NCBI RefSeq assembly: GCF_003610295.1
Contig: NZ_RAPV01000001.1
Coordinates: forward strand, 3,162,001-3,226,000
DNA length: 64,000 nt
Direction: 5' to 3'
DNA from: Paraburkholderia sp. BL23I1N1
GTDB taxonomy: Bacteria; Pseudomonadota; Gammaproteobacteria; Burkholderiales; Burkholderiaceae
Program-made: the position numbers and the translations under genes
Shown here: positions 1-64,000 of the stretch, one piece after another
How the letters are laid out: each line of letters opens with the position of its first letter
How positions within the stretch are numbered: the stretch's first letter is position 1
Notes under the pieces: model-generated
Seen by the model: the letters and a program-made list of their open reading frames with translations, nothing else
Databases searched by the model: none
What the model was told of the DNA's origin: nothing

Positions 1-1806
1 CATCCGTTGGACCACCGCGAGCGTACGCGCCTGCGTCGCGCCGGCCGGCAATTGCACCATCACCTGCAACTGGCCTTCGTCTTCGCTCGGCAAAAAACCG
101 CCGGGCATTTGCCAGTAGAGCGCGGCACACACGCCGACCAGCACGGCATAAATGGCCAGCATCGGGCCGATACGGCGCAGCGTACGCGCGGTGAACCCAC
201 GGTAGCCACTCGCGGCTCGATCGAAACCGGAGGTAAAGCGGCTCGCCGCGCGCGCCGCGAACCCGAGCAGGCCGCGGCGGGCATCTCGTTCGCTTACCGG
301 GTGCTTGTGCGCCTTCAGCAGATTCGCGCACAGCGCGGGCGTCAACGACAACGCCATGAACGACGACACTAGCATCGACGCGATCATCGCCACCGCGAAT
401 TGCCGGTAGATACCGCCGACACCGCCCGGAAAGAACGCCATCGGCACGAACACGGCCGTCAATACCGCGGTCACGCCCACGATTGCGCCGCCGATCTGCG
501 ACATGGCTTTGCGGGTCGCCTCACGTGGCGGCAGGCCTTCTTCTTCCATCACGCGGTGCACACTTTCCACCACCACGATCGCATCGTCGACGAGGATACC
601 GATTGCGAGCACCAGGCCGAACATCGTAAACACGTTGATCGACAGGCCGCAGGCGTACATCGCGAGAAACGCGCCCATCAGCGTGACAGGAATCACCACC
701 GTCGGCACCAGCGTGTAACGCAGATCCCGCAAAAACAGCCACATCACGAAGAACACCAGCACCACCGCTTCCGCCAGCGTGATGAGCACTTCTCGAATTG
801 CAATCTGCACGAAATGCGCGTTGTCGAACGGAATTTCGATCGCAACGCCTGGCGGCAAGCTCTTTGATAACTCTGCGAGCCGCGCGCGGATCGCGTTGGA
901 CGTCTCCAGCGCATTGCCGCGCGGTCCGAGTTGAATCCCGACGGTGGCCGCAGCCTTGCCGTTCAGGCGGGAGTAGAACGAGTAATTGTCGCGCCCCAAT
1001 TCGACCCGCGCGACATCTTTCAAGCGCACCGCCGAGCCGTCGGGTTGCGCCTTCAGCACGATCTGTCCGAATTCGGCGGGCAAGATCAGTTGCCCCTTCA
1101 CGCTCACCGAGGCCGTCATTTGCTGCCCCGGAACGAACGGTGCGTCGCCCAGCGTACCGGCCGTTACCGTGGCATTCTGCGCGGCGATCGCGGCGTTTAC
1201 TTCGGCGGCGCCGAGGCCGTACTCGCGCAGCTTCATCGGATCGAGCCAGATACGCAGCGCCTCGTCGGCGTCCCACAACTCCGCCGCGCCCACGCCCGGT
1301 GCGCGCTTCAGTTCGCGAAGAACGTAGCGGCTCAGATAGTCGCTCAATTGCACGGAATCGCGCGAGCCGTCCGTCGACGTCAGCGCAACCAGCATGAGAA
1401 ACGTGTTGGCCGCCTTGAATACGCTGATGCCCTGCTGCACGACCTGTTGCGGCAAACGCGGTTCGACCTGCTTGAGACGGTTCTGGATGTCGACCAGCGC
1501 GAGGTCCGGATTGGTCCCCGGCGCAAAGGTTGCGTCGATCTCGAGATCGCCGAGGTTGTCGCTGGTCGTTTCGTAGTACAGCATATTGTCGGCGCCATCG
1601 AGACTCTCCTCGATGATGCTGCCGACATTGGCATCGACCACTTCAGTCGCGGCCCCCGGATACGTGGCGCTGATCACGATGCGCGGCGGTGCCAGACGCG
1701 GATACTGCGCCACCGGCAGCTGCGGAATGGCGAGCGCGCCCGCCACCACAATGGCGAGCGCAACAATCCATGCGAAGACCGGGCGGTCGATGAAAAAAAA
1801 TGGCAC
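1..1806 (-). CDS. RND-family (AcrB-like) efflux pump inner-membrane subunit, partial
   Basis: Proton-driven inner-membrane subunit of a tripartite HAE1/AcrB-type efflux pump. The first 602 codons are present and the reading frame runs off the window start without a stop, so the C-terminal part is missing here. Visible landmarks are the N-terminal FFIDRPVFAW helix start (residues 4-13), the porter domain, and the proton-relay Asp-Asp pair in the VDDA motif near base 590 (about residue 405, as in AcrB). No ATG exists near the conserved start. I chose GTG at 1806, preceded by a weak GAACGGA. Codons 3-5 contain an 8-T run. The gene lies 13 nt after the GNAT gene 1820-2410 and is probably cotranscribed with it. 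No membrane-fusion protein gene is seen between them; it may lie beyond the window. Confidence 0.88.
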   Translation of the reverse strand, partial: MPFFFIDRPVFAWIVALAIVVAGALAIPQLPVAQYPRLAPPRIVISATYPGAATEVVDANVGSIIEESLDGADNMLYYETTSDNLGDLEIDATFAPGTNPDLALVDIQNRLKQVEPRLPQQVVQQGISVFKAANTFLMLVALTSTDGSRDSVQLSDYLSRYVLRELKRAPGVGAAELWDADEALRIWLDPMKLREYGLGAAEVNAAIAAQNATVTAGTLGDAPFVPGQQMTASVSVKGQLILPAEFGQIVLKAQPDGSAVRLKDVARVELGRDNYSFYSRLNGKAAATVGIQLGPRGNALETSNAIRARLAELSKSLPPGVAIEIPFDNAHFVQIAIREVLITLAEAVVLVFFVMWLFLRDLRYTLVPTVVIPVTLMGAFLAMYACGLSINVFTMFGLVLAIGILVDDAIVVVESVHRVMEEEGLPPREATRKAMSQIGGAIVGVTAVLTAVFVPMAFFPGGVGGIYRQFAVAMIASMLVSSFMALSLTPALCANLLKAHKHPVSERDARRGLLGFAARAASRFTSGFDRAASGYRGFTARTLRRIGPMLAIYAVLVGVCAALYWQMPGGFLPSEDEGQLQVMVQLPAGATQARTLAVVQRM

Positions 1807-1819
1807 GCAAAAAATCCGT

Positions 1820-2410
1820 TCAGATTGCCTGCAGGGGCGGTGCGTCGATGAGGCGGGCCATATGCAGCACGTCGGCCAATACGCCTTCGCGCAAGGCAAA
1901 ACCGCGCGAGCGGCCTTCTTCGACAAAGCCGAACTTGCGATAGAGTGCAATCGCAGGCGTGTTGTCGCAAAACACCGTGAGTTCGAGGCGGCGCAAACCG
2001 AGCGACGCGTCCGCGCAGTCGGTCAGCGCTTGCATCAGCGCCGTGCCGATACCGCGCCCATGATACGCGTCGTGCACGGCCATTCCTAAATACGCGCAAT
2101 GCGCGCGGCTGGGCCGTTGAACCTCCAATCCGGCGTGGCCGACCACGCGCCCACCAATGGTCGCGCACACGCTTACGCCGCTTTCAAAGCGTTTCTCGAA
2201 CCATGCCTTGAGCTGTTCGGGGCTGCGGTAGCCGACCGACAGCGTGCCGCGCCGCACGCCGGGCTGGCTCAGGATATCGGCGAACGCGTCCATGTCGGAC
2301 AATTCGAGCGCTCGAAGTGTAATACGATTGTCGAGCGCGGCATCGCTCTGCAACGTTTCTTCTTTCATGGTCTTATTCCGCTGCGAAGTTGGCGGCTGTT
2401 GGCTACTCAT
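1820..2410 (-). CDS. GNAT-family N-acetyltransferase (first of tandem pair)
   Basis: Predicted acetyl-CoA-dependent N-acetyltransferase of 196 residues. The acetyl-CoA-binding motif A is visible as GMAVHDAYHGRGIGTALM (R/H-G-R-G-I-G pyrophosphate loop), followed by the typical LRRLELTVFCDNTPAIALY and YRKFGF motif-B region. The substrate cannot be read from sequence; relatives acetylate protein N-termini, aminoacyl groups or toxic amino-acid conjugates. The start at 2410 overlaps the upstream GNAT stop by 4 nt (ATGA), which suggests coupling. A second Met at 2368, just before the conserved domain, is an alternative start. It lies downstream of yej and tldDE genes in one run of tightly spaced minus-strand genes. 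It resembles its neighbour at 2407-2964, so the pair probably arose by duplication. Confidence 0.85.
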   Translation of the reverse strand: MSSQQPPTSQRNKTMKEETLQSDAALDNRITLRALELSDMDAFADILSQPGVRRGTLSVGYRSPEQLKAWFEKRFESGVSVCATIGGRVVGHAGLEVQRPSRAHCAYLGMAVHDAYHGRGIGTALMQALTDCADASLGLRRLELTVFCDNTPAIALYRKFGFVEEGRSRGFALREGVLADVLHMARLIDAPPLQAI

Positions 2411-2964
2411 GGCGTCGACGTCCCTGGCGCCGCTTCACGCAGCCGCGCCATGAAATAGCAGTCGATCAGCACACCACGGCGCAACACCGCGCCGCGCCGA
2501 TGCGCTTCGATCTCGAAGCCGAACTTGCGATAGAGCGCGAGCGCCGCATGGTTATCGGCGAAGACGTCCAATTCGACGCGGCGCAGACCGAGCCAGTTGT
2601 CGGCCAGATCGAGCAGTTCGGTCATCAACGCATTGCCGATGCCGCGCCGGTGCCATGCGTCGTGTACGCCAATGCCGAGCGACGCGGCATGTGCACGGCG
2701 CCCCTTGAAAGGTGTGAGCTCCGCTTCGCCGACCAGCGTATCGCCGACCATCGCCGCGATCGCGATCTCGGGGGCTGCGAGTTTTTCGAGGTAGTCGCGC
2801 GTGCTGGCGACCGTCCGAAACGGCACGTGCGGATTGCCATTCACCACGACAGGCAACTGCAGCATGGCGTGGTATTGCTCCACGTCGGCCACGCGCAATG
2901 CGCGCAGCGTCAGACCCTCGGGCAAGCTCCCAGATACAGTTTTTGTTTTTATGTCTTGATTCAT
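2407..2964 (-). CDS. GNAT-family N-acetyltransferase (second of tandem pair)
   Basis: Predicted N-acetyltransferase of 185 residues, paralogous to the adjacent downstream GNAT. Motif A reads GIGVHDAWHRRGIGNALM, and the C-terminal LRRVELDVFADNHAALALY plus YRKFGFEIE matches the same family. The GNAT fold occupies essentially the whole protein, with no signal peptide or membrane segment, so it should act in the cytoplasm. It starts only 4 nt after the TldE-like gene ends, and its own stop overlaps the next GNAT by 4 nt; cotranscription is likely. In other bacteria GNAT enzymes inactivate processed microcin C and related aminoacyl-nucleotide toxins. Such a role here is inference from context. Confidence 0.85.
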   Translation of the reverse strand: MNQDIKTKTVSGSLPEGLTLRALRVADVEQYHAMLQLPVVVNGNPHVPFRTVASTRDYLEKLAAPEIAIAAMVGDTLVGEAELTPFKGRRAHAASLGIGVHDAWHRRGIGNALMTELLDLADNWLGLRRVELDVFADNHAALALYRKFGFEIEAHRRGAVLRRGVLIDCYFMARLREAAPGTSTP

Positions 2965-2968
2965 AGGC

Positions 2969-4330
2969 TCATAACGTCAATTCGAATGACCTCGCCAGGA
3001 TGCCGGGCAGTTGCATGCCGCCCGTGGCACGCTCGCCCCAGGTCGAGTCGCTCAATAACAATTCCGCTTGCGAGCCGAGTTGTTCGAGTTCGCTGCCGAG
3101 CAGACGATACAAACTGTCGTCGAAACGCATGGCTTCGAGCGGCGCGACGATCTGGCCGTTCTCGACCCAGAAAGTCGCGAAGCGCGTCATGCCGGTCAGG
3201 CGGCAATTCATCCGGTCCGAGAAATTCACGTACCAGAGATTGCCGATGTAAAGACCGGTATCGAGTTTCGCCAGCACGTCCTCTTCCCGCAGATCGCCCG
3301 CTTGCATCGAGAGCGCCGCTGGCGACTCGTTCGCCAGCGCACCATTAGGCGTCAACCCATACTCGCGTGCGCTGCGTGCATTGGTCAGGCGTTCGGCACT
3401 GCGGCCGGCCTGGATCAACGGGACGCATTCGCGCAGGTAGCCGTCGTCGTTGAAACCGGGCGTAATGCCGAGATTCAGATCTTCGCTGATCGTGACGCGC
3501 GGGTCGACTACGATTTCTCCCACATGCAGCTTGTACAACTCGCTGCGCGAACTCGCCTGAGCGCGAGCGGAAAAACCACTCCATGCCGTCACGCTGAGCA
3601 GTTCAGCGAGGGCCTCGGGCGCCAGATACGAGCGATAACGCCCCGGCGCCAAGCTGCGCGGTGTGCGCGCGAGCACGGGCAGACGCGCGGCGGCCTGCTC
3701 GACCTTGCGCGCGAAAACAGCGTCGCTCCAGTCGTCGCCGGCATAAGTCGTCTTGATCGCGCGGCCGCTCGGGTCGTATAGCGACCAGCTGAAATTGAAG
3801 TTATTGACTTCGTACCAGCCACGGCTGCCGCTCGCGGACGCGAACCCGCGCACGATCGTGCCGCCCGCGTAAAAGCCCACGAAATCCAGCCCTTTCGCGC
3901 ATTCGGCGACGGTACGTAACAAGCGGTCCGGCTCCGGCAGCTTGCCTGAACGTTGTGTGGCGCGCTGCCATTGCGAAGTATCGAACAACAGATGCGGATC
4001 GTCCGGGGCACCGCGCAAGCTGTCACGCAACGTGGCCAGCGCCGCGCTCACGTCGTCCAGATCCTGTTGCAGATCGCCGCAGACGGTTAGCGTCGAATAG
4101 GCCTGGCGCGCGCCGTCGATCAGACGCAAGGTCAGCTTGCCTTGCGACACGCTGCCGATCTGCCGCACCTTGCCATCGTTGAAGCGGATAAAGTCGGACT
4201 GCTCGCCCGCAAATGAGCTCAGCGTGATTTCCGCGCCTTGCTGCAGGCGTTCGATGGCGTCGGCCAATGAGGTGAAATGCGGTTGCCAGTCGAGCGAACC
4301 CGTGGAGCGCGATGACATGAATTGGCTCAT
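2969..4330 (-). CDS. TldE/PmbA-family metallopeptidase partner subunit
   Basis: Member of the TldD/PmbA (peptidase family U62) superfamily, 453 residues. It corresponds to the non-catalytic TldE/PmbA-like half of the heterodimer: no HExxxH is present, while conserved PmbA-type segments such as VRGFASASGSRGWYEVNNFN and NLGITPGFNDDGY are visible. An open frame exists upstream to 4369, but I place the start at 4330. There the ATG shares its A with the TGA of the upstream tldD-like gene, which is typical of coupled subunits. The product should be cytoplasmic, where TldD/E degrades or trims small or modified peptides. The position right behind yejABEF suggests a role in handling imported peptides (inference). 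Confidence 0.86.
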   Translation of the reverse strand: MSQFMSSRSTGSLDWQPHFTSLADAIERLQQGAEITLSSFAGEQSDFIRFNDGKVRQIGSVSQGKLTLRLIDGARQAYSTLTVCGDLQQDLDDVSAALATLRDSLRGAPDDPHLLFDTSQWQRATQRSGKLPEPDRLLRTVAECAKGLDFVGFYAGGTIVRGFASASGSRGWYEVNNFNFSWSLYDPSGRAIKTTYAGDDWSDAVFARKVEQAAARLPVLARTPRSLAPGRYRSYLAPEALAELLSVTAWSGFSARAQASSRSELYKLHVGEIVVDPRVTISEDLNLGITPGFNDDGYLRECVPLIQAGRSAERLTNARSAREYGLTPNGALANESPAALSMQAGDLREEDVLAKLDTGLYIGNLWYVNFSDRMNCRLTGMTRFATFWVENGQIVAPLEAMRFDDSLYRLLGSELEQLGSQAELLLSDSTWGERATGGMQLPGILARSFELTL

Positions 4331-5766
4331 CAGGCGCCTCCGAACACGTCGATGTTGCTGAACACACAAGCCGGCGAGGCGTGGCCGACGCGAATGATCT
4401 GCGCCGGCTCACCCTTGCCGCACATGGACGTGCCGTACACCTCGCGCGTATCCGCGTTCCCCACCGCACTCAGGCTGCGCCAGAAATTCGCCGAAATACC
4501 GCGGTAATTCGGCTGTTTGACGACCTGGGTGAGCTTGCCGTTTTCGATGAGTTGACCGAACTCACAGCCGAACTGAAATTTGTTGCGATGGTCGTCGATC
4601 GACCAGGACGTATTGGTGCGCATCAGAATGCCGTGTTCGATGGTGCCGATCATCTGCTCCAGCGAACTCTCGCCAGGCTCGATGTTCAGATTCGCCATCC
4701 GGTCGATCGGCGGGCGGTTCCAGTTGGAAGCGCGCGAATTCGCCACGCCCGCCATATGCGCGCGTTGCTGCGAAAGCGCACCGCCGAGCGGCCGTTCGAG
4801 CACGCCGTCGCGGATCAGGTATTGCTTGTGCGCTTCGGTGCCGTCGTCGTCGAATGCGTACGTAGCGGCCTCCTCGCGCAGTTCCGGGTCGAAGGTCACG
4901 TTCAGCAGTTCCGAACCGTAGCGGTACGAGCCGAACATCTCCTTCTTGACGAAGCTCCAGCCGGCAAAGTTGCGCTCGTCGCCGAGAATACGATCGAGCT
5001 CGAGCGGATGGCCGATCGATTCGTGAATCTGCAGCATCATCTGATCGGGCATTAGCAGCAAATCGCGCTTGCCTGACGGGCAATTCGGCGCGGCCAGCAA
5101 TTGCAGCGCCTCATTGGCGACCCGCGCGCCCGCACCGTGAAAGCCGAAGCGCGCCAGCACTTCCATGCCGCCCTGCCCCAAGGTGCCATAGTTACCGCCG
5201 AGCGTACGCACTTGCGTATCGCCGTCCGCGTGCGCGGCCACGCTCAACTGCGGCATGATGAACTGGAATCGCTGGTCGATCCGCACGCCATCGCCGGTGA
5301 TGTAGAGTTGATCGGTATGCGTGATCTGCATGGCCGCGACGCGTTCGACAATGCGTGGGTCGAGATTCGCGCCGGCGCATTCCACGCTCAGGCGGTCCAA
5401 CCATTCGGCACGGCCGGGCAACGCTTGCTGCGTATTCGGCGACACATAGTGGCCGCTCACGGCAGGACGCGCCACCTCGCGATGATCGATCAACGACAAG
5501 GCCGCGCTCGCTTCAGCACGGGCCGTAGCGAGATCCAGCGCTTCCTGCAGACCAGCGGCGCTCAGATTCGCGGTGGCTGCATAGCCGGCGCCCGCGCCCA
5601 CCCATGCGATCAGCATCGCGCCACGGTCGCGCACCGTTCGCATGGGTTGCGCGATGTCGTTGCGAATCTCGTGATCGTCGATCTGTTCATCGACAATGCG
5701 CAGCGACCAGAAGGCTGCGCGGCTCGTAAGCAATCGGGCGGCTTGCGCCCAACGTTCGTCAATCAT
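4330..5766 (-). CDS. TldD-family metallopeptidase catalytic subunit
   Basis: Catalytic-type TldD homologue of 478 residues. The zinc motif HExxxH is clear (HESIGH, residues 248-253), and a conserved Cys lies near the C-terminus in YGTSMCGKGEP. TldD pairs with TldE/PmbA to form a narrow-chamber peptidase that cleaves unfolded or modified peptides such as microcin B17 precursor, CcdA and some microcin C-like peptides (family knowledge). The start at 5766 has GGGA five bases upstream. A longer frame to 5796 would overlap yejF by 17 nt and adds residues unlike the family. The gene lies between yejF and the TldE-like partner. Burkholderiales normally keep separate housekeeping tldD and pmbA copies, so this linked pair is probably specialised (inference). 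Confidence 0.88.
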   Translation of the reverse strand: MIDERWAQAARLLTSRAAFWSLRIVDEQIDDHEIRNDIAQPMRTVRDRGAMLIAWVGAGAGYAATANLSAAGLQEALDLATARAEASAALSLIDHREVARPAVSGHYVSPNTQQALPGRAEWLDRLSVECAGANLDPRIVERVAAMQITHTDQLYITGDGVRIDQRFQFIMPQLSVAAHADGDTQVRTLGGNYGTLGQGGMEVLARFGFHGAGARVANEALQLLAAPNCPSGKRDLLLMPDQMMLQIHESIGHPLELDRILGDERNFAGWSFVKKEMFGSYRYGSELLNVTFDPELREEAATYAFDDDGTEAHKQYLIRDGVLERPLGGALSQQRAHMAGVANSRASNWNRPPIDRMANLNIEPGESSLEQMIGTIEHGILMRTNTSWSIDDHRNKFQFGCEFGQLIENGKLTQVVKQPNYRGISANFWRSLSAVGNADTREVYGTSMCGKGEPAQIIRVGHASPACVFSNIDVFGGA

Positions 5767-5779
5767 TAGCAATTCCCGT

Positions 5780-7420
5780 TTAAGGCTCCGTTGCACCCGC
5801 CTGCGACATGATCAGCGACGACGCGAGCAACGACTGGGTATAAGGATGCGATGGCGCGTGCAACACGTCGAGCGTGTCGCCGGCTTCTACAATGCGCCCC
5901 GACTTCATCACGATCACGCGATGCGCCATAGCTCGCATTACCGCCAGATCGTGCGTAATGAACAAATAGGTTAGCTTGTACTTTTTCTGTAGATTTGTCA
6001 GCAGATTCAGCACCTGTTTCTGGATCGATACGTCGAGCGCGCTGGTCGGTTCATCGAGCACCAGCAATTCCGGCTCGACCGCCAGGGCGCGCGCAATCGC
6101 AATACGCTGGCGCTGGCCACCGGAAAACTCATGCGGATAGCGCAGCATCGCGTCCGCGGGCATGCCGACTTCTTCCAGCAAGCCACCCACGCGCGCGCGC
6201 CGCGCCTTTGCATCCATGTCGGGCTGATGCATGGTCAGCCCTTCGCCGATGATCTGCTCCACCGTCATGCGCGGAGACAAGGAGCCGAACGGGTCCTGAA
6301 ACACGACTTGCATGCGCGAATACAACGCCCGGCGCGAACGCGCGGTTTTCAGCGTGGAAAGCGGCAAACCGTCGATATGGATATGACCGGCCGCCGGTTG
6401 CTGCAGACCGAGTACGGTGGCCGCCAGCGTCGATTTACCCGACCCCGATTCGCCGACGATGCCAAGCGTTTCACCGCGCCGCACACTCAGGTCGACATCG
6501 TGTACCGCGCGGAACGTGACGTGCCCGAACATGGAACGCCAGCCTTTTGCGGAGGTGCGGTAGTCGACGGCGAGCCCTTGCACTTCCAGCAAACGCCGCG
6601 CACCGGGCTCGACCGGCTCCACCGCGCGCTGCGGCTCGCTGTCCAGCAGGCGTTGGGTGTACGGATGCTGCGGGTTGGAGAACAACGCTTCGGTGGTGTT
6701 GGTTTCGACCAGCACGCCCTTCTCCATCACCGCGACGCGCTGCGCAAAACGCTTCACCAGATTCAGGTCATGCGTGATCAGCAGCACGGCCATGCCGCGC
6801 TCGGCCGCTTCCTGCTCCTGCAAGGCGATCAACAGATCGACGATCTGCTGACGCACGGTGACGTCGAGCGCGGTGGTCGGTTCGTCGGCGAGCAGGAGGC
6901 GTGGCCGGCACGCCAGCGCCATCGCGATCATCGCGCGCTGCCGCTGCCCGCCGGACAGTTGATGCGGGAAACTGTCGATGCGCCGTTCCGGCTCGGGAAT
7001 CCCGGTGCGCCTGAGCAGCTCGATACCGCGCCGGCGCGCCGCGTTCGGCCGCAAGCCTTCATGCAGGCGCAAACTTTCAGCGATCTGCTTGCCGATCGTG
7101 AAGAGCGGATTGAGCGCCGTCATCGGTTCCTGAAACACCATCGCCACGTCGGCGCCGCGCAGGCCGCGCATCTGCTGCTCGGTTTTCTGCAGCAGATCTT
7201 CGCCGTCGAGCAACATGCGGCCACTCAGATCCGCATGCTCGACGAGCCGCAGAATCGACAAGGCGGTGACGCTCTTGCCGGAGCCCGATTCGCCGACCAA
7301 TGCAACGCGCTCGCCGCGCGCGATCGAGAGGCTGAGTTCATGCACCGCGATCTTGTCGCCGAAACGCACCGAGAAACGGTCGATTTCCAGCAGCGGCCGA
7401 TTGATTGAGGCTTGACTCAT
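5780..7420 (-). CDS. yejF: YejF-type peptide ABC transporter, double ATP-binding protein
   Basis: ATPase of an oligopeptide importer, 546 residues with two ABC domains in one chain, as is typical of YejF. Domain 1 has Walker A GESGSGKS near residue 43, signature [10 protein letters not shown] and Walker [13 protein letters not shown]. Domain 2 repeats GESGSGKST near residue 330, [15 protein letters not shown] and [12 protein letters not shown]. The C-terminus of each half carries the HPYTQ motif found in oligopeptide/dipeptide ATPases. It is a cytoplasmic peripheral protein that energises the YejB/YejE permease. The start overlaps the yejE stop by 4 nt. Yej systems import microcin C and other peptides in enterobacteria and contribute to antimicrobial-peptide tolerance in some pathogens (established for homologues). 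Confidence 0.94.
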
Positions 7421-8532
7421 CGCGGACCTCCGCCGAAAGCCGACCCGCGTTTTCGCGTATCAATCGCATTGCGTAGTGCATCGCCCATGAAGGTCAAGAG
7501 CAGCAAGGTAATCACCAAAGCAGCGAAAGCCGAAATCGAAATCCACCATGCATCGAGGTTGTTCTTACCTTCCTGAAGCAGTTCGCCGAGGCTCGGCGTG
7601 GGCGGCGGTACGCCCAGCCCAAGAAAGTCGAGACTGGTCAGTGAGAGAATCGCCGCGCTCATGCGAAACGGCAGAAACGTGATCACCGGCGTCAGGCTGT
7701 TCGGCAGCACATGGCGCCACATGATCTGCCAGTTCGAGAGGCCCATGGTGCGCGCCGCCTTCACATAATCCAGCGAACGGTTACGCAGGAATTCGGCGCG
7801 TACGTAATCGGAGAGCACGAGCCAGCCGAACATCGACAGAAGAATAAAGAGCAACCAGAGCGTCGGTTCGAAGATCGACGCGAAGATGATCAGTAGGTAC
7901 AGGTCGGGCATCGAACTCCATATCTCGATCAGACGCTGACCGATCAGGTCGGTGCGTCCGCCGTAGAAGCCCTGCACCGCGCCCGTCAATACGCCGATCA
8001 GCACGCCGGAGACCGTGAGCGCGAGCGCCATCAGCACCGAGAGCCGGAAGCCGTACAGCAGCCGTGCCAGCACATCGCGGCCGTACTGGTCCGTGCCGAG
8101 CCAGTTGCTGCGGGTAGGCGGCGCCGGGTAAGGATGCGCGGCGAAGTAGTCGATCGTGTCGTAGTGGAAATGATTCGGCGGATAGATCGCAAAGTTGCCG
8201 TTCGACTCGAGCCGCGAACGGATATACGGATCGAGATAATTCGCACGCGCCGGAAAATCGCCGCCAAAAATCTGCTCCGAATAGTCTTTCACGATCGGAA
8301 AATAGTAGTGCCCCTCGTAGCGGACAATCAACGGACGATCGTTGGACAACACCTCGCCGAACAGGCTGATGACGAACAGCGAGAGGAAGATCACGAGGCT
8401 CCAGTAACCGAGCCGCTGCTGCCTGAAGCGCCACCATGTGCGCCGCCACGGAGACGGCGACGCCACGTGCGCCGCGCCGGACGCGTCAGCGGTCCAGGCG
8501 GTTGAATTGGATGCGGGGGTCGACGAGGACAT
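7417..8532 (-). CDS. yejE: YejE-type peptide ABC transporter permease
   Basis: Inner-membrane permease of about 371 residues. After a short low-complexity N-terminus it shows RFRQQRLGYWSLVIFL, then a large periplasmic segment (ANYLDPY..., NHFHYDTIDYF) and WLGTDQYGRDVLARLLYG, matching the YejE family. The C-terminal half carries the permease EAA-type loop (GLSNWQIMWRHVLPNSLTP) and about five further membrane segments. The extended frame begins at a TTG at 8547; I prefer the ATG at 8532. Either way the gene start lies inside the 3' end of yejB (47-nt overlap). It follows yejB and precedes yejF, the classical B-E-F order. Confidence 0.93.
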   Translation of the reverse strand: MSSSTPASNSTAWTADASGAAHVASPSPWRRTWWRFRQQRLGYWSLVIFLSLFVISLFGEVLSNDRPLIVRYEGHYYFPIVKDYSEQIFGGDFPARANYLDPYIRSRLESNGNFAIYPPNHFHYDTIDYFAAHPYPAPPTRSNWLGTDQYGRDVLARLLYGFRLSVLMALALTVSGVLIGVLTGAVQGFYGGRTDLIGQRLIEIWSSMPDLYLLIIFASIFEPTLWLLFILLSMFGWLVLSDYVRAEFLRNRSLDYVKAARTMGLSNWQIMWRHVLPNSLTPVITFLPFRMSAAILSLTSLDFLGLGVPPPTPSLGELLQEGKNNLDAWWISISAFAALVITLLLLTFMGDALRNAIDTRKRGSAFGGGPR

Positions 8533-9538
8533 AGCAGACGTCAGCAATGAGTTTGGTTACGAGGGCGATCAGCGTGAACAGAAACAGCGAACCGAGCACA
8601 ACCGGATAGTCACGGCGAATCACCGAGTCATACGAAAGTTGACCCATGCCGTCGAGCGAGAACAGCGTTTCGATCAACAGATTGCCGTTCAGGAAAGCAC
8701 CGACAAAGGCCGCGGGCAAACCGGTCAGCAAAGGAATCGCGGCATTGCGCAGCACGTGTTTCCACAGCACGTCGCGCTCCGGTGCGCCTTTGGCGCGCGC
8801 GGTCAATACGTATTGACGTCCAATCTCCTCGAGGAAGGTGTTCTTGGTCAGGATCGTGACGATCGCGAAGTTGCCCACCACCGAAGCCGTGACCGGCAGC
8901 ACGATGTGCCACAGGTAATCAAGCAGCTTGCCGAAGGTGCTGAGGTCGCTAAAGTTGTCCGATGTGAGGCCGCGCATCGGAAACACCTGCCAGAAGGTGC
9001 CGCCGCCGAACAGCATCAGCAACAGCACGCCCAGCACGAAACCGGGAATCGCGTAGCCGGCGAGCACCAGCACACTGGTCACCGTATCGAAACGCGAGCC
9101 GTTACGCACCGCTTTCGCAATGCCCAACGGCACCGATATCAGATACGTGAGCATCACCGTCCATAAGCCGAGCGTGATCGACACGGGCAGCTTCGATTTG
9201 ATGACGTCCCACACGCTATCGTGCTGATAATAGGACTGGCCGAGATCGAAGCTCGCATAGCGCTTGAGCATCAGGACATAGCGTTCGAGCGGAGGTTTGT
9301 CGAAACCGAACTGCTTCTTGATCTGCTCGAGCTGCTGCGGATCGACACCCTGGCTGCCGTGATAGCCGCCGCCACCCGCCCCCGCCTCTCCGCCACGGCC
9401 AGCGCCGTGGCGGAGTTGCGTCATCACCTGTTCAACCGGCCCACCCGGCACGAACTGCGTGACGACAAAGGTCAGCGTGACCACGCCGAGCAGGGTCGGC
9501 ACCATCAACAGCAATCGTCTGAGAATGTAGGCAAGCAT
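8486..9538 (-). CDS. yejB: YejB-type peptide ABC transporter permease
   Basis: Inner-membrane permease of 350 residues. The N-terminus MLAYILRRLLLMVPTLLGVV and the following TQFVPGGPVEQ are hallmarks of DppB/OppB/YejB permeases. A Gly-rich periplasmic stretch (HGAGRGGEAGAGGGGYHG) precedes VDPQQLEQIKKQFGFDKP, which is specific for the YejB branch. The cytoplasmic EAA loop reads ARAKGAPERDVLWKHVLRNA. The start lies 8 nt after the yejA-like stop region, so the transporter genes form one operon. YejB pairs with YejE to make the translocation pore. Confidence 0.93.
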   Translation of the reverse strand: MLAYILRRLLLMVPTLLGVVTLTFVVTQFVPGGPVEQVMTQLRHGAGRGGEAGAGGGGYHGSQGVDPQQLEQIKKQFGFDKPPLERYVLMLKRYASFDLGQSYYQHDSVWDVIKSKLPVSITLGLWTVMLTYLISVPLGIAKAVRNGSRFDTVTSVLVLAGYAIPGFVLGVLLLMLFGGGTFWQVFPMRGLTSDNFSDLSTFGKLLDYLWHIVLPVTASVVGNFAIVTILTKNTFLEEIGRQYVLTARAKGAPERDVLWKHVLRNAAIPLLTGLPAAFVGAFLNGNLLIETLFSLDGMGQLSYDSVIRRDYPVVLGSLFLFTLIALVTKLIADVCYVLVDPRIQFNRLDR

Positions 9539-9546
9539 GCTGTTCC

Positions 9547-11514
9547 TCAGTGGGCCGCGGCCGTGGTTGAGCCCGCGGATTGCTCGGCCTGGAGTTTCTG
9601 TGTCGCCTGTGCGCTCGGCGCTTTCACATACCAGTAATTGATCACCCAGTCTTCGTATTGATAGGAATTCGGCACGGTCTTCGGAAAGCCGAGCGTGGTC
9701 TTGTAGCCGATCCGCGCGCCCGGTGCGTAGTACTCCGGCACAAGATAGAACGAATGGATCAGCACGCGATCCAGCGCACGCGTCGCGGCTTCCAGATCGT
9801 CGAGATTGGTGGCGGAAAGCGCGGAACGAATCAGCGAGTCGACCGCCTTCGAACGGATGCCCGTATAGTTCTCGGAGCCGACTTCGGACGCGGCCGCACT
9901 GCCGAAGCGGCGCGTGAGTTCGGCGCCCGGAATCGTGACCGGCGGATAGATGAAGGTGGTCATGTCGTACTCGAAATTATCCAGACGCTTCTCGTACAAC
10001 GCGCTGTCGATTTCGCGCATATGAGCTTGAATGCCGAGCATGCCGAGGGCCTGCATATATGGCAGGATCAGACGATCCATGCCGGGCTGGTCGTCCATGA
10101 TCTCGATCGTCATCGGCGTGCCGTTGGCGTTGCGCAAGGCACCGTCGCGATAGTGCCATCCGGCTTGCGCCAGAAGATCGCGTGCAACGCGTAAATTTCC
10201 GCGTAAGGAATCCGGCGCAATCGTCGTCGGTTGCTTGAGCATCGGGCCGAAAACTTCAGGCGGCACGCTGCCGCGCAATGGTTCGAGCAGCGCCAGTTCC
10301 TTCGGCCCCGGCATGCCGGTTGCGCCGAACGGACTGGCTTCGAAATAGCTGCTGGTGCGCCGGTATTGACCATAGAACATCATGCGGTTCATCCAGTCGT
10401 AGTCGAGCGCCAGAGTCAGCGCGTGGCGCACGCGTGGGTCCTGGAACATCGCCTTGCGCATATTCATCAGCATGCCTTGCATCTGCGCGGGACCGTCAGC
10501 GAATTCGCCCTGCTTCAACAGTCCATTATCGAAGTTCTTGCCGACATATTTGCGTGCCCATTGCGTCGCGCTGTATTCAACGATGACGTCCGCATCGCCC
10601 GCCTTGAAGGCTTCGAGTTGCGTGTAATGGTCGCGGTACAGATTGAAGGTGATGCGTTCGAAACGGAACATGCCACGTCGCGACGGCAAATTCGCCGCCC
10701 AGTAGTCAGGGTTGCGGCGATACGTGATCTGCTTGTCGTTCTTGCGCGTGTCGATCAGATAAGCGCCGCTGCTGATCGGTGGCGTGGAAGAGATCTGGTC
10801 GAACGGCAGACGCTTGCCGTTGGGCTGCATGCCCCACTTCGGCGAAAAGATCGGCAGGTCGCCGGCAATCAAGGGCGCATCGCGTTCGGCATGCTTGAAA
10901 TCGAAACGGATCGTGTTCTTGTCGATAACCGTCGCGGTTTTTATGATCGAGAACTGCGCGTTGAAAAGGGGGGATGCCTGCGGACTCGTCAGTGTGTCGT
11001 ACGAGTACTTGACGTCAGCGGCGGTGATCGGGTCGCCGTTCGAAAAGCGCGCGGCGGGATTGATATGGAACGTTGCCGACGTCAGATCCGGCGCGATATC
11101 GACATCGTCCGCGATCAGCGGATATTCGGAGGCCAGTTCGTCCCAGCTACGCTGCATCAGCGTATCGAACATCAGATTCTGAATGTCCGGCGCGGGTGCG
11201 CCACGTACCAAAAACGGATTTAGGGAATCGTAGGTTTGCAGTTCGCTATAGTTTTCGAAACTGAGCGAGCCGTTAGCGGATGCGTCCGGATTCGCGTAGT
11301 CGAAATGCGTGAAATTGTCGGGATATTTGGGTTGGTCGTACTGGGAGATCGACGGTTTCGCCTGCGCTGCCATCGGGATCGCTCCGCATACCGCCAATAC
11401 GCCAGGCGCAGCGGCAATGGCGAACGAGATGCTCGCGGCGCGGCGTACTGCGCCGAGCAAACACACAACCGCGTCGTGCAGGCGCAGCAGTCCGGAATTC
11501 ATCATTCTTCTCAT
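9547..11514 (-). CDS. yejA: YejA-type periplasmic peptide-binding protein
   Basis: Extracellular solute-binding protein family 5 that captures peptides in the periplasm and delivers them to YejBE. The N-terminus has a signal peptide ending around AIPMAAQA before KPSISQYDQPKYP. The mature part shows the family landmarks FDTLMQRSWDE, ITAADVKYSYDTL and LALDYDWMNRMMFYGQY. The open frame extends to 11571; I use the ATG at 11514, though 11505 or 11502 are equally possible. With about 655 residues it is slightly longer than E. coli YejA. It is the first yej gene and follows the TonB-dependent receptor on the same strand, separated by two hairpins, so it may have its own promoter. Confidence 0.92.
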   Translation of the reverse strand: MRRMMNSGLLRLHDAVVCLLGAVRRAASISFAIAAAPGVLAVCGAIPMAAQAKPSISQYDQPKYPDNFTHFDYANPDASANGSLSFENYSELQTYDSLNPFLVRGAPAPDIQNLMFDTLMQRSWDELASEYPLIADDVDIAPDLTSATFHINPAARFSNGDPITAADVKYSYDTLTSPQASPLFNAQFSIIKTATVIDKNTIRFDFKHAERDAPLIAGDLPIFSPKWGMQPNGKRLPFDQISSTPPISSGAYLIDTRKNDKQITYRRNPDYWAANLPSRRGMFRFERITFNLYRDHYTQLEAFKAGDADVIVEYSATQWARKYVGKNFDNGLLKQGEFADGPAQMQGMLMNMRKAMFQDPRVRHALTLALDYDWMNRMMFYGQYRRTSSYFEASPFGATGMPGPKELALLEPLRGSVPPEVFGPMLKQPTTIAPDSLRGNLRVARDLLAQAGWHYRDGALRNANGTPMTIEIMDDQPGMDRLILPYMQALGMLGIQAHMREIDSALYEKRLDNFEYDMTTFIYPPVTIPGAELTRRFGSAAASEVGSENYTGIRSKAVDSLIRSALSATNLDDLEAATRALDRVLIHSFYLVPEYYAPGARIGYKTTLGFPKTVPNSYQYEDWVINYWYVKAPSAQATQKLQAEQSAGSTTAAAH

Positions 11515-11611
11515 TTGCCCATACAGTGCGCACCGGCTCGTGACCTGCGCGCGAATCGTCCTGCGGCACAAGTACAGCCTGTTGGCTTGACTGGCGCACG
11601 CTGGCCCATTG

Positions 11612-11643
11612 CATCGTAAGGCGGCCTGCGCCGCCTTACGATG
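11612..11643 (-). terminator. Perfect 14-bp hairpin between receptor gene and yejA
   Basis: Arms CATCGTAAGGCGGC (11612-11625) and GCCGCCTTACGATG (11630-11643) are perfectly complementary around a 4-nt loop. No T-run follows on either strand, so intrinsic termination is uncertain. It could instead attenuate or stabilise a transcript leading into yejA. Confidence 0.5.
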
Positions 11644-11661
11644 AGTCGCCGCTTAAAGCAC

Positions 11662-11699
11662 ACCGCTCCGGTTCCTTGCGCGAACGGAACCGGAGCGGT
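11662..11699 (-). terminator. Terminator-like hairpin after the TonB-dependent receptor
   Basis: Arms ACCGCTCCGGTTCC (11662-11675) and GGAACCGGAGCGGT (11686-11699) form a perfect 14-bp GC-rich stem with a 10-nt loop, 27 nt beyond the receptor stop codon. On the minus strand it is followed by GTGCTTTAAG, only a weak T stretch. It is a probable terminator or mRNA 3'-end structure. Confidence 0.6.
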
Positions 11700-11725
11700 T
11701 CTTCCATCAGATCAACTGCGGGATA

Positions 11726-14467
11726 TCAGAACTTGTACGTTGCGCCGATCTGCGCGAAACGGCCAATGTACGTGTATATCGACTGGTCGTACCCATTCTG
11801 ATCCAACGTGCCATTCGCAAAGATCGGATCGTACGGCGGCGTACGGTTGAAGATGTTGTCGATGCCGCCGTAGATCGTCCAGTGCTTGAAGCCCGTGTAC
11901 GTCATCATCAGGTTGAACTGGCTGTACGATCCCACTTTGCTCGGCCCGGAGGGATTCAGATTCTGCGCGTACGGACCCGTGAACTGCCACGTCAACGCTG
12001 CGTCAAACTTGTGGTACGTCCAGTCCAGGGTGGTGTTGCCTTTCCAGCGCGGGAAGCTGCCGCCGAACGGTTGCGTGAGGGTGAAGTTGTTACCCGCACC
12101 GTTGATCGGCGAGGAACCCAGGAAGCCGAGCTTGAAGCTGTTCACATAGGCCCAGTCAGCCGACAAGGTGAACGTACCGGCGGTCGTCGTCGGCAGCGCC
12201 TGGCGGAACGTGCCTTCGAAACCGTTGGTGTCGAGATAGCCGAGGTTCTGATACGGAATGACCTTGTACAGCACGTCGCCCGTTGTCGGATCGGTGGCAA
12301 CCTGTGTAGGCGAGCCCTGGCCGATCACGTTATCGACGCGAATCTTGTACCAGTCAAAGCCGACATCGGTTGTGCGGGTCGGTGACAACTGGAAGCCGAT
12401 GTTGAAGTTGCGCGTACGCTCCGGCGCCAGGTTCGGATTACCCTCTGTGATCGAGGTGTAGTTCAGGCCGGTGTTCGGATCCACCTGGATCCCCAGCGTT
12501 TGCGATTTGCTGTTTTCGACGAACGTCGGCGCACGGAAACCGCGGTCGTACGAGGTGTACAACGTCAGCGCCTGAACCGGCTGATAGCGCAGCGCGAAGC
12601 GCGGCGAGAACGCACCGCCCACATCGCTGTAGTGGTCGTAACGCCCCGACTGGCTGAAGGTCAGGTTGTGCACAATCGGAATGTCCACCTGGTAATACAC
12701 GGCCGCTACGTTGCGCTGGCCGTTCACGGTCTGGAGATTCGGATTGATCACCAGGCCCTGTTCGAATGCAGCACCCGGCGTGAGCACTTCGCTCTGGTGC
12801 GTGAACTGCGCACCGAACCCGAGACCCACGTCGCCCGCCGGCAGATGGAACAACTCCGGCGTCGACAACGTCGCGTCAACGGTATCGAGCTTCGAGATAC
12901 CCAGGTTGTTCGCATCCATGTACAGCCCGTTGAATGCATTGGGCGTGGCCGACGGATTCGCGAAGTTCAGCGTCCCGTTCTGGTAAATGTTGTTCAGTAC
13001 GTCTGAGTTGATCTGGTTCGTGTAGGTGTTCGCAACCGTGCTTTGCGAGTGGCTGATCGACGTTGCCCAATCCCATTCACCGTTCGGCAGGTTGAACGAA
13101 CCCTTGATGCCCGTGGACGCGCGCCAGTACGTGGCATCCGTCTTTTCCGCAATCGTGTTCGGGAAAGCATAGGTGAGTGGTGTGGCAACCCCGAACGGGT
13201 TGTACGGGTTGCTCGCCGGCACCACCGTGTTGAACGGGGTAAGCAGCTTCGTCTGCGGATTCAGCACCAGGGTCGGATTCTGCGGATTGCCGACCACGTT
13301 GCCCCACAGACCGTCGTTGGTGGTGGTCGAGTTTCTGCTGATCAGGAAGTCCCCGAATGCCGTGGTCGTATCGTTGATCTTGAAGTCAGCGTGAATCTTC
13401 GCGTTCAGACGCTCGGTCATCGGCGCGATGGATGTGCCTTCCGCGGTATTGAAAGCGCAGATCGTGCCCGCCTTGCCGGCAGTCAGCGAATTGGTGGCTG
13501 CGGGACGCACCGAGCCGCCGGACGGACAGCCGCTCAAAGCTTGCACGCTGCCGTCGGGCATATTCCAGTACGACGGCGCGAGCAGCGAAAGGCCGCCCGG
13601 TTGATTGGTGAAATCCTGATTGCGTGTCGAGTCGCGGTCCGCGAGCGTGAAACCGTTCGACTTGTAGTAGCTCGCCGCAGCCGTCACGTTGAAGCGATCG
13701 GAGTTGAGATCGCCGAAGCCCCCGAGCGCGCCGAATTTGGTCGTGCCCGCGCCGCCGCCGCCGTTGATGGCGCTGCCATAGCTGCCGTCGAGTTGCAGCC
13801 CCTGGAAGTCATGCTTCGTGATGATGTTGACCACGCCAGCGATGGCGTCCGAGCCGTATTGCGACACGGCGCCGGTCTTCACGATTTCGATGCGGTCGAT
13901 CGAGTTCAGCGGCAGTGTGTTCAGGTCGAAGAAGGAGTCGACGCTGTTTGAGAAGAACGCGAACGGTGCAACACGCTGTCCGTCCACCAGCACCAGCGTG
14001 TATTTTTCGCTGAGACCGCGCAGGGCGATACCCGACGCGCCTGCAGCAAAGTTGCCGGACTGGCCTTCGCTCCAGCTATTAGCCGAGTTGGCCGAGGTGT
14101 CACGCAGAAAATCGGCGACGGTCGTGGCACCGCTATTCACGATGTCCTTCTGCGAAACCGTCTGAACCTGATTGAAGCCAACCTTGTCTGAACTGCGGAT
14201 CAGCGACCCGGTCACTTCGAATTTCTTCAGTTGCTGGACGCCTTTACCAGCCGGCGTCGCGGTGTTGTTATCCGCAGCCGGCGTAGCGGCTGCGCCCGAC
14301 GCCGGAGCTGGCGCCGCCGGCGCGCTTTCCGTTGTCGTCGCACCTGCCGCGGCTCCGGTGGCGGCCGGCTGGCTTTGCGCAAACGCCGGTACGGCGATTG
14401 CGGCCGACAACGCCAGTTCAGCCCAGATTATTCTTTTGATGGCCAGCGCCAATGCCCTTTGTTTCAT
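11726..14467 (-). CDS. TonB-dependent outer-membrane receptor
   Basis: Outer-membrane active transporter of 913 residues. It has a signal peptide ending at AVPAFAQ, an Ala/Pro-rich linker, and then a plug domain starting near LKKFEVTGSLIRS with IALRGLSEKYTLVLVDGQR, NSIDRIEIVKTGAVSQYGSDAIAGVVNII. A long beta-barrel follows and ends in the aromatic terminal residue of outer-membrane proteins (GATYKF). The VTGSLIR-type plug is typical of the large Xanthomonas/Caulobacter-like receptor group rather than classical siderophore receptors. The start has GGAAGGGG just upstream. No Fur-box-like sequence was recognised upstream. Genetic linkage to yej and to a complete TonB/ExbBDD set suggests that peptides are the substrate (inference). 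Confidence 0.93.
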   Translation of the reverse strand: MKQRALALAIKRIIWAELALSAAIAVPAFAQSQPAATGAAAGATTTESAPAAPAPASGAAATPAADNNTATPAGKGVQQLKKFEVTGSLIRSSDKVGFNQVQTVSQKDIVNSGATTVADFLRDTSANSANSWSEGQSGNFAAGASGIALRGLSEKYTLVLVDGQRVAPFAFFSNSVDSFFDLNTLPLNSIDRIEIVKTGAVSQYGSDAIAGVVNIITKHDFQGLQLDGSYGSAINGGGGAGTTKFGALGGFGDLNSDRFNVTAAASYYKSNGFTLADRDSTRNQDFTNQPGGLSLLAPSYWNMPDGSVQALSGCPSGGSVRPAATNSLTAGKAGTICAFNTAEGTSIAPMTERLNAKIHADFKINDTTTAFGDFLISRNSTTTNDGLWGNVVGNPQNPTLVLNPQTKLLTPFNTVVPASNPYNPFGVATPLTYAFPNTIAEKTDATYWRASTGIKGSFNLPNGEWDWATSISHSQSTVANTYTNQINSDVLNNIYQNGTLNFANPSATPNAFNGLYMDANNLGISKLDTVDATLSTPELFHLPAGDVGLGFGAQFTHQSEVLTPGAAFEQGLVINPNLQTVNGQRNVAAVYYQVDIPIVHNLTFSQSGRYDHYSDVGGAFSPRFALRYQPVQALTLYTSYDRGFRAPTFVENSKSQTLGIQVDPNTGLNYTSITEGNPNLAPERTRNFNIGFQLSPTRTTDVGFDWYKIRVDNVIGQGSPTQVATDPTTGDVLYKVIPYQNLGYLDTNGFEGTFRQALPTTTAGTFTLSADWAYVNSFKLGFLGSSPINGAGNNFTLTQPFGGSFPRWKGNTTLDWTYHKFDAALTWQFTGPYAQNLNPSGPSKVGSYSQFNLMMTYTGFKHWTIYGGIDNIFNRTPPYDPIFANGTLDQNGYDQSIYTYIGRFAQIGATYKF

Positions 14468-14850
14468 TTTTCCCCTTCCCGCTCGTCAATAAGGCCACAG
14501 CTGTGTATGTGAAGAGAGGTCTTGTGAACCTCCCCACTCGATATACGGCGATCTTGCGCCGCGCTCCGTTAAAGCTGACCCGTCCTTCGAATGCCCGGCA
14601 AACCGGTCAACAGCACACCGGTTCGCACGGACAAACAGGAAGACGGGACACTTCAGATCCTTCAAATATCGGACTACTTATTTATTACAAACGAAATGCG
14701 CAGCGCTTTCTAATTGTTTTCACTTCTACGACTTTTGGCTCTGGCTATCGAGGCAATGCGCTTTCCACCAGATCAATTCCCAGCCAAATATTAAGTAATG
14801 CTTACAAATATGAGGAGACCGCTTTCAACGAAAGCACGGAACACTGGCAT
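14468..14850. other. Intergenic region upstream of the TonB-dependent receptor
   Basis: A 383-bp non-coding stretch. It contains an inverted repeat AACCGG...CCGGTT around 14606-14625 and AT-rich patches near 14670-14710 and 14785-14815 suited to promoters for the minus-strand receptor. A plus-strand open frame crossing it has no family resemblance and runs into the antisense of the regulator gene, so I do not call it a gene. Confidence 0.5.
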
Positions 14851-15426
14851 CTAAAACAATCGTGGCGTGCCCACCCACACGACCACCGCTTCTTCGCGGG
14901 CGGTATTGCACCAGGCGTGAGGCACGGTGGACTCGTAATGCGCGGTGTCACCAGCCTGCAATACGAACGTTGTACCTTCTAGCGTGAGCGATATCTGGCC
15001 GCTCATTACGTACAGGAACTCTTCCCCTGCATGCGTCGTGACCTCCGACGGGTTCTGCCCCACCGGCATCCTGACGAGAATCACTTCCAGCTTGCTGCCG
15101 ACTGACAGGTTCGTCAGCCGTCCAAAAATATTCGCGGTTCCGTCGAACCCGAAGTACTTCAGCTCACTTCCCCTGCGTACCGACTTGTCTTCAGTTGGCG
15201 TGTCGACGAAGTACTGCACCGTCACACCTAAAGCTCGGGCAATGCCTACTAGCGACGTAATCGAAGGCGTTGCGTGACCTCGTTCCACTTGGGACAAAAA
15301 GGGCTTGGAAATTCCCGCGGTTGTTGCCACTTCATCCAGCGTGCGCTTGAGTCGTTGGCGAAGCGCGCGGATTTTGCTTCCTATCGAAACTGCGACCTGT
15401 GCCTTGTTATCGAGTGGCAAAACCAT
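14851..15426 (-). CDS. XRE-family regulator with C-terminal cupin sensor domain
   Basis: Transcription regulator of 191 residues. The N-terminal helix-turn-helix (IGSKIRALRQRLKRTLDEVA, then GISKPFLSQVERGHATPSI) is of the XRE type. The C-terminal half is a small cupin barrel (THAGEEFLYVMSGQISLTL, then GDTAHYESTVPHAW), as in PuuR/SutR-like regulators that bind a small ligand. I chose the ATG at 15426; a TTG eight codons earlier would extend the frame. It lies upstream of the receptor gene on the same strand and is followed by its promoter region, so it is a plausible regulator of the receptor and perhaps the yej operon (inference). Confidence 0.88.
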   Translation of the reverse strand: MVLPLDNKAQVAVSIGSKIRALRQRLKRTLDEVATTAGISKPFLSQVERGHATPSITSLVGIARALGVTVQYFVDTPTEDKSVRRGSELKYFGFDGTANIFGRLTNLSVGSKLEVILVRMPVGQNPSEVTTHAGEEFLYVMSGQISLTLEGTTFVLQAGDTAHYESTVPHAWCNTAREEAVVVWVGTPRLF

Positions 15427-15454
15427 AGCAAGACAGAATCCCGTAGTCAAAATT

Positions 15455-15482
15455 AGTTTGATGAAACTAAACTATGTTTCAT
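15455..15482. promoter_or_regulatory. Nested dyads upstream of the XRE/cupin regulator (putative operator)
   Basis: Two interlocking inverted repeats lie 29-56 bp before the regulator start codon: AGTTT-gatg-AAACT (15455-15468) and ATGAAAC-N8-GTTTCAT (15461-15482). The position suits an autoregulatory operator. The rest of 15427-15740 shows no gene I can support. Confidence 0.5.
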
Positions 15483-15740
15483 TGAGCGCCACATCCTCCC
15501 TTAGACACGCACCATATGTCTGCCTGGTTGCCGCCATGAATGGCTCAATCACTGCGATCGCCGCGACACGTTCAACTTTGCCGCGAACCGCGCGATGGTT
15601 GCGCACGCAACCACGTCCTCCAATTAGCGAAGGCTCGCGCTCCATACAGTGAGAATGTGCCGCCCGGCACGAAGCACGGGCACCGCTGCGGCACGTCGCA
15701 AGATGGATCATTTCGGGAACAGGATGCCGTTATTTCGACA

Positions 15741-16946
15741 CTACTTCGACGCCACCAGCACCCACAAACGGGCAAGGTCGGCCGAACCGTCGGTACCCTT
15801 CACCGTGCGGAAGGTTTGCACCGCACGCGCTTTATCGCCCGCCATGTAGTACGCCTCGCCGAGATGCAGTTGGGCCTGGTCCGGGTGATCGATTCCGCCC
15901 TTCGCAATCGCGGCGTCCATGGCTGTCAGACCCTGCTTGGCCTGACCCGCGAAGACCTGGTTGAAGGCAATATCGACCGGCGCGATGGGGTTCGCGGGAT
16001 CGGCTGCCGCTTGCGCGCGTTTCGCGGCGAGCGCCTGCAACCGCTTCTCGCGATCCGCTTGCGCATCGTGGCCCAGAACGCCTGACGCAAAGCCCTGATC
16101 GATGACCTGTTTGCCTTCGGCGGTGGTGCCGGCCACGATCGCGAGCTGGGTCATCTCCATGTAATCGTCGGCGGTGCTGAGCGAGCCGGTCACACGGCGC
16201 AGGCGGTACGTGTCGATATCGAGCGCCGACGAATAGCCAGGCTTGCTGCGAATCGCATTGAACAGGTCATCCCAATACGACTGCTTCGGATGATAGGCAA
16301 CCAGCTTTTCGAGCGTGCTGCGGTACGTCGCGTCGTCCTTCACACGTTGCGCGCATGTGCCGAGCAATTGCAGTTGCGACTCGTCGGGGGCATGACCGGC
16401 ACGCGCTTGCGCATCGACGCCTGGCTTGAGCAGGGTCACCACGTTGCCGCAATCGTTTGACAGGTAGTAAGACTGCACAAGCAGCACACGCATGTCAGGA
16501 TCGCCGCCGCCTGCCTTCAGATAGCGTTGCGCAACCTTTGCTGACTGCGCGTAGTTTTTCTGCTGGAAGTAGATGCCCGCGAGCGCCGCCGTGGTGCGTT
16601 GCTCGTCAGCGCCGGTCAGGTGTCCTGAACCCAGCAGGTTTTCATAAGCCTGGGCGGCCACGCCGGATTCACCGGCCGCCACGGCCGCCGCACCGCGCAT
16701 CTCCTGAACCATATAGCTTTCATAGGGCGTTTTGCCCGGCACGGCGTCGGCTTGATCGATCTTCGCCAACGCATCCTTGTACTTGTGCGCGCGATACAGA
16801 TCCTGCGCGGCGTTCAGCGGCTTCGCCACATCCGGCCGCAAGGTATCCGCGGCTTGAGACGTGACAGGCAGCACGACGAGCGCGGACAGCCCTCCGATAG
16901 CGGCCGCAATGACGGCGCGCTTGAAGCGTTGATGGATCGTTAGCAT
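15741..16946 (-). CDS. Periplasmic TPR-like protein of the TonB/ExbBDD cluster
   Basis: Exported protein of 401 residues with a clear signal peptide (RAVIAAAIGGLSALVVLPV, cleavage after SQA). The mature part is Ala/Lys-rich and helical with degenerate tetratricopeptide repeats, e.g. LNAAQDLYRAHKYKDALAKI near the N-terminus and AQLHLGEAYYMAGDKARAVQ near the C-terminus. It starts 9 nt after the second exbD gene, so it is cotranscribed with the TonB system. TPR accessory proteins linked to TonB systems are known in other proteobacteria and support energised transport. The exact partner here is unknown. The start has a GGAAGTGGA ribosome-binding site. Confidence 0.8.
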   Translation of the reverse strand: MLTIHQRFKRAVIAAAIGGLSALVVLPVTSQAADTLRPDVAKPLNAAQDLYRAHKYKDALAKIDQADAVPGKTPYESYMVQEMRGAAAVAAGESGVAAQAYENLLGSGHLTGADEQRTTAALAGIYFQQKNYAQSAKVAQRYLKAGGGDPDMRVLLVQSYYLSNDCGNVVTLLKPGVDAQARAGHAPDESQLQLLGTCAQRVKDDATYRSTLEKLVAYHPKQSYWDDLFNAIRSKPGYSSALDIDTYRLRRVTGSLSTADDYMEMTQLAIVAGTTAEGKQVIDQGFASGVLGHDAQADREKRLQALAAKRAQAAADPANPIAPVDIAFNQVFAGQAKQGLTAMDAAIAKGGIDHPDQAQLHLGEAYYMAGDKARAVQTFRTVKGTDGSADLARLWVLVASK

Positions 16947-16955
16947 TCCACTTCC

Positions 16956-17387
16956 CTATTGCATGTACTGCTCGTTGCCGATCAGACCGATTTTTCTCGC
17001 ACCCAGCCGTTGTGCGGACGCCATCACCGCCGCAACGTCCTTGTACGGCACCAGCTTGTTAGGTCGCAGATGAATTTCCGCCTGAACCGGTTCGGCCGCC
17101 ACCTGCGCAAGCCTGGACTCGAGCGCCGCGCGATCCGGCACCGGCTGACCATTCCAGGTCGTGGTGCCGTCGAAGTCGATATCTATCTGCACCACTTCCG
17201 GCTGCGTGATCGGCGGCGGCGGATTGCCGATCGGCAAGTTCATCTTGATGGCATGCGTCTGGATCGGAATCGTGATGATCAACATGATCAGCAACACCAG
17301 CATCACGTCGATCAGTGGCGTGGTGTTGATATCGACCATCACATCCGGTTCGGAACTGCCACCGCCCGAAGATACGTTCATGCCCAT
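16956..17387 (-). CDS. exbD: ExbD-type biopolymer transporter, second copy
   Basis: 143-residue ExbD family member. It has a short cytoplasmic N-terminus (SSEPDVMVDINTTPLIDVML) with the conserved membrane Asp in INTTPLIDVML, one membrane helix and a periplasmic C-terminal domain ending GARKIGLIGNEQYMQ. With ExbB it forms the proton-driven motor that energises TonB. It is the second of two adjacent exbD genes (11-nt gap) and differs strongly from the first in its periplasmic domain, so it is a paralogue rather than a recent duplicate. A tonB-exbB-exbD1-exbD2 order is also known in Xanthomonas. Confidence 0.93.
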   Translation of the reverse strand: MGMNVSSGGGSSEPDVMVDINTTPLIDVMLVLLIMLIITIPIQTHAIKMNLPIGNPPPPITQPEVVQIDIDFDGTTTWNGQPVPDRAALESRLAQVAAEPVQAEIHLRPNKLVPYKDVAAVMASAQRLGARKIGLIGNEQYMQ

Positions 17388-17398
17388 AATCGCCTCCG

Positions 17399-17821
17399 CT
17401 AGCCGCCGCGCGCGGGCGGCTCAGTAATAAACGAAACCTTCGCGATACCGGCGCGCTCACACTCGGTAATGACCCGGCCGATGAATTCATAACGTGCGCT
17501 CTGGTCACCGCGAACATGCACTTCCGGTTGCGGCGTCATGACCGACACGGTTTTAAGGCGTGCCAGCAGCGTCGGTCCGTCCACCTGCTTCTCGTTCCAG
17601 AAGAAATCGCCGTCGTGGTTGACCGCGATGACGATACTTTTGGGCGTGGTTTGCAGCGGCTGGATCGTCTCCTTCGGCAGTTGCACCGGCACCGTATGCG
17701 TCACCACCGGAATCGTGATCAGAAAGATGATCAGCAGAACCAGCATCACATCGACGAGCGGCGTGGTGTTGATACTGGAGATGACCTCGTCGCTATCATC
17801 CTGCCCAACGCTCATAGCCAT
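17399..17821 (-). CDS. exbD: ExbD-type biopolymer transporter, first copy
   Basis: 140-residue ExbD homologue with the motif SSINTTPLVDVMLVLLIIFL, in which the membrane Asp is needed for proton use. A periplasmic domain containing VRGDQSARYEFIGRVITECE follows. It is preceded by exbB with a 12-nt gap and followed by the second exbD, all on the minus strand. Confidence 0.94.
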   Translation of the reverse strand: MAMSVGQDDSDEVISSINTTPLVDVMLVLLIIFLITIPVVTHTVPVQLPKETIQPLQTTPKSIVIAVNHDGDFFWNEKQVDGPTLLARLKTVSVMTPQPEVHVRGDQSARYEFIGRVITECERAGIAKVSFITEPPARGG

Positions 17822-17833
17822 GACGGACTCCGC

Positions 17834-18748
17834 TTATTGGGCCAGCGAGGTTTCGCGAGCCGTGGCGCGCGTCGAGCGCCGGCTGCCGGCGAGCAGGACA
17901 GTGTGCAGTTGTGCGCCGAACGCACGAACACGCTCCATCACCGACTTGTTGCGGCGAACCAGGAAGTTGTAGCCGAGCACCGCCGGCACGGCCACCGCAA
18001 GGCCGATTGCGGTCATGATCAGCGCCTCGCCCACCGGGCCCGCGACCTTGTCGATCGAAGCCTGTCCGGCGATACCGATTGCCGTCAGCGCGTGATAAAT
18101 CCCCCACACCGTACCGAACAGACCGACGAACGGCGCCGTGGAACCGACCGTGCCGAGGAAGGCCAGACCGTCCTGCAGACGATTCGACACGTTGGTGATG
18201 GCACGCTCGACCGACGCATCGATCCACGTGTTGCGGTCGACGGCTTCGAGCAGTGCTTCGTCATGATGCTCGCCCGCCTCGATGGCCGTTTCGGCAATGA
18301 AGCGGAACGGCGAGGCTTCGTCGAGTCGCTTCGCGCCTTCGACCAGCGACGGTGCGCTCCACAGTTGTTCGTCGGCACTCTTCGCACGACGGTTCGCACG
18401 GAACTGCTCGAGGAACTTGGTGATCATGATGTACCAGCTGCCCATCGACATGAGCACCAGCAGAATCAGCACGAAGCGGGCGACGAAGTCGCCGTTCTTC
18501 CAGAGCGCGCCGAGGCCGTACGGGTTATTGACGGTTTCGGATGTGGCCGGCGCCGGCGGCGGCGTCGCTTCGTCAGCAGCCGGGGCGGCCGTTTGCGGTG
18601 CGGCGGTAGCGGTGGTGGCAGCGGCGGCAGCCGACGCGGTAGCGTCGCTAGCTTGCGCGTGGGCCATGTGCGGTGCCACAAAGGTATCCACCGTGGTTAC
18701 GGCGAACAACATGGTTGCCGCCAATGCGGCGAGAGTACGCTTCTTCAT
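17834..18748 (-). CDS. exbB: ExbB-type (MotA/TolQ/ExbB) proton channel
   Basis: 304-residue inner-membrane protein. It has an N-terminal signal-like helix (TLAALAATMLFAVTTVDTFV), then an Ala/Pro-rich periplasmic stretch, then the conserved three-helix MotA/ExbB core. The core includes FLGTVGSTAPFVGLFGTVWG and EALIMTAIGLAVAVPAVLGYN. The long N-terminal extension is typical of ExbB in Burkholderiales and Xanthomonas. It lies between tonB (77-nt gap) and the two exbD genes, forming one energy-transducing unit. Confidence 0.94.
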   Translation of the reverse strand: MKKRTLAALAATMLFAVTTVDTFVAPHMAHAQASDATASAAAAATTATAAPQTAAPAADEATPPPAPATSETVNNPYGLGALWKNGDFVARFVLILLVLMSMGSWYIMITKFLEQFRANRRAKSADEQLWSAPSLVEGAKRLDEASPFRFIAETAIEAGEHHDEALLEAVDRNTWIDASVERAITNVSNRLQDGLAFLGTVGSTAPFVGLFGTVWGIYHALTAIGIAGQASIDKVAGPVGEALIMTAIGLAVAVPAVLGYNFLVRRNKSVMERVRAFGAQLHTVLLAGSRRSTRATARETSLAQ

Positions 18749-18825
18749 GCCTGCTCCAAGTTCATTAGTACAACTTCTAAACCAAGACTGATAAATCGCT
18801 ACCGGTACCGAACAGCCCGTGTGTT

Positions 18826-19533
18826 TCAGTTCAGGTTAAACGAGAACGGAACTTGCACACGGACAGCCTGGCCTTGGGAAACGCACGTGAACTGCTTGAC
18901 TGCGTTAAACGCAGCGCGATCGAGTGAGGAATCGTCCGCCGACTTGGCAACGCGTTCATTCGTAATATGGCCCTGCGGATCGACTACGAATTCAATCAGC
19001 ACATCACCCGTCACGTTGTTCTCCTGCGCTTCCTTCGGGTAGCGAATCGACGAACGGACCTGATCCGAATTCGGGCACACAACCCCAACTTCAGCGCTCA
19101 CGGGCTTGCTCGGCGCGGGCGGTGCCGGCGGTGCGGGCGCCACGGCCGGTGCCGACACGACTGGTGCGGCCTGGTGCGTGATCGTCGGTTGGGGCGGTGT
19201 TTGCACCTGCACTTCCGGCGGCGGCACGAATGGCGGCGGCGGCGGTGCGAACTTCGGCGGCGGCAATTGCACGGTGGGCAATGGCGGCGGCGGAGGCGGT
19301 TTGACCGGCTCGATGATCTTCGTTTCGATAGGATGCTGGATGACCTGCACGACCTTGGTGGCAAGGCCATTGATAAGTGCGTAGATCAGCACGATGTGCA
19401 GAAGCAGAACAACCGCGATACCGCCGAAGCGGCGTACTGGGTTTTGCTGCTTGCGCCCAAACTCACGCGGGCGCCCTGGCCTTTCCATACGGGCCGTTGC
19501 TGCCGGAAATTGCCCTTCGACTTTCGTACCCAC
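18826..19533 (-). CDS. tonB: TonB energy-transducing protein
   Basis: 235-residue TonB homologue. The cytoplasmic N-terminus precedes a single anchor helix (RFGGIAVVLLLHIVLIYALI). A Pro-rich periplasmic spacer follows (runs of P in residues about 76-145), and the C-terminal TonB domain carries IRYPKEAQENNVTGDVLIEF and ERVAKSADDSSLDRAAFNAV. It links the ExbB/ExbD motor to outer-membrane receptors and very likely serves the receptor at 11726-14467. It is the first gene of the tonB-exbB-exbD-exbD-TPR operon. Confidence 0.94.
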   Translation of the reverse strand: MGTKVEGQFPAATARMERPGRPREFGRKQQNPVRRFGGIAVVLLLHIVLIYALINGLATKVVQVIQHPIETKIIEPVKPPPPPPLPTVQLPPPKFAPPPPPFVPPPEVQVQTPPQPTITHQAAPVVSAPAVAPAPPAPPAPSKPVSAEVGVVCPNSDQVRSSIRYPKEAQENNVTGDVLIEFVVDPQGHITNERVAKSADDSSLDRAAFNAVKQFTCVSQGQAVRVQVPFSFNLN

Positions 19534-20500
19534 CTTTACTCCTCCGGCGTGAACCGTTCATTTCTGTATCTGCGGCGCGCTTACATACGGCAACAACGTT
19601 CACTTCTGACAATCAGACTCACCATCCATGGCCTTGATTTGCAGTCCAAAATTTATGCTGTAAGGCCCAACCCTGGTGCGATGGCACGGGTACGACAGTG
19701 AGACGTCACAACGGCGTTTTATCCTGGCCGGACGTCAATCTAAGTAGAACTACTAATATATTAAATTCGATCCACCAATTCCATCTGGCATGAGCAGCGG
19801 AAGACAATTTGATCGAAGCACGCTTCAGTTCGTGAACTTTTTGCGCGATTGTCACCGGCATTTCATGGGAGGCAACAATAGCAGGACAAAAAATGCGGGG
19901 TCAAACTTTTTTTGATGGCAGCATACTAAGTTTAGAGAGAACACTCTAACTAATGCTGTATTCGCGTCGCTTTAAAAGCATAAGCGTGTTTCGAGCAGAT
20001 GCGAGCGCGCCTTTGGCGGCTCGCTAAGTGGGACGCAGCCGCTATCGCGGCCTTCCGTGGTACGCCCTGAACTGCTGGCGGATCACTGGCGGCATAACGC
20101 GCAAAAGCCTGACGGACGGGCCTTTCGCGATAGTTGCATGGCAACTTGGGCGGACCGCGGACAGCACGTTTGACGTGATGATCGAGTGGCGGCCAGAGGC
20201 CGGCATCAAGGGCGGGAAGATAGCAGAAGAAAAACAGCGCTTCAAAAGCTTTTTCGCGGTATTTACGACACACTAAATCCGCATTTCAATTACGTCATTT
20301 ATATTATTACAAAAGCATTCTAAATAATTACATATTGCCGACGCCACCGGTAATGCCCGGCTTTGCCTGCCGGGCACCTCGACAACACGTTCTTCGCATT
20401 CGAGTAGCAACTGACTCCGAGTAACCGGGGGGGGGCGCGACTCACCAGGCTGAACGACCAAGACGGCGCGGCGCGCAGTGCGTTGCGCCGCTCCGCTGTC
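19534..20500. other. Long intergenic region between tonB and uvrA
   Basis: 967 bp without a gene I can support. It should hold the tonB promoter (AT-rich around 19740-19765 with AGTAG-aa-CTACT). A dyad TTAGAG-N6-CTCTAA lies at 19932-19949. A plus-strand frame at 20028-20276 (82 codons) has no recognisable domain and no good ribosome-binding site. A run of nine G lies at 20427-20435, just past the uvrA stop. Confidence 0.55.
20354..20376 (-). terminator. Hairpin downstream of uvrA
   Basis: TGCCCGGC (20354-20361) and GCCGGGCA (20369-20376) form an 8-bp stem with a 7-nt loop, about 125 nt beyond the uvrA stop. It is followed on the minus strand only by TTACC, so termination strength is uncertain. 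Confidence 0.45.
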
Positions 20501-23500
20501 TCAGCCGTTAGTTCCTTCACCCTCGACCACCCTCGTGTCGTTTTGCGTTCGAGCGAGCACGGAACGCAACGCCGCACCGGTGTGGCTGGCGGCGACGCGA
20601 GACAATCCTTCGGGGTCCGTAGCGGCGACAATCGTACCGCCACCCACGCCCCCTTCCGGACCGAGGTCGATGATCCAGTCTGCCTCGGCGATCACGTCGA
20701 GATCGTGCTCGATAACAACCACGCTATGGCCGCCGTCTGCGAGACGATGCAGGACGCGAATCAGCTTGGCGACGTCCGCCATATGCAAGCCGACAGTCGG
20801 TTCGTCCAGCACGTACAGCGTATGAGGCGGCTTCTGACCACGCCGCGTGATGTCGTCACGCACCTTGCTCAACTCGGTGACGAGCTTGATACGCTGCGCT
20901 TCGCCACCCGACAACGTAGGCGACGGCTGCCCCAGCGTGAGATAGCCGAGCCCGACATCTTTCATCAATTGCAATGGATGCGCGATGTTCGAAATCGGCG
21001 CGAAGAACTCGACGGCCTCATCGATTTCCATGGTCAGCACGTCGCCGATATTCTTGCCTCGCCACGTAACCGCGAGCGTCTCCGGGTTGAAGCGCTGCCC
21101 GTGGCAAACGTCGCACGGCACCTTCACGTCCGGCAGGAAACTCATGCCGATAGTGCGCACGCCCTGGCCTTCGCATGCGGGGCAACGTCCTTCGCCCGTG
21201 TTGAACGAAAAACGCGATGCGGTATAGCCACGCGCCCGCGCTTCGAGCGTGCCGGCGAACAACTTGCGAATCGCGTCCCACACGCCGATGTAGGTGGCCG
21301 GACAGGAGCGCGGTGTTTTGCCGATCGGTGTCTGATCGACTTCGAGCACACGGTCGATGGTTTCCCAACCGCTGATCGAATCGCACCCCTGCCACGCATG
21401 CGTGACGTTCAGCGGCGCACGTGGCGCTGTGCGCGCCAACACGCTCGAACGCCGGTTCGCCGCCGGTTGGGTTTCGGCCGCCGCACGCGCACGCCGCGTG
21501 GCCGGCGACGACAGCACCGAGCGCCCCACCGCATCCAGCAAATTGGCCATCAGCACGTCGCGGGCGAGCGTCGACTTGCCCGAACCGCTCACCCCCGTCA
21601 CCGCCACCAGCCGCGACAGCGGAATACCGACGGTGACGTTCTGCAGGTTGTGCAGCTTGCCGCCATTCACCGTCAGCCAGTTCTCCGGCACCGCGGCCGC
21701 GCGTTTGGTCGGCGCAACCACCTCACGGCGCGGCTGCAACGGATGCACGATCGGATTGGCGAGAAACTGCCCGGTCAGCGAATCGGGCTGCGCCGACAGA
21801 TCGGCCACGCTGCCCTGTGCGATCAGCGTGCCGCCGCGCTTGCCCGCGCCCGGTCCAATATCGATGATGTGATCAGCACGCCGAATCGTGTCCTCGTCAT
21901 GCTCGACCACCACTAGCGTATTGCCCTTTTCTCCAAGCTTGCGCAAGGCGTTGAGCAGAATCTGATTGTCGCGCGGATGCAGGCCGATGGTCGGTTCGTC
22001 GAGCACGTAGCACACGCCTTGCAGGTTACTGCCCAGTTGCGCGGCGAGCCGGATGCGCTGCGCTTCGCCGCCCGACAGGCTCGGCGCCGCGCGATCGAGA
22101 CTCAGATAACCGAGCCCGACTTCCTCCAGAAATTGCAGGCGGCTGCCAATTTCGCTGACCACGTCGCGCGCGATTTCCGCGTCCCGACCGGTCATCGCCA
22201 GCGCGTCGACCCACGCGCGCGTGTCCGACACCGTCCATTGCGCGACGTCGACAATCGCCTGATCGCCGAACCTGACCGCGCGCGCGGTTCGGTTCAGACG
22301 CGTACCGGCGCAATCCGCACACGGCTCGTCGACGAGACCTTCCGGCTCCTGCTCCTCGGAAGGCAAGCTCTGCTCGCGGCCGCGGTTGTCGTCGACGATG
22401 ATCGTGTCGTCGTACGCCGCGCGTTGTTCGCGCGTCAGCGCGAGGCCCGTGCCGACGCAGGTCGTGCACCAGCCATGCTTGCTGTTGTACGAGAACATGC
22501 GCGGGTCGAGTTCGGGATAGCTCGTGCCGCATACCGGACAGGCGCGCTTGGTGGACAGCACCTTCACCGTGCCGAGTTTCGCCGTAGTATGGCCACCGCT
22601 GATCGCGTCGTGCAAACCGTCGAGCGGCGCCAGCAGATGCATGACGCCCTTGCCGATTTCCAGCGTCTGGTCGAGCGCCTGGCGCAGTGCGACTTCGTTA
22701 TCCAGCGACACGACGAGGTCGGTCACCGGCAACTCGATCGTGTGCTCGCGGAAGCGATCGAGCTTCGGCCACGGGTCCACCGGCACGAACTCGCCGTCCA
22801 CCCGCAGATGCGTATTGCCACGCGCTTTCGCCCACTTGGCGAGATCGGTATAGACACCCTTGCGGTTCACGACCAGCGGCGCGAGGAAACCGACATGCTG
22901 CCCCTTGTGATCGCGCAGCAATTGCGCCGCAATCGATTCGACGCTTTGCGACGTGACCGGCGTGCCGTCGTGGATGCAATGTTGCAAGCCGAGCTTCACA
23001 TACAACAAGCGCAGGAAGTGCCAGACTTCAGACGTGGTCGCCACGGTACTTTTGCGGCCGCCGCGCGACAAACGCTGTTCGATCGCGACGGTAGGCGGAA
23101 TGCCGTACACCGCGTCGACCTCGGGCCGCCCGGCCGGTTGCACGATGGAACGTGCGTACGCGTTGAGCGATTCGAGGTAACGGCGCTGCCCTTCGTGAAA
23201 CAGAATGTCGAAGGCCAGCGTGGACTTGCCCGAACCGGACACACCGGTAATCACGTTGAATTTGCCGTGCGGGATGTCCACGTCCAGCGCTTTCAGATTG
23301 TGTTCGCGCGCATTGACGATGCGCACCACATCTTCGCCTTCGATTGCCCGCCGTGCACGCGCAGCGCTCAAGGCCTTTTGCAGCGGAATGCCCTGCGACG
23401 CCGGTTCCGCCGCCGCGTTCATGGCGCGGTCGTATTGCAGCAGCGCCTCGCCGGTGTGCGATCCCGCGCAAAGTTTGACGTCTTCCGGCGTGCCCGCACA

Positions 23501-26416
23501 CAGCACCCTGCCGCCGCCATCGCCGCCTTCAGGGCCGAGGTCGATCAGCCAGTCGGCTGCACGGATCACGTCGAGATTGTGTTCGATCACGATCAGTGAA
23601 TGTCCGCTCGCCAGCAGTTTGCTGAACGCCTGCATCAGCTTGGCGATGTCGTCGAAATGCAGGCCGGTGGTCGGTTCGTCGAACATGAACAGGCGTTTTG
23701 CGACCGGCTGCTTCGCGCTGCGCGCGGTGCGCGCCTGGGCCGATTCCGCAAGGAAACCGGCAAGCTTGAGCCGCTGCGCTTCGCCGCCGGATAGTGTGGG
23801 CACCGGCTGGCCCAGCTTCACGTATTCGAGACCCACGTCGACGATCGGCTGCAGCACACGCAATACTTCGGCATCCTTCTCGAAGTAGGCGGTGGCTTCG
23901 CTCACCGTCAATTCCAGCACGTCCGCAATACTCAACGCACGCGCCGGCACGCCGCGCTCGATTTTCACTTCGAGCAGTTCCGCGCGATAACGGCGGCCGT
24001 CGCAATCCGGGCAGCGCAGGTAGACGTCGCTCAGGAACTGCATTTCGATGTGTTCGAAGCCCGAACCGCCACAGGTCGGGCAACGCCCGTCGCCGGAGTT
24101 GAAGCTGAACATGCCAGGGCCGTAACCGCGTTGCTGCGCGAGCGGCGCCTTGGCGAAGAGCTTGCGGATTTCGTCGAATGCGCCGACGTAGCTGGCCGGA
24201 TTCGAGCGCGCGGTCTTGCCGATCGGCGACTGGTCGACGAAGACCACGTCGGTGACCTGGTCGGCACCGGTCAGGCTCCTGAATGCGCCGGGCGATTCGG
24301 TGGCGAGACCGAAGTGCCGCGCCATGGCCGGATACAAAACGTCCTGCAGCAAGGTGGATTTGCCGGAGCCCGACACGCCTGTCACGCAGACAAGCCGCTG
24401 CAGCGGAATCTCGACGGTAACGTCGCGCAGATTATGTTCGGTCGCGCCCTCGAGCACAATACGCGGCGTGCTGTCATCCACCGGACGTTGCGACCAGTGC
24501 GCCGCGTCCGCCACATGCCGGCGCCCGCCCAGGTACTCGCCGGTCAGCGTGCCGGACGAGCGAATTGCCTCGGGCGCGCCGTCGTAAATAATTGAGCCGC
24601 CCCGCTCGCCCGGCCCCGGGCCCATGTCGATCAAACGATCCGCCGCGAGCATCACGGAGGGATCATGCTCGACCACCACCAGCGTATTGCCCGCGTCGCG
24701 CAGCCGATGCATCGCCTCCACGATCCGGTTCAGATCGCGCGGATGCAGGCCGATGCTCGGCTCGTCGAGCACGAACAGCGTTTTGGTCAGCGAGGTGCCG
24801 AGCGCCGTGGTCAGGTTGATCCGCTGAACCTCGCCGCCCGACAACGTGCGGCTTTGCCGGTCGAGCGTCAGATAGCCGAGGCCGACATCACATAGATATT
24901 TAAGCCGCGTACGCACCTCAGCGAGCAACCGCTTGAGTGCGTCGTCGAGCAGTGCGCTCGGCAGGTTGATCTCGTCGAAGAAACGCCGGATACGCTCGAT
25001 CGGCATCAGCATCAGATCGTGCACGGTCAGGCCCGGCAAGGCTTCAAGTTGAGCGCGTTTCCACTCAATGCCACGTGGCATGAAGCGCTTTTCGGGCGCC
25101 AGCACCTCGTCCGCATTCTGCTTGCTGCCGAGGCGCCACAACAGCGATTCCGTTTTCAGACGCGCGCCGCCACAGGTCTCGCACGGCGTATAGCTGCGGT
25201 ACTTCGACAGCAGCACGCGGATGTGCATCTTGTACGCTTTCGATTCGAGATACTCGAAGAAGCGTTTGACACCGTACCAATGGCTTTGCCACTTGCCGTT
25301 CCAGTCCGGCGAACCGTTGATGACCCAGTCGCGCTCGGCGTCAGTCAGCTCGCCCCAAGGCGTGCCACGGCGAATATCGGCTTTCGCCGCGTAGCGCATC
25401 AGGTCGTCCTGGCATTCTTTCCAGGCCGGCGTTTGCATCGGCTTGATCGCGCCGTCGCGAAGCGTCTTGCGCGCGTCGGGAATCACCAGACCGAGGTCGA
25501 CGCCAATCACGCGGCCGAAACCTCGGCAAACTTCGCACGCACCGTAAGCCGAATTGAACGAGAACAGCGCCGGCTGCGGATCCGCGTAGCGAAGGTCGCT
25601 CTCGGGGCTGTGCAAACCGGTGGAGAAACGCCAGATTTGCGGCTCGGCTTCTTTGGCCTCCGGTGCCTCTGGCGCTGCGGGCAGCACGTAAATATTGACG
25701 CGGCCGCCACCACGCTTGAGCGATGCCTCAATGGCTTCGACCACCCGCTGCTTGTCCACCGAACTCAAACGGAAGCGGTCGGCCACCACGTCGAGCAGCT
25801 TGCGCTTGCCGGTGGGCGAGTCGACCTCGCGCTGCGCCTGCACACGCGTATAACCGCTCGCGGAGAGCCATTGCTCCACTTCCTGCTCGGACGCCGTCTC
25901 CGGTAACTCGACCGGGAACGTGACGACCAGCCGCGGATCGTGCTCCGCGGTGCGCTTGAGCAGTTTGGCGTAGATCGTCTCGGGCGTGTCGTGGCGCACC
26001 TGCTGCGCGGTCTTGCGGTCGAACAGTTCGGCCGCGCGCGCGTAAAGCAGCTTCAGGTGATCGTTGAGCTCCGTCATGGTGCCGACGGTGGAGCGCGAAC
26101 TGCGCACCGGGTTGGTCTGGTCGATCGCGATGGCGGGCGGTACGCCGTCGACCCGGTCGACTTGCGGCCGGTCCATGCGGTCGAGAAACTGCCGGGCGTA
26201 GGCGCTGAAGGTTTCGACGTAGCGCCGCTGCCCTTCCGCGTACAAGGTGTCGAACACGAGGCTCGATTTGCCGGACCCGGACGGACCGGTGACGACCGTC
26301 ATTTCGCCGGTTCGTACATCGAGATCGACGTTCTTCAGGTTGTGCTGGCGCGCGCCGCGAATGCGGATAATTCCGTTAGATGCCAATTTTTCCGACCGTC
26401 TGAATGAGTGGACCAC
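20501..26416 (-). CDS. uvrA: Double-length UvrA-like excinuclease ATPase (two UvrA modules fused)
   Basis: 1971 residues, about twice the usual 940 of UvrA, the damage-recognition ATPase of nucleotide excision repair. Two complete UvrA modules are joined near residue 1025. Four Walker A motifs are visible (GPSGSGKSS near residue 45; GVSGSGKST near 677, 1056 and 1606), with four LSGG signatures and four DEP(S/T) Walker B regions. Zinc-finger CxxC pairs are present in both modules (e.g. CPTCGGSG/CPDCDGRR and CPACEGQG/CDVCHGQR). In module 1 the first CPxC pair of the N-terminal zinc site is missing (HSPESD), whereas module 2 keeps CPVCG. UvrA normally works as a dimer, so one chain may act as a covalent pseudodimer. 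The GTG start at 26416 is uncertain; a TTG at about codon 11 is possible. Confidence 0.93.
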   Translation of the reverse strand: MVHSFRRSEKLASNGIIRIRGARQHNLKNVDLDVRTGEMTVVTGPSGSGKSSLVFDTLYAEGQRRYVETFSAYARQFLDRMDRPQVDRVDGVPPAIAIDQTNPVRSSRSTVGTMTELNDHLKLLYARAAELFDRKTAQQVRHDTPETIYAKLLKRTAEHDPRLVVTFPVELPETASEQEVEQWLSASGYTRVQAQREVDSPTGKRKLLDVVADRFRLSSVDKQRVVEAIEASLKRGGGRVNIYVLPAAPEAPEAKEAEPQIWRFSTGLHSPESDLRYADPQPALFSFNSAYGACEVCRGFGRVIGVDLGLVIPDARKTLRDGAIKPMQTPAWKECQDDLMRYAAKADIRRGTPWGELTDAERDWVINGSPDWNGKWQSHWYGVKRFFEYLESKAYKMHIRVLLSKYRSYTPCETCGGARLKTESLLWRLGSKQNADEVLAPEKRFMPRGIEWKRAQLEALPGLTVHDLMLMPIERIRRFFDEINLPSALLDDALKRLLAEVRTRLKYLCDVGLGYLTLDRQSRTLSGGEVQRINLTTALGTSLTKTLFVLDEPSIGLHPRDLNRIVEAMHRLRDAGNTLVVVEHDPSVMLAADRLIDMGPGPGERGGSIIYDGAPEAIRSSGTLTGEYLGGRRHVADAAHWSQRPVDDSTPRIVLEGATEHNLRDVTVEIPLQRLVCVTGVSGSGKSTLLQDVLYPAMARHFGLATESPGAFRSLTGADQVTDVVFVDQSPIGKTARSNPASYVGAFDEIRKLFAKAPLAQQRGYGPGMFSFNSGDGRCPTCGGSGFEHIEMQFLSDVYLRCPDCDGRRYRAELLEVKIERGVPARALSIADVLELTVSEATAYFEKDAEVLRVLQPIVDVGLEYVKLGQPVPTLSGGEAQRLKLAGFLAESAQARTARSAKQPVAKRLFMFDEPTTGLHFDDIAKLMQAFSKLLASGHSLIVIEHNLDVIRAADWLIDLGPEGGDGGGRVLCAGTPEDVKLCAGSHTGEALLQYDRAMNAAAEPASQGIPLQKALSAARARRAIEGEDVVRIVNAREHNLKALDVDIPHGKFNVITGVSGSGKSTLAFDILFHEGQRRYLESLNAYARSIVQPAGRPEVDAVYGIPPTVAIEQRLSRGGRKSTVATTSEVWHFLRLLYVKLGLQHCIHDGTPVTSQSVESIAAQLLRDHKGQHVGFLAPLVVNRKGVYTDLAKWAKARGNTHLRVDGEFVPVDPWPKLDRFREHTIELPVTDLVVSLDNEVALRQALDQTLEIGKGVMHLLAPLDGLHDAISGGHTTAKLGTVKVLSTKRACPVCGTSYPELDPRMFSYNSKHGWCTTCVGTGLALTREQRAAYDDTIIVDDNRGREQSLPSEEQEPEGLVDEPCADCAGTRLNRTARAVRFGDQAIVDVAQWTVSDTRAWVDALAMTGRDAEIARDVVSEIGSRLQFLEEVGLGYLSLDRAAPSLSGGEAQRIRLAAQLGSNLQGVCYVLDEPTIGLHPRDNQILLNALRKLGEKGNTLVVVEHDEDTIRRADHIIDIGPGAGKRGGTLIAQGSVADLSAQPDSLTGQFLANPIVHPLQPRREVVAPTKRAAAVPENWLTVNGGKLHNLQNVTVGIPLSRLVAVTGVSGSGKSTLARDVLMANLLDAVGRSVLSSPATRRARAAAETQPAANRRSSVLARTAPRAPLNVTHAWQGCDSISGWETIDRVLEVDQTPIGKTPRSCPATYIGVWDAIRKLFAGTLEARARGYTASRFSFNTGEGRCPACEGQGVRTIGMSFLPDVKVPCDVCHGQRFNPETLAVTWRGKNIGDVLTMEIDEAVEFFAPISNIAHPLQLMKDVGLGYLTLGQPSPTLSGGEAQRIKLVTELSKVRDDITRRGQKPPHTLYVLDEPTVGLHMADVAKLIRVLHRLADGGHSVVVIEHDLDVIAEADWIIDLGPEGGVGGGTIVAATDPEGLSRVAASHTGAALRSVLARTQNDTRVVEGEGTNG

Positions 26417-26505
26417 CTCTCACGGACGCCTCGCGACCGCGCAAGTTCGGGATACCCGGCTGACGGAACGACACGCCAAAGGCCGGGCTGCAGGGGGATA
26501 CTATA

Positions 26506-26521
26506 CTGTATATTTATACAG
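26506..26521. promoter_or_regulatory. LexA (SOS) box upstream of uvrA
   Basis: CTG-TATATTTATA-CAG matches the CTG-N10-CAG LexA operator with the preferred (TA)n core. It lies 90 bp before the uvrA start, and a TATAGT -10-like hexamer adjoins it on the minus strand. This indicates DNA-damage induction of uvrA. Nothing else with gene character was found in 26417-26754. Confidence 0.85.
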
Positions 26522-26754
26522 TTTTCCATGACGCGGCACGGTTGCACTTTCGCAGCGTCTCGGGTCTGAAACAGCGACGCCGAGGGCGCCCCGATCAGCC
26601 GACCAGCAAGCGATGTGCCGTTTCAGAGGAGCCGCGCAGCCTTGAGGAAATGGCGGCGGAGAGGGGGAATTACAAGGTTTTTCTGCGCAGCGCAGCGTGG
26701 CGGCGCACCGCGCGCAAGCCGGAATCAGCCGGATCTGATCGGATCTGACCGCCC

Positions 26755-28266
26755 TTAGCCGAAAACGCTTTCCACGTTGAACCGGCCCATCGCCGGCGCC
26801 GCCGGTTCAGCAGCGGCCTGCGTCGCTCCGCTTTCGCCCAGCGCATAAGCCACGCAGCGTTTTGCCAACACCTCGGTCGGATCGACAAGCCGCACCGTCG
26901 GCCCACCTGGCCGCGCCAGCGTCGAAGCGCGCAACAGCAACGGCAACTCGGTACAGCCCAGCACGATCACCCGCACGCCTTGCGCGACGAGGTCGTCCAC
27001 CGCAGCGGCGAGGTCGTCACAGCACTCGCCCGACGTGTAGCCCGCCTTGGCGCCGGCCGGCCCATAAATCGCATTCATGAGCCGCGCCTGGGCGGCCGCG
27101 GCCGGCGCGAACTGCACGAAGCCGCATGCGTCGAGCACCTTCTCGTAGACGCGGCTTGCCAGTGTGCCCGACGTGGCCAGCACACCGACTTCGCGCAAGC
27201 TCGGGAAAGCTTCGCGCAGATAATCGGCGGTACAGGTCAGCATATTGACGATCGGAATGGTCAACGAAGGCTGAATCCGCTCGACGAACGCATGCGCCGT
27301 ATTGCACGGAATCGCGATGAGATCGGCACCGCCCTCCTCGAGCGTCTTGCAGGCAGCGTAAAGCGCGAGTGTAGGATCGTCGCCGTTGCCGAGCAGCGCT
27401 TCAGTGCGATCCGGAATCTGTGGATTCTGCTCGACCATCACCTTGATGTGGTCCTGATCGCGCGCGGCCGGCGTATTACGCACCAGTTTCGCCATGAAAT
27501 CGACCGTCGCCGCCGGGCCGACACCGCCGAGCACGCCCACCTTGAAACGCCGCTCCGGCTGCGAATATTGCGCCGCCGCGACATAGCGCGCGTAGACCAG
27601 ATTGGTATCGACAAACGGCACTTCCAGCGTGCCGAGTGCGCGCGCCACCAGGGGGATTTCGGCGAGGCCGGGCACAATGATCTCCGCACCTTGCGCAATG
27701 AGGTCCGCGCAAGCGGCGCGTAGCAATTCAACTGGCCGGCCATACAGATGCCCGCATTTGATGCCCTCTACGCCGTACACAGCACTCGTTACGCGATCCA
27801 TGCCCTCTTCATTTCGCGGATGCAGCACGTTGAACTGCGCACTGTCGAAATAGCGCTCGAAAAGGCCGTTGGAGCGAATCGTGCTGGAAGTCAGCACGCC
27901 GATACGGCGGACCGACGGAAAAGCCTGCCGCACGTGCGCCGAGAGCGCAGCCATGATGTTGGCGATCGGCAACGCCACGTTCGCCGAGAGTTCGTCTATG
28001 AAAGTGTGACTGAGGAAGCACGGCAAGACGATCGCGTCGACACCGCGTTTCTCGAAGGCGCGAATCGTGTCGAATACATGGATCTTGAAGAGCGAACTCG
28101 CTGTGCCTGGCGAAGCCGGTCCTTGCCACGCCTGTTGCTCGAGGACGAAGTCGAACGGCTTGGCGGCGCCGGGCCAGCGCCAGGCCACGCTCATTCTGCT
28201 CAACACGTCGACACCGGCGAGCGGCGACGCGCCCGTCACCACACCCAGCGAACGATGACGATACAT
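26755..28266 (-). CDS. Two-domain aspartate/glutamate racemase-family protein
   Basis: 503 residues comprising two tandem Asp/Glu/hydantoin racemase-like domains (about 1-235 and 240-480). The C-terminal domain keeps both catalytic cysteines, Cys321 in AIPCNTAHAF and Cys438 in VLGCTELPL, plus the start motif VGVLGGVGPAAT. The N-terminal domain has Cys83 (LPCFLSHTF) but shows GLAEIPL where GCTEIPL is expected, so one of the two acid/base cysteines is lost and this half is probably inactive or altered. Family members racemise amino acids without cofactor. The substrate is not predictable. It stands alone, convergent with nothing, 223 bp beyond the MFS transporter stop. Confidence 0.85.
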   Translation of the reverse strand: MYRHRSLGVVTGASPLAGVDVLSRMSVAWRWPGAAKPFDFVLEQQAWQGPASPGTASSLFKIHVFDTIRAFEKRGVDAIVLPCFLSHTFIDELSANVALPIANIMAALSAHVRQAFPSVRRIGVLTSSTIRSNGLFERYFDSAQFNVLHPRNEEGMDRVTSAVYGVEGIKCGHLYGRPVELLRAACADLIAQGAEIIVPGLAEIPLVARALGTLEVPFVDTNLVYARYVAAAQYSQPERRFKVGVLGGVGPAATVDFMAKLVRNTPAARDQDHIKVMVEQNPQIPDRTEALLGNGDDPTLALYAACKTLEEGGADLIAIPCNTAHAFVERIQPSLTIPIVNMLTCTADYLREAFPSLREVGVLATSGTLASRVYEKVLDACGFVQFAPAAAAQARLMNAIYGPAGAKAGYTSGECCDDLAAAVDDLVAQGVRVIVLGCTELPLLLRASTLARPGGPTVRLVDPTEVLAKRCVAYALGESGATQAAAEPAAPAMGRFNVESVFG

Positions 28267-28489
28267 GATGGCTTTCCCCTGTCGTTTTTTCAGTTCGCCT
28301 TGATATTAGGATGCTTTCGGGGATTCAGGATGTTGTTAATCACGAAATAGCGGGTTTATGCCTGGCTGAGTGCGCTTACTGAATGTTTTCCTGCGGCGAC
28401 GCCTGTCCGCGTTTTGTAATGGGTTGATTGGCGTTGCCCTTGTTCGGGGCATACGGACAAACAGGCGTCACATGGCAACGCGCCTGAAC

Positions 28490-29803
28490 CTAGGCCGCTT
28501 CGACGACCCCTCGCGCCGTGCCTCGCTTGCGGCGCTCCAGCGTGCCGATGCAAATCAGCGAAACCCCAGCGAGGCAGCTATAGAACACGGCCAACGGCCA
28601 CCATGCGCCCGGATATCGATGCGCGAGCAACGTCCCGATCAAAGGCGTCAACCCGCCGGCCAATGCGGCGCATACCTGATAAGACAAAGAAATAGCCGAG
28701 TACCGGACTCTCACCGGGAATGCCGTCGACATAAACCCGGCCATCACCGCATAAGAACTCGACATGCACATCACCGCCAGCGCAATGCCGAACACAATCG
28801 CCACCGGCCGCCCGGTCGATACCAGCGCGAACATCGGATAAGGCGAAAGCATCGCCAACGCCGCCGCGCCCTTCAAAAACCTTCCGGTACCGACCCGTTG
28901 CGCAAACCATCCTGAACCCAGTTGCGTGAACAACTGAATGAACGCCACCACGAACAGGCAATCGAGAATCAGCGAACGGTCGAGTCCAAGCGTCTGCGTC
29001 GTGTAATTCAGCATGAACGTATTGACGAACCAGGCACCGGCCACGCCAATCACATTAGCACCGAGACACAACAACACCGTGCGCCACGCGTCGCGCACAA
29101 CTTCAGCGACCGGCAACGACGCCACCCGCCGTTGCGCTTTCAGCGCCTTGAATTCGGGCGATTCGTCGACACCCGCGCGGATCAGCAAACCCACCACCAG
29201 CAACACCGCGCTGGCGAGAAACGGCAGACGCCAGCCCCAGCCGAAAAACGCCTCCTTGTCCATCGACGCCACTGCGCGAAACGCAAGCAGCGACAGGATC
29301 AATCCCGCCGGACTGCCAAGCTGCGCGAACGAAGCGAAGAAAGTACGCCGTCCCTGCGGCGCATGTTCGCTTGCCATCAGCACCGCGCCGCCCCACTCGC
29401 CGCCAATCGCGATGCCTTGCGCCACGCGCAGCAGCACCAGCAACGCCGGCGCCCAGACGCCAGCACTCGCATACGTCGGCAGGAAACCGATGCCGACCGT
29501 GCCGACGCCCATGATCGCCAGCGTCGCGACGAGCGCCTTCTTGCGGCCGATGCGGTCGCCCAGGTGGCCGAACACGAGGCCACCGAACGGTCGCGCAAAA
29601 AAGCCCACCGCGAAGGTGCCGAACGAAGCCAGCGTAGCGAAGAACGGGTCGCTGCCGGGAAAGAACAGCTTGCCGAAAATCAGCGCGGATGCGGTGGCGT
29701 AGATATAAAAGTCGTACCACTCGATCGTGGTGCCTACAAATGCCGCTGCTGCGGCACGGGTGGGTTGCCGCCCTGCGGCGAGGTTGTCTGACTCGCGATT
29801 CAT
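28490..29803 (-). CDS. MFS transporter, metabolite:H+ symporter (MHS) type
   Basis: 437-residue, 12-helix transporter. The signature opening AAFVGTTIEWYDFYIYATAS and the loop LGDRIGRKKALVATLAIMGV identify the MHS branch (ShiA/ProP/KgtP-like), which moves organic acids or osmolytes with protons. The open frame begins at 29986, but the ATG at 29803 has GGAGAC seven bases upstream and matches the family start; upstream residues are basic and unlike it. It lies 76 bp after the CoA-transferase gene on the same strand and may supply an acid for the CoA-transferase/dehydrogenase pair (inference). Confidence 0.9.
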   Translation of the reverse strand: MNRESDNLAAGRQPTRAAAAAFVGTTIEWYDFYIYATASALIFGKLFFPGSDPFFATLASFGTFAVGFFARPFGGLVFGHLGDRIGRKKALVATLAIMGVGTVGIGFLPTYASAGVWAPALLVLLRVAQGIAIGGEWGGAVLMASEHAPQGRRTFFASFAQLGSPAGLILSLLAFRAVASMDKEAFFGWGWRLPFLASAVLLVVGLLIRAGVDESPEFKALKAQRRVASLPVAEVVRDAWRTVLLCLGANVIGVAGAWFVNTFMLNYTTQTLGLDRSLILDCLFVVAFIQLFTQLGSGWFAQRVGTGRFLKGAAALAMLSPYPMFALVSTGRPVAIVFGIALAVMCMSSSYAVMAGFMSTAFPVRVRYSAISLSYQVCAALAGGLTPLIGTLLAHRYPGAWWPLAVFYSCLAGVSLICIGTLERRKRGTARGVVEAA

Positions 29804-29879
29804 GTGCTTCGTCTCCAAGGTCGTTCTTCTGGATGGCGCAGCTTCTGCGTGCCGTCGCCGGAAAACCGCCTGCTTGCGG

Positions 29880-31100
29880 TCAGGCCTTGAGTACGCCCGC
29901 TTCAAGCAAACGCTGCTGGGTTGCCGTGTCGATGCCGAGTGCGTTGAGTACTTCGCGCGTGTCGCCGCCGAGCGTCGGCGGTGCACTGCGATACGTGGCC
30001 GGCGTGCGCGACAATTTGATCGGCGACGCCGTGCCGCGATACTCGCCCATCTCGATCACCATGCCGCGATGCCGCGTATGCGGATGGCGCGCGACGACAT
30101 CGACGGTTTGCACCGGACCGCACGGCACGCCTGCATTGATCAACGCCTGCGCGAGCGGCTCGCAGTCGTGCGACGCAAGCAAATCTTCGAGCGCGGCCTT
30201 TAACGGCTCGCGATGCGCGCAGCGGCTGCGGTTGTCCACGTAGCGAGGGTCGTCCGCGAGTTCCGGCGCGCCTAGATGCGCGCACAGGCGCGCGAACTGC
30301 CGGTCGTTGCCGACTGCAAGAAAGATCGGTGCAGTCGCGGTTCGATAGCTGTCGTACGGCGTGATGTTCGGATGCGCGTTACCGCTGCGCTCGGGCGTGC
30401 GGCCCGAGCCAAAATAATTTGGCAGATGCGGATGCAGCAGCGACACGCCGCAGTCGTACAGCGCGATATCGATCGATTGGCCACGCCCGCTTTTCGTGCG
30501 CTCGGCGAGCGCCAGCAGAATGCCGGCCAGCGCATTCAAACCGGTGACCATGTCGACGACGGGTAAGCCGACGCGCGTCGCTGCTCCGTCGCGTTCGCCG
30601 TTCACGCTCATCAAGCCGGTCATCGCCTGAATCGCGGCGTCGTAGCCGGGCAAGCCGCCAAGCGGGCCGTCGGGGCCGAAGCCCGATACGGCGCAATGAA
30701 TCAGCTTCGGGAAACGCTCGCGCAAATCGCGCTCGTAGTCCATGCCCCAGCGCGCGAGGGTGCCAGGCTTGAAGTTTTCGACCAGCACGTCGGCGCCTTC
30801 GAGGAGCTTCCACAGAATGTCGCGGCCCTCGTCGCACGAGAGATCGACCGCGATGCCCTGCTTGTTGCGGTTCACGCCGGCGAAGTACCACGCGGTGTCG
30901 CCATAAAACGGCGGCCCCCAGCCGCGCGTTTCGTCGCCGCCAGGGGGCTCCAGTTTGATGACCTGGGCGCCGTGATCGGCCAGCGCTTGCGTGCAGTATG
31001 GGCCGCCAAGCACGCGACTGAGGTCGATGACCTTGATGCCTTGCAAGGCGCCCTGTGTGTTTTGCGCGCCCTGCGGTCCGTCGTTCACGTGCTCGGTCAT
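29880..31100 (-). CDS. CaiB/BaiF-type (family III) CoA-transferase
   Basis: 406-residue class III CoA-transferase that moves CoA between carboxylic acids through an acyl-enzyme intermediate. The N-terminal signature IKVIDLSRVLGGPYCTQALA and VIKLEPPGGDETRGWGPP are present, and the catalytic Asp is Asp154 in GLPGYDAAIQAMTG. It overlaps the acyl-CoA dehydrogenase stop by 4 nt, so the two are coupled: activation of an acid to CoA ester and then dehydrogenation. The closest well-studied roles include carnitine, formyl-/oxalyl- and itaconate/succinyl CoA transfer, but the substrate here is unknown. Confidence 0.91.
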   Translation of the reverse strand: MTEHVNDGPQGAQNTQGALQGIKVIDLSRVLGGPYCTQALADHGAQVIKLEPPGGDETRGWGPPFYGDTAWYFAGVNRNKQGIAVDLSCDEGRDILWKLLEGADVLVENFKPGTLARWGMDYERDLRERFPKLIHCAVSGFGPDGPLGGLPGYDAAIQAMTGLMSVNGERDGAATRVGLPVVDMVTGLNALAGILLALAERTKSGRGQSIDIALYDCGVSLLHPHLPNYFGSGRTPERSGNAHPNITPYDSYRTATAPIFLAVGNDRQFARLCAHLGAPELADDPRYVDNRSRCAHREPLKAALEDLLASHDCEPLAQALINAGVPCGPVQTVDVVARHPHTRHRGMVIEMGEYRGTASPIKLSRTPATYRSAPPTLGGDTREVLNALGIDTATQQRLLEAGVLKA

Positions 31101-32863
31101 TGCCCACTCCCCGCCGGCAGCAATTGCAGCGCCTGGCCGAGTGTCACGTTGCGGGCATTGACCAGCGCCTCGATGACATCGCTGTCATCCGGAGACGTCT
31201 GCACATCGAGCGGATCGACCGGCAACAGCTTGTGCCGCAATACCAGATGACTCAGCGCGAGACGCCGGAAATCCGGCGCGAGGCGCGCGCCTTCGCAGGC
31301 CATGAGGACAGCCGTGCTCGCGTGATACAGGCCCGTTCCTGCCTGCCGGACCGATTCATCGCGTCCGCACTCGGCGACGCTCGCCAAGGCATCGCAAGCT
31401 CGCGTCAACGTCGAGCGAAGCACGTTGAGGCTCTCAGTTGGCAATCCCGCCGCGCCGAGCATATCCTGCAGATACATGCGCAGCGGTTCGAGCGCGCCGT
31501 CCCGTTTGGCCGCGCGCGCGATGTCGAGCGCGACGATGTTGCTGGTGCCTTCCCAGATCGAACCGAGATGCGCGTCGCGCACGAGACGCGCATCGCTCCA
31601 TTCTTCAATGTAACCGGTACCGCCACGCACTTCCATCGCGTCGCCGGTCACGCGGCGGGCATCGCGGCACGCGCGGAACTTGATCAACGGTGTGAGAATG
31701 CGCACGCATTTCGCCGCCTGCCGATCACCGGCCTCGGCCTTTTCGAGCAGCAACGCGATCTGCATGAACATCGAACGAGCCTGCTCCGCGGGCAGCATCA
31801 TCTTGAGCAATTGGCGCTGCATCAGCGGCATATCGATCAGCTTGCGGCCGAAAGCTTCGCGATTGTGCGCGATGTGCAGCGCCTCGGTCAGGGCGCGGCG
31901 CATCAAGCCCGCCGCACGCACGCCGTTCGACAGACGCGACATGTTGATCATGTCGGCCATCTGGTGGAAGCCGCGCCCCACTTCGCCGATCAAATACGCC
32001 ACGGCCCCTTCCAGAACGATCTCGCCGCTCGCCATCGAGCGGCTGCCGAGCTTGTCCTTCAGACGCACGATCCGATAGCTGTTGCGCGAACCGTCCGGCA
32101 AGGTCTTCGGCAGCAGGAACAGCCCAAGGCCGTTGATGCCGGCCGGCGCATTGTCCACGCGCGCGAGCACCATTGCGAGATCGGCGTCGGCGTTCGAGCA
32201 GAACCACTTGTCGCCGTACAGACGCCATGCTTCTTCACCGTTCACGCCGGTTTCGCGCGCTGCACGCGTCGCGATACGGGCAACATCCGAGCCCGCCGCC
32301 TGTTCGGTCATGAACATCGCGCCCTGAAAAAGCGTGTCGAAATCGCGCGACGCCAGCATCGGCAGAAATCGTGCGGCCAATTCGGGTGCGCCGAATTTGC
32401 GCAGCGTACGCGTGAGCGAATCGGTCATGCTGACGGGGCAGCACAGGCCAAATTCCGCTTGCACGAACAGGAACGTCAACGCGTATTTAACCAGCGGCGG
32501 CGGTGTCTTTTTGCCTTCGCCGGTGTCGTGGCTCATCGACGCCAGGCCCAATTCCGTGTAGGCCACGCGTTCGAGCGCGACGTAATCTGGATGCTTGTCG
32601 ATGCTTTGCAGCGCTTCGCCGCGCCGCGTGCGATGGCGCAATTGCGGCGGATTCTTGTCGGCGGACAACGCCCAGACGTCGAGTTCATCGGACGCCCGCT
32701 GGCCTAGCGAAACGAGTTGACTTTCAAGTTCCTGATACAGCGCATCGCCGAGATGCAGTTTGATCAGACGGGCAAAGTCGGGGTCGCTGCTGAAGAAGTT
32801 GATGCCCCGGCTGTCGGGAATATTGGACGAGCCGGGTGCCGGCTGCGCGGTGATTTCGCTCAT
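31097..32863 (-). CDS. Acyl-CoA dehydrogenase, long AidB/ACAD-like form
   Basis: 588-residue flavoprotein of the acyl-CoA dehydrogenase superfamily, longer than the usual 380-400 residues. It has an N-terminal extension and a C-terminal helical part. The flavin-binding middle region is visible as FMTEQAAGSDVA, the C-terminal domain as RVTGDAMEVRGGTGYIEEW, and the helix carrying SIWEGTSNIVALDIARA matches the AidB-like subgroup. It should oxidise an acyl-CoA and pass electrons to ETF. It is the first gene of the dehydrogenase/CoA-transferase unit and is divergent from the LysR gene at 32973. Confidence 0.9.
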   Translation of the reverse strand: MSEITAQPAPGSSNIPDSRGINFFSSDPDFARLIKLHLGDALYQELESQLVSLGQRASDELDVWALSADKNPPQLRHRTRRGEALQSIDKHPDYVALERVAYTELGLASMSHDTGEGKKTPPPLVKYALTFLFVQAEFGLCCPVSMTDSLTRTLRKFGAPELAARFLPMLASRDFDTLFQGAMFMTEQAAGSDVARIATRAARETGVNGEEAWRLYGDKWFCSNADADLAMVLARVDNAPAGINGLGLFLLPKTLPDGSRNSYRIVRLKDKLGSRSMASGEIVLEGAVAYLIGEVGRGFHQMADMINMSRLSNGVRAAGLMRRALTEALHIAHNREAFGRKLIDMPLMQRQLLKMMLPAEQARSMFMQIALLLEKAEAGDRQAAKCVRILTPLIKFRACRDARRVTGDAMEVRGGTGYIEEWSDARLVRDAHLGSIWEGTSNIVALDIARAAKRDGALEPLRMYLQDMLGAAGLPTESLNVLRSTLTRACDALASVAECGRDESVRQAGTGLYHASTAVLMACEGARLAPDFRRLALSHLVLRHKLLPVDPLDVQTSPDDSDVIEALVNARNVTLGQALQLLPAGSGQ

Positions 32864-32945
32864 GCTTGTCTCCTTTGTGGAAGGAGCATAGAAGCGGCTT
32901 CGATAATCGTCTAATACAACTTATATCCGGTACGATAGACGTAGC

Positions 32946-32955
32946 TTATCGATAA
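32946..32955. promoter_or_regulatory. Palindrome in the LysR/dehydrogenase divergent promoter
   Basis: TTATCGATAA is a perfect 10-bp palindrome within the 109-bp space between the divergent acyl-CoA dehydrogenase and LysR genes, 18 bp before the LysR start. LysR proteins usually control such divergent neighbours, so it is a candidate operator half. The assignment is tentative. Confidence 0.35.
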
Positions 32956-32972
32956 AAGAACCGGAGACTGCC

Positions 32973-33851
32973 GTGGACCTGAAGCAATTGCGCTATTTCG
33001 TGGCGGTCGCCGAGGAACTTCATTTCGGCCGCGCGGCCAAGCGGCTGTTCATTTCGCAGCCGGCGCTCAGTTTCGACATCCGCAAATTCGAAGACCAGTT
33101 GGGGGTGCAACTGCTCGCGCGCACCAACAAAACAGTTGCGTTGACGAACGCGGGGCAAGTGCTGCTTGGCGAGGCGCGCCGCTTGCTGTTGCAGGCTGGC
33201 GAGGCCGAACGCATCACCGTTCGATCGGCGCACGGGCTCGCTGGCCGATTGCGGATCGGCTTCGTGAATTCGATGTTGTACCGTGGTATGCCACAGGCGG
33301 TGAGACGCTTCGAGGCTGACTACCCGGGCGTCGAGATCGTCCTGAAGGAGATGAACACCAGCGAACAGGTGCACGCGATCCAGCGGATGCAGATCGACAT
33401 GGGGTGCGCGCATTGGGGCAATTTCCCGTCGGATGTGATTTCCACGCCGATTTTTTCCGAGCCGTTTCTGTGCTGCTTACCGGTTGATCATCCGCTGGCG
33501 CGAAAGCGCAAGGTCGATCTGCGGGCGTTGGCGCAGGAGCCGTTTATTCTTTTTCCGCGCACGGTGTCGCCGCACTATCACGATTTGATCATCGCTCAGT
33601 GTGTCGGGGCCGGTTTTAGTCCTTTGATTCGTCATGAGGCGCGGTTGTGGCAAACCGTTGTAACGATGGTCGGGTTTGGGATGGGGGTGGCGTTGGTGCC
33701 TTTTACCTTACGGCAGGTGCAGGATCCGCGGGTTTGCTTTTTGCCCTTGCAGGGCGAGACGCTTTTGTCGCAGGTTTTGCTATTGCGCAGAGAGGGCGAC
33801 TCGGAGCCTGTCGCGGATCGGTTTGTTGAGTATCTTAGATGTGGGAAGTGA
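32973..33851 (+). CDS. LysR-family transcription regulator
   Basis: 292 residues. The N-terminal winged HTH (LKQLRYFVAVAEELHFGRAA, then RLFISQPALSFDIRKFEDQL) is followed by a substrate-binding effector domain with two alpha/beta lobes. The start is GTG with CCGGAGAC upstream. It is transcribed away from the acyl-CoA dehydrogenase/CoA-transferase operon and is its likely activator, responding to a pathway intermediate (inference). The last 200 bp carry unusually GT-rich codon use compared with the rest of the gene. Confidence 0.9.
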   Translation: MDLKQLRYFVAVAEELHFGRAAKRLFISQPALSFDIRKFEDQLGVQLLARTNKTVALTNAGQVLLGEARRLLLQAGEAERITVRSAHGLAGRLRIGFVNSMLYRGMPQAVRRFEADYPGVEIVLKEMNTSEQVHAIQRMQIDMGCAHWGNFPSDVISTPIFSEPFLCCLPVDHPLARKRKVDLRALAQEPFILFPRTVSPHYHDLIIAQCVGAGFSPLIRHEARLWQTVVTMVGFGMGVALVPFTLRQVQDPRVCFLPLQGETLLSQVLLLRREGDSEPVADRFVEYLRCGK

Positions 33852-33857
33852 GGGTTT

Positions 33858-34725
33858 TTTGCCTGCGCGGCGTTTATTGTCTGTGCGCTTATGGTGTTGG
33901 CCTTTCCTTGATCTGGAATCTTTGGCCTTTCCTTGATTTCTTAGTGGTCTATTAGCGTCGCCCCTGTGCGGGGCAGCACCTACTTTTCTTTGCCTGCCGC
34001 AAAGAAAAGTAGGCAAAAGAAAGCGGCTCAAACCGCTAGCTCATAAGCGGGTCCCCCGCGCAGCCACGGTAGTGGTGCATCTGGAATCTGCGTTCCCGCA
34101 CATTTAGCCCAGGTGACAAGGCTGTCATTCTTCCGGCGGCGCTGCGCGCGCCGTAGCGTACTTCATAAAACCACGCGCTACGTTTAACACATGCGTTTTA
34201 CCCATTGCCACGTCCACTGCGATTGCGATTGCGATTGCGATTGCGATTGCGATTGCGATTGCGATTGCGATTGCGATTAAGGCTTGTCGGCTATGACTAC
34301 GAGGCAAGCGCGCGAGCGACACATCGACACTTCATTTGAAGTGGGGTTCGCCTCCGGGTGCGGAGGCGCGTCGCCGAGGCGAAGCCGATGGCTCCCGCTA
34401 CGCGCAATCGAAACCTTAGGTTTCCCAGGCAAACCCATCCGCGACGCACGCAGTGCGGAGTGGGAGCAAATGAGCCCTTAGTCACTCACGCCGAATGTGC
34501 GAGAACACGGATTCCAGATGCACCACTACCGTGGCTGCGCGGGGGACCCGCTTATGAGCTGGCGGTGTGAGCCGCTTTCTTTTGCCTACTTTTCCTTGCC
34601 GCCCAGGCAAAGAAAAGTAGGTTGCCGCCCCGCACAGGGGCAACGCTAATAGACCACCAACAAAACAAGGAAAGGCCAACACCACAGGAACACAGAAAAA
34701 CAACGTCCGAGCAGGCAACCAGATC
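33858..34725. repeat. Composite intergenic inverted-repeat element, copy 1
   Basis: Two roughly 190-bp arms (about 33923-34108 and 34488-34680) are imperfect reverse complements, with an outer TTGCCTGCGCGG-type motif on the left. Each arm contains further hairpins. The best, 33979-34013, has a perfect 15-bp stem (CCTACTTTTCTTTGC / GCAAAGAAAAGTAGG, 5-nt loop); its partner in the other arm is 34585-34621. The central part carries CTTAGGTTTCCCAGGC followed by a GCGACGCACGCAGTGCGGAG block. A second copy of the whole architecture is at 45052-45718. Relative to it, copy 1 has about 230 extra bases (34174-34403). Short open frames inside are by-products of the repeat. No transposase is present. Confidence 0.85.
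34219..34278. repeat. Hexanucleotide microsatellite (GCGATT)10
   Basis: Ten perfect tandem units of GCGATT, 60 bp, sit inside the extra segment of intergenic element copy 1. The matching element copy 2 lacks it. Because the unit is 6 bp, copy-number change would not shift a reading frame. The minus-strand frame through it would give an Ala-Ile repeat peptide that I do not consider a gene. Confidence 0.95.
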
Positions 34726-34788
34726 AAGAAAAAGCCACCGCCACAAAAACACAGACAACGCCGCCGCCAAAGGCAAAAAAACCCGTAA

Positions 34789-35094
34789 TTAACTTTCCCC
34801 CCGATACCCCACCAGCACCTTATACGCCACCATATCCACCGCAGGCTTAACCAACCCATTCTTGTCAGTCCAAACCTTGGGCGTCAACGCCCCACTCAAC
34901 GCGACACTATCCGCATCACTCAGCGCCAGCAGCGCAGCCTGCACCTCATCATCAAACGCGATCACGTTGACGAAAATCGTATCGCCATCATTGGTGGTCG
35001 CCCGAACCTTGCAGGTCACAAAGCGCTTGCCATTCTGTCCCGTGCGGATCTGCGCTTCGCCATACAGGCGCCCGCCCACCAGTCCATCGATCAT
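34789..35094 (-). CDS. Small SSB-like OB-fold protein
   Basis: 101-residue protein resembling the N-terminal OB fold of single-strand DNA-binding proteins. The opening MIDGLVGGRLYGEAQIRTGQ and NGKRFVTCKVRATTNDGDTI correspond to the strand 1-2 region of SSB, and NVIAFDDEVQAALLAL to the middle. It lacks the flexible tail and acidic DDDIPF tip of replicative SSB, so it is not the housekeeping protein. The ATG at 35094 has AGGAGCAGGACG upstream; the longer frame to 35145 is less likely. It is convergent with the LysR gene across the repeat element. It may be a mobile-element-derived or accessory SSB. Confidence 0.75.
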   Translation of the reverse strand: MIDGLVGGRLYGEAQIRTGQNGKRFVTCKVRATTNDGDTIFVNVIAFDDEVQAALLALSDADSVALSGALTPKVWTDKNGLVKPAVDMVAYKVLVGYRGES

Positions 35095-35205
35095 CGTCCT
35101 GCTCCTCTTATTCCGTCCCGTGCAAAAAGCAATATCGCCCATCACGGCCCGTATGATCCCACGATCCGCAACGCAACTTGCACAATCGCACGAACCGCCC
35201 GCGCA

Positions 35206-36129
35206 CTACGCGCCAATCACCATATCCACACCGCGCACGAGACGCTTCGCTAACCGCGGCTGCCGCAATTGTTCAAGCCACCACTGCAACGCGCGTCCCT
35301 CATGATCGCCGCGCCACGCGACATACAGCACATTCGGCTCGCGCGGATCGGCTGTGGCCTTCTCCACCAGTTCGCCCTTCTTCAGCAACGAAGCCACGCG
35401 CTGACGCGGTAACCAGCCCACCCCCAAGCCATCGCGCTGCGCAAGAATCTTCGCCCGCATGGACGGCACGGCCAGCGATGCCTGCCCGCCAATCACACCA
35501 TACGCACGCCCCGCCGTCGCGCGTGACGAATCGGCCACCACTACCGAACGGTGCTCACGGATGCGCTCGCGCCCAAGCGGCCCTTCGACACCCGCAAGCG
35601 GATGGCGCGGCGAGACAGCAAACACCCACTCCATCACGCCCAACTCGAACCAGCGCAAGCCAGGAATCGCCGGCGGCTCGTTGGTCGCGCCGACGATCAG
35701 ATCCGCGCGGCCGTCGCGCAACACCTCCCATGTCCCGCTCAACACCTCGTGCGTGAAGCGTAGTTTGACGCCGGAGTCGAGCGCATCGAACGTGCGCACC
35801 ACCGGCATCAGCAGTTCGAATTCGATAATCTCGTCCGTGACCACCCAGAGGCGATCCTCCCAGCCGCTCGCAATCTGCCGCACACGCTGTGTCATACGCG
35901 ACATGTCGAGCATCAGACGCGCCGCTTCGTCAGCAAGCATCTGGCCGGCAGGCGTCAGTTGCAACCGGTAGCGGCGACGGTCGAACAGCAACGCGTCGAA
36001 TCGCGTCTCCAGTTGCCGCGCGGCATGCGAGATCGTCGACGGCGCCTTGCCCAGCCGCGCCGCTGCGCGTGACAGGCTGCCAGTTTCGCGAATCGCTTCG
36101 AGCAAGGCCAGTTCGTCTTCTGACAACAT
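35206..36129 (-). CDS. LysR-family transcription regulator
   Basis: 307 residues with an N-terminal HTH (DELALLEAIRETGSLSRAAA, then LGKAPSTISHAARQLETRFD) and a LysR effector domain. The open frame starts at 36417, but the ATG at 36129 has AAGGAATGG upstream and begins exactly at the conserved HTH. The extension is low-complexity and includes the 36279-36312 ATTTGC(C/T) short repeats. The effector domain resembles YhjC/AllS-like LysR proteins. Its target is not evident: the downstream neighbour is the SSB-like gene and the upstream one is another LysR gene. Confidence 0.87.
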   Translation of the reverse strand: MLSEDELALLEAIRETGSLSRAAARLGKAPSTISHAARQLETRFDALLFDRRRYRLQLTPAGQMLADEAARLMLDMSRMTQRVRQIASGWEDRLWVVTDEIIEFELLMPVVRTFDALDSGVKLRFTHEVLSGTWEVLRDGRADLIVGATNEPPAIPGLRWFELGVMEWVFAVSPRHPLAGVEGPLGRERIREHRSVVVADSSRATAGRAYGVIGGQASLAVPSMRAKILAQRDGLGVGWLPRQRVASLLKKGELVEKATADPREPNVLYVAWRGDHEGRALQWWLEQLRQPRLAKRLVRGVDMVIGA

Positions 36130-36278
36130 GTTCCATTCCTTCGAATATGTTCGATGGAATACATAGTACGGCCGGACGGCAACGTGGGTCCACCATGGCG
36201 AAATGGCCTCACGTAAATGACAAAACAGCAGCGAACAGCGCTTTCGAAATGGCCGCACGACCAATGCGCTCACTGCGC

Positions 36279-36312
36279 CATTTGCTATTTGCCATTTGCC
36301 ATTTGCTATTTT
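36279..36312. repeat. Short imperfect tandem repeat (ATTTGCYA)
   Basis: Four near-copies of CATTTGC(C/T) in a row lie between two LysR genes, in otherwise non-coding DNA (36130-36361). Confidence 0.6.
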
Positions 36313-36361
36313 CCACGCGCCGCATGCCTGCACCGAACTCACACGTTTACCGCGTACCCGT

Positions 36362-37255
36362 CTACGCCCCAGCCGCTTCGAAAATGTCGCGCAACCATTG
36401 CGCAAACACACGCACACGCGACGACAACTGGCGATTCTGCGGATACAGCACCGAAACCGGCATCGGCGGCGGCGGGAAGTCCGCGAGGATGATCTTCAAC
36501 CGCCCGGACGCCAGTTCATCCGCCACACGGTATTGCGGCACTTGTACGATGCCGAGGCCGGCCACCGCCGAGCCCGTGTAGAGATCGGCGCCTGTCACCG
36601 ACACCGTCGACGGCAGGTACAGGGCCGTATCGCGGCCGTCGACCCTGAATTCGAGCGGCACGGGCTTGCCGGTCGCGCTGGACAGATAATTGACCGCACG
36701 ATGCGTGGACAGAGCCGCCGGATCGTCCGGCTCGCCATACGCCTCCAGATAGGCCGGACTCGCCACCGTCACTTGCGGTAACTGCGCAACGCGCCGCCCC
36801 ACCATCGACGAATCCTGCAGATTGCCCGCCCGCAGCACGCAATCGATCCCCTCCCGCACCAGATCGACCAGCCGGTCGTCCTCGCCGATCGTCAGTTCGA
36901 TGTCGGGAAAACGCGTGAGAAACGCCGGTAACGCCGGCACGACGAAGTGCCGCGCCAACGTCCCCTGCAAATTCACGCGCAACAGGCCCTTCGGCGCAAT
37001 GTTGGAAAACGAGCCCTCCGCCTCCTCCATGTCGGCGATCAGCCGCACGCAGCGACGGTAGTACGCCTCGCCGTCGTGCGTGAGGCGTACCGAGCGCGTG
37101 GTGCGCTCGAGAAGCCGCGCGCCGAGCCGCTGCTCCATGCGCTTCATCAGGTTGGTGACAGTGGCGCGCGGAATCTGCAGGTCGTCCGAAGCGCGCGTGA
37201 AACTCTGCCGCTCGGCGATCCGGATGAACACCCGCATTTCCTCGAAACGATCCAT
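36362..37255 (-). CDS. LysR-family transcription regulator (divergent to SDR genes)
   Basis: 297 residues in the CrgA/DsdC-like group of LysR proteins. The HTH is MDRFEEMRVFIRIAERQSFT followed by LQIPRATVTNLMKRMEQRL, and the effector domain includes VNLQGTLARHFVVPALPAFL. It is transcribed divergently from the SDR gene at 37424, which it probably controls. The 168-bp space between them has GC-rich CCGG repeats near LysR and an AT-rich promoter-like patch AATTATTAAAG near 37316. Confidence 0.9.
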   Translation of the reverse strand: MDRFEEMRVFIRIAERQSFTRASDDLQIPRATVTNLMKRMEQRLGARLLERTTRSVRLTHDGEAYYRRCVRLIADMEEAEGSFSNIAPKGLLRVNLQGTLARHFVVPALPAFLTRFPDIELTIGEDDRLVDLVREGIDCVLRAGNLQDSSMVGRRVAQLPQVTVASPAYLEAYGEPDDPAALSTHRAVNYLSSATGKPVPLEFRVDGRDTALYLPSTVSVTGADLYTGSAVAGLGIVQVPQYRVADELASGRLKIILADFPPPPMPVSVLYPQNRQLSSRVRVFAQWLRDIFEAAGA

Positions 37256-37423
37256 GGTCGAACCCTTTGGGGCGGCCGGCGATCCGGAGGCCGGCTATCC
37301 GGCGGCCAGCCAGCCAATTATTAAAGAAAATGGAATTATGATGGCAAGTCTAACCCGATTATCTCAGCGAAGAAAGCGACCATGATTCGTTTCACCAACC
37401 CACCACGCAGAAGGAAACGAATC

Positions 37424-38167
37424 ATGAACACGATCAAAAACGCTCAAGTCGCCATCGTTACCGGCGCATCCCGTGGCATCGGCGCAGCCATTGCGCAACG
37501 CCTCGCCAAGGACGGCTTCGCGGTTGCCGTCAACTACGCGTCGAATTCGACGGAGGCCGATGCGCTCGTCGCGGAACTCACGGCGGCGGGCACGAAGGCC
37601 ATCGCCGTGAAGGCCGACGTGTCGAACGCCGACGACGTGCGTCGCATGTTCGAGAGCACCGAACAGCAACTCGGCAAAGTGGACGTACTAGTCAACAACG
37701 CCGGCGTGCTCAAGACAGTGCCGCTCGCCGACACCAGCGACGCGCTGTACGACCAGACCTTCGACATCAACGTGCGCGGCACCTTCAACACTCTGCGCGA
37801 AGCAGCCGCACGGATGAACGACGGCGGACGCATCGTCAACTTCTCGAGCACGACGCTGGCGCTGAACATGCCGGGCTACGCGATCTACAACGGCACCAAG
37901 GCCGCCGTCGAAGCCTTCACGCATGTGTTCGCCAAGGAATTGCGCGGCCGCAACATCACCGTCAATGCGGTTGCGCCGGGTCCGATCGCAACCTCCTTGT
38001 TCCTCGATGGCAAGACCGAAGAACAGATCCAGACTTTCGCCAAGATGCCCCCGCTGCAACGTCTCGGCCAGCCGGACGACATCGCCTCGGTGGTGTCCTT
38101 CCTCGCCGGCCCGGATGCAGGCTGGGTCAACGGTCAAATCCTGCGCGCCAACGGCGGCGTGGCTTAA
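37424..38167 (+). CDS. Short-chain dehydrogenase/reductase, 3-ketoacyl reductase-like
   Basis: 247-residue classical SDR. The cofactor motif TGASRGIG (residues 13-20) and NNAG (91-94) are present, as is the catalytic tetrad (Asn115, Ser141/142, Tyr155, Lys159 in YNGTK). An Arg/Asn pattern after strand 2 (NYASNS) suggests NADP(H). The open frame begins at 37382, but the ATG at 37424 has GAAGGAAACG upstream and fits the family start. It is followed after 86 bp by a second, broken SDR gene on the same strand and is divergent from a LysR regulator. Confidence 0.9.
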   Translation: MNTIKNAQVAIVTGASRGIGAAIAQRLAKDGFAVAVNYASNSTEADALVAELTAAGTKAIAVKADVSNADDVRRMFESTEQQLGKVDVLVNNAGVLKTVPLADTSDALYDQTFDINVRGTFNTLREAAARMNDGGRIVNFSSTTLALNMPGYAIYNGTKAAVEAFTHVFAKELRGRNITVNAVAPGPIATSLFLDGKTEEQIQTFAKMPPLQRLGQPDDIASVVSFLAGPDAGWVNGQILRANGGVA

Positions 38168-38253
38168 CCGAGCTTGAAAACGCGTAAAGAGCCTTTCTCA
38201 CAGCACGTTTAAACGTCGTATCACTTTCACGAATCACGAATCGGAGAAGAAAA

Positions 38254-39150
38254 ATGCACAAGAACGTCATCCTGGTCACGGGCGCGGGTACGGGCATCGG
38301 CAAGCTCACCGCGCAATCATTGGCCGAAGCCGGCCATATCGTCTACGCGACGATGCGCGATGTCGAAGGACGCAACAAGCCGCGCGCCGACGAAATGCGG
38401 GCACTGGCCAAAGCCAAGGACATCCCCTTGCATCCGCTCGAACTCGACGTGTTGTCGCAAGAATCCGCCGATGCCGCCACCGCGACGATCATCCGCGAGC
38501 AGGGACGGCTCGACGTGGTGATGCAGAACGCGGGTCACCTGGTGGTCGGCCCGACCGAAGCGTTCACGCCCGAAGAAATGGTGAAGGCGTTCGATACCAA
38601 CCTGTTCGGTGCGCAGCGTGTGAACCGTGCGGTGCTGCCGTATCTGCGGCAGTAGGAAGCCGGTTTGATGTTGTGGATCAGCAGCACGACCACCAAGGGC
38701 GGCTTTCCTCCCTTCCTCGGCCCCTACGGTGCTGCCAAGGCCGCGATGGATTCGTTGGCGGTCACCCTCGCCTACGAAATCGCGCGCTTCGGTATTGAAA
38801 CGTCGATCGTGGTGCCGGGTGCGTTCACTCGCGGTACCGAACACTTTCCGAGCGCCGGTAAGCCTGCCGATGCAGAACGCGCTGCCGCCTATGCACGCTA
38901 CGACGGCGTGATGGATCAGATCGGCGAGCGCCTGTGCGAACTCACACCGGACGATGCCGATCCGCAAGCCGTGGCCGATGAAATCGTGCGGATCGTCGCG
39001 TTGCCTTCGGGCGAGCGGCCCATGCGCTCGGTGATCGACTTCGTCGGTGATGGTGCGCGTGAAGTGTTCGAGGTCTCGGAGCGCGTGCGTATCGAGTTCG
39101 CCAAGCGAATCGGCACGGGCGATCTGCTCGAAGCGAAGATCAAGCGTTAA
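38254..39150 (+). pseudogene. Short-chain dehydrogenase interrupted by an in-frame amber codon
   Basis: One continuous SDR reading frame of about 298 codons is split by TAG at 38653-38655. Before the stop are the TGAGTGIG cofactor motif, the MQNAG segment and FDTNLFGAQRVNRAVLPYLR. After it, in the same frame, are ISSTTTKGGF, the active site YGAAKAAMDSLAVTLAYEIA and VPGAFTRGTEHF. The stop falls in a loop where relatives have a short polar stretch, so a one-base CAG-to-TAG or similar change would explain it. A Met at 38668 could allow reinitiation, but neither half has a full active site. The start has GGAGAAGAAAA upstream. Suppression or a sequencing error cannot be excluded. Confidence 0.82.
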
Positions 39151-39236
39151 TCCAGCATGACAGTGAGGGACACCGAGGGTGATCGATAAGCCCTGGTGTC
39201 CCACCGTTCCTTTCCCGATTTGTACGCTACACGCCC

Positions 39237-39790
39237 ATGAAACCCTCAACCCTGGTCGCCTGCGCCGTGCTGCTGCCGTTTCTGATCGCCGCCTGCGATG
39301 CAAAACCGAAGTTGCCGGATGCGTCCGTCATCACGCGGAGTATGGAAATGAAACCCTCTGTGACTTACCTTCATTTGTTGAAGCACACACCTTTTTCACC
39401 AGCCTGACGACCGGGCAACTGCGTTGGGTGATTGGTCATTCGCATGAATGGGAAGCGCAACCCGGCACGGTGATCGCGCAATGCGACGGCGGCACGCACA
39501 GTGCCGCGAGCGATCAAGGCATGTGGATTCTTCTGGACGGCGGCTGGCAAATCGAATACGACCAACGGTCGTATCCGGCGGGCCATGCAAGCGCGGGGAA
39601 ATGGTTTAGCGCGGCGGTGACCGATCGGTCATGCAGCCTCGTCACGACGGAACACAGCTATGTGATGAAGATCGAACGCACCGACTTTGACGCGATGCTC
39701 GAACAAGGTTTCGCATTCGACTCGCATCTCGACGCGGGCCGCCGCTACTACAGCGAATTGTTCGCCGCTCCGGTTGAACTCGTCAAATAG
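39237..39790 (+). pseudogene. Small lipoprotein gene with apparent frameshift
   Basis: An ATG at 39237 opens a lipoprotein signal peptide (TLVACAVLLPFLIAAC, lipobox LIAAC) followed by DAKPKLPDASVITRSME, but this frame closes about 57 codons in. The other frame, ending at 39790, carries a coherent globular sequence (CDLPSFVEAHTFFTSLTTGQ, HEWEAQPGTVIAQCDGG, GMWILLDGGWQIEYDQ). The two join naturally near 39335-39355 (VITRSME / EYGNETLCDLP), so a small deletion there is likely. The alternative single frame from 39179 has an Arg-rich, unstructured N-terminus and no signal peptide. The function is unknown. It follows another broken gene. Confidence 0.65.
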
Positions 39791-39840
39791 ACGTCGGGCC
39801 GGAGCGGGTTTTACTTTGCGCAAACACCAACGAAGCACGC

Positions 39841-40866
39841 TTAAACCGCGCCCGGATTACGCTCCGCAAATCCTTCCTGATGCCAATACGGATACACGGG
39901 ACGCACAGCGCTGGCAGCGTCGAGTTTCGCCATCTGTTCGGGCGTCAGATTCCAGCCCACCGCGCCGAGGTTCTGCCGCAACTGCTCTTCATTGCGCGCG
40001 CCGATCAGCACCGTCGATACGGTAGGCCGTTGCAGCAGCCAGTTCAGCGCGATTTGCGGCACCGTCTTGCCGGTTTCGACCGCAATCTCGTCGATGGCGT
40101 CGAGCACGCGGAACAGATACTCGTCCGGCACCGGTGGCCCCATGTCGGCAGTTTTATGCAGACGGCTCGATTCCGGCAGCGGTTGACCGCGCTTGATCTT
40201 GCCGGTGAGACGCCCCCAGCCGAGCGGACTCCACACCACCGCCCCCACGCCCTGGTCGACGCCGAGCGGCATCAACTCCCACTCGTAATCGCGGCCGATC
40301 AGCGAATAGTAAGTCTGATTCGCGACATAGCGCGGATAGCCGTAACGATCCGCGGTGTCCTGCGATTTCATCAGATGCCAGCCGGAGAAATTCGACACTC
40401 CGGTATAGCGAATCTTGCCGGCGCGCACGAGATCGTCGAGCGTCGACATCACTTCGGCAACCGGTGTCTTTGCGTCGAAACCGTGCAACTGGAACAGGTC
40501 GATGTAATCGGTTTGCAGACGTTTGAGCGCCGCGTCCACCGCCTGGATCAGATGAAAACGTGACGAGCCGACATTGTTCGGACCGTCGTCGAAACGGAAG
40601 GTCGCCTTGCTCGAGATGATCGCTTTGTCGCGCTTGCCCTTGAGCGCTTCGCCGAGCACCGACTCGGAAGCACCGCTCGAATAGATGTCCGCGCTGTCGA
40701 ACATCGTGACGCCCTCATCGAAACAGATGTCGATCAGACGACGTGCTTCGGCCACATCGGTGGCACCCCACGCTTGAAAAAATTCGCCCTTGCCGCCAAA
40801 CGTAGCCGTGCCGAAACTCAGTGCCGGCACCTTGAAACCGGATGCGCCCAGATATCTGTATTCCAT
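39841..40866 (-). CDS. Aldo/keto reductase
   Basis: 341-residue NADPH-dependent oxidoreductase with a TIM-barrel fold. The catalytic tetrad is complete: Asp57 and Tyr62 in FDSADIY, Lys87 in ISSKATF, and His128 in LFQLHGF. The start MEYRYLGASGFKVPALSFGT is typical of the AKR11/12 (YajO/voltage-gated channel beta-like) groups. The C-terminal NADPH-binding segment VSTVLIGARNEEQLRQNLGA is present. It is convergent with the lipoprotein pseudogene. The substrate is unknown. Confidence 0.92.
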   Translation of the reverse strand: MEYRYLGASGFKVPALSFGTATFGGKGEFFQAWGATDVAEARRLIDICFDEGVTMFDSADIYSSGASESVLGEALKGKRDKAIISSKATFRFDDGPNNVGSSRFHLIQAVDAALKRLQTDYIDLFQLHGFDAKTPVAEVMSTLDDLVRAGKIRYTGVSNFSGWHLMKSQDTADRYGYPRYVANQTYYSLIGRDYEWELMPLGVDQGVGAVVWSPLGWGRLTGKIKRGQPLPESSRLHKTADMGPPVPDEYLFRVLDAIDEIAVETGKTVPQIALNWLLQRPTVSTVLIGARNEEQLRQNLGAVGWNLTPEQMAKLDAASAVRPVYPYWHQEGFAERNPGAV

Positions 40867-41050
40867 TGATGAATCTCCGTAGCTGAGCCATCGATAAACG
40901 GAGATTCAGTCTACGCGCGTCTGGAAAAACGTGCCGGGCGGCTCGCAGTGTGGTGACGGATGCCGCGCCGATCAAAGCGTGCTGTCATGGAAGCGACATG
41001 GAGCGTGCAACGCTGGCCTATCCTGCGAACACCCAGCCACGGCTTTATCT

Positions 41051-42784
41051 TCACTGTGCCGCAGGTTTTCCTGCGGCTGCGGCGCTCAACGCGGCCAACG
41101 TGTCGCGTGCACTTTGAATCACACTTTCCCAATCGCCTAGCGCCGGCTGCCGGAATAGCCTCGCCTGCGCATACCAGGGCGTATCGGTGCGTTCCAGCAT
41201 CCAGCGCCAGCATGTGTCGAAGCGGTTCAGAATCCAGACCGGCTTGTTCAGCGCGCCGGCCAGATGCGCGGTGGACGTGTCCACCGATATCACCAGGTCG
41301 AGGTTCGCAACCAGCGCGGCCGTGTCGGCGAAATCTTCGAGTTCTTCCGTGTAATCGACGACGCTCGCGGCCGCCTCACCGCGAAGCAGTTGCTGCGCAG
41401 CCGGCCCTTTTTGCAGGCTGAAAAACCGCACGTTCGGTACGTCGAGAATCGGTGCAAGCCGTTCGAATGTAATCGAACGGCGCGCGTCGTTCTTGCGGAG
41501 TTCGGCGACATGCGGCCGATTCCCGCCGGCCCAGACGAGTCCGACCTTCAAGCGCCCATCCACCTGTGCAGCGATACGCTCGTGCCACTCGCGCGTTGCT
41601 TGCGGCTCGGCGAACAGATAAGGCGTCGTTGACGGGATATTCGTGAGATCGGTCCTAAACGCGAGCGGCAGGCTCAGTAACGGGCAGTGGCAATCGAACG
41701 GCGGCAGTGCGTGCCCCGCTTCGATCAGCTGATCCACACCGTCGAGCGTGGACATGAGCCGCATCAGCTCGCGCGGTACTTCCAGTACGACTTTTGCGCC
41801 GAGCTTCGACACCATCCCGGCATAGCGGCAAAACTGCAGCGTGTCGCCGAGACCTTGCTCTGCATGCAGCAGGATCGTTTTGCCTTCAATTGAAAAATCG
41901 CCCAGCCAAAGCGGTTGCGCAAAAGTGTGCATGCCTGCCTTGATCCGGCTACGCTCCCAGCGCCATTCGTATTCCTTCCACCCCGCTTCCAGCTGTCCCA
42001 GTTGCAGCAGACACAACGACCGGTTCCAATGCGTCTCGGCAGCAGTGGGATTCACGGCCAACGCACGCTCATAGCTCTGCAACGCGTGCGCGTGCTCATC
42101 GAGATCGATCTGGGTCAGGCCGAGGTTGTTCCAGGCATCGGCAAACGCAGGGGCAAGTTCGAGCGCGCGTTGATAGCTTTGCCGCGCGTCGTGCGGCTGG
42201 TTCAGATCGCTAAACGCATTACCGCGATTGCTCCATGCGTCGGGATAGTTCGGCTGCAAGGCGAGCGCATGAACGCAGCTTGCGAGCGCATCGCCGGGAC
42301 GGTCCAGATCGCGCAACACGCAGGCGCGATTGTTCCAGGCTTGCACGAAGTCCGGCATCAAGGCGAGCGCGCGATCAAAACTGCCGAGTGCTTCGAGCGG
42401 CATGTTCAGACCGGCTTGCGCGTTGCCGCGATTGTTCAGTGCGTCCGGAAATTTGGGCTGCAATGCGAGCGCGCGATCGGCACTCGCAAGTGCTTCGTCG
42501 AAACGGTGCAAGGCATTGAGCGCATAGGCGAGATTCGAATGAAGCGGCGCCAGTTTCGCGTTGACGGCGAGCGCCTTCTTGATGAACTCGATGCCCTCTT
42601 GTACACGACCTGTTTGCAGCGCGAGCGAACCCAACAATTGCAGCGCCTCGAAATGGCGCGGCTTGAGTTCAAGAATCTCGCGGTAGAGTTCTTCGGCTTC
42701 GGCGAATGCGCCGTTACGCTGAAGCGCGACGGCTTGCTGAAGCATATGCTCCAACTGTTGCGGGAGATTGGAAGGCTTGCCCAT
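41051..42784 (-). CDS. TPR-repeat protein with C-terminal glycosyltransferase-like domain
   Basis: 577 residues. Residues about 10-250 are at least six TPR units, e.g. AEELYREILELKPRHFEALQ and ALASADRALALQPKFPDALN. The rest resembles glycosyltransferase family 9/41-related domains found behind TPRs: GKTILLHAEQGLGDTLQFCR, then LKVGLVWAGGN, and DLVISVDTSTAHLAGALNKP, which is the typical donor-binding end. It has no signal peptide, so it is cytoplasmic. Proteins of this design may modify flagellin or other surface proteins, or act in polysaccharide assembly; a CheV gene lies 1.3 kb away. It stands alone, with a non-coding stretch (42785-43008) upstream in which I see no feature. Confidence 0.85.
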   Translation of the reverse strand: MGKPSNLPQQLEHMLQQAVALQRNGAFAEAEELYREILELKPRHFEALQLLGSLALQTGRVQEGIEFIKKALAVNAKLAPLHSNLAYALNALHRFDEALASADRALALQPKFPDALNNRGNAQAGLNMPLEALGSFDRALALMPDFVQAWNNRACVLRDLDRPGDALASCVHALALQPNYPDAWSNRGNAFSDLNQPHDARQSYQRALELAPAFADAWNNLGLTQIDLDEHAHALQSYERALAVNPTAAETHWNRSLCLLQLGQLEAGWKEYEWRWERSRIKAGMHTFAQPLWLGDFSIEGKTILLHAEQGLGDTLQFCRYAGMVSKLGAKVVLEVPRELMRLMSTLDGVDQLIEAGHALPPFDCHCPLLSLPLAFRTDLTNIPSTTPYLFAEPQATREWHERIAAQVDGRLKVGLVWAGGNRPHVAELRKNDARRSITFERLAPILDVPNVRFFSLQKGPAAQQLLRGEAAASVVDYTEELEDFADTAALVANLDLVISVDTSTAHLAGALNKPVWILNRFDTCWRWMLERTDTPWYAQARLFRQPALGDWESVIQSARDTLAALSAAAAGKPAAQ

Positions 42785-43008
42785 GCGGTGAGCTTTGATT
42801 GAATGCGCGTGGAATCGGGAAACCGCTTTCGAGCTGCGTGAGTCGCGCTGGAGACCGCGCGGGCCGGACCCGAAAGAAAGAAACCGATTATCGCCGAAAA
42901 AAACGCATTCGGCCTGCTGTATGAAGGCGGCCTTGATCGTCCGCGAATGAGAGGGTTACTGCGGGTTTGGGTGGTGTGTCTTTAAAGGCGTTCTTGATGT
43001 CGCCTGGC

Positions 43009-43040
43009 GGTGCGCGTCACGCCGCAACATGACGCGCACC
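43009..43040 (-). terminator. Hairpin downstream of the DUF4142 gene
   Basis: GGTGCGCGTCA (43009-43019) and TGACGCGCACC (43030-43040) form an 11-bp perfect stem with a 10-nt loop, 34 nt past the DUF4142 stop. There is no clear T-run, so termination is probable but not certain. Confidence 0.5.
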
Positions 43041-43073
43041 GGATGCTCAGACTGTGCCTGGCGTGCGGCTTAC

Positions 43074-43625
43074 TTACTGGGCCGTCAGATGCTTACGCTT
43101 GGCGAGATCCTGGGCCATCGCGTAGTGCTCCTGGATGGTCGGCAGTGCCTTTTTCGCGGCGTCCTTCAATTGCTCGTCGCGACCCGAGGCGATTTCCGCC
43201 TGGAAAGCCGACAGCGCTTTCTGTTCGCCGACGAGCGCGACCTGCTCGATATAGGTCTTGTCGAAGTCGGCGCCGCGCAGGTTATTGATGTTCGCGAGCA
43301 CCGCAGTGTCCGGATCGTTCTTCGGGACGTCGACGCCACGCGGGCTCGCGGCGCGCAGCGCGTCCGAGATTTTCGCGTTGTCGTTCGACACGCGCTCGGC
43401 GAATGCCTTCACGTCCCGGTCGGTGGAGCGCGAGGTGGCGATGCGTGCGGCATCGCGCTGCGTGGCGACAGCCTTGGTCGCGTCGGCAATGAAAGCCTGG
43501 TCGGCGGCATGAAGACGACCTGCGTCCGGCGCTGCCGGCGCGGTCTGTGCGTTGGCTGCGGTAGCGACGACCATGAGGCTGGCCACGCAGGCGCTGGTGA
43601 GGGAGGCGAGAGGCAAGCGAATCAT
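43074..43625 (-). CDS. Exported DUF4142 protein
   Basis: 183 residues with a signal peptide (LTSACVASLMVVATAANAQ) and a single helical DUF4142 domain of ferritin-like up-and-down bundle type (LHAADQAFIADATKAVATQR, VKAFAERVSNDNAKISDALR). The family is common in the periplasm of Burkholderiales; its function is unknown. An earlier in-frame start exists at 43778, but the ATG at 43625 has a perfect AAGGAGAACGT ribosome-binding site and begins the signal peptide. Confidence 0.9.
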   Translation of the reverse strand: MIRLPLASLTSACVASLMVVATAANAQTAPAAPDAGRLHAADQAFIADATKAVATQRDAARIATSRSTDRDVKAFAERVSNDNAKISDALRAASPRGVDVPKNDPDTAVLANINNLRGADFDKTYIEQVALVGEQKALSAFQAEIASGRDEQLKDAAKKALPTIQEHYAMAQDLAKRKHLTAQ

Positions 43626-43873
43626 ACGTTCTCCTTGAGGTGGAAGCGAAACAACAGCGATGCGCGTGCGCCCTGGCCATTGCGTGCGATTGCATTGAAA
43701 CCTTGCAAGTCGCTTGCGACTGGCTAACGGCGCCGCGCTCTTATCGCTGTGCATTCTAGGAGGCGCACTACATGGCATGTGAAACCATGCTGTCGCTTCT
43801 GTAACGTTAGGTAACCTTCATACAAATTACCTGGCTTTGCTGTACGGCGGCGCCCTTCTTCCTGCCCCGAATA

Positions 43874-43913
43874 GCGGCTGGGTGCGGCTGGGTGCGGCTG
43901 GGTGCGGCTGGGT
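43874..43913. repeat. Four perfect 10-bp direct repeats upstream of cheV
   Basis: GCGGCTGGGT is repeated four times head to tail. It lies 145-184 bp before the CheV start in the 432-bp gap 43626-44057 between two divergently transcribed genes. A unit of about one helical turn could present a protein-binding face repeatedly. Otherwise it is a slippage-prone minisatellite. Confidence 0.9.
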
Positions 43914-44057
43914 GTTAACCAGAAAGCATCAGTAAACCGCATGAATTCACTGAACTTTCCTGCGATTACGCCGATAACGGAAAGATAGGGCCGCGCCAGG
44001 GCCGAACGCACGGTATGCATGGCGCACCACTCGCACCGCAATCCCTGGAGAGTTTCG

Positions 44058-45041
44058 ATGGCAGTCGATCACCGCGCGAACGACGAACGCAGCAACCTGA
44101 CGAGTTCCAACAAATTCGAGTTGTTGCTGTATCGGCTGGGATCTGTTCCTGGCAGCGACGCGCATGAGCTTTACGGCATCAATGTCTTCAAGGTGCGTGA
44201 AATCTCGACGATGCCGCCGGTGACGCCGATTGCGGGTTCGTCGCCGTACGTGATGGGCGCGGTGGACATTCGCGGGCAGATTATTCCGGTGATCGATTTG
44301 CCGCGCCTGATGGGTTGCGAGCCGACGCGCGGATTGAACATCTTGCTGGTGACGGAATTCGCGCGTTCGACGCAGGCTTTTGCGGTGGAGGAAGTGGATG
44401 ACATCGTGCGGCTCGAATGGAATCAGGTGTTATCCGCCGAGGGCGCGGCTGGTGGCAATCTGGTGACGAGCATTGCGCGTATCGACGGCAACACGGGCGA
44501 CTCGCGGCTCGCGCAGGTGATCGATGTGGAGCAGGTGTTGCGCGATGTGTTTCCGTCGCAGCATCCGAGTGTGGATCCGACCTCTGTGGGTGAGGCGTTG
44601 GGCATTCGCCGTGGTGCCAAGATTCTTGCTGCGGACGATTCAGGTTTTGCGCGCAAGCTGATTGAGCAGGCTTTGAGCGCGATCGGCGCGGATTACGTGA
44701 TGACCAAGACTGGCGAGGAGGCTTGGAATACCTTGCAGCAGGTCGCGCGTGAAGCGCAGGCTACCGGCGCGCGGGTGAAGGACAGTATTGCGCTGGTGTT
44801 GACCGATCTCGAGATGCCGGAGATGGATGGGTTTATGTTGACCCGTCAGATCAAGGCTGATGAGCGGACCCGGGATATTCCGGTGATTATTCATTCGTCT
44901 TTGACTGGCGCTGCTAATGAGGCGCATGTTAAGAACGCCGGGGCGAATGGGTATGTGGCGAAGTTTGCAGCTTCTGAGCTGGCTGATGCTATTCGGAATG
45001 CGCTTGGGGGGGTGCCTGCGGTGGAGGGGGTAGTTGGTTGA
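44058..45041 (+). CDS. cheV: CheV-type chemotaxis coupling protein (CheW domain plus receiver)
   Basis: 327 residues. The N-terminal CheW domain (about 18-170: LLLYRLGSVPGSDAHELYGI, VMGAVDIRGQIIPVIDL) couples chemoreceptors to CheA. The C-terminal receiver (about 186-320) has the acidic pair Asp193/Asp194, the phosphorylation site Asp250 (VLTDLEMPEMDGF) and the conserved Lys in YVAKFA. CheV is thought to adjust signalling or act as a phosphate sink. The upstream ATG at 44019 is possible, but 44058 has CTGGAGAG before it. Codon use becomes GT-rich towards the 3' end, like the LysR gene before repeat copy 1. No other chemotaxis gene is in the window. Confidence 0.92.
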   Translation: MAVDHRANDERSNLTSSNKFELLLYRLGSVPGSDAHELYGINVFKVREISTMPPVTPIAGSSPYVMGAVDIRGQIIPVIDLPRLMGCEPTRGLNILLVTEFARSTQAFAVEEVDDIVRLEWNQVLSAEGAAGGNLVTSIARIDGNTGDSRLAQVIDVEQVLRDVFPSQHPSVDPTSVGEALGIRRGAKILAADDSGFARKLIEQALSAIGADYVMTKTGEEAWNTLQQVAREAQATGARVKDSIALVLTDLEMPEMDGFMLTRQIKADERTRDIPVIIHSSLTGAANEAHVKNAGANGYVAKFAASELADAIRNALGGVPAVEGVVG

Positions 45042-45051
45042 TGTTTGGGGT

Positions 45052-45718
45052 TTTGCCTGCGCGGCGCTTTGTTTGGCTGTGGTTTTATGGTGTTGGCCTT
45101 TCCTTGATCTGATTGCCTGCGCGGCGCTTTTTCTGTAAGCCTGTGATGTTGGCCTTTCCTTGTTTTCTTTGTGGTCTATTAGCGTCGCCCCTGTGCGGGG
45201 CAGCACCTACTTTTCTTTGCCTGCCGTAAAGAAAGATAAGCAAAGAAAGCGGCTCAAACCGCTAATTCTTAAGCGGGTCCCCCGCGCAGCCACGGTAGTG
45301 GTGCATCTGGAATCCGTGTTCTCGCACATTCAGCCCCGGTGACAAGGCAGTCATTCTTCCGGCGGCGCTGCGCGCGCCGTAGCGTACTTCATAAAACCAC
45401 ACGCAATCAAACCATTAGGTTTCCCAGGCAAACCCATCCGCGACGCACGCAGTGCGGAGTGGGAGCTGATGAGCCCTTAGTCACTCACGTCGAATGTGCG
45501 GGGGCACGGATTCCAGATGCACCACTACCGTGGCTGCGCGGGGGACCCGCTTATGAGCTAGCGGTTTGAGCCGCTTTCTTTGCTTATCTTTCTTTGCGGC
45601 GGCAAAGAAAGTAAGTGCCGCCCCGCACAGGGGCAACGCTAATAGACCACTAACAAAACAAGGAAAGGCCAACGCCATAGGCAAACAGAAGACAAACAAC
45701 CACCGCGCAGGCAACCAG
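45052..45718. repeat. Composite intergenic inverted-repeat element, copy 2
   Basis: Same architecture as 33858-34725. The left arm is about 45149-45332 and the right arm about 45486-45672, in reverse complement. The shared hairpin is CTTTTCTTTGC...AAAGAAAG on the left and CTTATCTTTCTTTGC...GCAAAGAAAGTAAG on the right. The same CCATTAGGTTTCCCAGGC / GACGCACGCAGTGCGGAG centre is present, and a TTGCCTGCGCGG outer motif occurs at 45053 and 45113 with its complement near 45702. The extra 230-bp segment of copy 1 is absent. It lies between cheV and the next plus-strand gene. No transposase or coding content is credible. Confidence 0.85.
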
Positions 45719-45832
45719 ACCAAGAAAAGCCCAACCCCGCAGACACACAGAAATAAAGCGCCAAACAGGCAAAAAACCCAATTTCTATGTGACCATACCC
45801 ATACCCCAACCCGCACGGAGTGCAAAACCAAA

Positions 45833-46612
45833 ATGCTACAACCAGACCCACTCCACCCCCTGCGCCCCTTCCTGAAAAACTACGTGTGGGAACACGGCCA
45901 CATCGGCACTCGCTACATCAACTGCGCCACCGGCGAAATCAGCTTCGATGACGGCAAAAAATCCCGCTTCGCAGCAGAAAAATACCTCTACGTCCCGCTA
46001 GACAAAGACGCCACCGACGATTCACTGGCCACCGGCCCATCAACCCAGGACGCCGCTCTCGCGCGCTTCCTCCGCGCAGCACAACTCGGCAAACCCGAAG
46101 AAGCCGGCTCCGCCGCAGAAGTCCAACGCGCCGTTCACGATTGCCTCGACCTGGCGATCTTCAGCGCCTATCAGCACGACGCGCTGCAAGCAGTCGACCG
46201 CTACACGCAAGAAGCCATGTTCGACGACGAAATCCGCGCGGCGCTCGTCAGCGATATTCGCCGGGTCTATACGCCAATGCGCGAACAACTCGCGCTCTAT
46301 GACTTCACCGTGCTGCACGGCCTGCCCACGCCGCTTCTCTTCAGCGATTCGCCATTCATCGACTGGCGTGTGCGCGTCAAGCCAGCCATGCCGTTCGTCT
46401 CGCTACCCCTTGGACCCTATGCCCTGCTGGTCGGTACGCCGTCAGGAAGAACCAGCCGCGCCGCACCCGTCGCGTGGAAAACCGCCGTCTCGATGGGCGC
46501 GCTAAAGGATCACAATCGACTGATGGTCGAGCGCGCGCGTCTGTGGATCGTGGCCACCAGCGACGATCAACTGGTGGCCATACAAGATCGCTTCAAGAAA
46601 GACGACGCGTAA
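45833..46612 (+). CDS. Conserved hypothetical protein
   Basis: 259 residues, not recognised with certainty. It has no signal peptide and no membrane helix. It opens MLQPDPLHPLRPFLKNYVWE and contains TRYINCATGEISFDDGKKSR and a C-terminal part reading PTPLLFSDSPFIDWRV, PFVSLPLGPYALLVGTP. The 'displayable, safe-limit value' pattern is loosely reminiscent of DUF4238-like proteins. An open frame reaches back to 45566, but that part lies in the repeat element and is Lys/Asn-rich by-product sequence, so I start at 45833 (ACGGAG lies 12 bases upstream). It is followed closely by the convergent asparaginase pseudogene. Confidence 0.65.
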   Translation: MLQPDPLHPLRPFLKNYVWEHGHIGTRYINCATGEISFDDGKKSRFAAEKYLYVPLDKDATDDSLATGPSTQDAALARFLRAAQLGKPEEAGSAAEVQRAVHDCLDLAIFSAYQHDALQAVDRYTQEAMFDDEIRAALVSDIRRVYTPMREQLALYDFTVLHGLPTPLLFSDSPFIDWRVRVKPAMPFVSLPLGPYALLVGTPSGRTSRAAPVAWKTAVSMGALKDHNRLMVERARLWIVATSDDQLVAIQDRFKKDDA

Positions 46613-46632
46613 CCGACGCCGCCCCCATACCC

Positions 46633-47722
46633 TCACGCCTCGCGGCGTGGATGCGCTTCGAGCGCAAGCGAAAATGCCAGATGACCGATTTCGACGCCCA
46701 TGGTGTTGAACATCGGCGGCGCATGAAACGCGCCCAATTGCGCACGTTGCTCAGGGCTACCAATTTCAAGCTGCGCGAGCAATTCGGCAACGGTCGCGTA
46801 CAACACGCCAATGTTGCCGTCCTCCACCTTCACGGCAATGCCGAGTGCACCGTCGGCGCCAAGCTGCGCGGTCCGCCGCGAAGCCCGCACGCCGATTGCA
46901 TAGCTGCCGTCGGCGCCGACCTTGCCGATTAGTGCACCATCGAACGTCCGCATCAACGTGGTACAGAAACGTCCCTCGCCTCCCACCCACTCCGGATGCG
47001 CCGCCATCGCACGATAGATGCGCGCGAGCGCAACGGTGCGTGGCGAAATGGACGAAGAGGAAGAAGAAGTCTCATCCTCCGCGGCAGCGAGCTTCGCAAA
47101 CAGCCGGGCAAGGCGGTCAAGGGCGAACGCCGGCGTCGGCAGATTGCAACCGTCGATCGACCATTGCACCGCGTCGTCCGGCAAGTCGCATACCTCGGCG
47201 ACAGTGTGCTTCACGCGCACCTGCAACGGATGCTCCGGCAGTTCATAACCCCTTATCGCCGCGCCGATCGAACGCGCCCCCGGCCAGCATGCCGGCGTGC
47301 TTACCCGAGCAATTGCTGCACACCGCATCGGGTTTGAAATCGCGCTTCAGCCAGTCGACATACACCGCGTCGGACAACGGGGGATGGCCGCCGCAACGCA
47401 AATCGGCTTCGCTGACCTGCGCCTTGGCCAGCATCTGCCGCGTGCGTTCGATATGGCGCGCCTCGCTGCTATGCGAAGCGCACATCAGAGCGAGATCGGT
47501 TTCGTCGAAACCGAAACGCTCGAGCGCGCCGGTTTCCAGCACCGCCAGAGCCTGCGCGGGCTTGGCCGCGGAACGCACCAGCGTGATGCGCGATGGATCG
47601 CCAAATGAATACAGCAAGCGGCCATCGGCCTGAACCACGGCGACATGGGCAATATGAGTGTTCTCGATTGCTTCGCCGCGGTAGACAGTCGCCGCAACCG
47701 GCCCGGGTTCACGCAAGGTCAT
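46633..47722 (-). pseudogene. L-asparaginase II family gene with a single-base frameshift
   Basis: Two overlapping frames together give one asparaginase II (PF06089-type) protein of about 362 residues. The N-terminal part, from ATG at 47722 with a strong AGGAGGAG site, runs to CSNCSGKHAGMLAG. The C-terminal part resumes in another frame as GARSIGAAIRGYELPEHPLQ and ends at 46633. The join falls on a run of five C on the plus strand (47277-47281); removing one base restores a perfect family sequence. The total length 1090 (3n+1) agrees with one inserted base. It is therefore a recent inactivation, a slippage-prone switch or a sequencing error. A poly-Ser stretch (SSSSSS) lies in a variable loop. 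Confidence 0.85.
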
Positions 47723-47882
47723 GTTCGTTCTCCTCCTGATCGCTTCTGTCGTCGCGATCGCTATGAATAGCGTTATGAATCGTAGGGACGCGCGCGATTC
47801 TACGTTCGTCTTTCGCTCAATCCAAATCGACGTAGGACGACCACAGTAAGCGAGCGCGTTGCACGACAAGTTGGACCGCTGC

Positions 47883-48803
47883 TTAAGCCGCTTTGTCAAT
47901 ATGCTCGTTGAGGTAATCGATCAGTACTCTCACCTTCGGCGGCAAAAAACGGTTCGGCGGATACAACAGCCACATCGACCCCACGTAAGCGCGCGCTTCG
48001 AGATTCCAGTCGGGTAGCACCCGCACGAGTTCTCCGCTTAGCAATGCATCGGCGGCGGCAAATTCGGGCAGGTTCGCGATGCCGAAATCCTGCTGCGCGG
48101 CTTCAAGCCGCGCGCCGGCATGATTGGCGATGTAACGCCCTTTCACATCCACCGTTTGCGTCTCCATGCCACGGCGGAAGCGCCAGCGGTTGTCGTCCGC
48201 AGTTTCGCCGAGATAGATGCAATCGTGCTTGAGGAGATCGCGCGGTTGCGCCGGTGTGCCTCGCTCCCGCAAATAAGCCGGCGATGCCCCAAGGACCCAC
48301 CGCACCGTACCCAGCCTGCGTCCCGCGAGGCCTTGCGGTGGATGCTCGGTCAGACGAATCACCAGATCGACATCGTCGGCGAGCGGGTCGACGTCGTGGT
48401 CGGTGAAAAGCAGTTGCAGATCGACTTCGTCGTAGGCGCGCAGAAAGCCGGGGATCAATGGGTGAATCACCGTCTTCGCGAACGCGGTCGGCGCGCTCAC
48501 GCGCACCTTGCCTTGCGGTCTCCCGGCCAGTTGCCCGGCGGCATCCACCGCGCCGGACGCGGCGCTCACCATGTCGCGGCAGAACCGCGCCACCTGGGCC
48601 CCCGATTCCGTCACACGCACCGTGCGCGTGGACCGTTCGAGCAGGCGTGTCGCCAAGGCGTCCTCGAGGCGCTTGATCTGACGGCTGACCGTAGACGGCG
48701 TACTGCCGAGCTGACGCGCGGCCACCGAAAAATTGCCGGCATCGACAACGCGCGCGAAAACCGCCATGTCCGGCAGCAAGGCGAAAAGCTCAGTTGGGTT
48801 CAT
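47883..48803 (-). CDS. LysR-family transcription regulator
   Basis: 306 residues of the CrgA-like LysR branch. The HTH is MAVFARVVDAGNFSVAARQL and GSTPSTVSRQIKRLEDALAT, and the effector domain opens VRVSAPTAFAKTVIHPLIP. It is divergent from the EamA transporter gene at 48927, which it likely regulates, and 160 bp upstream of the asparaginase pseudogene on the same strand. Confidence 0.9.
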   Translation of the reverse strand: MNPTELFALLPDMAVFARVVDAGNFSVAARQLGSTPSTVSRQIKRLEDALATRLLERSTRTVRVTESGAQVARFCRDMVSAASGAVDAAGQLAGRPQGKVRVSAPTAFAKTVIHPLIPGFLRAYDEVDLQLLFTDHDVDPLADDVDLVIRLTEHPPQGLAGRRLGTVRWVLGASPAYLRERGTPAQPRDLLKHDCIYLGETADDNRWRFRRGMETQTVDVKGRYIANHAGARLEAAQQDFGIANLPEFAAADALLSGELVRVLPDWNLEARAYVGSMWLLYPPNRFLPPKVRVLIDYLNEHIDKAA

Positions 48804-48834
48804 CGTGTGACGCTCGCCGGGTTGAACCGATTAA

Positions 48835-48860
48835 TGCATATTCGACATAAATGCTATGCA
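48835..48860. promoter_or_regulatory. Inverted repeat between LysR and EamA genes (putative LysR operator)
   Basis: TGCATA (48835-48840) and TATGCA (48855-48860) are perfect inverted arms with a 14-bp AT-rich spacer, inside the 123-bp divergent promoter. Geometry and place fit a LysR-type binding site. Confidence 0.5.
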
Positions 48861-48926
48861 CGGTGACCAGATTATCGCCCCGCATGCAAAGTTCGACAAT
48901 AGGCGCTCATCTGCTCGAGGTCCGCC

Positions 48927-49979
48927 ATGTTGAAACAAGAACGCTTGCTTCTGCTTTCCGATCTGATGCTGCTCGCGGTCGCCGTGGTCTGGGGCACCAG
49001 TTACGGCGTCGTCAAAAGCGCCTTGGTGTTCTATCCGGTGCTCGGCTTGCTGGCGATACGCTTCGGCATCACCTTCGTGATCCTGTCGCCCGCTTTGCGC
49101 CATTTGCGCGCCGCCGACGCCCGCACGCTGCGCGGCGTGCTGATCGCGGGCGCCCTGCTGCTCGGTATCTTTCTCTGCGAGACCTTCGGCATTCTGCTGA
49201 CGCGCGCGGCCAATGCGGCGTTTCTGATCAGCTTATGCGTGGTGCTGACGCCGCTCGTCGAATGGTGGCTGCTCAAGCGCAGGCCGACTCGCGTCGAATG
49301 GGCCGCGGTCGCGCTTTCACTGTTCGGCGCCTGGCTGCTGACAGGCGACGGCGCCCTGAGTTTCAATCCCGGCGACGCGCTGATTCTGTTCGCCGCGCTG
49401 CTGCGCGCGCTGACCATGTGTGTGACCAAACGCGTGATGCGCGACTCCGCGTTGCCGCCTTTATCGGTGACGGCGGTTCAGTCGGGTGTGGTGGCATTCG
49501 GCAGCGCGGCGGTGGCGCTGCTGTTTGCGCCGCAACAGTGGCAGCCGGTGCCGTCGCTCGCCGGGCACGCCATGTTTTGGGGCTATGTCGGGTATCTGGT
49601 GCTTGCATGCACGCTGTTCGCGTTCTTCGCGCAAAACTTCGCGATCAAACGCAGCAGCCCAACGCGCGTGTCGTTGCTGATGGGCAGCGAACCCGCTTTC
49701 GGCGCGATGTTCGCGTGCATCTGGTTAGGTGAACGCATTTCAACGACGGCCTGGATCGGCGGGGCGTTCATCGTCGCGGCGTCGGTTCTCGCGACGGTGC
49801 GATGGACGGCGGCAACTCGAATCCCCCGTCAAATCAAGCGCGCGACGCCGCTCGCAACTGCGCGATTTCAGCCTCCAGCGCCTGAACGCGCTGATCCCGT
49901 TCCTCAAGCGCGGCGGCAACGTCCGCCGCGTCGAAACGCTGCGGAATATGCTTCGAACAGTTCACATCCCACGCGCTGA
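48927..49979 (+). CDS. EamA/DMT-superfamily transporter
   Basis: 350 residues. Residues 1-295 form two five-helix EamA repeats (opening LLLLSDLMLLAVAVVWGTSY; second repeat ALILFAALLRALTMCVTKRV; end AWIGGAFIVAASVLATVRW). Family members export amino acids or other metabolites. The last 50 residues (from about 49834 on) are Pro/Arg-rich and lie antisense to the 3' end of the PNPOx-like gene, so the tail is probably non-functional extension past a lost stop. It is divergent from LysR 47883-48803. Confidence 0.9.
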   Translation: MLKQERLLLLSDLMLLAVAVVWGTSYGVVKSALVFYPVLGLLAIRFGITFVILSPALRHLRAADARTLRGVLIAGALLLGIFLCETFGILLTRAANAAFLISLCVVLTPLVEWWLLKRRPTRVEWAAVALSLFGAWLLTGDGALSFNPGDALILFAALLRALTMCVTKRVMRDSALPPLSVTAVQSGVVAFGSAAVALLFAPQQWQPVPSLAGHAMFWGYVGYLVLACTLFAFFAQNFAIKRSSPTRVSLLMGSEPAFGAMFACIWLGERISTTAWIGGAFIVAASVLATVRWTAATRIPRQIKRATPLATARFQPPAPERADPVPQARRQRPPRRNAAEYASNSSHPTR

Positions 49980-50469
49980 CGGTCATCACGATCACCCGCT
50001 CGCCGCGCGCTTTATATCCTTTCGGCATCAGCCTGGCCAGCAGTTCGGGATCATCTTCGACCACGTGCGCGTTGCCCCAGAGCTTGACGCGCCGCCGCCC
50101 CGCGTAGTCGATGAGGAAGAGATACGCCTTCGGGTTGTCGGCGAGATTGCCCTGCGTGATGTATTGACGATTGCCCGCGAAATCGGCGAACGCGATCGTG
50201 TGGTCGTTGAGTACGTGCAGAAAGCCCGCGGGACCGCCGCGATGCTGAATGTAGGGCTGGCCTTCATCGTTCGCGGTAGCGAAGAACACGCTCGTCTGCT
50301 GTTCGATGAAATTCGCCACATCCGGCGTGATACGTGTCGCCCAGCCGCGCTCAGCTTCCATAAGCGCATACGCGTCACGCGAGCCATGGCGGGCCTGCAT
50401 CGCCTTCACCGTTGGCGTGAAGGCGATATCGCTCGGATACGGATGTGGGTGCAGGTGCGGGTGATTCAT
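49834..50469 (-). CDS. PNPOx-like FMN-binding split-barrel protein
   Basis: 211 residues of the pyridoxamine 5'-phosphate oxidase-like superfamily. The barrel core is visible (FIEQQTSVFFATANDEGQPY, IQHRGGPAGFLHVLNDHTIA, GNLADNPKAYLFLIDYAGRR). The C-terminal 45 residues (VAAALEERDQRVQALEAEIA) form a short coiled coil. A His/Pro-rich N-terminus precedes the fold. It probably binds flavin or F420/heme-like cofactors; the substrate is unknown. Its 3' end overlaps the convergent EamA gene by 146 bp. Confidence 0.88.
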   Translation of the reverse strand: MNHPHLHPHPYPSDIAFTPTVKAMQARHGSRDAYALMEAERGWATRITPDVANFIEQQTSVFFATANDEGQPYIQHRGGPAGFLHVLNDHTIAFADFAGNRQYITQGNLADNPKAYLFLIDYAGRRRVKLWGNAHVVEDDPELLARLMPKGYKARGERVIVMTVSAWDVNCSKHIPQRFDAADVAAALEERDQRVQALEAEIAQLRAASRA

Positions 50470-50627
50470 TGAACGGCTCCTGTCTCGCGGGTAACCCCGC
50501 AGGTGGCACGCTCAACCTTACTGCCTTCCGTGTTTAAAGAGAACCCGGCGAAATCGGGAACCAGATTTTCAAAAACCGAGAGGATCAGCTCGACATCTTG
50601 TTGCACACAACGCCTCATGCGCCTCCG

Positions 50628-51890
50628 TCAACTGCTTGGCGCCAGTTCTTCTTCCCGCTCCAGCGAGCGCGTGCGCTTGAGTTCCGGAAAGAGCCGCATC
50701 CACAGCAGGGCGATGGCGATCGTTGCGATGCCGCCCACCAGCACGGCCGGCTGTGCGCCCCACCACCCTGCCGTCACACCTGATTCGAATTCGCCAAGTT
50801 GATTCGATGTCCCGATGAAAAGCGAATTGACCGCGCTGACACGGCCCAGCATTTCGTCCGGCGTACGCAGTTGCACGAGCGACAGGCGCACCACAACGCT
50901 AATGGTGTCCGATGCGCCCAGCACCATGAGCGCAAAGAGCGACAAAAGGAATTGATGCGACAGGCCGAACGCAACCGTGGCGGCGCCAAACGCGATCACG
51001 CCGCCGAACATCGCGGCCCCCGGGCGGTTACGCAAAGGGAAATGCGCGAGCCAGATCGTGCCCGCGAGCGCACCGATGGCGGTGCCCGAGCGCAACAGGC
51101 CGAGCCCGAGCGGTCCGGTGTGCAGGATGTCGCGTGCGAAGACCGGCAACAGCGCCGTCGCGCCGCCGAACAGCACCGCGAACAGATCCAGCGACAATGC
51201 GCCAAGTATCACGGGCTCTTTACGAATGAAAGCGATGCCCGAGAACACCGACTCGAGCGTGACAGGCGCGCGGCTCGCCAGCTTGGCCTGCAACGGGATA
51301 GCCCACACGGAGACTGCGGCGGCCGCGAACGAAAGCGTGCAGGCGAGGTAGGCCGCGCCCGGGCCGATGCCGTAAAGCAAACCGCCCAATGCCGGGCCCG
51401 CGATCTGGGCGGTTTGATTCGCGGAGGTGGCCCATGCGGTCGCTTTGGGCAATTGCCCGCGGGGCACGACGCCCGGCAACAGAGACGCGACCGCAGGCGA
51501 TTCGAAGGCACGGGCCGCGCCCACGCATGCGGCCAGCACATAGATCACCGGCGCACTGATCCAGCCACCGAAGGTGCCGAATGCAAATAGCAATGCAGCG
51601 ACGCTTTCAAGACTCTGACAGATAGCCGCGATCCGTCGACGGTCGTAGCGGTCGGCGACGTGGCCGACCACGAGCGTCAGCACGAACATCGGCAGAAATT
51701 GAGCGAGGCCGACGAGGCCCAGTGCGAAGGCGCTATGCGTTAGCGCGTAAATGTGCCAGCCCATTGCCACGGCGAGCATCTGGAACGACAGCGAAGAAAG
51801 AATGCGGGTACACCAGAAACGCTGGAATGCAGGGTGTTTTGGCAAACTGAAACCAGGGTCGCCGATGGGTTCGGCTGGAGGCGGGGGCAT
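50628..51890 (-). CDS. MFS exporter (EntS-like)
   Basis: 420-residue, 12-helix major facilitator of the EntS/enterobactin-exporter-like family (opening FQRFWCTRILSSLSFQMLAV, loop GHVADRYDRRRIAAICQSLE, ESPAVASLLPGVVPRGQLPK). Members export siderophores or drugs. No siderophore synthesis gene is near, so the substrate is unknown. The C-terminus is charged (RTRSLEREEEL). The 158 bp beyond its stop hold no gene. Confidence 0.88.
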   Translation of the reverse strand: MPPPPAEPIGDPGFSLPKHPAFQRFWCTRILSSLSFQMLAVAMGWHIYALTHSAFALGLVGLAQFLPMFVLTLVVGHVADRYDRRRIAAICQSLESVAALLFAFGTFGGWISAPVIYVLAACVGAARAFESPAVASLLPGVVPRGQLPKATAWATSANQTAQIAGPALGGLLYGIGPGAAYLACTLSFAAAAVSVWAIPLQAKLASRAPVTLESVFSGIAFIRKEPVILGALSLDLFAVLFGGATALLPVFARDILHTGPLGLGLLRSGTAIGALAGTIWLAHFPLRNRPGAAMFGGVIAFGAATVAFGLSHQFLLSLFALMVLGASDTISVVVRLSLVQLRTPDEMLGRVSAVNSLFIGTSNQLGEFESGVTAGWWGAQPAVLVGGIATIAIALLWMRLFPELKRTRSLEREEELAPSS

Positions 51891-52054
51891 TGGTTTCTTG
51901 CTCTCTACTAGGCTGGCTGGGGCGGCAGGTAGTGTAGAGCAAGTTTGTTTATTTTGTTTTTATGCCTATGCGAGGCCTTCTATCTGACTGGTAGAGCTTC
52001 GGATGGAAAGGCAAATGGCGGGGCCGAGTCGCGTGGCCGCCACCTACGCTCAAG

Positions 52055-52318
52055 TCAATGCTGCCCCGCATTCAACAGCATCCACGTCTGCGTTCGCGCT
52101 TCGCCCGCGAGGAGGCGCACAAACGCCGCGCCGCATCGCGTGCAGGAGTAATGCTGCTCCGCTCGCGCATCCTTCACCGCACCGGCGCCGACCAGGGTCA
52201 GCGTGCCGTGTGGTTCAACAGTAGAAGACTGTCCGTAAAGGTCGGCGCATGGCGTACAGGGCTGAATCCAGAGTTCCACTTTTGAATGAATTGAGCGATG
52301 GTCAGCCGTTGCCGGCAC
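52055..52318 (-). CDS. Small hypothetical protein with a CxxC pair
   Basis: About 87 codons; the start is uncertain (GTG at about 52280 is possible). The C-terminal part YSCTRCGAAFVRLLAGEART resembles a one-sided zinc ribbon, and an earlier CTPCADLYG may supply the other CxxC pair. The function is unknown. It overlaps the upstream small gene by 17 nt on the same strand, which supports real translation. Confidence 0.5.
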   Translation of the reverse strand: MPATADHRSIHSKVELWIQPCTPCADLYGQSSTVEPHGTLTLVGAGAVKDARAEQHYSCTRCGAAFVRLLAGEARTQTWMLLNAGQH

Positions 52319-52571
52319 CCCACCCGCCTTCGGGAATCATGTCGACGCGCCGCTTGCCTTCGACATACCCCGCCTCGCGGGCTTCTTCTTCACTGCGAAA
52401 AGTGGCGACAAGCTCCTCAAAGCGAATGCTCTGCCCGGTGACGTGAGCATGGGCACCGTGACGGCAGATGTAGGCCGAGTAATGCCACAAGGTGGCCGGA
52501 GACGGCGGACCGTATGCCAGGATCGGAAGAACCCAGACTTCGTATCCGTTGTGCTCGATCTTGTCCCACAT
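52302..52571 (-). CDS. Small hypothetical protein
   Basis: 89 residues starting MWDKIEHNGYEVWVLPILAY, with HVTGQSIRFEELVATFRSEE and an acidic-basic C-terminus. No known family was recognised. The ATG at 52571 has GGAGACTGCC immediately upstream; an earlier ATG at 52583 and a longer frame to 52745 lack such a site. It lies between two other small genes of the same strand, a possible operon of unknown role. Confidence 0.6.
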   Translation of the reverse strand: MWDKIEHNGYEVWVLPILAYGPPSPATLWHYSAYICRHGAHAHVTGQSIRFEELVATFRSEEEAREAGYVEGKRRVDMIPEGGWGAGNG

Positions 52572-52656
52572 GGCAGTCTCCATCCGCAATTTTAAGGAAT
52601 CTTTCTTAGGTGCCGCGGCATGTAAGTCAAGCGTGCGCGAGCATACCGACACTTCG

Positions 52657-52965
52657 TCAAACCTGCGGAAGATCGTCGATGGATTTTTCGACACTTCCGT
52701 CGGGCTCCTCTGTATCGATTCCATCGGGGCCGTTGGTGTGCGCAACGATCTTTATTTTCGGACCCAGAAATCTCACACCACCGAGGGTAAAAAGGGACCA
52801 CCCTGCGTCGCCCGCGCGAATCGCCTTGACCACCTCGGCCACCTCGACAATCGCGGTCGGGGACAGCCAGTCATGCGTCCTCAGGTCGACGGGAGCCCAG
52901 CGCACATGCGTGACACGATCCGTTGAAGGGTTAATGCGTACACCGTCGATAGCAAACGTAGTCAT
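52657..52965 (-). CDS. Small hypothetical protein
   Basis: 102 residues, MTTFAIDGVRINPSTDRVTH..., with ATG at 52965 and GGAGGTAGAG upstream. The sequence alternates short beta-like stretches (VTHVRWAPVDL, WSLFTLGGVRFLGPKIKIV) and ends acidic. It has no signal peptide. The pattern 'ID.VR.......VTHV.W' suggests a small beta-barrel of the DUF3892 kind, but I am not sure. It is the first of three small minus-strand genes. Confidence 0.6.
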   Translation of the reverse strand: MTTFAIDGVRINPSTDRVTHVRWAPVDLRTHDWLSPTAIVEVAEVVKAIRAGDAGWSLFTLGGVRFLGPKIKIVAHTNGPDGIDTEEPDGSVEKSIDDLPQV

Positions 52966-53088
52966 CTCTACCTCCATCATCCTGACAAAGGAATCTCCGT
53001 ATTATGCCCCGCTTCTTTTCGGCTCTCCGGCCCATTGCGTTGCGAGATTATCCGCGACGGCGACGCGCCCTACGCCGGACGCGGGCTG

Positions 53089-53895
53089 TTATGCCCCGTG
53101 GACAATGGTGTTCGGCAGGCCGAGCGCGAACAGCCTCCCCAGATGAGGCTCGCTGTCCTCCACACCCGCGCGGCGCAATGCGTGCCAGGCCATCGCGAAG
53201 TTGCTCGATATCACCGGCTTGCCGATCCTTGCCTCGAGTTCCGGAATAAGCCCGGCGATGCGCAGACTCGTGCAAGACACGAAAACCGCGTCCACGTCGA
53301 CGTTCTGTGCAAGGTGCTCAACGGCGGCTCGTAGCGACGCAGCGTCAATCCGCGCAACTTCATTGTCGTTCGCATGTTCGAACGACGCCATCCGCGTGAC
53401 GCCGATACCCCGCGCCTCGATGTAGTGGCGCATGGTGTCGTTGATCGGTCGCACATAAGGCGTCAACAGCGCGGTGCGCTCCACGCCGAGCGCGCGCAAC
53501 GCAGCGAGCGCAGCGGTAATCGGCGTGGTGCATGCAACACCGGGGCGCGCTTCGTGGATGCGCGCGAACACGTTTTCCTCGCCGATTACCATCGACGCCG
53601 AGGTGCAGCCAAACGCCACGACATCGATCCGCTCGCCAGGCCGGATCAGCGCCACCGCAGCGGCAATGCGGGCGTCCATTTCCATCAGCCGTTCGGGCAT
53701 GATGTCCGCCGAGTTGTACAGGCGGCTTTCGTAAAACGCCACGCCATTCTGCGTGAGCAGCTTGCGCCATTCGTGTTCGATCGTATGGTCCGTGGCGAGC
53801 ACCACTAGGCCAATGGCGGCACGCCGGCAGATACCGTCGTCCAGCACGAAATCGAGTCTTGCGTAGGCGTCGTCCCGCAGTGCATCAGTGCTCAT
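53089..53895 (-). CDS. Maleate isomerase/Asp-Glu racemase-family protein
   Basis: 268 residues of the maleate cis-trans isomerase/EutA/arylmalonate decarboxylase group. Both catalytic cysteines are present in the expected contexts: Cys97 in VAFGCTSASMVIG and Cys208 in VFVSCTSLRIAGL. The start at 53895 overlaps the dadA-like stop by 4 nt (ATGA), so the two are coupled; the longer frame to 53973 is ignored. Enzymes of this family isomerise or racemise small acids. Beside a D-amino-acid dehydrogenase it may interconvert enantiomers of the imported compound (inference). Confidence 0.86.
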   Translation of the reverse strand: MSTDALRDDAYARLDFVLDDGICRRAAIGLVVLATDHTIEHEWRKLLTQNGVAFYESRLYNSADIMPERLMEMDARIAAAVALIRPGERIDVVAFGCTSASMVIGEENVFARIHEARPGVACTTPITAALAALRALGVERTALLTPYVRPINDTMRHYIEARGIGVTRMASFEHANDNEVARIDAASLRAAVEHLAQNVDVDAVFVSCTSLRIAGLIPELEARIGKPVISSNFAMAWHALRRAGVEDSEPHLGRLFALGLPNTIVHGA

Positions 53896-55136
53896 TTCAG
53901 TGTCATCCCTGTCATGTCGATCTCGGGCAGGCGACCGGCCATGATGTCGGCCAGCAGTTTCGCGGTGCCGCACGACATCGTCCAGCCCATGTGTCCGTGC
54001 CCGGTGTTCAGATACAGGTTCCTGTGACGCGTGCGGCCGATCAGCGGCGTGCCCTCGGGCGTCATCGGACGCAGACCGGCCCAGTAGGTCGGACTGTCAT
54101 AGTCGGCGCCGTTGGGGAACAGTTCGCGTGCGGCCTGCAGCATGGTTGTGAAGTCGGCGGGTGTGTGGCGGGTGTTATAGCCGGCGAATTCCGCGGTCGC
54201 CGTAAAGCGCAGCCGCTGGCCAAAACGCGCCCACGCCACGAGGTGATTCTCGTCGACGCCGCCAAGCTCCGGCGGACGGTGATCCGGCCCGACCGGGAAG
54301 GTGGCCGAGTAGCCCTTTACCGGATACACCGGCAACCGATAGCCCAGGCGCCGCGCAATAATCGGCGACCAGGAACCGAGCGCCAGCACAAACTCGTCAC
54401 CTCGCACGAGTCCCGCCGGCGTCTGCACGCCGACGATCCGGTCGCCCGACGCCTCGATTGCATTGATCGGCGTATCGAATGCGAAACGCACGCCAAGGCG
54501 CTCGCACACCGTCTTCAAGGCACGGGTGAACAGGTGGGCATCGCCGCTTTCGTCGGTGGGGCAATAAATTGCGCCGGCAAGCCTGTCGCGCGCAGCGCCA
54601 AGCGCGGGTTCCCGTGCGACGACCTGCGCCGCATCGAGCGTTTCGAGCGGCAGGCCGTTGTCCTTGAGGATCGACATGTGCTGCCTGCCGCGCGCAAAAG
54701 ATGCTTCGTCGCGATAGAGATACAGCAGGCCGTGGCTGATGCGGTCGTATTGCAGGTGCTCGGCGGCAGTGAGCTGTTGCAATTGCGTCTGCGCGTAGCG
54801 GCAAAGCGTAACCTTGCGCGTGGTGTTCACGCGGGAGCGCTCCGCCGTGCAGTTTCGCAGGAACTTGAGGCACCAGATCCACATGTGCGGGTCCGCGTTG
54901 AGCTTGAGCCGCAGCGCCTGCCCTTCGACAAAGAGCGACTTCAGCAGGATTTTCGGGGCGCGCGGCGAGGCCCACGTATACGAATGCCCCGGCGCCACCA
55001 GCCCGGCGTTGGCAAAACTGGTCTCGAGCGCGACATCCGGCCTACGGTCGATCACCGTGACCTCGCGGCCCTCTTTCGCAAGGTACCAGGCGGCCGTGAC
55101 GCCTGCGATTCCGCCCCCCAGCACGACGCTTTTCAT
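53892..55136 (-). CDS. DadA-type D-amino-acid dehydrogenase
   Basis: 414-residue FAD enzyme. The dinucleotide-binding motif VVLGGGIAGVTAAWYLAKEG is at the N-terminus, followed by ETSFANAGLVAPGHSYTWAS typical of DadA. The C-terminal flavin-contact segment GLRPMTPEGTPLIGRTRHRN and LYLNTGHGHMGWTMSCGTAK is intact. It oxidatively deaminates D-amino acids to 2-oxo acids at the inner face of the membrane, giving electrons to the respiratory chain. It is coupled to the racemase-like gene and divergent from the liv-type importer. It is one of several likely paralogues, so I give no symbol. Confidence 0.91.
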   Translation of the reverse strand: MKSVVLGGGIAGVTAAWYLAKEGREVTVIDRRPDVALETSFANAGLVAPGHSYTWASPRAPKILLKSLFVEGQALRLKLNADPHMWIWCLKFLRNCTAERSRVNTTRKVTLCRYAQTQLQQLTAAEHLQYDRISHGLLYLYRDEASFARGRQHMSILKDNGLPLETLDAAQVVAREPALGAARDRLAGAIYCPTDESGDAHLFTRALKTVCERLGVRFAFDTPINAIEASGDRIVGVQTPAGLVRGDEFVLALGSWSPIIARRLGYRLPVYPVKGYSATFPVGPDHRPPELGGVDENHLVAWARFGQRLRFTATAEFAGYNTRHTPADFTTMLQAARELFPNGADYDSPTYWAGLRPMTPEGTPLIGRTRHRNLYLNTGHGHMGWTMSCGTAKLLADIMAGRLPEIDMTGMTLK

Positions 55137-55407
55137 GCGTGACTCCCCTACCCATCGCTTAAATATAGCGCTGCCGGCACATTGGATGGTGGTTTATACG
55201 CGGATACCCTATCCCGCCCAATCTGCGGCGAGACCTATCATGAAAGGAGCACTTTCGTCACTGCGCCGCGATGAGCCTGCCCGACACGCCATTGATCCAG
55301 CGGATCATGGATTGCACGCGAACGCACGTTTTGTCCGCTTTCTGATGTCACCGGTCTATCCGCGTGGCGGATCGCTTTGATCCCTTTCACAATAAGGAGT
55401 CACTAAC
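55137..55407. other. Divergent promoter region between dadA-like and liv-type genes
   Basis: 271 bp. A short plus-strand frame crosses it but shows no family. It should hold back-to-back promoters for the D-amino-acid and transport operons. No regulator gene is adjacent. A good AAGGAG site precedes the binding-protein gene at 55395-55400. Confidence 0.4.
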
Positions 55408-56607
55408 ATGATTGCTCAGAAGAATGGCACGCCCGATGCAGTTCACGTCCTGCGGCTAACGACAATCGCAGCCGTGGCCGCTCTGGCCGTGCTCGCCGGC
55501 GCGGCCCCGGGTTCGGCGCTAGGCCAGGGCGCCACGATCAAGATCGGCGTGCCCGTGCCGCTGTCGGGCAGCAGCGCCAATGCCGGCCAGGACATCGTCA
55601 ACGGCGCCAAGCTTGCCGCCGCCAAAATCAACGCGGCCGGGGGCGTGCTCGGCAAGCAGATCGAGCTCGTGCCGGAAGACGACGCCTGCGACGCGCAGAC
55701 GGCGGTCCAGGCGGCGCAGAAACTTGTCGATGCGGGCGTCGCCGCGGTGGCAGGCGGTTACTGCTCCAGCGCGGCGCTGCCGGAATTGACGACCTTTCAC
55801 CGCGCCGGCATTCCCTACGTGATGGACGCGTCGACCAATCCCAAGCTGACGGAGATGGGCTACGAGAACGTGTTCCGCACGATCGGCCGTGACGACGAGC
55901 AAGGCCCGTTCGCGGCCAACTTCATCAAGAACTTCCTGCACGCGAAACGCGCGGCGGTCATCAACGACAACACGACGTATTCCAAGGGCCTCGCCGACAA
56001 CACGGTGGAAGCGCTGAAGAAGAACGGCGTCGATGTCGTCTACGACGATGCGATCACGCCCGGGCAGATGGACTACTCGCCGACGCTGACCCACGTCGCC
56101 GCACTGAAGCCGGACGTGATCTATTACACCGGCTATTTCGCCGAAGCCGGTCTATTGGTGAAGGAGGCGCGGCAACTGGGCCTGAAGATGACACTGATGG
56201 GCGGTGACGCCACCAACGACCCCACGCTCATGAAAACAGCCGGCCCCGCGGCCGACGACATGGTCATCACCACGGCGCCGCTGGCACAGTTCCTGAGCGC
56301 CGCGCACGGCTATGTCGACGACTATACGAAGACCTATGGGCAAGGGCCCGGCCCCTATTCGGTCTACGAATACGATGCCGTCGGGGTCACCGCAAAAGCG
56401 ATCGCGAACGCAAAATCGACGACGCCCGCGGCCATCAGTGCTGCTCTGCACAAGATCTCCGGCTATCAGGGCGTGACCGGGACAATTGGCTTCAACCCGA
56501 AAGGCGACCGCAGCAACGCGGTGTATATCGTGATCACCGTGCGCGGCGGCAATTTCACGCCTTACCAGCGGCTCGATTCAAGCGGACATTGGGTAGCGAT
56601 GAAGTAG
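55408..56607 (+). CDS. Branched-chain-type ABC transporter substrate-binding protein
   Basis: 399 residues. The signal peptide is AVAALAVLAGAAPGSALGQ, after which the mature part opens GATIKIGVPVPLSGSSANAG like LivJ/LivK. The two-lobed Periplas_BP_6 fold is supported by GYCSSAALPELTTFHRAGIP and PDVIYYTGYFAEAGLLVKEA. It captures an amino acid or related acid in the periplasm for LivHMGF-type permeases that follow. AATAAGGAG lies just before the ATG. Confidence 0.93.
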   Translation: MIAQKNGTPDAVHVLRLTTIAAVAALAVLAGAAPGSALGQGATIKIGVPVPLSGSSANAGQDIVNGAKLAAAKINAAGGVLGKQIELVPEDDACDAQTAVQAAQKLVDAGVAAVAGGYCSSAALPELTTFHRAGIPYVMDASTNPKLTEMGYENVFRTIGRDDEQGPFAANFIKNFLHAKRAAVINDNTTYSKGLADNTVEALKKNGVDVVYDDAITPGQMDYSPTLTHVAALKPDVIYYTGYFAEAGLLVKEARQLGLKMTLMGGDATNDPTLMKTAGPAADDMVITTAPLAQFLSAAHGYVDDYTKTYGQGPGPYSVYEYDAVGVTAKAIANAKSTTPAAISAALHKISGYQGVTGTIGFNPKGDRSNAVYIVITVRGGNFTPYQRLDSSGHWVAMK

Positions 56608-56632
56608 GCCCTGGCGCGCGCCGGGCCCGGCC

Positions 56633-57532
56633 ATGAGCACCTTTTTCCAGTTCGTCGTCGAAGGGCTGACGACCGGCTCTTTCTATGCCCTCGTCGCCCT
56701 CGGCTACACGATGGTCTACGGAATCATCCGGCTGATCAACTTCGCTCACGGCGACTTGTTCATGGTCGGCGCGTTCGTCGGCTGGACGGCTTTGACGGCG
56801 CTCGCTACGGTGCACCTGCCGCTCGCTCTCGCGCTACTGATTGCGCTCGTCGCCTCGATGGCCGTCACCGGCGCCCTGGGCCTCGCCATCGAGCGGCTGG
56901 CGTACCAGCCGCTATTGCGCGCGCCCCGGCTGTCGATTCTGATCACGGCGCTCGGCGTTTCTCTCGCGCTGGAAAACGGCGTGCTGTTGCTCTATGGCGC
57001 CGGCTTCGACACCTATCCGCACGCGCTCAGCCAGGCAGGATTCGAGCTGCTCGGCGTGCAGGTGAGCTTCACGCAGATCGGCATTATCGTGGCGAGCCTT
57101 GCGCTGATGCTGGCGCTGTACTTCTTCGTCCATCACACGTTTCTCGGCACGGCCATGCGCGCGCTGGCGATCGATCAGGATGCGGCGCGTCTGATGGGCG
57201 TGAATGTCGAGCGGCTGATCCAGCTGACCTTCCTGCTCGGTTCGGTGCTGGCCGCCGTCGCGGGCGTCATGGAAGGGCTCTACTACACGCAGATCAATTT
57301 TTTCATGGGCTTCGTGCTGGGCCTGCGTGCTTTTACCGCCGCCGTCCTCGGCGGCATCGGCAACATTCCGGGGGCGATGGCCGGCGGCATCCTGATCGGC
57401 CTGCTCGAGGCCTTCGGCGCCGGCTATGTCTCGTCGCAATGGACCGATGTGCTGGTGTTCGGCGTGCTAATCGGTGTGCTCGTGATCAAGCCGACCGGCT
57501 TGTTCGGCGAACGCGTCGTCGAGAGAATGTAG
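56633..57532 (+). CDS. livH: LivH-type branched-chain ABC permease
   Basis: 299-residue inner-membrane permease. Landmarks are the opening FFQFVVEGLTTGSFYALVAL and GYTMVYGIIRLINFAHGDLF, the cytoplasmic LMGVNVERLIQLTFLLGSVL and the end AFTAAVLGGIGNIPGAMAGG. It starts 26 nt after the binding protein gene and ends 4 nt before the fused LivMG gene, all in one operon. Confidence 0.93.
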   Translation: MSTFFQFVVEGLTTGSFYALVALGYTMVYGIIRLINFAHGDLFMVGAFVGWTALTALATVHLPLALALLIALVASMAVTGALGLAIERLAYQPLLRAPRLSILITALGVSLALENGVLLLYGAGFDTYPHALSQAGFELLGVQVSFTQIGIIVASLALMLALYFFVHHTFLGTAMRALAIDQDAARLMGVNVERLIQLTFLLGSVLAAVAGVMEGLYYTQINFFMGFVLGLRAFTAAVLGGIGNIPGAMAGGILIGLLEAFGAGYVSSQWTDVLVFGVLIGVLVIKPTGLFGERVVERM

Positions 57533-57535
57533 GCC

Positions 57536-59341
57536 ATGAACGCGACGCTCGCTTCAGCGCGTTGGCGCCGCCCTGCCGGCGCAGCGCTGCTTGTGGCCGC
57601 CGTGGTGCTGCCGGCTGTCGCCAGCAGTTATATCGTCGATGTCGGCCTGACCATCGCCACCTATTCGATCCTCGGCCTGGGACTGAATATCGTAGTCGGT
57701 TATGCAGGGCTGCTGGATCTCGGCTATGCCGCCTTCTTTGCGATCGGCGCCTACACGACGGCGCTGCTGGAAACCCTGCTGCATTTCTCGTTCTGGGAAA
57801 CACTGCCGTTTAGCCTGGCGTTTGCCGGCGCGTCGGGCATCGTCATCGGCTACCCCACCTTGCGCCTGCGCAGCGACTACCTGGCGATCGTCACGCTTGG
57901 GTTCGGCGAGATCACGCGCATTATTGCCACCAACCTTCGGATTACGGGCGGCCCGAACGGCATCTACGGTATCGACAGCCCCAGCCTGTTCGGCTACGAA
58001 ATCAGTTCGCCTCGTGCGGTGTACGAACTGGGTATCGCGTTCCTCGTGCTGGTGCTCGTGTTCGCGATACGGCTCGGCCAGTCGAGACTCGGGCGCGCCT
58101 GGACCAGCATCCGCGAGGACGAGGCGGCTGCCGAGGCCGTAGGCGTGCCGACGCTGCGCGTCAAACTGCTGGCCTACGTCATGGGCGCATTGATCGGCGG
58201 TTTTGGCGGCAGCCTGTTCGCTGCGCGCTTCGGGACGATCGACCCGACCGGTTTCACCTATCTGCAATCCGTCACGATCCTGATCATCGTCGTGCTGGGC
58301 GGCCGAGGCAGCATTCCTGGCGTGATACTCGGCGCCGTCATCGTTGCCGGCCTGCCCGAGCTGCTGCGTTTCCTCAACCTTTGGCGCATCTTCGGATTTG
58401 CGATCGGGTTGGTGATCCTGATGCTGCTCCGGCCGCAAGGCCTGTGGCCGGCACCACTGCGCCGGGTGGCGCCGCCGCGCGAGGGCATCGGCACGGCCAA
58501 GCCCGTGCCCCGGGAAACCGTCGCCGATGAAATCCTGCTCGACGTGCTCAACATGCAGCGCCGCTTTGGCGGCGTGCGAGCGGTCGGCGGCGTGAGCTTC
58601 ACGGTGCGCAGCGGCGAGATTCTCAGCCTGATCGGCCCGAACGGCGCCGGCAAGACCACGGTGTTCAACTGTCTCACCGGTGTGACCCGTCTGAGCGGCG
58701 GCCAGGTTCTCTGGCGCGGCGCTTCGCTGGCTGGCGGAGCACCGCATCACATCGTCCACCGCGGCATGGCGCGCACCTTCCAGGGCATCCGCCTGTTTGC
58801 CAACATGACGGCCTTCGAGAACGTGCTGATCGGCATGGATCATCGGCTCCGAACGCAGCTGATCGCCGAACTGCTTGCGCTGCCCTCAGCGCGCTCCGAG
58901 GCGGCCGATCACGCGACCGAAGGCCTGGGCTGGCTCAGCTTCGTCGGCCTCGGCGCTCGGGCGGGCGAACGCGCAGCGGACCTGCCCTATGGCGATCAAC
59001 GCCGACTGGAGATCGCGCGTGCGCTCGCCAGCAATCCATATCTCCTGCTGCTGGACGAGCCGGCTGCGGGGATGAATCCGACCGAGAAGCACGCGCTGAT
59101 GGAATTGATCCGGCGTATTCGCGATCTGGGCGTGACGGTGCTGCTGATCGAACACGACATGATGCTGGTGATGGGCGTATCGGACCGGATCATCGTCATG
59201 GACCATGGCGTCATCATCGCCGAGGGTTCGCCAAGCGAGATCCAGGCCGATCCGCGTGTGATCGACGCCTATCTCGGTACAGCCGAAACAGACGAAGCGG
59301 CTGAGGATGCCGCCGGGGAGAAATCGCTGTGGGACTCCTAG
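57536..59341 (+). CDS. Fused LivM permease-LivG ATPase
   Basis: 601 residues joining two usually separate subunits. Residues 1-305 are a LivM permease (LGLGLNIVVGYAGLLDLGYA, RSDYLAIVTLGFGEITRIIA, GRGSIPGVILGAVIVAGLPE). After a 25-residue linker, residues about 335-590 are a LivG ATPase with Walker A GPNGAGKTT near 368, LPYGDQRRLEIARAL and Walker B LLLLDEPAAGMNP. The fusion is a single uninterrupted frame, so both domains are tethered at the inner membrane. Fused LivM/LivG chains occur in other Burkholderiales. The stop overlaps the GTG start of livF by 13 nt. Confidence 0.93.
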   Translation: MNATLASARWRRPAGAALLVAAVVLPAVASSYIVDVGLTIATYSILGLGLNIVVGYAGLLDLGYAAFFAIGAYTTALLETLLHFSFWETLPFSLAFAGASGIVIGYPTLRLRSDYLAIVTLGFGEITRIIATNLRITGGPNGIYGIDSPSLFGYEISSPRAVYELGIAFLVLVLVFAIRLGQSRLGRAWTSIREDEAAAEAVGVPTLRVKLLAYVMGALIGGFGGSLFAARFGTIDPTGFTYLQSVTILIIVVLGGRGSIPGVILGAVIVAGLPELLRFLNLWRIFGFAIGLVILMLLRPQGLWPAPLRRVAPPREGIGTAKPVPRETVADEILLDVLNMQRRFGGVRAVGGVSFTVRSGEILSLIGPNGAGKTTVFNCLTGVTRLSGGQVLWRGASLAGGAPHHIVHRGMARTFQGIRLFANMTAFENVLIGMDHRLRTQLIAELLALPSARSEAADHATEGLGWLSFVGLGARAGERAADLPYGDQRRLEIARALASNPYLLLLDEPAAGMNPTEKHALMELIRRIRDLGVTVLLIEHDMMLVMGVSDRIIVMDHGVIIAEGSPSEIQADPRVIDAYLGTAETDEAAEDAAGEKSLWDS

Positions 59342-60060
59342 AAATCCGCGATCTGCATGTGAGCTATGGGAACGTCGAGGTTCTGCACGGCATTTCGCTG
59401 GACGTCGCGGAAGGTGAGATCGTGGCCTTGCTCGGCAGTAATGGGGCGGGCAAGACCACTACGTTACGCGCCATTTCCGGCCTGATTCGCCCGCGTGCCG
59501 GACAGATCACGATGGCCGGGCAACTGCTCACCGGATTGCGGGCTCACCAGATCGTGGCGCTGGGTCTCGGTCATGTGCCGGAAGGCCGTCGCATGTTCGG
59601 GGCGCTGACCGTCGAAGAAAATCTGCGGCTCGGCGGTTATCTGATCCGGGCCGACGGCGCCTTGCTGGAACAGCGGATGGCCGAGGTCTATCAGACTTTC
59701 TCGCGGCTCGGGGAGCGGCGCAGCCAGTTGGCGGGCACGCTCAGCGGTGGCGAACAACAGATGCTGGCGATTGCACGCGCCCTGATGTTGCGGCCCCGCG
59801 TCGTCGTGCTGGATGAGCCCTCCATGGGACTGGCGCCAAAGCTGGTCCGGGTGATCTTCGGCATGATTGCCGACATCTGCAATGAAGGCACCTCGATACT
59901 GCTCGTCGAGCAGAACGCGCGGCAGGCACTGCGGATTGCGCATCGGGCCTATGTGCTGGAAAGCGGGCGTATCGCGCTTGCGGGGCCTGCGAGGGAGCTG
60001 GCGCAGGATAGCCGGGTTCGTGCGGCGTATTTGGGTGGGAGTGCGGTGGCGGCGGAGTGA
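59329..60060 (+). CDS. livF: LivF-type branched-chain ABC ATPase
   Basis: 243 residues. Walker A is GSNGAGKTTTLRAISGL, the signature LSGGEQQMLAIARAL, and Walker B VVVLDEPSMGLAP, followed by the LivF-typical VEQNARQALRIAHRAYVLES. It starts with GTG inside the end of the fused livMG gene, so translation is coupled. It completes the importer with the LivG half of the fusion as the second ATPase. Confidence 0.93.
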   Translation: MGLLEIRDLHVSYGNVEVLHGISLDVAEGEIVALLGSNGAGKTTTLRAISGLIRPRAGQITMAGQLLTGLRAHQIVALGLGHVPEGRRMFGALTVEENLRLGGYLIRADGALLEQRMAEVYQTFSRLGERRSQLAGTLSGGEQQMLAIARALMLRPRVVVLDEPSMGLAPKLVRVIFGMIADICNEGTSILLVEQNARQALRIAHRAYVLESGRIALAGPARELAQDSRVRAAYLGGSAVAAE

Positions 60061-60265
60061 TAAAACAAATTAGGTATTCTGATCTGTTTACATAAACTCA
60101 CTGAAGCTATCTATTTGCACGGCGGTTTCAAATACCAAGTGCAACAGCTGGGTCGATAACAATTTCCTGCCTGACGCAGTTATCAATGAAGACCTCGCCG
60201 GGCCGTCGCAAGTCGAGTGCATCAGCTAAGTTCAGGACGCTTTTCATCTTGGGGGAACGGCCAGA

Positions 60266-60697
60266 TCACTGCCCATCGCAGCAATTGTTTGGACAGCCAG
60301 GGGAAAGTTCAATCTCAGCGCGCCGCACCTTTTCAGGTGGCTCGACTGAGCCAAACGGTTTGTCGATCCGTCCACGGACGTCATACGGAACCTGGGTGAG
60401 ACCGAACTGCATCAGCATGGTTTTTGCAATTTCGGCCCGTTGCGTCACCAGGTTCCTGGGCTCCTTTTCGCTCATCTCAGCCAATCCGCCTATGGAGAGT
60501 ACTTCTTGTATGGGATATAGAAGACGCATATCGACAGCCCAATTTGCCAACTTTAAAACTTGGTCTGCCGACACCTGCGCCGAATTCTTTTCAAAATATA
60601 GGTCGATGTTCTGACCGGGAAGGTTCTGCGACGACTCACACGCTTGTGCGCCGATTGCCATTAGCCCAAACACTAGAGCGGCCAGTTTAATATTCAT
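60266..60697 (-). CDS. Exported OmpA-like small protein
   Basis: 143 residues with a signal peptide (IKLAALVFGLMAIGAQA) followed directly by Cys, so it is either a lipoprotein or a secreted protein; the lipobox is not ideal. The body resembles a degenerate OmpA C-terminal domain (NIDLYFEKNSAQVSADQVLK, then VTQRAEIAKTMLMQFGL). It ends in a Cys-rich tail CPNNCCDG. I start at 60697; 60706 is possible. It overlaps the end of the M35-type gene by 11 nt. Base composition is clearly lower in GC than the flanks, which suggests transfer. Confidence 0.7.
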   Translation of the reverse strand: MNIKLAALVFGLMAIGAQACESSQNLPGQNIDLYFEKNSAQVSADQVLKLANWAVDMRLLYPIQEVLSIGGLAEMSEKEPRNLVTQRAEIAKTMLMQFGLTQVPYDVRGRIDKPFGSVEPPEKVRRAEIELSPGCPNNCCDGQ

Positions 60698-61103
60698 ATA
60701 CGACATACCCCGCAATGCTGTCCGCGTTATTGATTGCCAACTGCGGATTTTTCTGACCCCACTCTGGCAAGAACCGCGTAATCGTATATTTCCAATCCTT
60801 GCTTCCGAAAGTGTCAGCAAAGTGTGTTGCCTCATGAATGATCGTTGACAGCTTCGAATCCCCTCCCGACGACTTATCGCGGATTTCGCAAAAAACCTCA
60901 TGTATGCAAATTGTGTGCGTAGCCGTATCCGGCGCGCAAACGTGTGCCGCAGAGCCAGCGGTTATCTGAGAAGGCAAGCATCCAAGTGCACGGTCAAGTT
61001 CTGGAGATTGTCGAACGAAATTCTTTGGTTTGGGATCACGCAAAACTCGATTCACGGCGATCAGGCCGGTAATCAGAAGATTGCGCGCCGCATCGTCGTT
61101 CAC
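60687..61103 (-). CDS. M35-type (aspzincin) metallopeptidase domain, possibly N-terminally truncated
   Basis: 138 residues from a GTG start. The zinc motif HEATH (His90, Glu91, His94) is followed by GSKDWKY, matching the GTxDxxYG aspartate site of deuterolysin/lysine-specific M35 peptidases (Asp103 as third ligand). The upstream frame stays open without a better start back to the tRNA-side terminator, so the protein may be a fragment of a longer effector. It has no signal peptide. M35 domains occur in secreted toxins and effectors; that role is inference. It overlaps the OmpA-like gene and sits about 150 bp from a tRNA-Ser gene. Confidence 0.75.
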   Translation of the reverse strand: MNDDAARNLLITGLIAVNRVLRDPKPKNFVRQSPELDRALGCLPSQITAGSAAHVCAPDTATHTICIHEVFCEIRDKSSGGDSKLSTIIHEATHFADTFGSKDWKYTITRFLPEWGQKNPQLAINNADSIAGYVVYEY

Positions 61104-61203
61104 ACCGAACCAGTCGGCTACGCGCGAACGCTCAGAGACGCGCGACCATGCAAGGATGAGCGGCAGCGAACGCTGCGATGGGCCATGCGATGGGCTGAAA
61201 ATG

Positions 61204-61241
61204 AAAAGCCCCGCAAATCATTGAATTTGCAGGGCTTTTTT
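61204..61241. terminator. Bidirectional terminator next to tRNA-Ser
   Basis: AAAAGCCC-c-GCAAAT pairs with ATTTGC-a-GGGCTTTT around a 6-nt loop (one mismatch). On the plus strand a six-T run ends it; on the minus strand GGGGCTTTTC follows. It terminates the minus-strand tRNA transcript and may also insulate the islet. Confidence 0.85.
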
Positions 61242-61249
61242 GAATCCTC

Positions 61250-61340
61250 TGGCGGAGAGACGGGGATTCGAACCCCGGATAGGTTATTAACCTATACACG
61301 CTTTCCAGGCGTGCGACTTAAACCGCTCATCCATCTCTCC
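61250..61340 (-). tRNA. serT: tRNA-Ser(GGA)
   Basis: 91-nt minus-strand tRNA with acceptor GGAGAGA/TCTCTCC, encoded CCA, a D-arm (GATGAGCGGTTTAAGTC) and anticodon GGA in CTGGAAAG. It has a long variable arm typical of serine tRNAs (TATAGGTTAATAACCTA) and the T-loop GGTTCGAATCC. The anticodon reads TCC/TCT serine codons. The gene symbol is a best guess. It is adjacent to the AT-rich M35/OmpA-like islet, and tRNA 3' ends are common integration sites. Confidence 0.95.
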
Positions 61341-61400
61341 GGCGGGGAGCCGAATTATAGCAAACTTCGCGCCCTGCGCCACACCCATGCGCAAACCCGC

Positions 61401-63419
61401 CTAAGGATGCCGGATGTAGTCCACCAGCGCCCGCGTATAAGCGTCCGGTTTCCGGTCGATCAGACTCACCCCGATCGCCACCAGAAACCCCGCCGGCACG
61501 CCGAACACGCCTGAGCTGATCGGCTCGATCCCAAACCACCGCGCGCCCGCGAAGCCCGTCATCTGCGTGAAGAACGGATACGTCGAGACGATGTAGTAAA
61601 TGCACACCACCAGCCCCGCCACCATGCCCGCCACCGCCCCAAGCCGCGTGGTGCGCTTCCAGAACACGCCCAGCACCAGCACCGGAAACAGGCTCGAGGC
61701 CGCCAGCGAAAACGCCGCGCCCACCAGAAACAGAATATTCCCCGTGTTGAGCGACGCCACATACGACGCGAACAGCGCCACCCCCAGCAACAAAATCTTC
61801 GAGATCGTCACGCGCCGCTGGCTCGATGCCGCCGGATCGACCATGTGATAGTAGACGTCGTGCGATAACGCGTTGGCGATCGTCAGCAGCAAACCATCCG
61901 CCGTCGAGAGCGCCGCGGCCAGCGCGCCCGCCGCGATCAGTCCGGACATCACGTACGGCAGCCCCGCAATCTCGGGCGCGGCGAGTACGACCATATCCGG
62001 CTGCATCTGGATCTCGCTCCAGCGCACAATGCCGTCGCCATTCGTATCGGCGAGACTGATCAGACTCGGCTCGACCTTGCGCCACTGCGTAAGCCACTGT
62101 GGCAAATCGGCAAAGTGATGGCCGACCAGGTGGGTCAATATCTCGTACTTGATCAGCACGGCCAGCACGGGCACCGTCAGATAGAACAGCGCGACGAAGA
62201 ACAAGGTCCAGCCGACCGAGCGTCGCGCGGAAGCCACCGAGGTCGTCGTGTTGTAGCGCGTCAGGATGTGCGGCAGGCTCGCCGTGCCGAGCGACAGGCA
62301 CAGCAGCAGCGACAGAAAATTGCGTTCGTGCGTGCGCCGGTCTTCTTCGTTCGTGACGGGAAACGGCTCGTGCATCGGCACTGGCGCGGCCGCGCGCATC
62401 AGCATCTCGTCGCGTCGCTGGGTCCAGACGATCTGCGCGGCGGCGGCATCGCGTGGAAACTGTTCCAGCGCGCGTTCACGCTCCTTGATCTCGCGCAGCG
62501 GGCCATTGTGACGGCGCAAATCCGCGACTTCCTGCGTGAGGCGCAACTTCTCGTCGACGAACGATTGCGGCAGCGTATCGAGCCGCGTCTGCATCACCGC
62601 GGCGCGCCGCCGATAGTCGTCGCGAACGGTCTGCTCGAGCGGCGCCTCGCGCACCTGCTTCTCCAGGCTCTCGACGCGCTCCATCAGGCGGCCGTAGTTG
62701 AACTGGGGCACCCAGCCGAGGCCATCCTTATACGCGATCATCGACACTGGAATCAGAATCGCCGCGATCAGGATGATGTATTGCGCGACCTGGGTCCACG
62801 TCACGGCACGCATGCCCCCCAGAAACGAGCACACGAGAATGCCCGCGAGTCCGCAGAAAATGCCGACCGCGAAATCCACGCCGATAAAACGCGTCGCGAT
62901 CAGGCCGACGCCCTGAATCTGTGCGACCAGATAAACGAACGAGCACAGGATCGCTGCTAACGCCGCAAGTCCACGCACCGCATTGCTCGAAAAGCGCGTG
63001 CCGAGAAAATCGGGAATCGTGTAGCGCGCGAGCTTGCGCACGTACGGCGCGAGCAGAAATGCAACGAGGCAATAGCCGCCGGTCCACCCCATCAGGTACG
63101 CGAGACCATCGTATCCGGTTGCATAGATCGACCCGGCGAGACCGATGAACGATGCCGCGGACAACCAGTCGGCCGCGGTCGCCATGCCGTTGAAGAAGGA
63201 AGGCACGCGCCGCCCGGCCACGTAATATTCCACCAGATCAGACGTGCGCGACAGCAACCCGATCACCGCGTATACCGCGATCGGCACGAACAGGAACACA
63301 TAACCGATCCACACGCCGGGGCCGGTGGTCCGCTCGATACGCCACATCACGTAGATGAATAGCAGGAAGCCGAGCGTATAGAGCGCGTATGAGCGGATCA
63401 GCCGGTTCGTGAGCTTCAT
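61401..63419 (-). CDS. Sodium:solute symporter large subunit (VC_2705/ActP-like) with EF-hand insert
   Basis: 672-residue member of the sodium:solute symporter family. The core helices include VEYYVAGRRVPSFFNGMATA and ADWLSAASFIGLAGSIYATG, then LATAxxLPHIL-like TASLPHILTRYNTTTSVASA. Between core helices lie a roughly 130-residue charged insert (about 240-370) with coiled-coil heptads (RLMERVESLEKQVREA) and, near 458-469, a canonical EF-hand loop (DTNGDGIVRWSE). The open frame reaches 63491, but the ATG at 63419 starts the first hydrophobic segment. It is 4 nt after the DUF4212 gene, its usual partner. Acetate or another organic acid is a likely substrate (inference). Confidence 0.91.
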   Translation of the reverse strand: MKLTNRLIRSYALYTLGFLLFIYVMWRIERTTGPGVWIGYVFLFVPIAVYAVIGLLSRTSDLVEYYVAGRRVPSFFNGMATAADWLSAASFIGLAGSIYATGYDGLAYLMGWTGGYCLVAFLLAPYVRKLARYTIPDFLGTRFSSNAVRGLAALAAILCSFVYLVAQIQGVGLIATRFIGVDFAVGIFCGLAGILVCSFLGGMRAVTWTQVAQYIILIAAILIPVSMIAYKDGLGWVPQFNYGRLMERVESLEKQVREAPLEQTVRDDYRRRAAVMQTRLDTLPQSFVDEKLRLTQEVADLRRHNGPLREIKERERALEQFPRDAAAAQIVWTQRRDEMLMRAAAPVPMHEPFPVTNEEDRRTHERNFLSLLLCLSLGTASLPHILTRYNTTTSVASARRSVGWTLFFVALFYLTVPVLAVLIKYEILTHLVGHHFADLPQWLTQWRKVEPSLISLADTNGDGIVRWSEIQMQPDMVVLAAPEIAGLPYVMSGLIAAGALAAALSTADGLLLTIANALSHDVYYHMVDPAASSQRRVTISKILLLGVALFASYVASLNTGNILFLVGAAFSLAASSLFPVLVLGVFWKRTTRLGAVAGMVAGLVVCIYYIVSTYPFFTQMTGFAGARWFGIEPISSGVFGVPAGFLVAIGVSLIDRKPDAYTRALVDYIRHP

Positions 63420-63423
63420 CGGC

Positions 63424-63810
63424 TCAGCTTCCGTGCGCAGTGGGCACGGTGGGATCGGCGCGGGTATCGGCACCCGAACGCGCGTCCGCATCGAAAGCGC
63501 GTTGCAGACGGCGGTCGGCGCGCTGCATCAGCACGATATAAACGACGATCAACGCGACGTAGATCAGAATCGCCCCTTGCGCACCGAAGTAAAACGGCAA
63601 CCTGAAGCCGATGAAGCGCACCTGCCCCAACGCCGGCGCCACCAGCGGCAAAACGAACGACACCAGGAAGCCCACCGTCATCAACGTCGCGATCAACGTC
63701 AGATTGAAGCGCCAGTACTTCTGGTGCGCGCGCGCCATCGCTGCCGAGACCGCCGGGGGTTCGGGCGCGGGATTGAGCGTAGCGTGAGAGGTGTGGTGCG
63801 GCGCGGCCAT
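63424..63810 (-). CDS. DUF4212 small subunit of sodium:solute symporter
   Basis: About 128 residues with two membrane helices (LTLIATLMTVGFLVSFVLPL and FYFGAQGAILIYVALIVVYI) separated by FIGFRLPFYFG, the DUF4212 hallmark. The Pro/Ala-rich N-terminus is variable; the start could be 63825, 63810 or 63738. DUF4212 proteins always precede the VC_2705-type symporter and are thought to form a two-subunit carrier. The gene stops 4 nt before the large subunit starts. Confidence 0.88.
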   Translation of the reverse strand: MAAPHHTSHATLNPAPEPPAVSAAMARAHQKYWRFNLTLIATLMTVGFLVSFVLPLVAPALGQVRFIGFRLPFYFGAQGAILIYVALIVVYIVLMQRADRRLQRAFDADARSGADTRADPTVPTAHGS

Positions 63811-63968
63811 GCGCCTATGTATCAAAAAGCCACCGGGCAGGCAATCGGGGTTGTCCGCGCGGTGGCTCGCAGTCGCTTTAACGGCCTGACTAGCGTGGTC
63901 GATGCCTGGGTCCGCTCAAGGGCGCTTGATTCGGCATTCCCTTGCGACAAACCCAGGCAAACCTAAGC

Positions 63969-64000
63969 TCAGAGCGACTCGCCGAGCTGATCGAGAATCG
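63969..64000 (-). CDS. C-terminal end of an unidentified gene
   Basis: The last codons of a minus-strand frame (..ILDQLGESL, TGA at 63969-63971) enter from beyond the window. Ten codons are too few to name it. The 158 bp to the DUF4212 gene would hold its terminator and the symporter promoter. Confidence 0.4.
   Translation of the reverse strand, partial: ILDQLGESL

Follow-up and report, generated by a model that had tools for sequence, protein, structure and literature searches.

The window, that is, the whole stretch of 64,000 nucleotides of Paraburkholderia sp. BL23I1N1 analysed here, carries on its minus strand a TonB module (tonB-exbB-exbD-exbD-TPR), the gene for a cupin/XRE regulator, the gene for a TonB-dependent outer-membrane receptor (TBDR), yejABEF, tldDE, two GNAT genes and the 5' part of an RND transporter gene. 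The identities of these genes are established (Table 1); together with the coordinates and the single strand, as proposed in a sequence-only reading of this DNA, all were borne out on recheck. The cluster boundary placed at 1820 in that reading had to be moved, as the AcrB-type RND gene had been missed. Its frame starts with GTG at 1806, 13 nt after the second GNAT gene, and extends 1395 nt past the left edge of the window. The full gene (L003:14606-17806) encodes 1066 aa, with a Pfam ACR_tran match of 1066.9 bits on L003:14606-17803, and is followed by 774 nt devoid of ORFs of at least 150 aa and then by an AraC-type gene. No adaptor gene lies beside the RND gene in this genome; an unlinked adaptor is possible.

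Table 1. Genes and other features of the cluster, with positions in the window
Feature	Position	Strand	Evidence or description
tonB	18826..19533	-	Pfam TonB_C, 61.5 bits
exbB	17834..18748	-	Pfam MotA_ExbB, 111.8 bits
exbD, first copy	17399..17821	-	Pfam ExbD, 96.6 bits
exbD, second copy	16956..17387	-	Pfam ExbD, 88 bits
TPR protein of TonB module	15741..16946	-	Pfam TPR_16, 36.4 bits
Proposed autoregulatory operator	15447..15470	-	TTAGTTT-N4-AAACTAA (15453-15470) and TCAAA-N5-TTTGA (15447-15461)
XRE-cupin transcription regulator, ATG at 15426	14851..15426	-	Pfam HTH_3 and Cupin_2
Covarying stem-loop in TBDR leader	14513..14535	-	Loop TTCACAAGA; ends 45 nt before start codon
TBDR, 913 aa	11726..14467	-	Pfam Plug and TonB_dep_Rec_b-barrel
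yejA paralogue, periplasmic binding protein, longest ORF	9547..11571	-	phmmer to 7z8e, 7atr
yejB, permease	8486..9538	-	Pfam BPD_transp_1
yejE, permease	7417..8532	-	Pfam BPD_transp_1 and OppC_N
yejF, double ATPase	5780..7420	-	Pfam ABC_tran, two stretches
tldD, metallopeptidase subunit, HESIGHxxExD and CGK	4330..5796	-	Pfam PmbA_TldD; PDB TldD 5nj5, 1.9e-24; motifs
tldE, partner without metal motif	2969..4330	-	Pfam PmbA_TldD_3rd, 95.5 bits; no HExxxH
GNAT acetyltransferase 1	2407..2964	-	Pfam Acetyltransf_1
GNAT acetyltransferase 2	1820..2410	-	Family scan; 45% identity to GNAT 1
AcrB-type RND transporter, 5' part	1..1806	-	Pfam ACR_tran; PDB AcrB and MexB relatives

The linkage between the genes is tight. 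Within the TonB module, the spacings are 77 nt (tonB-exbB), 12 nt (exbB-exbD), 11 nt (exbD-exbD) and 9 nt (exbD-TPR). Further downstream, yejA and yejB are separated by 8 nt, yejB overlaps yejE by 47 nt and yejE overlaps yejF by 4 nt; tldD, with a GTG start, overlaps yejF by 17 nt (an ATG 30 nt later would give a 13-nt gap), tldD and tldE share 1 nt, tldE and the first GNAT gene are 4 nt apart, and the two GNAT genes overlap by 4 nt. Overlaps of 1-4 nt, previously ascribed to the downstream half, are found at three junctions, the description being loose for the remaining ones. The TBDR-yejA gap is 154 nt when measured to the longest yejA ORF, for which ATG candidates lie at 11514, 11505 and 11502. 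Since two long intergenic gaps are present, 314 nt between the TPR and regulator genes and 383 nt between the regulator and TBDR genes, the cluster is likely to consist of at least three transcription units.

The regulator of Burkholderia stagnalis is an annotated CDS of equal length (576 nt). For the candidate operator, the TTAGTTT-N4-AAACTAA repeat was detected with 0-1 mismatch upstream of 11 of 88 regulator genes, and TCAAA-N5-TTTGA upstream of 27 of 45 same-strand regulator genes (a raw count with no shuffle control). The 7-bp repeat is confined to close relatives, and among 86 TBDR leaders it was absent with fewer than two mismatches. A perfect operator match exists at a single place in the genome. 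No operator-based regulon is claimed, because matches with up to two mismatches were found at 8 places, fewer than the 14 for the reversed control.

In a census of 299 family genomes, the operon-type Yej paralogue was identified in 61 genomes, at 62 loci. These loci include yejBEF (62), TBDR (61), the cupin/XRE regulator (51), the TonB module (50), RND (at least 48), tldDE (32) and GNATs (18), so that the conservation extends across genera and synteny is not restricted to a single strain. As a control, 20 housekeeping yejABEF loci were picked among those listed for the family genomes; none of the 20 carried a TBDR, TonB module, regulator, tldDE, GNAT or operon-type RND gene, and in four an RND gene of 26% identity lay on the opposite strand. 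The position of the TonB module shifts: it may precede the regulator, lie between TBDR and yejA or stand in reverse orientation beyond RND, yet it is retained in 50 of the 62 loci. In two loci (L165 and L172) a POT peptide transporter gene occupies the slot behind yejF, and in 11 of the 62 the importer core stands with no detected tldDE, GNAT or RND gene. The linkage of receptor, importer and accessory genes is thus well supported as conserved but modular. For the receptor-yej-tldDE-GNAT unit proposed from sequence alone, the receptor-yej part stood, while the GNAT genes are mostly missing and tldDE is absent from 30 loci. Neither did the expected synteny across Burkholderiales emerge: among 41 matches outside this genome, 22 loci from other families of the order were inspected and none had the full operon, with two partial exceptions, L025 (YejBEF, TldDE, TBDR and ExbB-ExbD-ExbD-TonB) and L028 (SBP-M3 peptidase-YejB-YejE-YejF-S9 peptidase-MFS-TldD-TldE). 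Among 29 other-family loci, two carry YejB/YejF-like genes, one more a YejF of 44% identity on the opposite strand, and three further loci a partial TBDR match only.

The variability of tldDE, GNATs and RND, and the 11 or more switches in the presence of tldDE along the YejA tree, could be taken to indicate a chance neighbourhood of separately functioning genes. Against this, tldDE lies directly behind yejF and on the same strand in 32 of 32 tldDE-bearing loci, at distances from a 30-nt overlap to a 20-nt gap, compared with none of the 20 housekeeping control loci. We regard a chance neighbourhood as highly improbable for the cluster, and for the pairing of TBDR with yej it is already unlikely.

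The TBDR includes both plug and barrel domains, as identified by Pfam. No close solved TBDR was found, the best match (4.2e-18) being in the plug region, and among named TBDR models and solved chains the nearest are receptors for haem, siderophores, B12 and colicin I. A structure model of the receptor (mean pLDDT 59, residues 15-241 under 50) gave generic TBDR matches in Foldseek, and nothing was drawn from it. Binding of a peptide by the TBDR is assumed in our best explanation of the cluster. The N-terminus of the TPR protein is signal-peptide-like by eye. The pattern of the leader hairpin has nine further matches in the genome, none ahead of a receptor-like ORF as judged by eye, and an Rfam scan of positions 1-20600 of the window gave no match up to E = 1.

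The YejA paralogue is a family-5 binding protein and matched, in phmmer searches, 7z8e (3e-105), the methanobactin-binding MbnE (5icq, 1e-96) and E. coli YejA (7atr, 2.1e-94), its closest solved relative being YejA of Sinorhizobium meliloti. It is about 50% identical to the housekeeping copy in the same genome. The YejA-type N-terminal extension with FxxFDY was recognized in 57 of the 62 operon YejAs, while the PxAPKGG motif after the extension was found in none of the 62, against 17 of 20 housekeeping YejAs. When eight ligand contacts of E. coli YejA were mapped on the paralogue, none was identical (Asp476 is replaced by Glu and Thr489 by Ser). YejF is a single-chain double ATPase, scoring 616.6 bits against the NCBIfam equivalog of microcin C YejF, under the cut-off of 834. 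With YejABEF of E. coli, Salmonella and S. meliloti the cluster shares its four yej genes and their order, the YejA relatives and FxxFDY, but its copy is diverged, coexists with a housekeeping one, is linked to a receptor and a TonB module, and lacks PxAPKGG.

Uptake of muropeptides from the cell wall was considered, YejBEF-YepA being described as an alternative transporter for peptidoglycan recycling in Agrobacterium (PMC9790009). We consider this reading very unlikely here: fragments released in the periplasm would need no TonB-driven receptor, the binding protein is of the YejA type with its extension in 57 loci, and the identified genes of the cluster include no cell-wall gene.

Another reading is import and recycling of a peptide metallophore. 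A metal-loaded peptide, chalkophore- or siderophore-like, would enter through the receptor and the Yej paralogue, TldDE or the GNATs would help to free the metal, and the RND pump would export the emptied chelator. In agreement with this scheme, the binding protein is about equally close to MbnE and to E. coli YejA, the nearest named TBDRs are those for haem, siderophores, B12 and colicin I, and an exporter and importer in one operon would fit recycling. A search of this genome with Fur and Zur consensus sequences gave no convincing site: the best matches before TBDR, regulator and yejA were equalled by at least 53 of 200 shuffles, and the top Fur match (13/19, before tonB) was reached by 21 of 200, a weak argument against the metallophore scheme. 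In addition, TldDE and POT proteins handle peptides, and the nearest solved YejA relative is that of S. meliloti. The methanobactin uptake system resembles the cluster in combining a TBDR (MbnT) with a YejA-like binding protein (MbnE), but the cluster differs by a complete ABC importer and TldDE, and its neighbours include no methanobactin gene as far as general family identification goes. We consider a metallophore unlikely, though it is the foremost of the alternatives.

The metal-site motifs of TldD are established: all 120 distinct TldD stretches contain HESIGH and CGK, while HExxxH was found in none of 119 TldEs. The pair resembles the TldD/TldE (PmbA) protease in HExxxH with the subsequent E and D, CGK with the zinc Cys, and the motif-free partner. 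It differs in being encoded behind an importer and in missing the cut-offs of the NCBIfam TldD equivalogs (92.8 vs 635 bits and 78.6 vs 513 bits); with 27% identity to the other TldD-like match in its own genome, the cluster TldD belongs to a separate HESIGH subfamily. A total of 84 TldDs form one clade, 68 with the importer and 16 without. Of the 299 genomes, 32 carry both tldD and yejA of the cluster type, 29 only this yejA, 9 only this tldD and 229 neither, a co-occurrence well above the chance level (Fisher p = 2.4e-18, a value inflated by shared ancestry). Because 30 of the 62 importers lack tldDE, and 9 of the 41 genomes with tldD in turn lack an operon-type YejA (two of the nine, L024 and L047, fall in another TldD clade), the pair can work apart.

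The GNATs come closest to PA1377; none of the 22 matches of the first, nor of the best 60 of the 126 matches of the second, is a chain named MccE. With the microcin C processing and immunity systems (YejABEF, TldD/E acting on the Yersinia mcc product, and MccE2), the cluster shares the parts list of Yej, TldDE and GNAT. In contrast, among the matches listed its GNATs are not nearest to an MccE-named chain, and the neighbours identified by general family searches include no mcc gene. The link to microcin C drawn earlier is not supported.

A defence by import and destruction of antimicrobial or Trojan-horse peptides, in which uptake is followed by cutting by TldDE, acetylation and efflux, had been offered as an alternative in the sequence-only reading. 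Yej and RND systems are both counted among antimicrobial peptide resistance factors (PMC9629497), and the GNAT MccE2 inactivates processed microcin C (PMC9239234). However, an outer-membrane receptor and an importer would increase exposure to the peptide, and the importer core persists in the 11 loci where tldDE, GNATs and RND were not detected. A PADLOC scan of 9 of the 16 cluster proteins revealed no defence set: seven gave no match, YejF matched mad3 (6.8e-59) via its ATPase domain, and the regulator gave a best value of 9e-11 via its HTH domain. YejF also falls below the microcin C cut-off, and the GNAT matches listed include no MccE-named chain. Taken together, defence is improbable. The earlier interpretation as a whole is therefore supported in part, its conserved linkage being upheld while the fixed unit and the defence role are not.

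Downstream of tldDE in B. stagnalis lie genes for a P450, an MFS protein, an insulinase-family protein and three B12-type radical SAM proteins. For the P450, the insulinase-family protein, the first radical SAM protein and a 55-aa protein, homologues among the collected loci were confined to the second B. stagnalis locus (L133); the second and third radical SAM proteins also have 24-27% matches in L030, and the MFS protein has 27-36% matches in six other loci, including the own genome. Given the scant homologues among the collected loci, a RiPP link suggested by these genes was treated as local.

A specialized and regulated route of oligopeptide import is the best reading of the cluster, and we consider it reasonably probable. 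The ligand would be a peptide too large for porins and common to the receptor and YejA. Energized by the TonB-ExbB-ExbD-ExbD complex, the receptor would carry it across the outer membrane; the YejA paralogue would capture it in the periplasm and YejBEF would deliver it to the cytosol, where TldDE, if present, would thread and cut it. The paired GNATs may acetylate amine-bearing products, the RND pump may export those that cannot be used, and the XRE-cupin protein may sense a product and regulate its own gene, perhaps with the rest of the cluster. We propose more tentatively, at somewhat short of even confidence, that a Yej-type importer, together with a dedicated outer-membrane receptor and a dedicated chambered cytosolic protease, forms a continuous line from the outside to the cytosol for peptides too long for porins. 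In Pseudomonas aeruginosa, the SppR/Dpp and Npp peptide systems likewise place a receptor close to a peptide ABC system of family 5; unlike the cluster, they include, to our knowledge, no TldDE, RND or TonB complex of their own.

The cavity of E. coli YejA is described as being of unusual size, and it is argued that long peptides must either originate in the periplasm or use an unknown system for passage through the outer membrane (PMC10924461). TldD/E is described as having relaxed sequence preference, with unfolded termini entering via a narrow pore (PMC5810440). Among the matches listed in the open-licence literature, titles and abstract openings gave no description of such a cluster. Little is known about what Yej transporters and TldD/E handle in nature, and the cluster, in which a receptor, a YejA paralogue and TldDE occur together, provides a single gene set for addressing these questions in soil bacteria. 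If true, our proposal would explain how large peptides reach the YejA protein in these bacteria, would give TldD/E a native role in breaking down or converting imported peptides, and would imply that exchangeable cargo (TldDE, GNATs, RND and POT) tunes one importer to different peptides. The cluster may help to reveal the way in which long peptides pass both membranes and their fate inside the cell.

The genes listed in the sequence-only reading, running consecutively on one strand from tonB to two GNATs, were found in that same order (see the table), in a genome of 9.1 Mb in four contigs whose best-matching named loci are from Paraburkholderia. The TonB-dependent receptor (TBDR) has 913 aa, and the last gene, after GNAT2, encodes an AcrB-type RND pump and extends past the window edge. 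Gaps of 314 and 383 nt flank the regulator gene, suggesting at least three transcription units, and the junctions from yejA to the RND gene range from a 47-nt overlap to a 13-nt gap. The very long UvrA-like gene upstream of the cluster is found beside the site in P. dilworthii and in P. rhynchosiae as well.

Features with order or coordinates (L-numbers denote fetched loci in other genomes)
Locus	Position	Strand	Feature	Content
Window		minus	Cluster, 5' to 3'	tonB, exbB, exbD, exbD, TPR protein, XRE-cupin regulator, TBDR, yejA, yejB, yejE, yejF, tldD, tldE, GNAT1, GNAT2, RND
Window	14513-14535	minus	Covarying stem-loop in TBDR leader	Loop TTCAYRAGA; ends 45 nt before receptor start
Window	20501-26416		UvrA-like ORF	1971 aa; two UvrA_inter stretches
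L028	1348-15484		Other-family cluster	SBP, M3 peptidase, YejB, YejE, YejF, S9 peptidase, MFS, TldD, TldE
L025			Other-family cluster	YejBEF, TldDE, 29% TBDR, ExbB-ExbD-ExbD-TonB
L207, Burkholderia stagnalis	18164-28595		Genes downstream of tldDE	P450, MFS, insulinase-family gene, three B12-type radical SAM enzymes, 55-aa ORF

A TldD of the cluster's subfamily was matched in 41/299 genomes of the family, 42/399 of the order and 23/398 of the phylum, some in the latter two being only about 30% identical; the three samples overlap and the counts include the cluster's own genome. YejA was matched in 267 of the 299 family genomes, and the scores of the matches listed fell into two blocks, with none between 963.8 and 696.7 bits; the higher-scoring block is the Yej paralogue of the cluster (operon type) and the lower one the housekeeping yejABEF copy. 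The upper block comprised 62 places in 61 genomes, all of which, the window's own included, were read and scored by one script. yejB, yejE and yejF were present at every one, the TBDR at 61 (on the same strand as yejA in 57), XRE-cupin at 51, the TonB module at 50 and RND at 48. The proposed linkage of receptor, yej, tldDE and GNATs is real but modular: tldDE was present at 32 loci, always directly behind yejF (with extrapolated ends, between 30 nt of overlap and a spacing of 20 nt), and GNAT1 and GNAT2 at 18 each. The cargo was RND only (18 loci), tldDE, GNAT and RND (17), tldDE and RND (12), none (11), tldDE only (3) or GNAT and RND (1). At 20 housekeeping yejABEF loci, hand-picked as a control among the YejA matches listed and read over 17-18.5 kb each, no TBDR, TonB module, XRE-cupin, tldDE or GNAT was matched, and RND was matched at four (26%, opposite strand).

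By genome (n=299), tldD and operon-type yejA occurred together in 32, yejA only in 29, tldD only in 9 and neither in 229 (p = 2.4e-18, a value inflated by shared ancestry). Among named loci recruited via TldD (best 80 of 541, counted by eye), operon-type yejB, yejE and yejF adjoined in 60 and were absent in 20, the latter including four loci from outside the family. Paraburkholderia, Trinickia and Burkholderia are among the genera represented; in Caballeronia, tldDE stood alone at all four named loci.

Beyond the family, 29 loci were read, with a Pfam scan covering part of the neighbours. TldDE was joined to peptide import at 2/29 of these loci, by another arrangement (L028, which looks like a peptide-catabolism operon, and L025). 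At L036 a 44% YejF lay on the other strand. L035, L045 and L046 gave partial TBDR matches, and at the remaining loci generic ABC ATPases at 30-33% were the sole importer matches. These loci count against a universal TldDE-importer link. Four loci of other families (L056, L057, L058 and L059) hold a distantly related TldD (identity about 30%) next to further TldD/TldE-like genes.

In a TldD tree built by a quick method (n=118), 84 sequences, 68 with the importer and 16 without, formed one clade (SH-aLRT 100); the TldDs of L024 and L047, from the same family, fell outside it with Pseudomonas. The label of tldDE without an importer beside it needed 7 changes on this tree, and on the operon YejA tree (n=97) well-supported branches call for 11 or more changes in tldDE presence. 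Judged from this clade and the label changes on both trees, tldDE would most simply have joined the importer once and later often have been lost, regained or split off. In P. dilworthii (L009 = L084) and P. rhynchosiae (L083) tldDE is all that stands between the window's flanking uvrA and AraC; a second operon, complete, is present in that P. dilworthii genome (L006/L069). L165 and L172 carry a POT-family peptide transporter next after yejF, with neither tldDE nor RND detected, and L149, L150, L152 and L153 a second TBDR (53-54% identical) after the RND gene. The Burkholderia paludis locus L128 keeps tldDE and RND, but ahead of tldD the only match is a yejF-like stretch of 58 aa; it looks like a decaying operon. 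Close homologues of the L207 downstream genes, possibly a peptide-modifying cluster, occurred only in B. stagnalis among the loci compared.

Upstream of the regulator ATG, at a distance of 26 nt, is a perfect inverted repeat of 7 bp, TTAGTTT-N4-AAACTAA. The genome holds it once without mismatch; when as many as three mismatches are allowed, the window has 3 matches against 0.26 expected. It is a feature of close relatives, found with 0-1 mismatch in 11/88 regulator upstreams; conservation of the inner TCAAA-N5-TTYGA extends further (27/45 same-strand regulators, counted with no shuffle control). Since none of 86 TBDR leaders has such a repeat with fewer than two mismatches, it is a guess that the XRE-cupin regulator, which is PuuR-like with 61.8 bits where the cut-off is 211, controls the receptor. 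As to the leader stem-loop, 34 distinct sequences, selected by the loop pattern, paired in 89.1% of cells, compared with 38.7-70.1% when slid, and 32 cells were changed on both sides, compared with 11.2 in shuffles; the 5/7 pairs with double changes are unexceptional, being reached by 146/500 shuffles. Twenty further leaders lack the pattern, some having a similar stem. Rfam gave no match, and none of nine other pattern matches in the genome stood, by eye, before a receptor. These data support an RNA element, perhaps one that controls receptor translation, which may be an undescribed cis-acting element of this operon.

Among solved chains, that of E. coli TldD comes closest to the cluster TldD (1.9e-24). 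All 120/120 distinct translated TldD stretches (some genes counted twice with different ends) have HESIGH, the E and D that follow it, and CGK, and HExxxH occurs in 0/119 TldE; the roles of the metal-site residues, and the relaxed specificity of TldD/E with access by a narrow pore, are as given in excerpts of PMC5810440. The best solved chains for the cluster YejA are 7z8e (S. meliloti YejA, per an excerpt of PMC10128002), 4ony, MbnE and E. coli YejA. An FxxFDY extension occurs in 57/62 operon YejAs, and PxAPKGG, called conserved over 451 YejAs in an excerpt of PMC10924461, in 0/62 operon versus 17/20 housekeeping YejAs. Four E. coli residues that surround the Arg of the ligand (same excerpt) are replaced in the cluster YejA (Asp160 by Ala, Tyr136 by Phe, Ser475 by Ala, Asp476 by Glu), as are four further contacts (Gln131 by Leu, Arg465 by Phe, Thr489 by Ser, Tyr490 by Glu), indicating that the pocket is probably re-specialised. 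Given the near relationship to MbnE, and a pump adjoining the importer that suits recycling, the strongest rival to a nutrient or otherwise useful peptide is a peptide metallophore as ligand; that no convincing Fur or Zur site was found tells only weakly against it. The RND relatives include AcrB and MexB, with no adaptor gene beside RND in the cluster's own genome. GNAT1 and GNAT2 are 45% identical, PA1377 being nearest, and GNAT2 also matches phosphinothricin-type and spermidine acetyltransferases.

The analysis establishes what the genes are, their linkage, the conservation of the metal-site motifs and the distinctness from housekeeping Yej. In the proposed working, the receptor would import a peptide that YejA would pass to YejBEF, and TldDE would cut it on entry, the position of tldD directly behind yejF keeping amounts matched. 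By analogy with acetylation of phosphinothricin and of processed microcin C, unusual residues released by TldDE would have their free amines capped by the GNATs, and RND would keep out what is left. Because importers without any cargo exist, uptake would be the common purpose, with the cargo fitted to the ligand. Of the two roles offered by the sequence-only reading, nutrition or defence against Trojan-horse peptides, nutrition, or acquiring a peptide of other use, is for this reason the more likely.

Every part of the cluster is already known singly; a Yej paralogue combined with a receptor and TonB complex of its own, TldDE and RND came up in none of the titles and abstract starts listed from an open-licence library, and the one annotated record examined (B. 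stagnalis) names the genes only generically. The cluster gives direct access to two questions: by which route YejA is reached across the outer membrane, and what TldD/E natively does.
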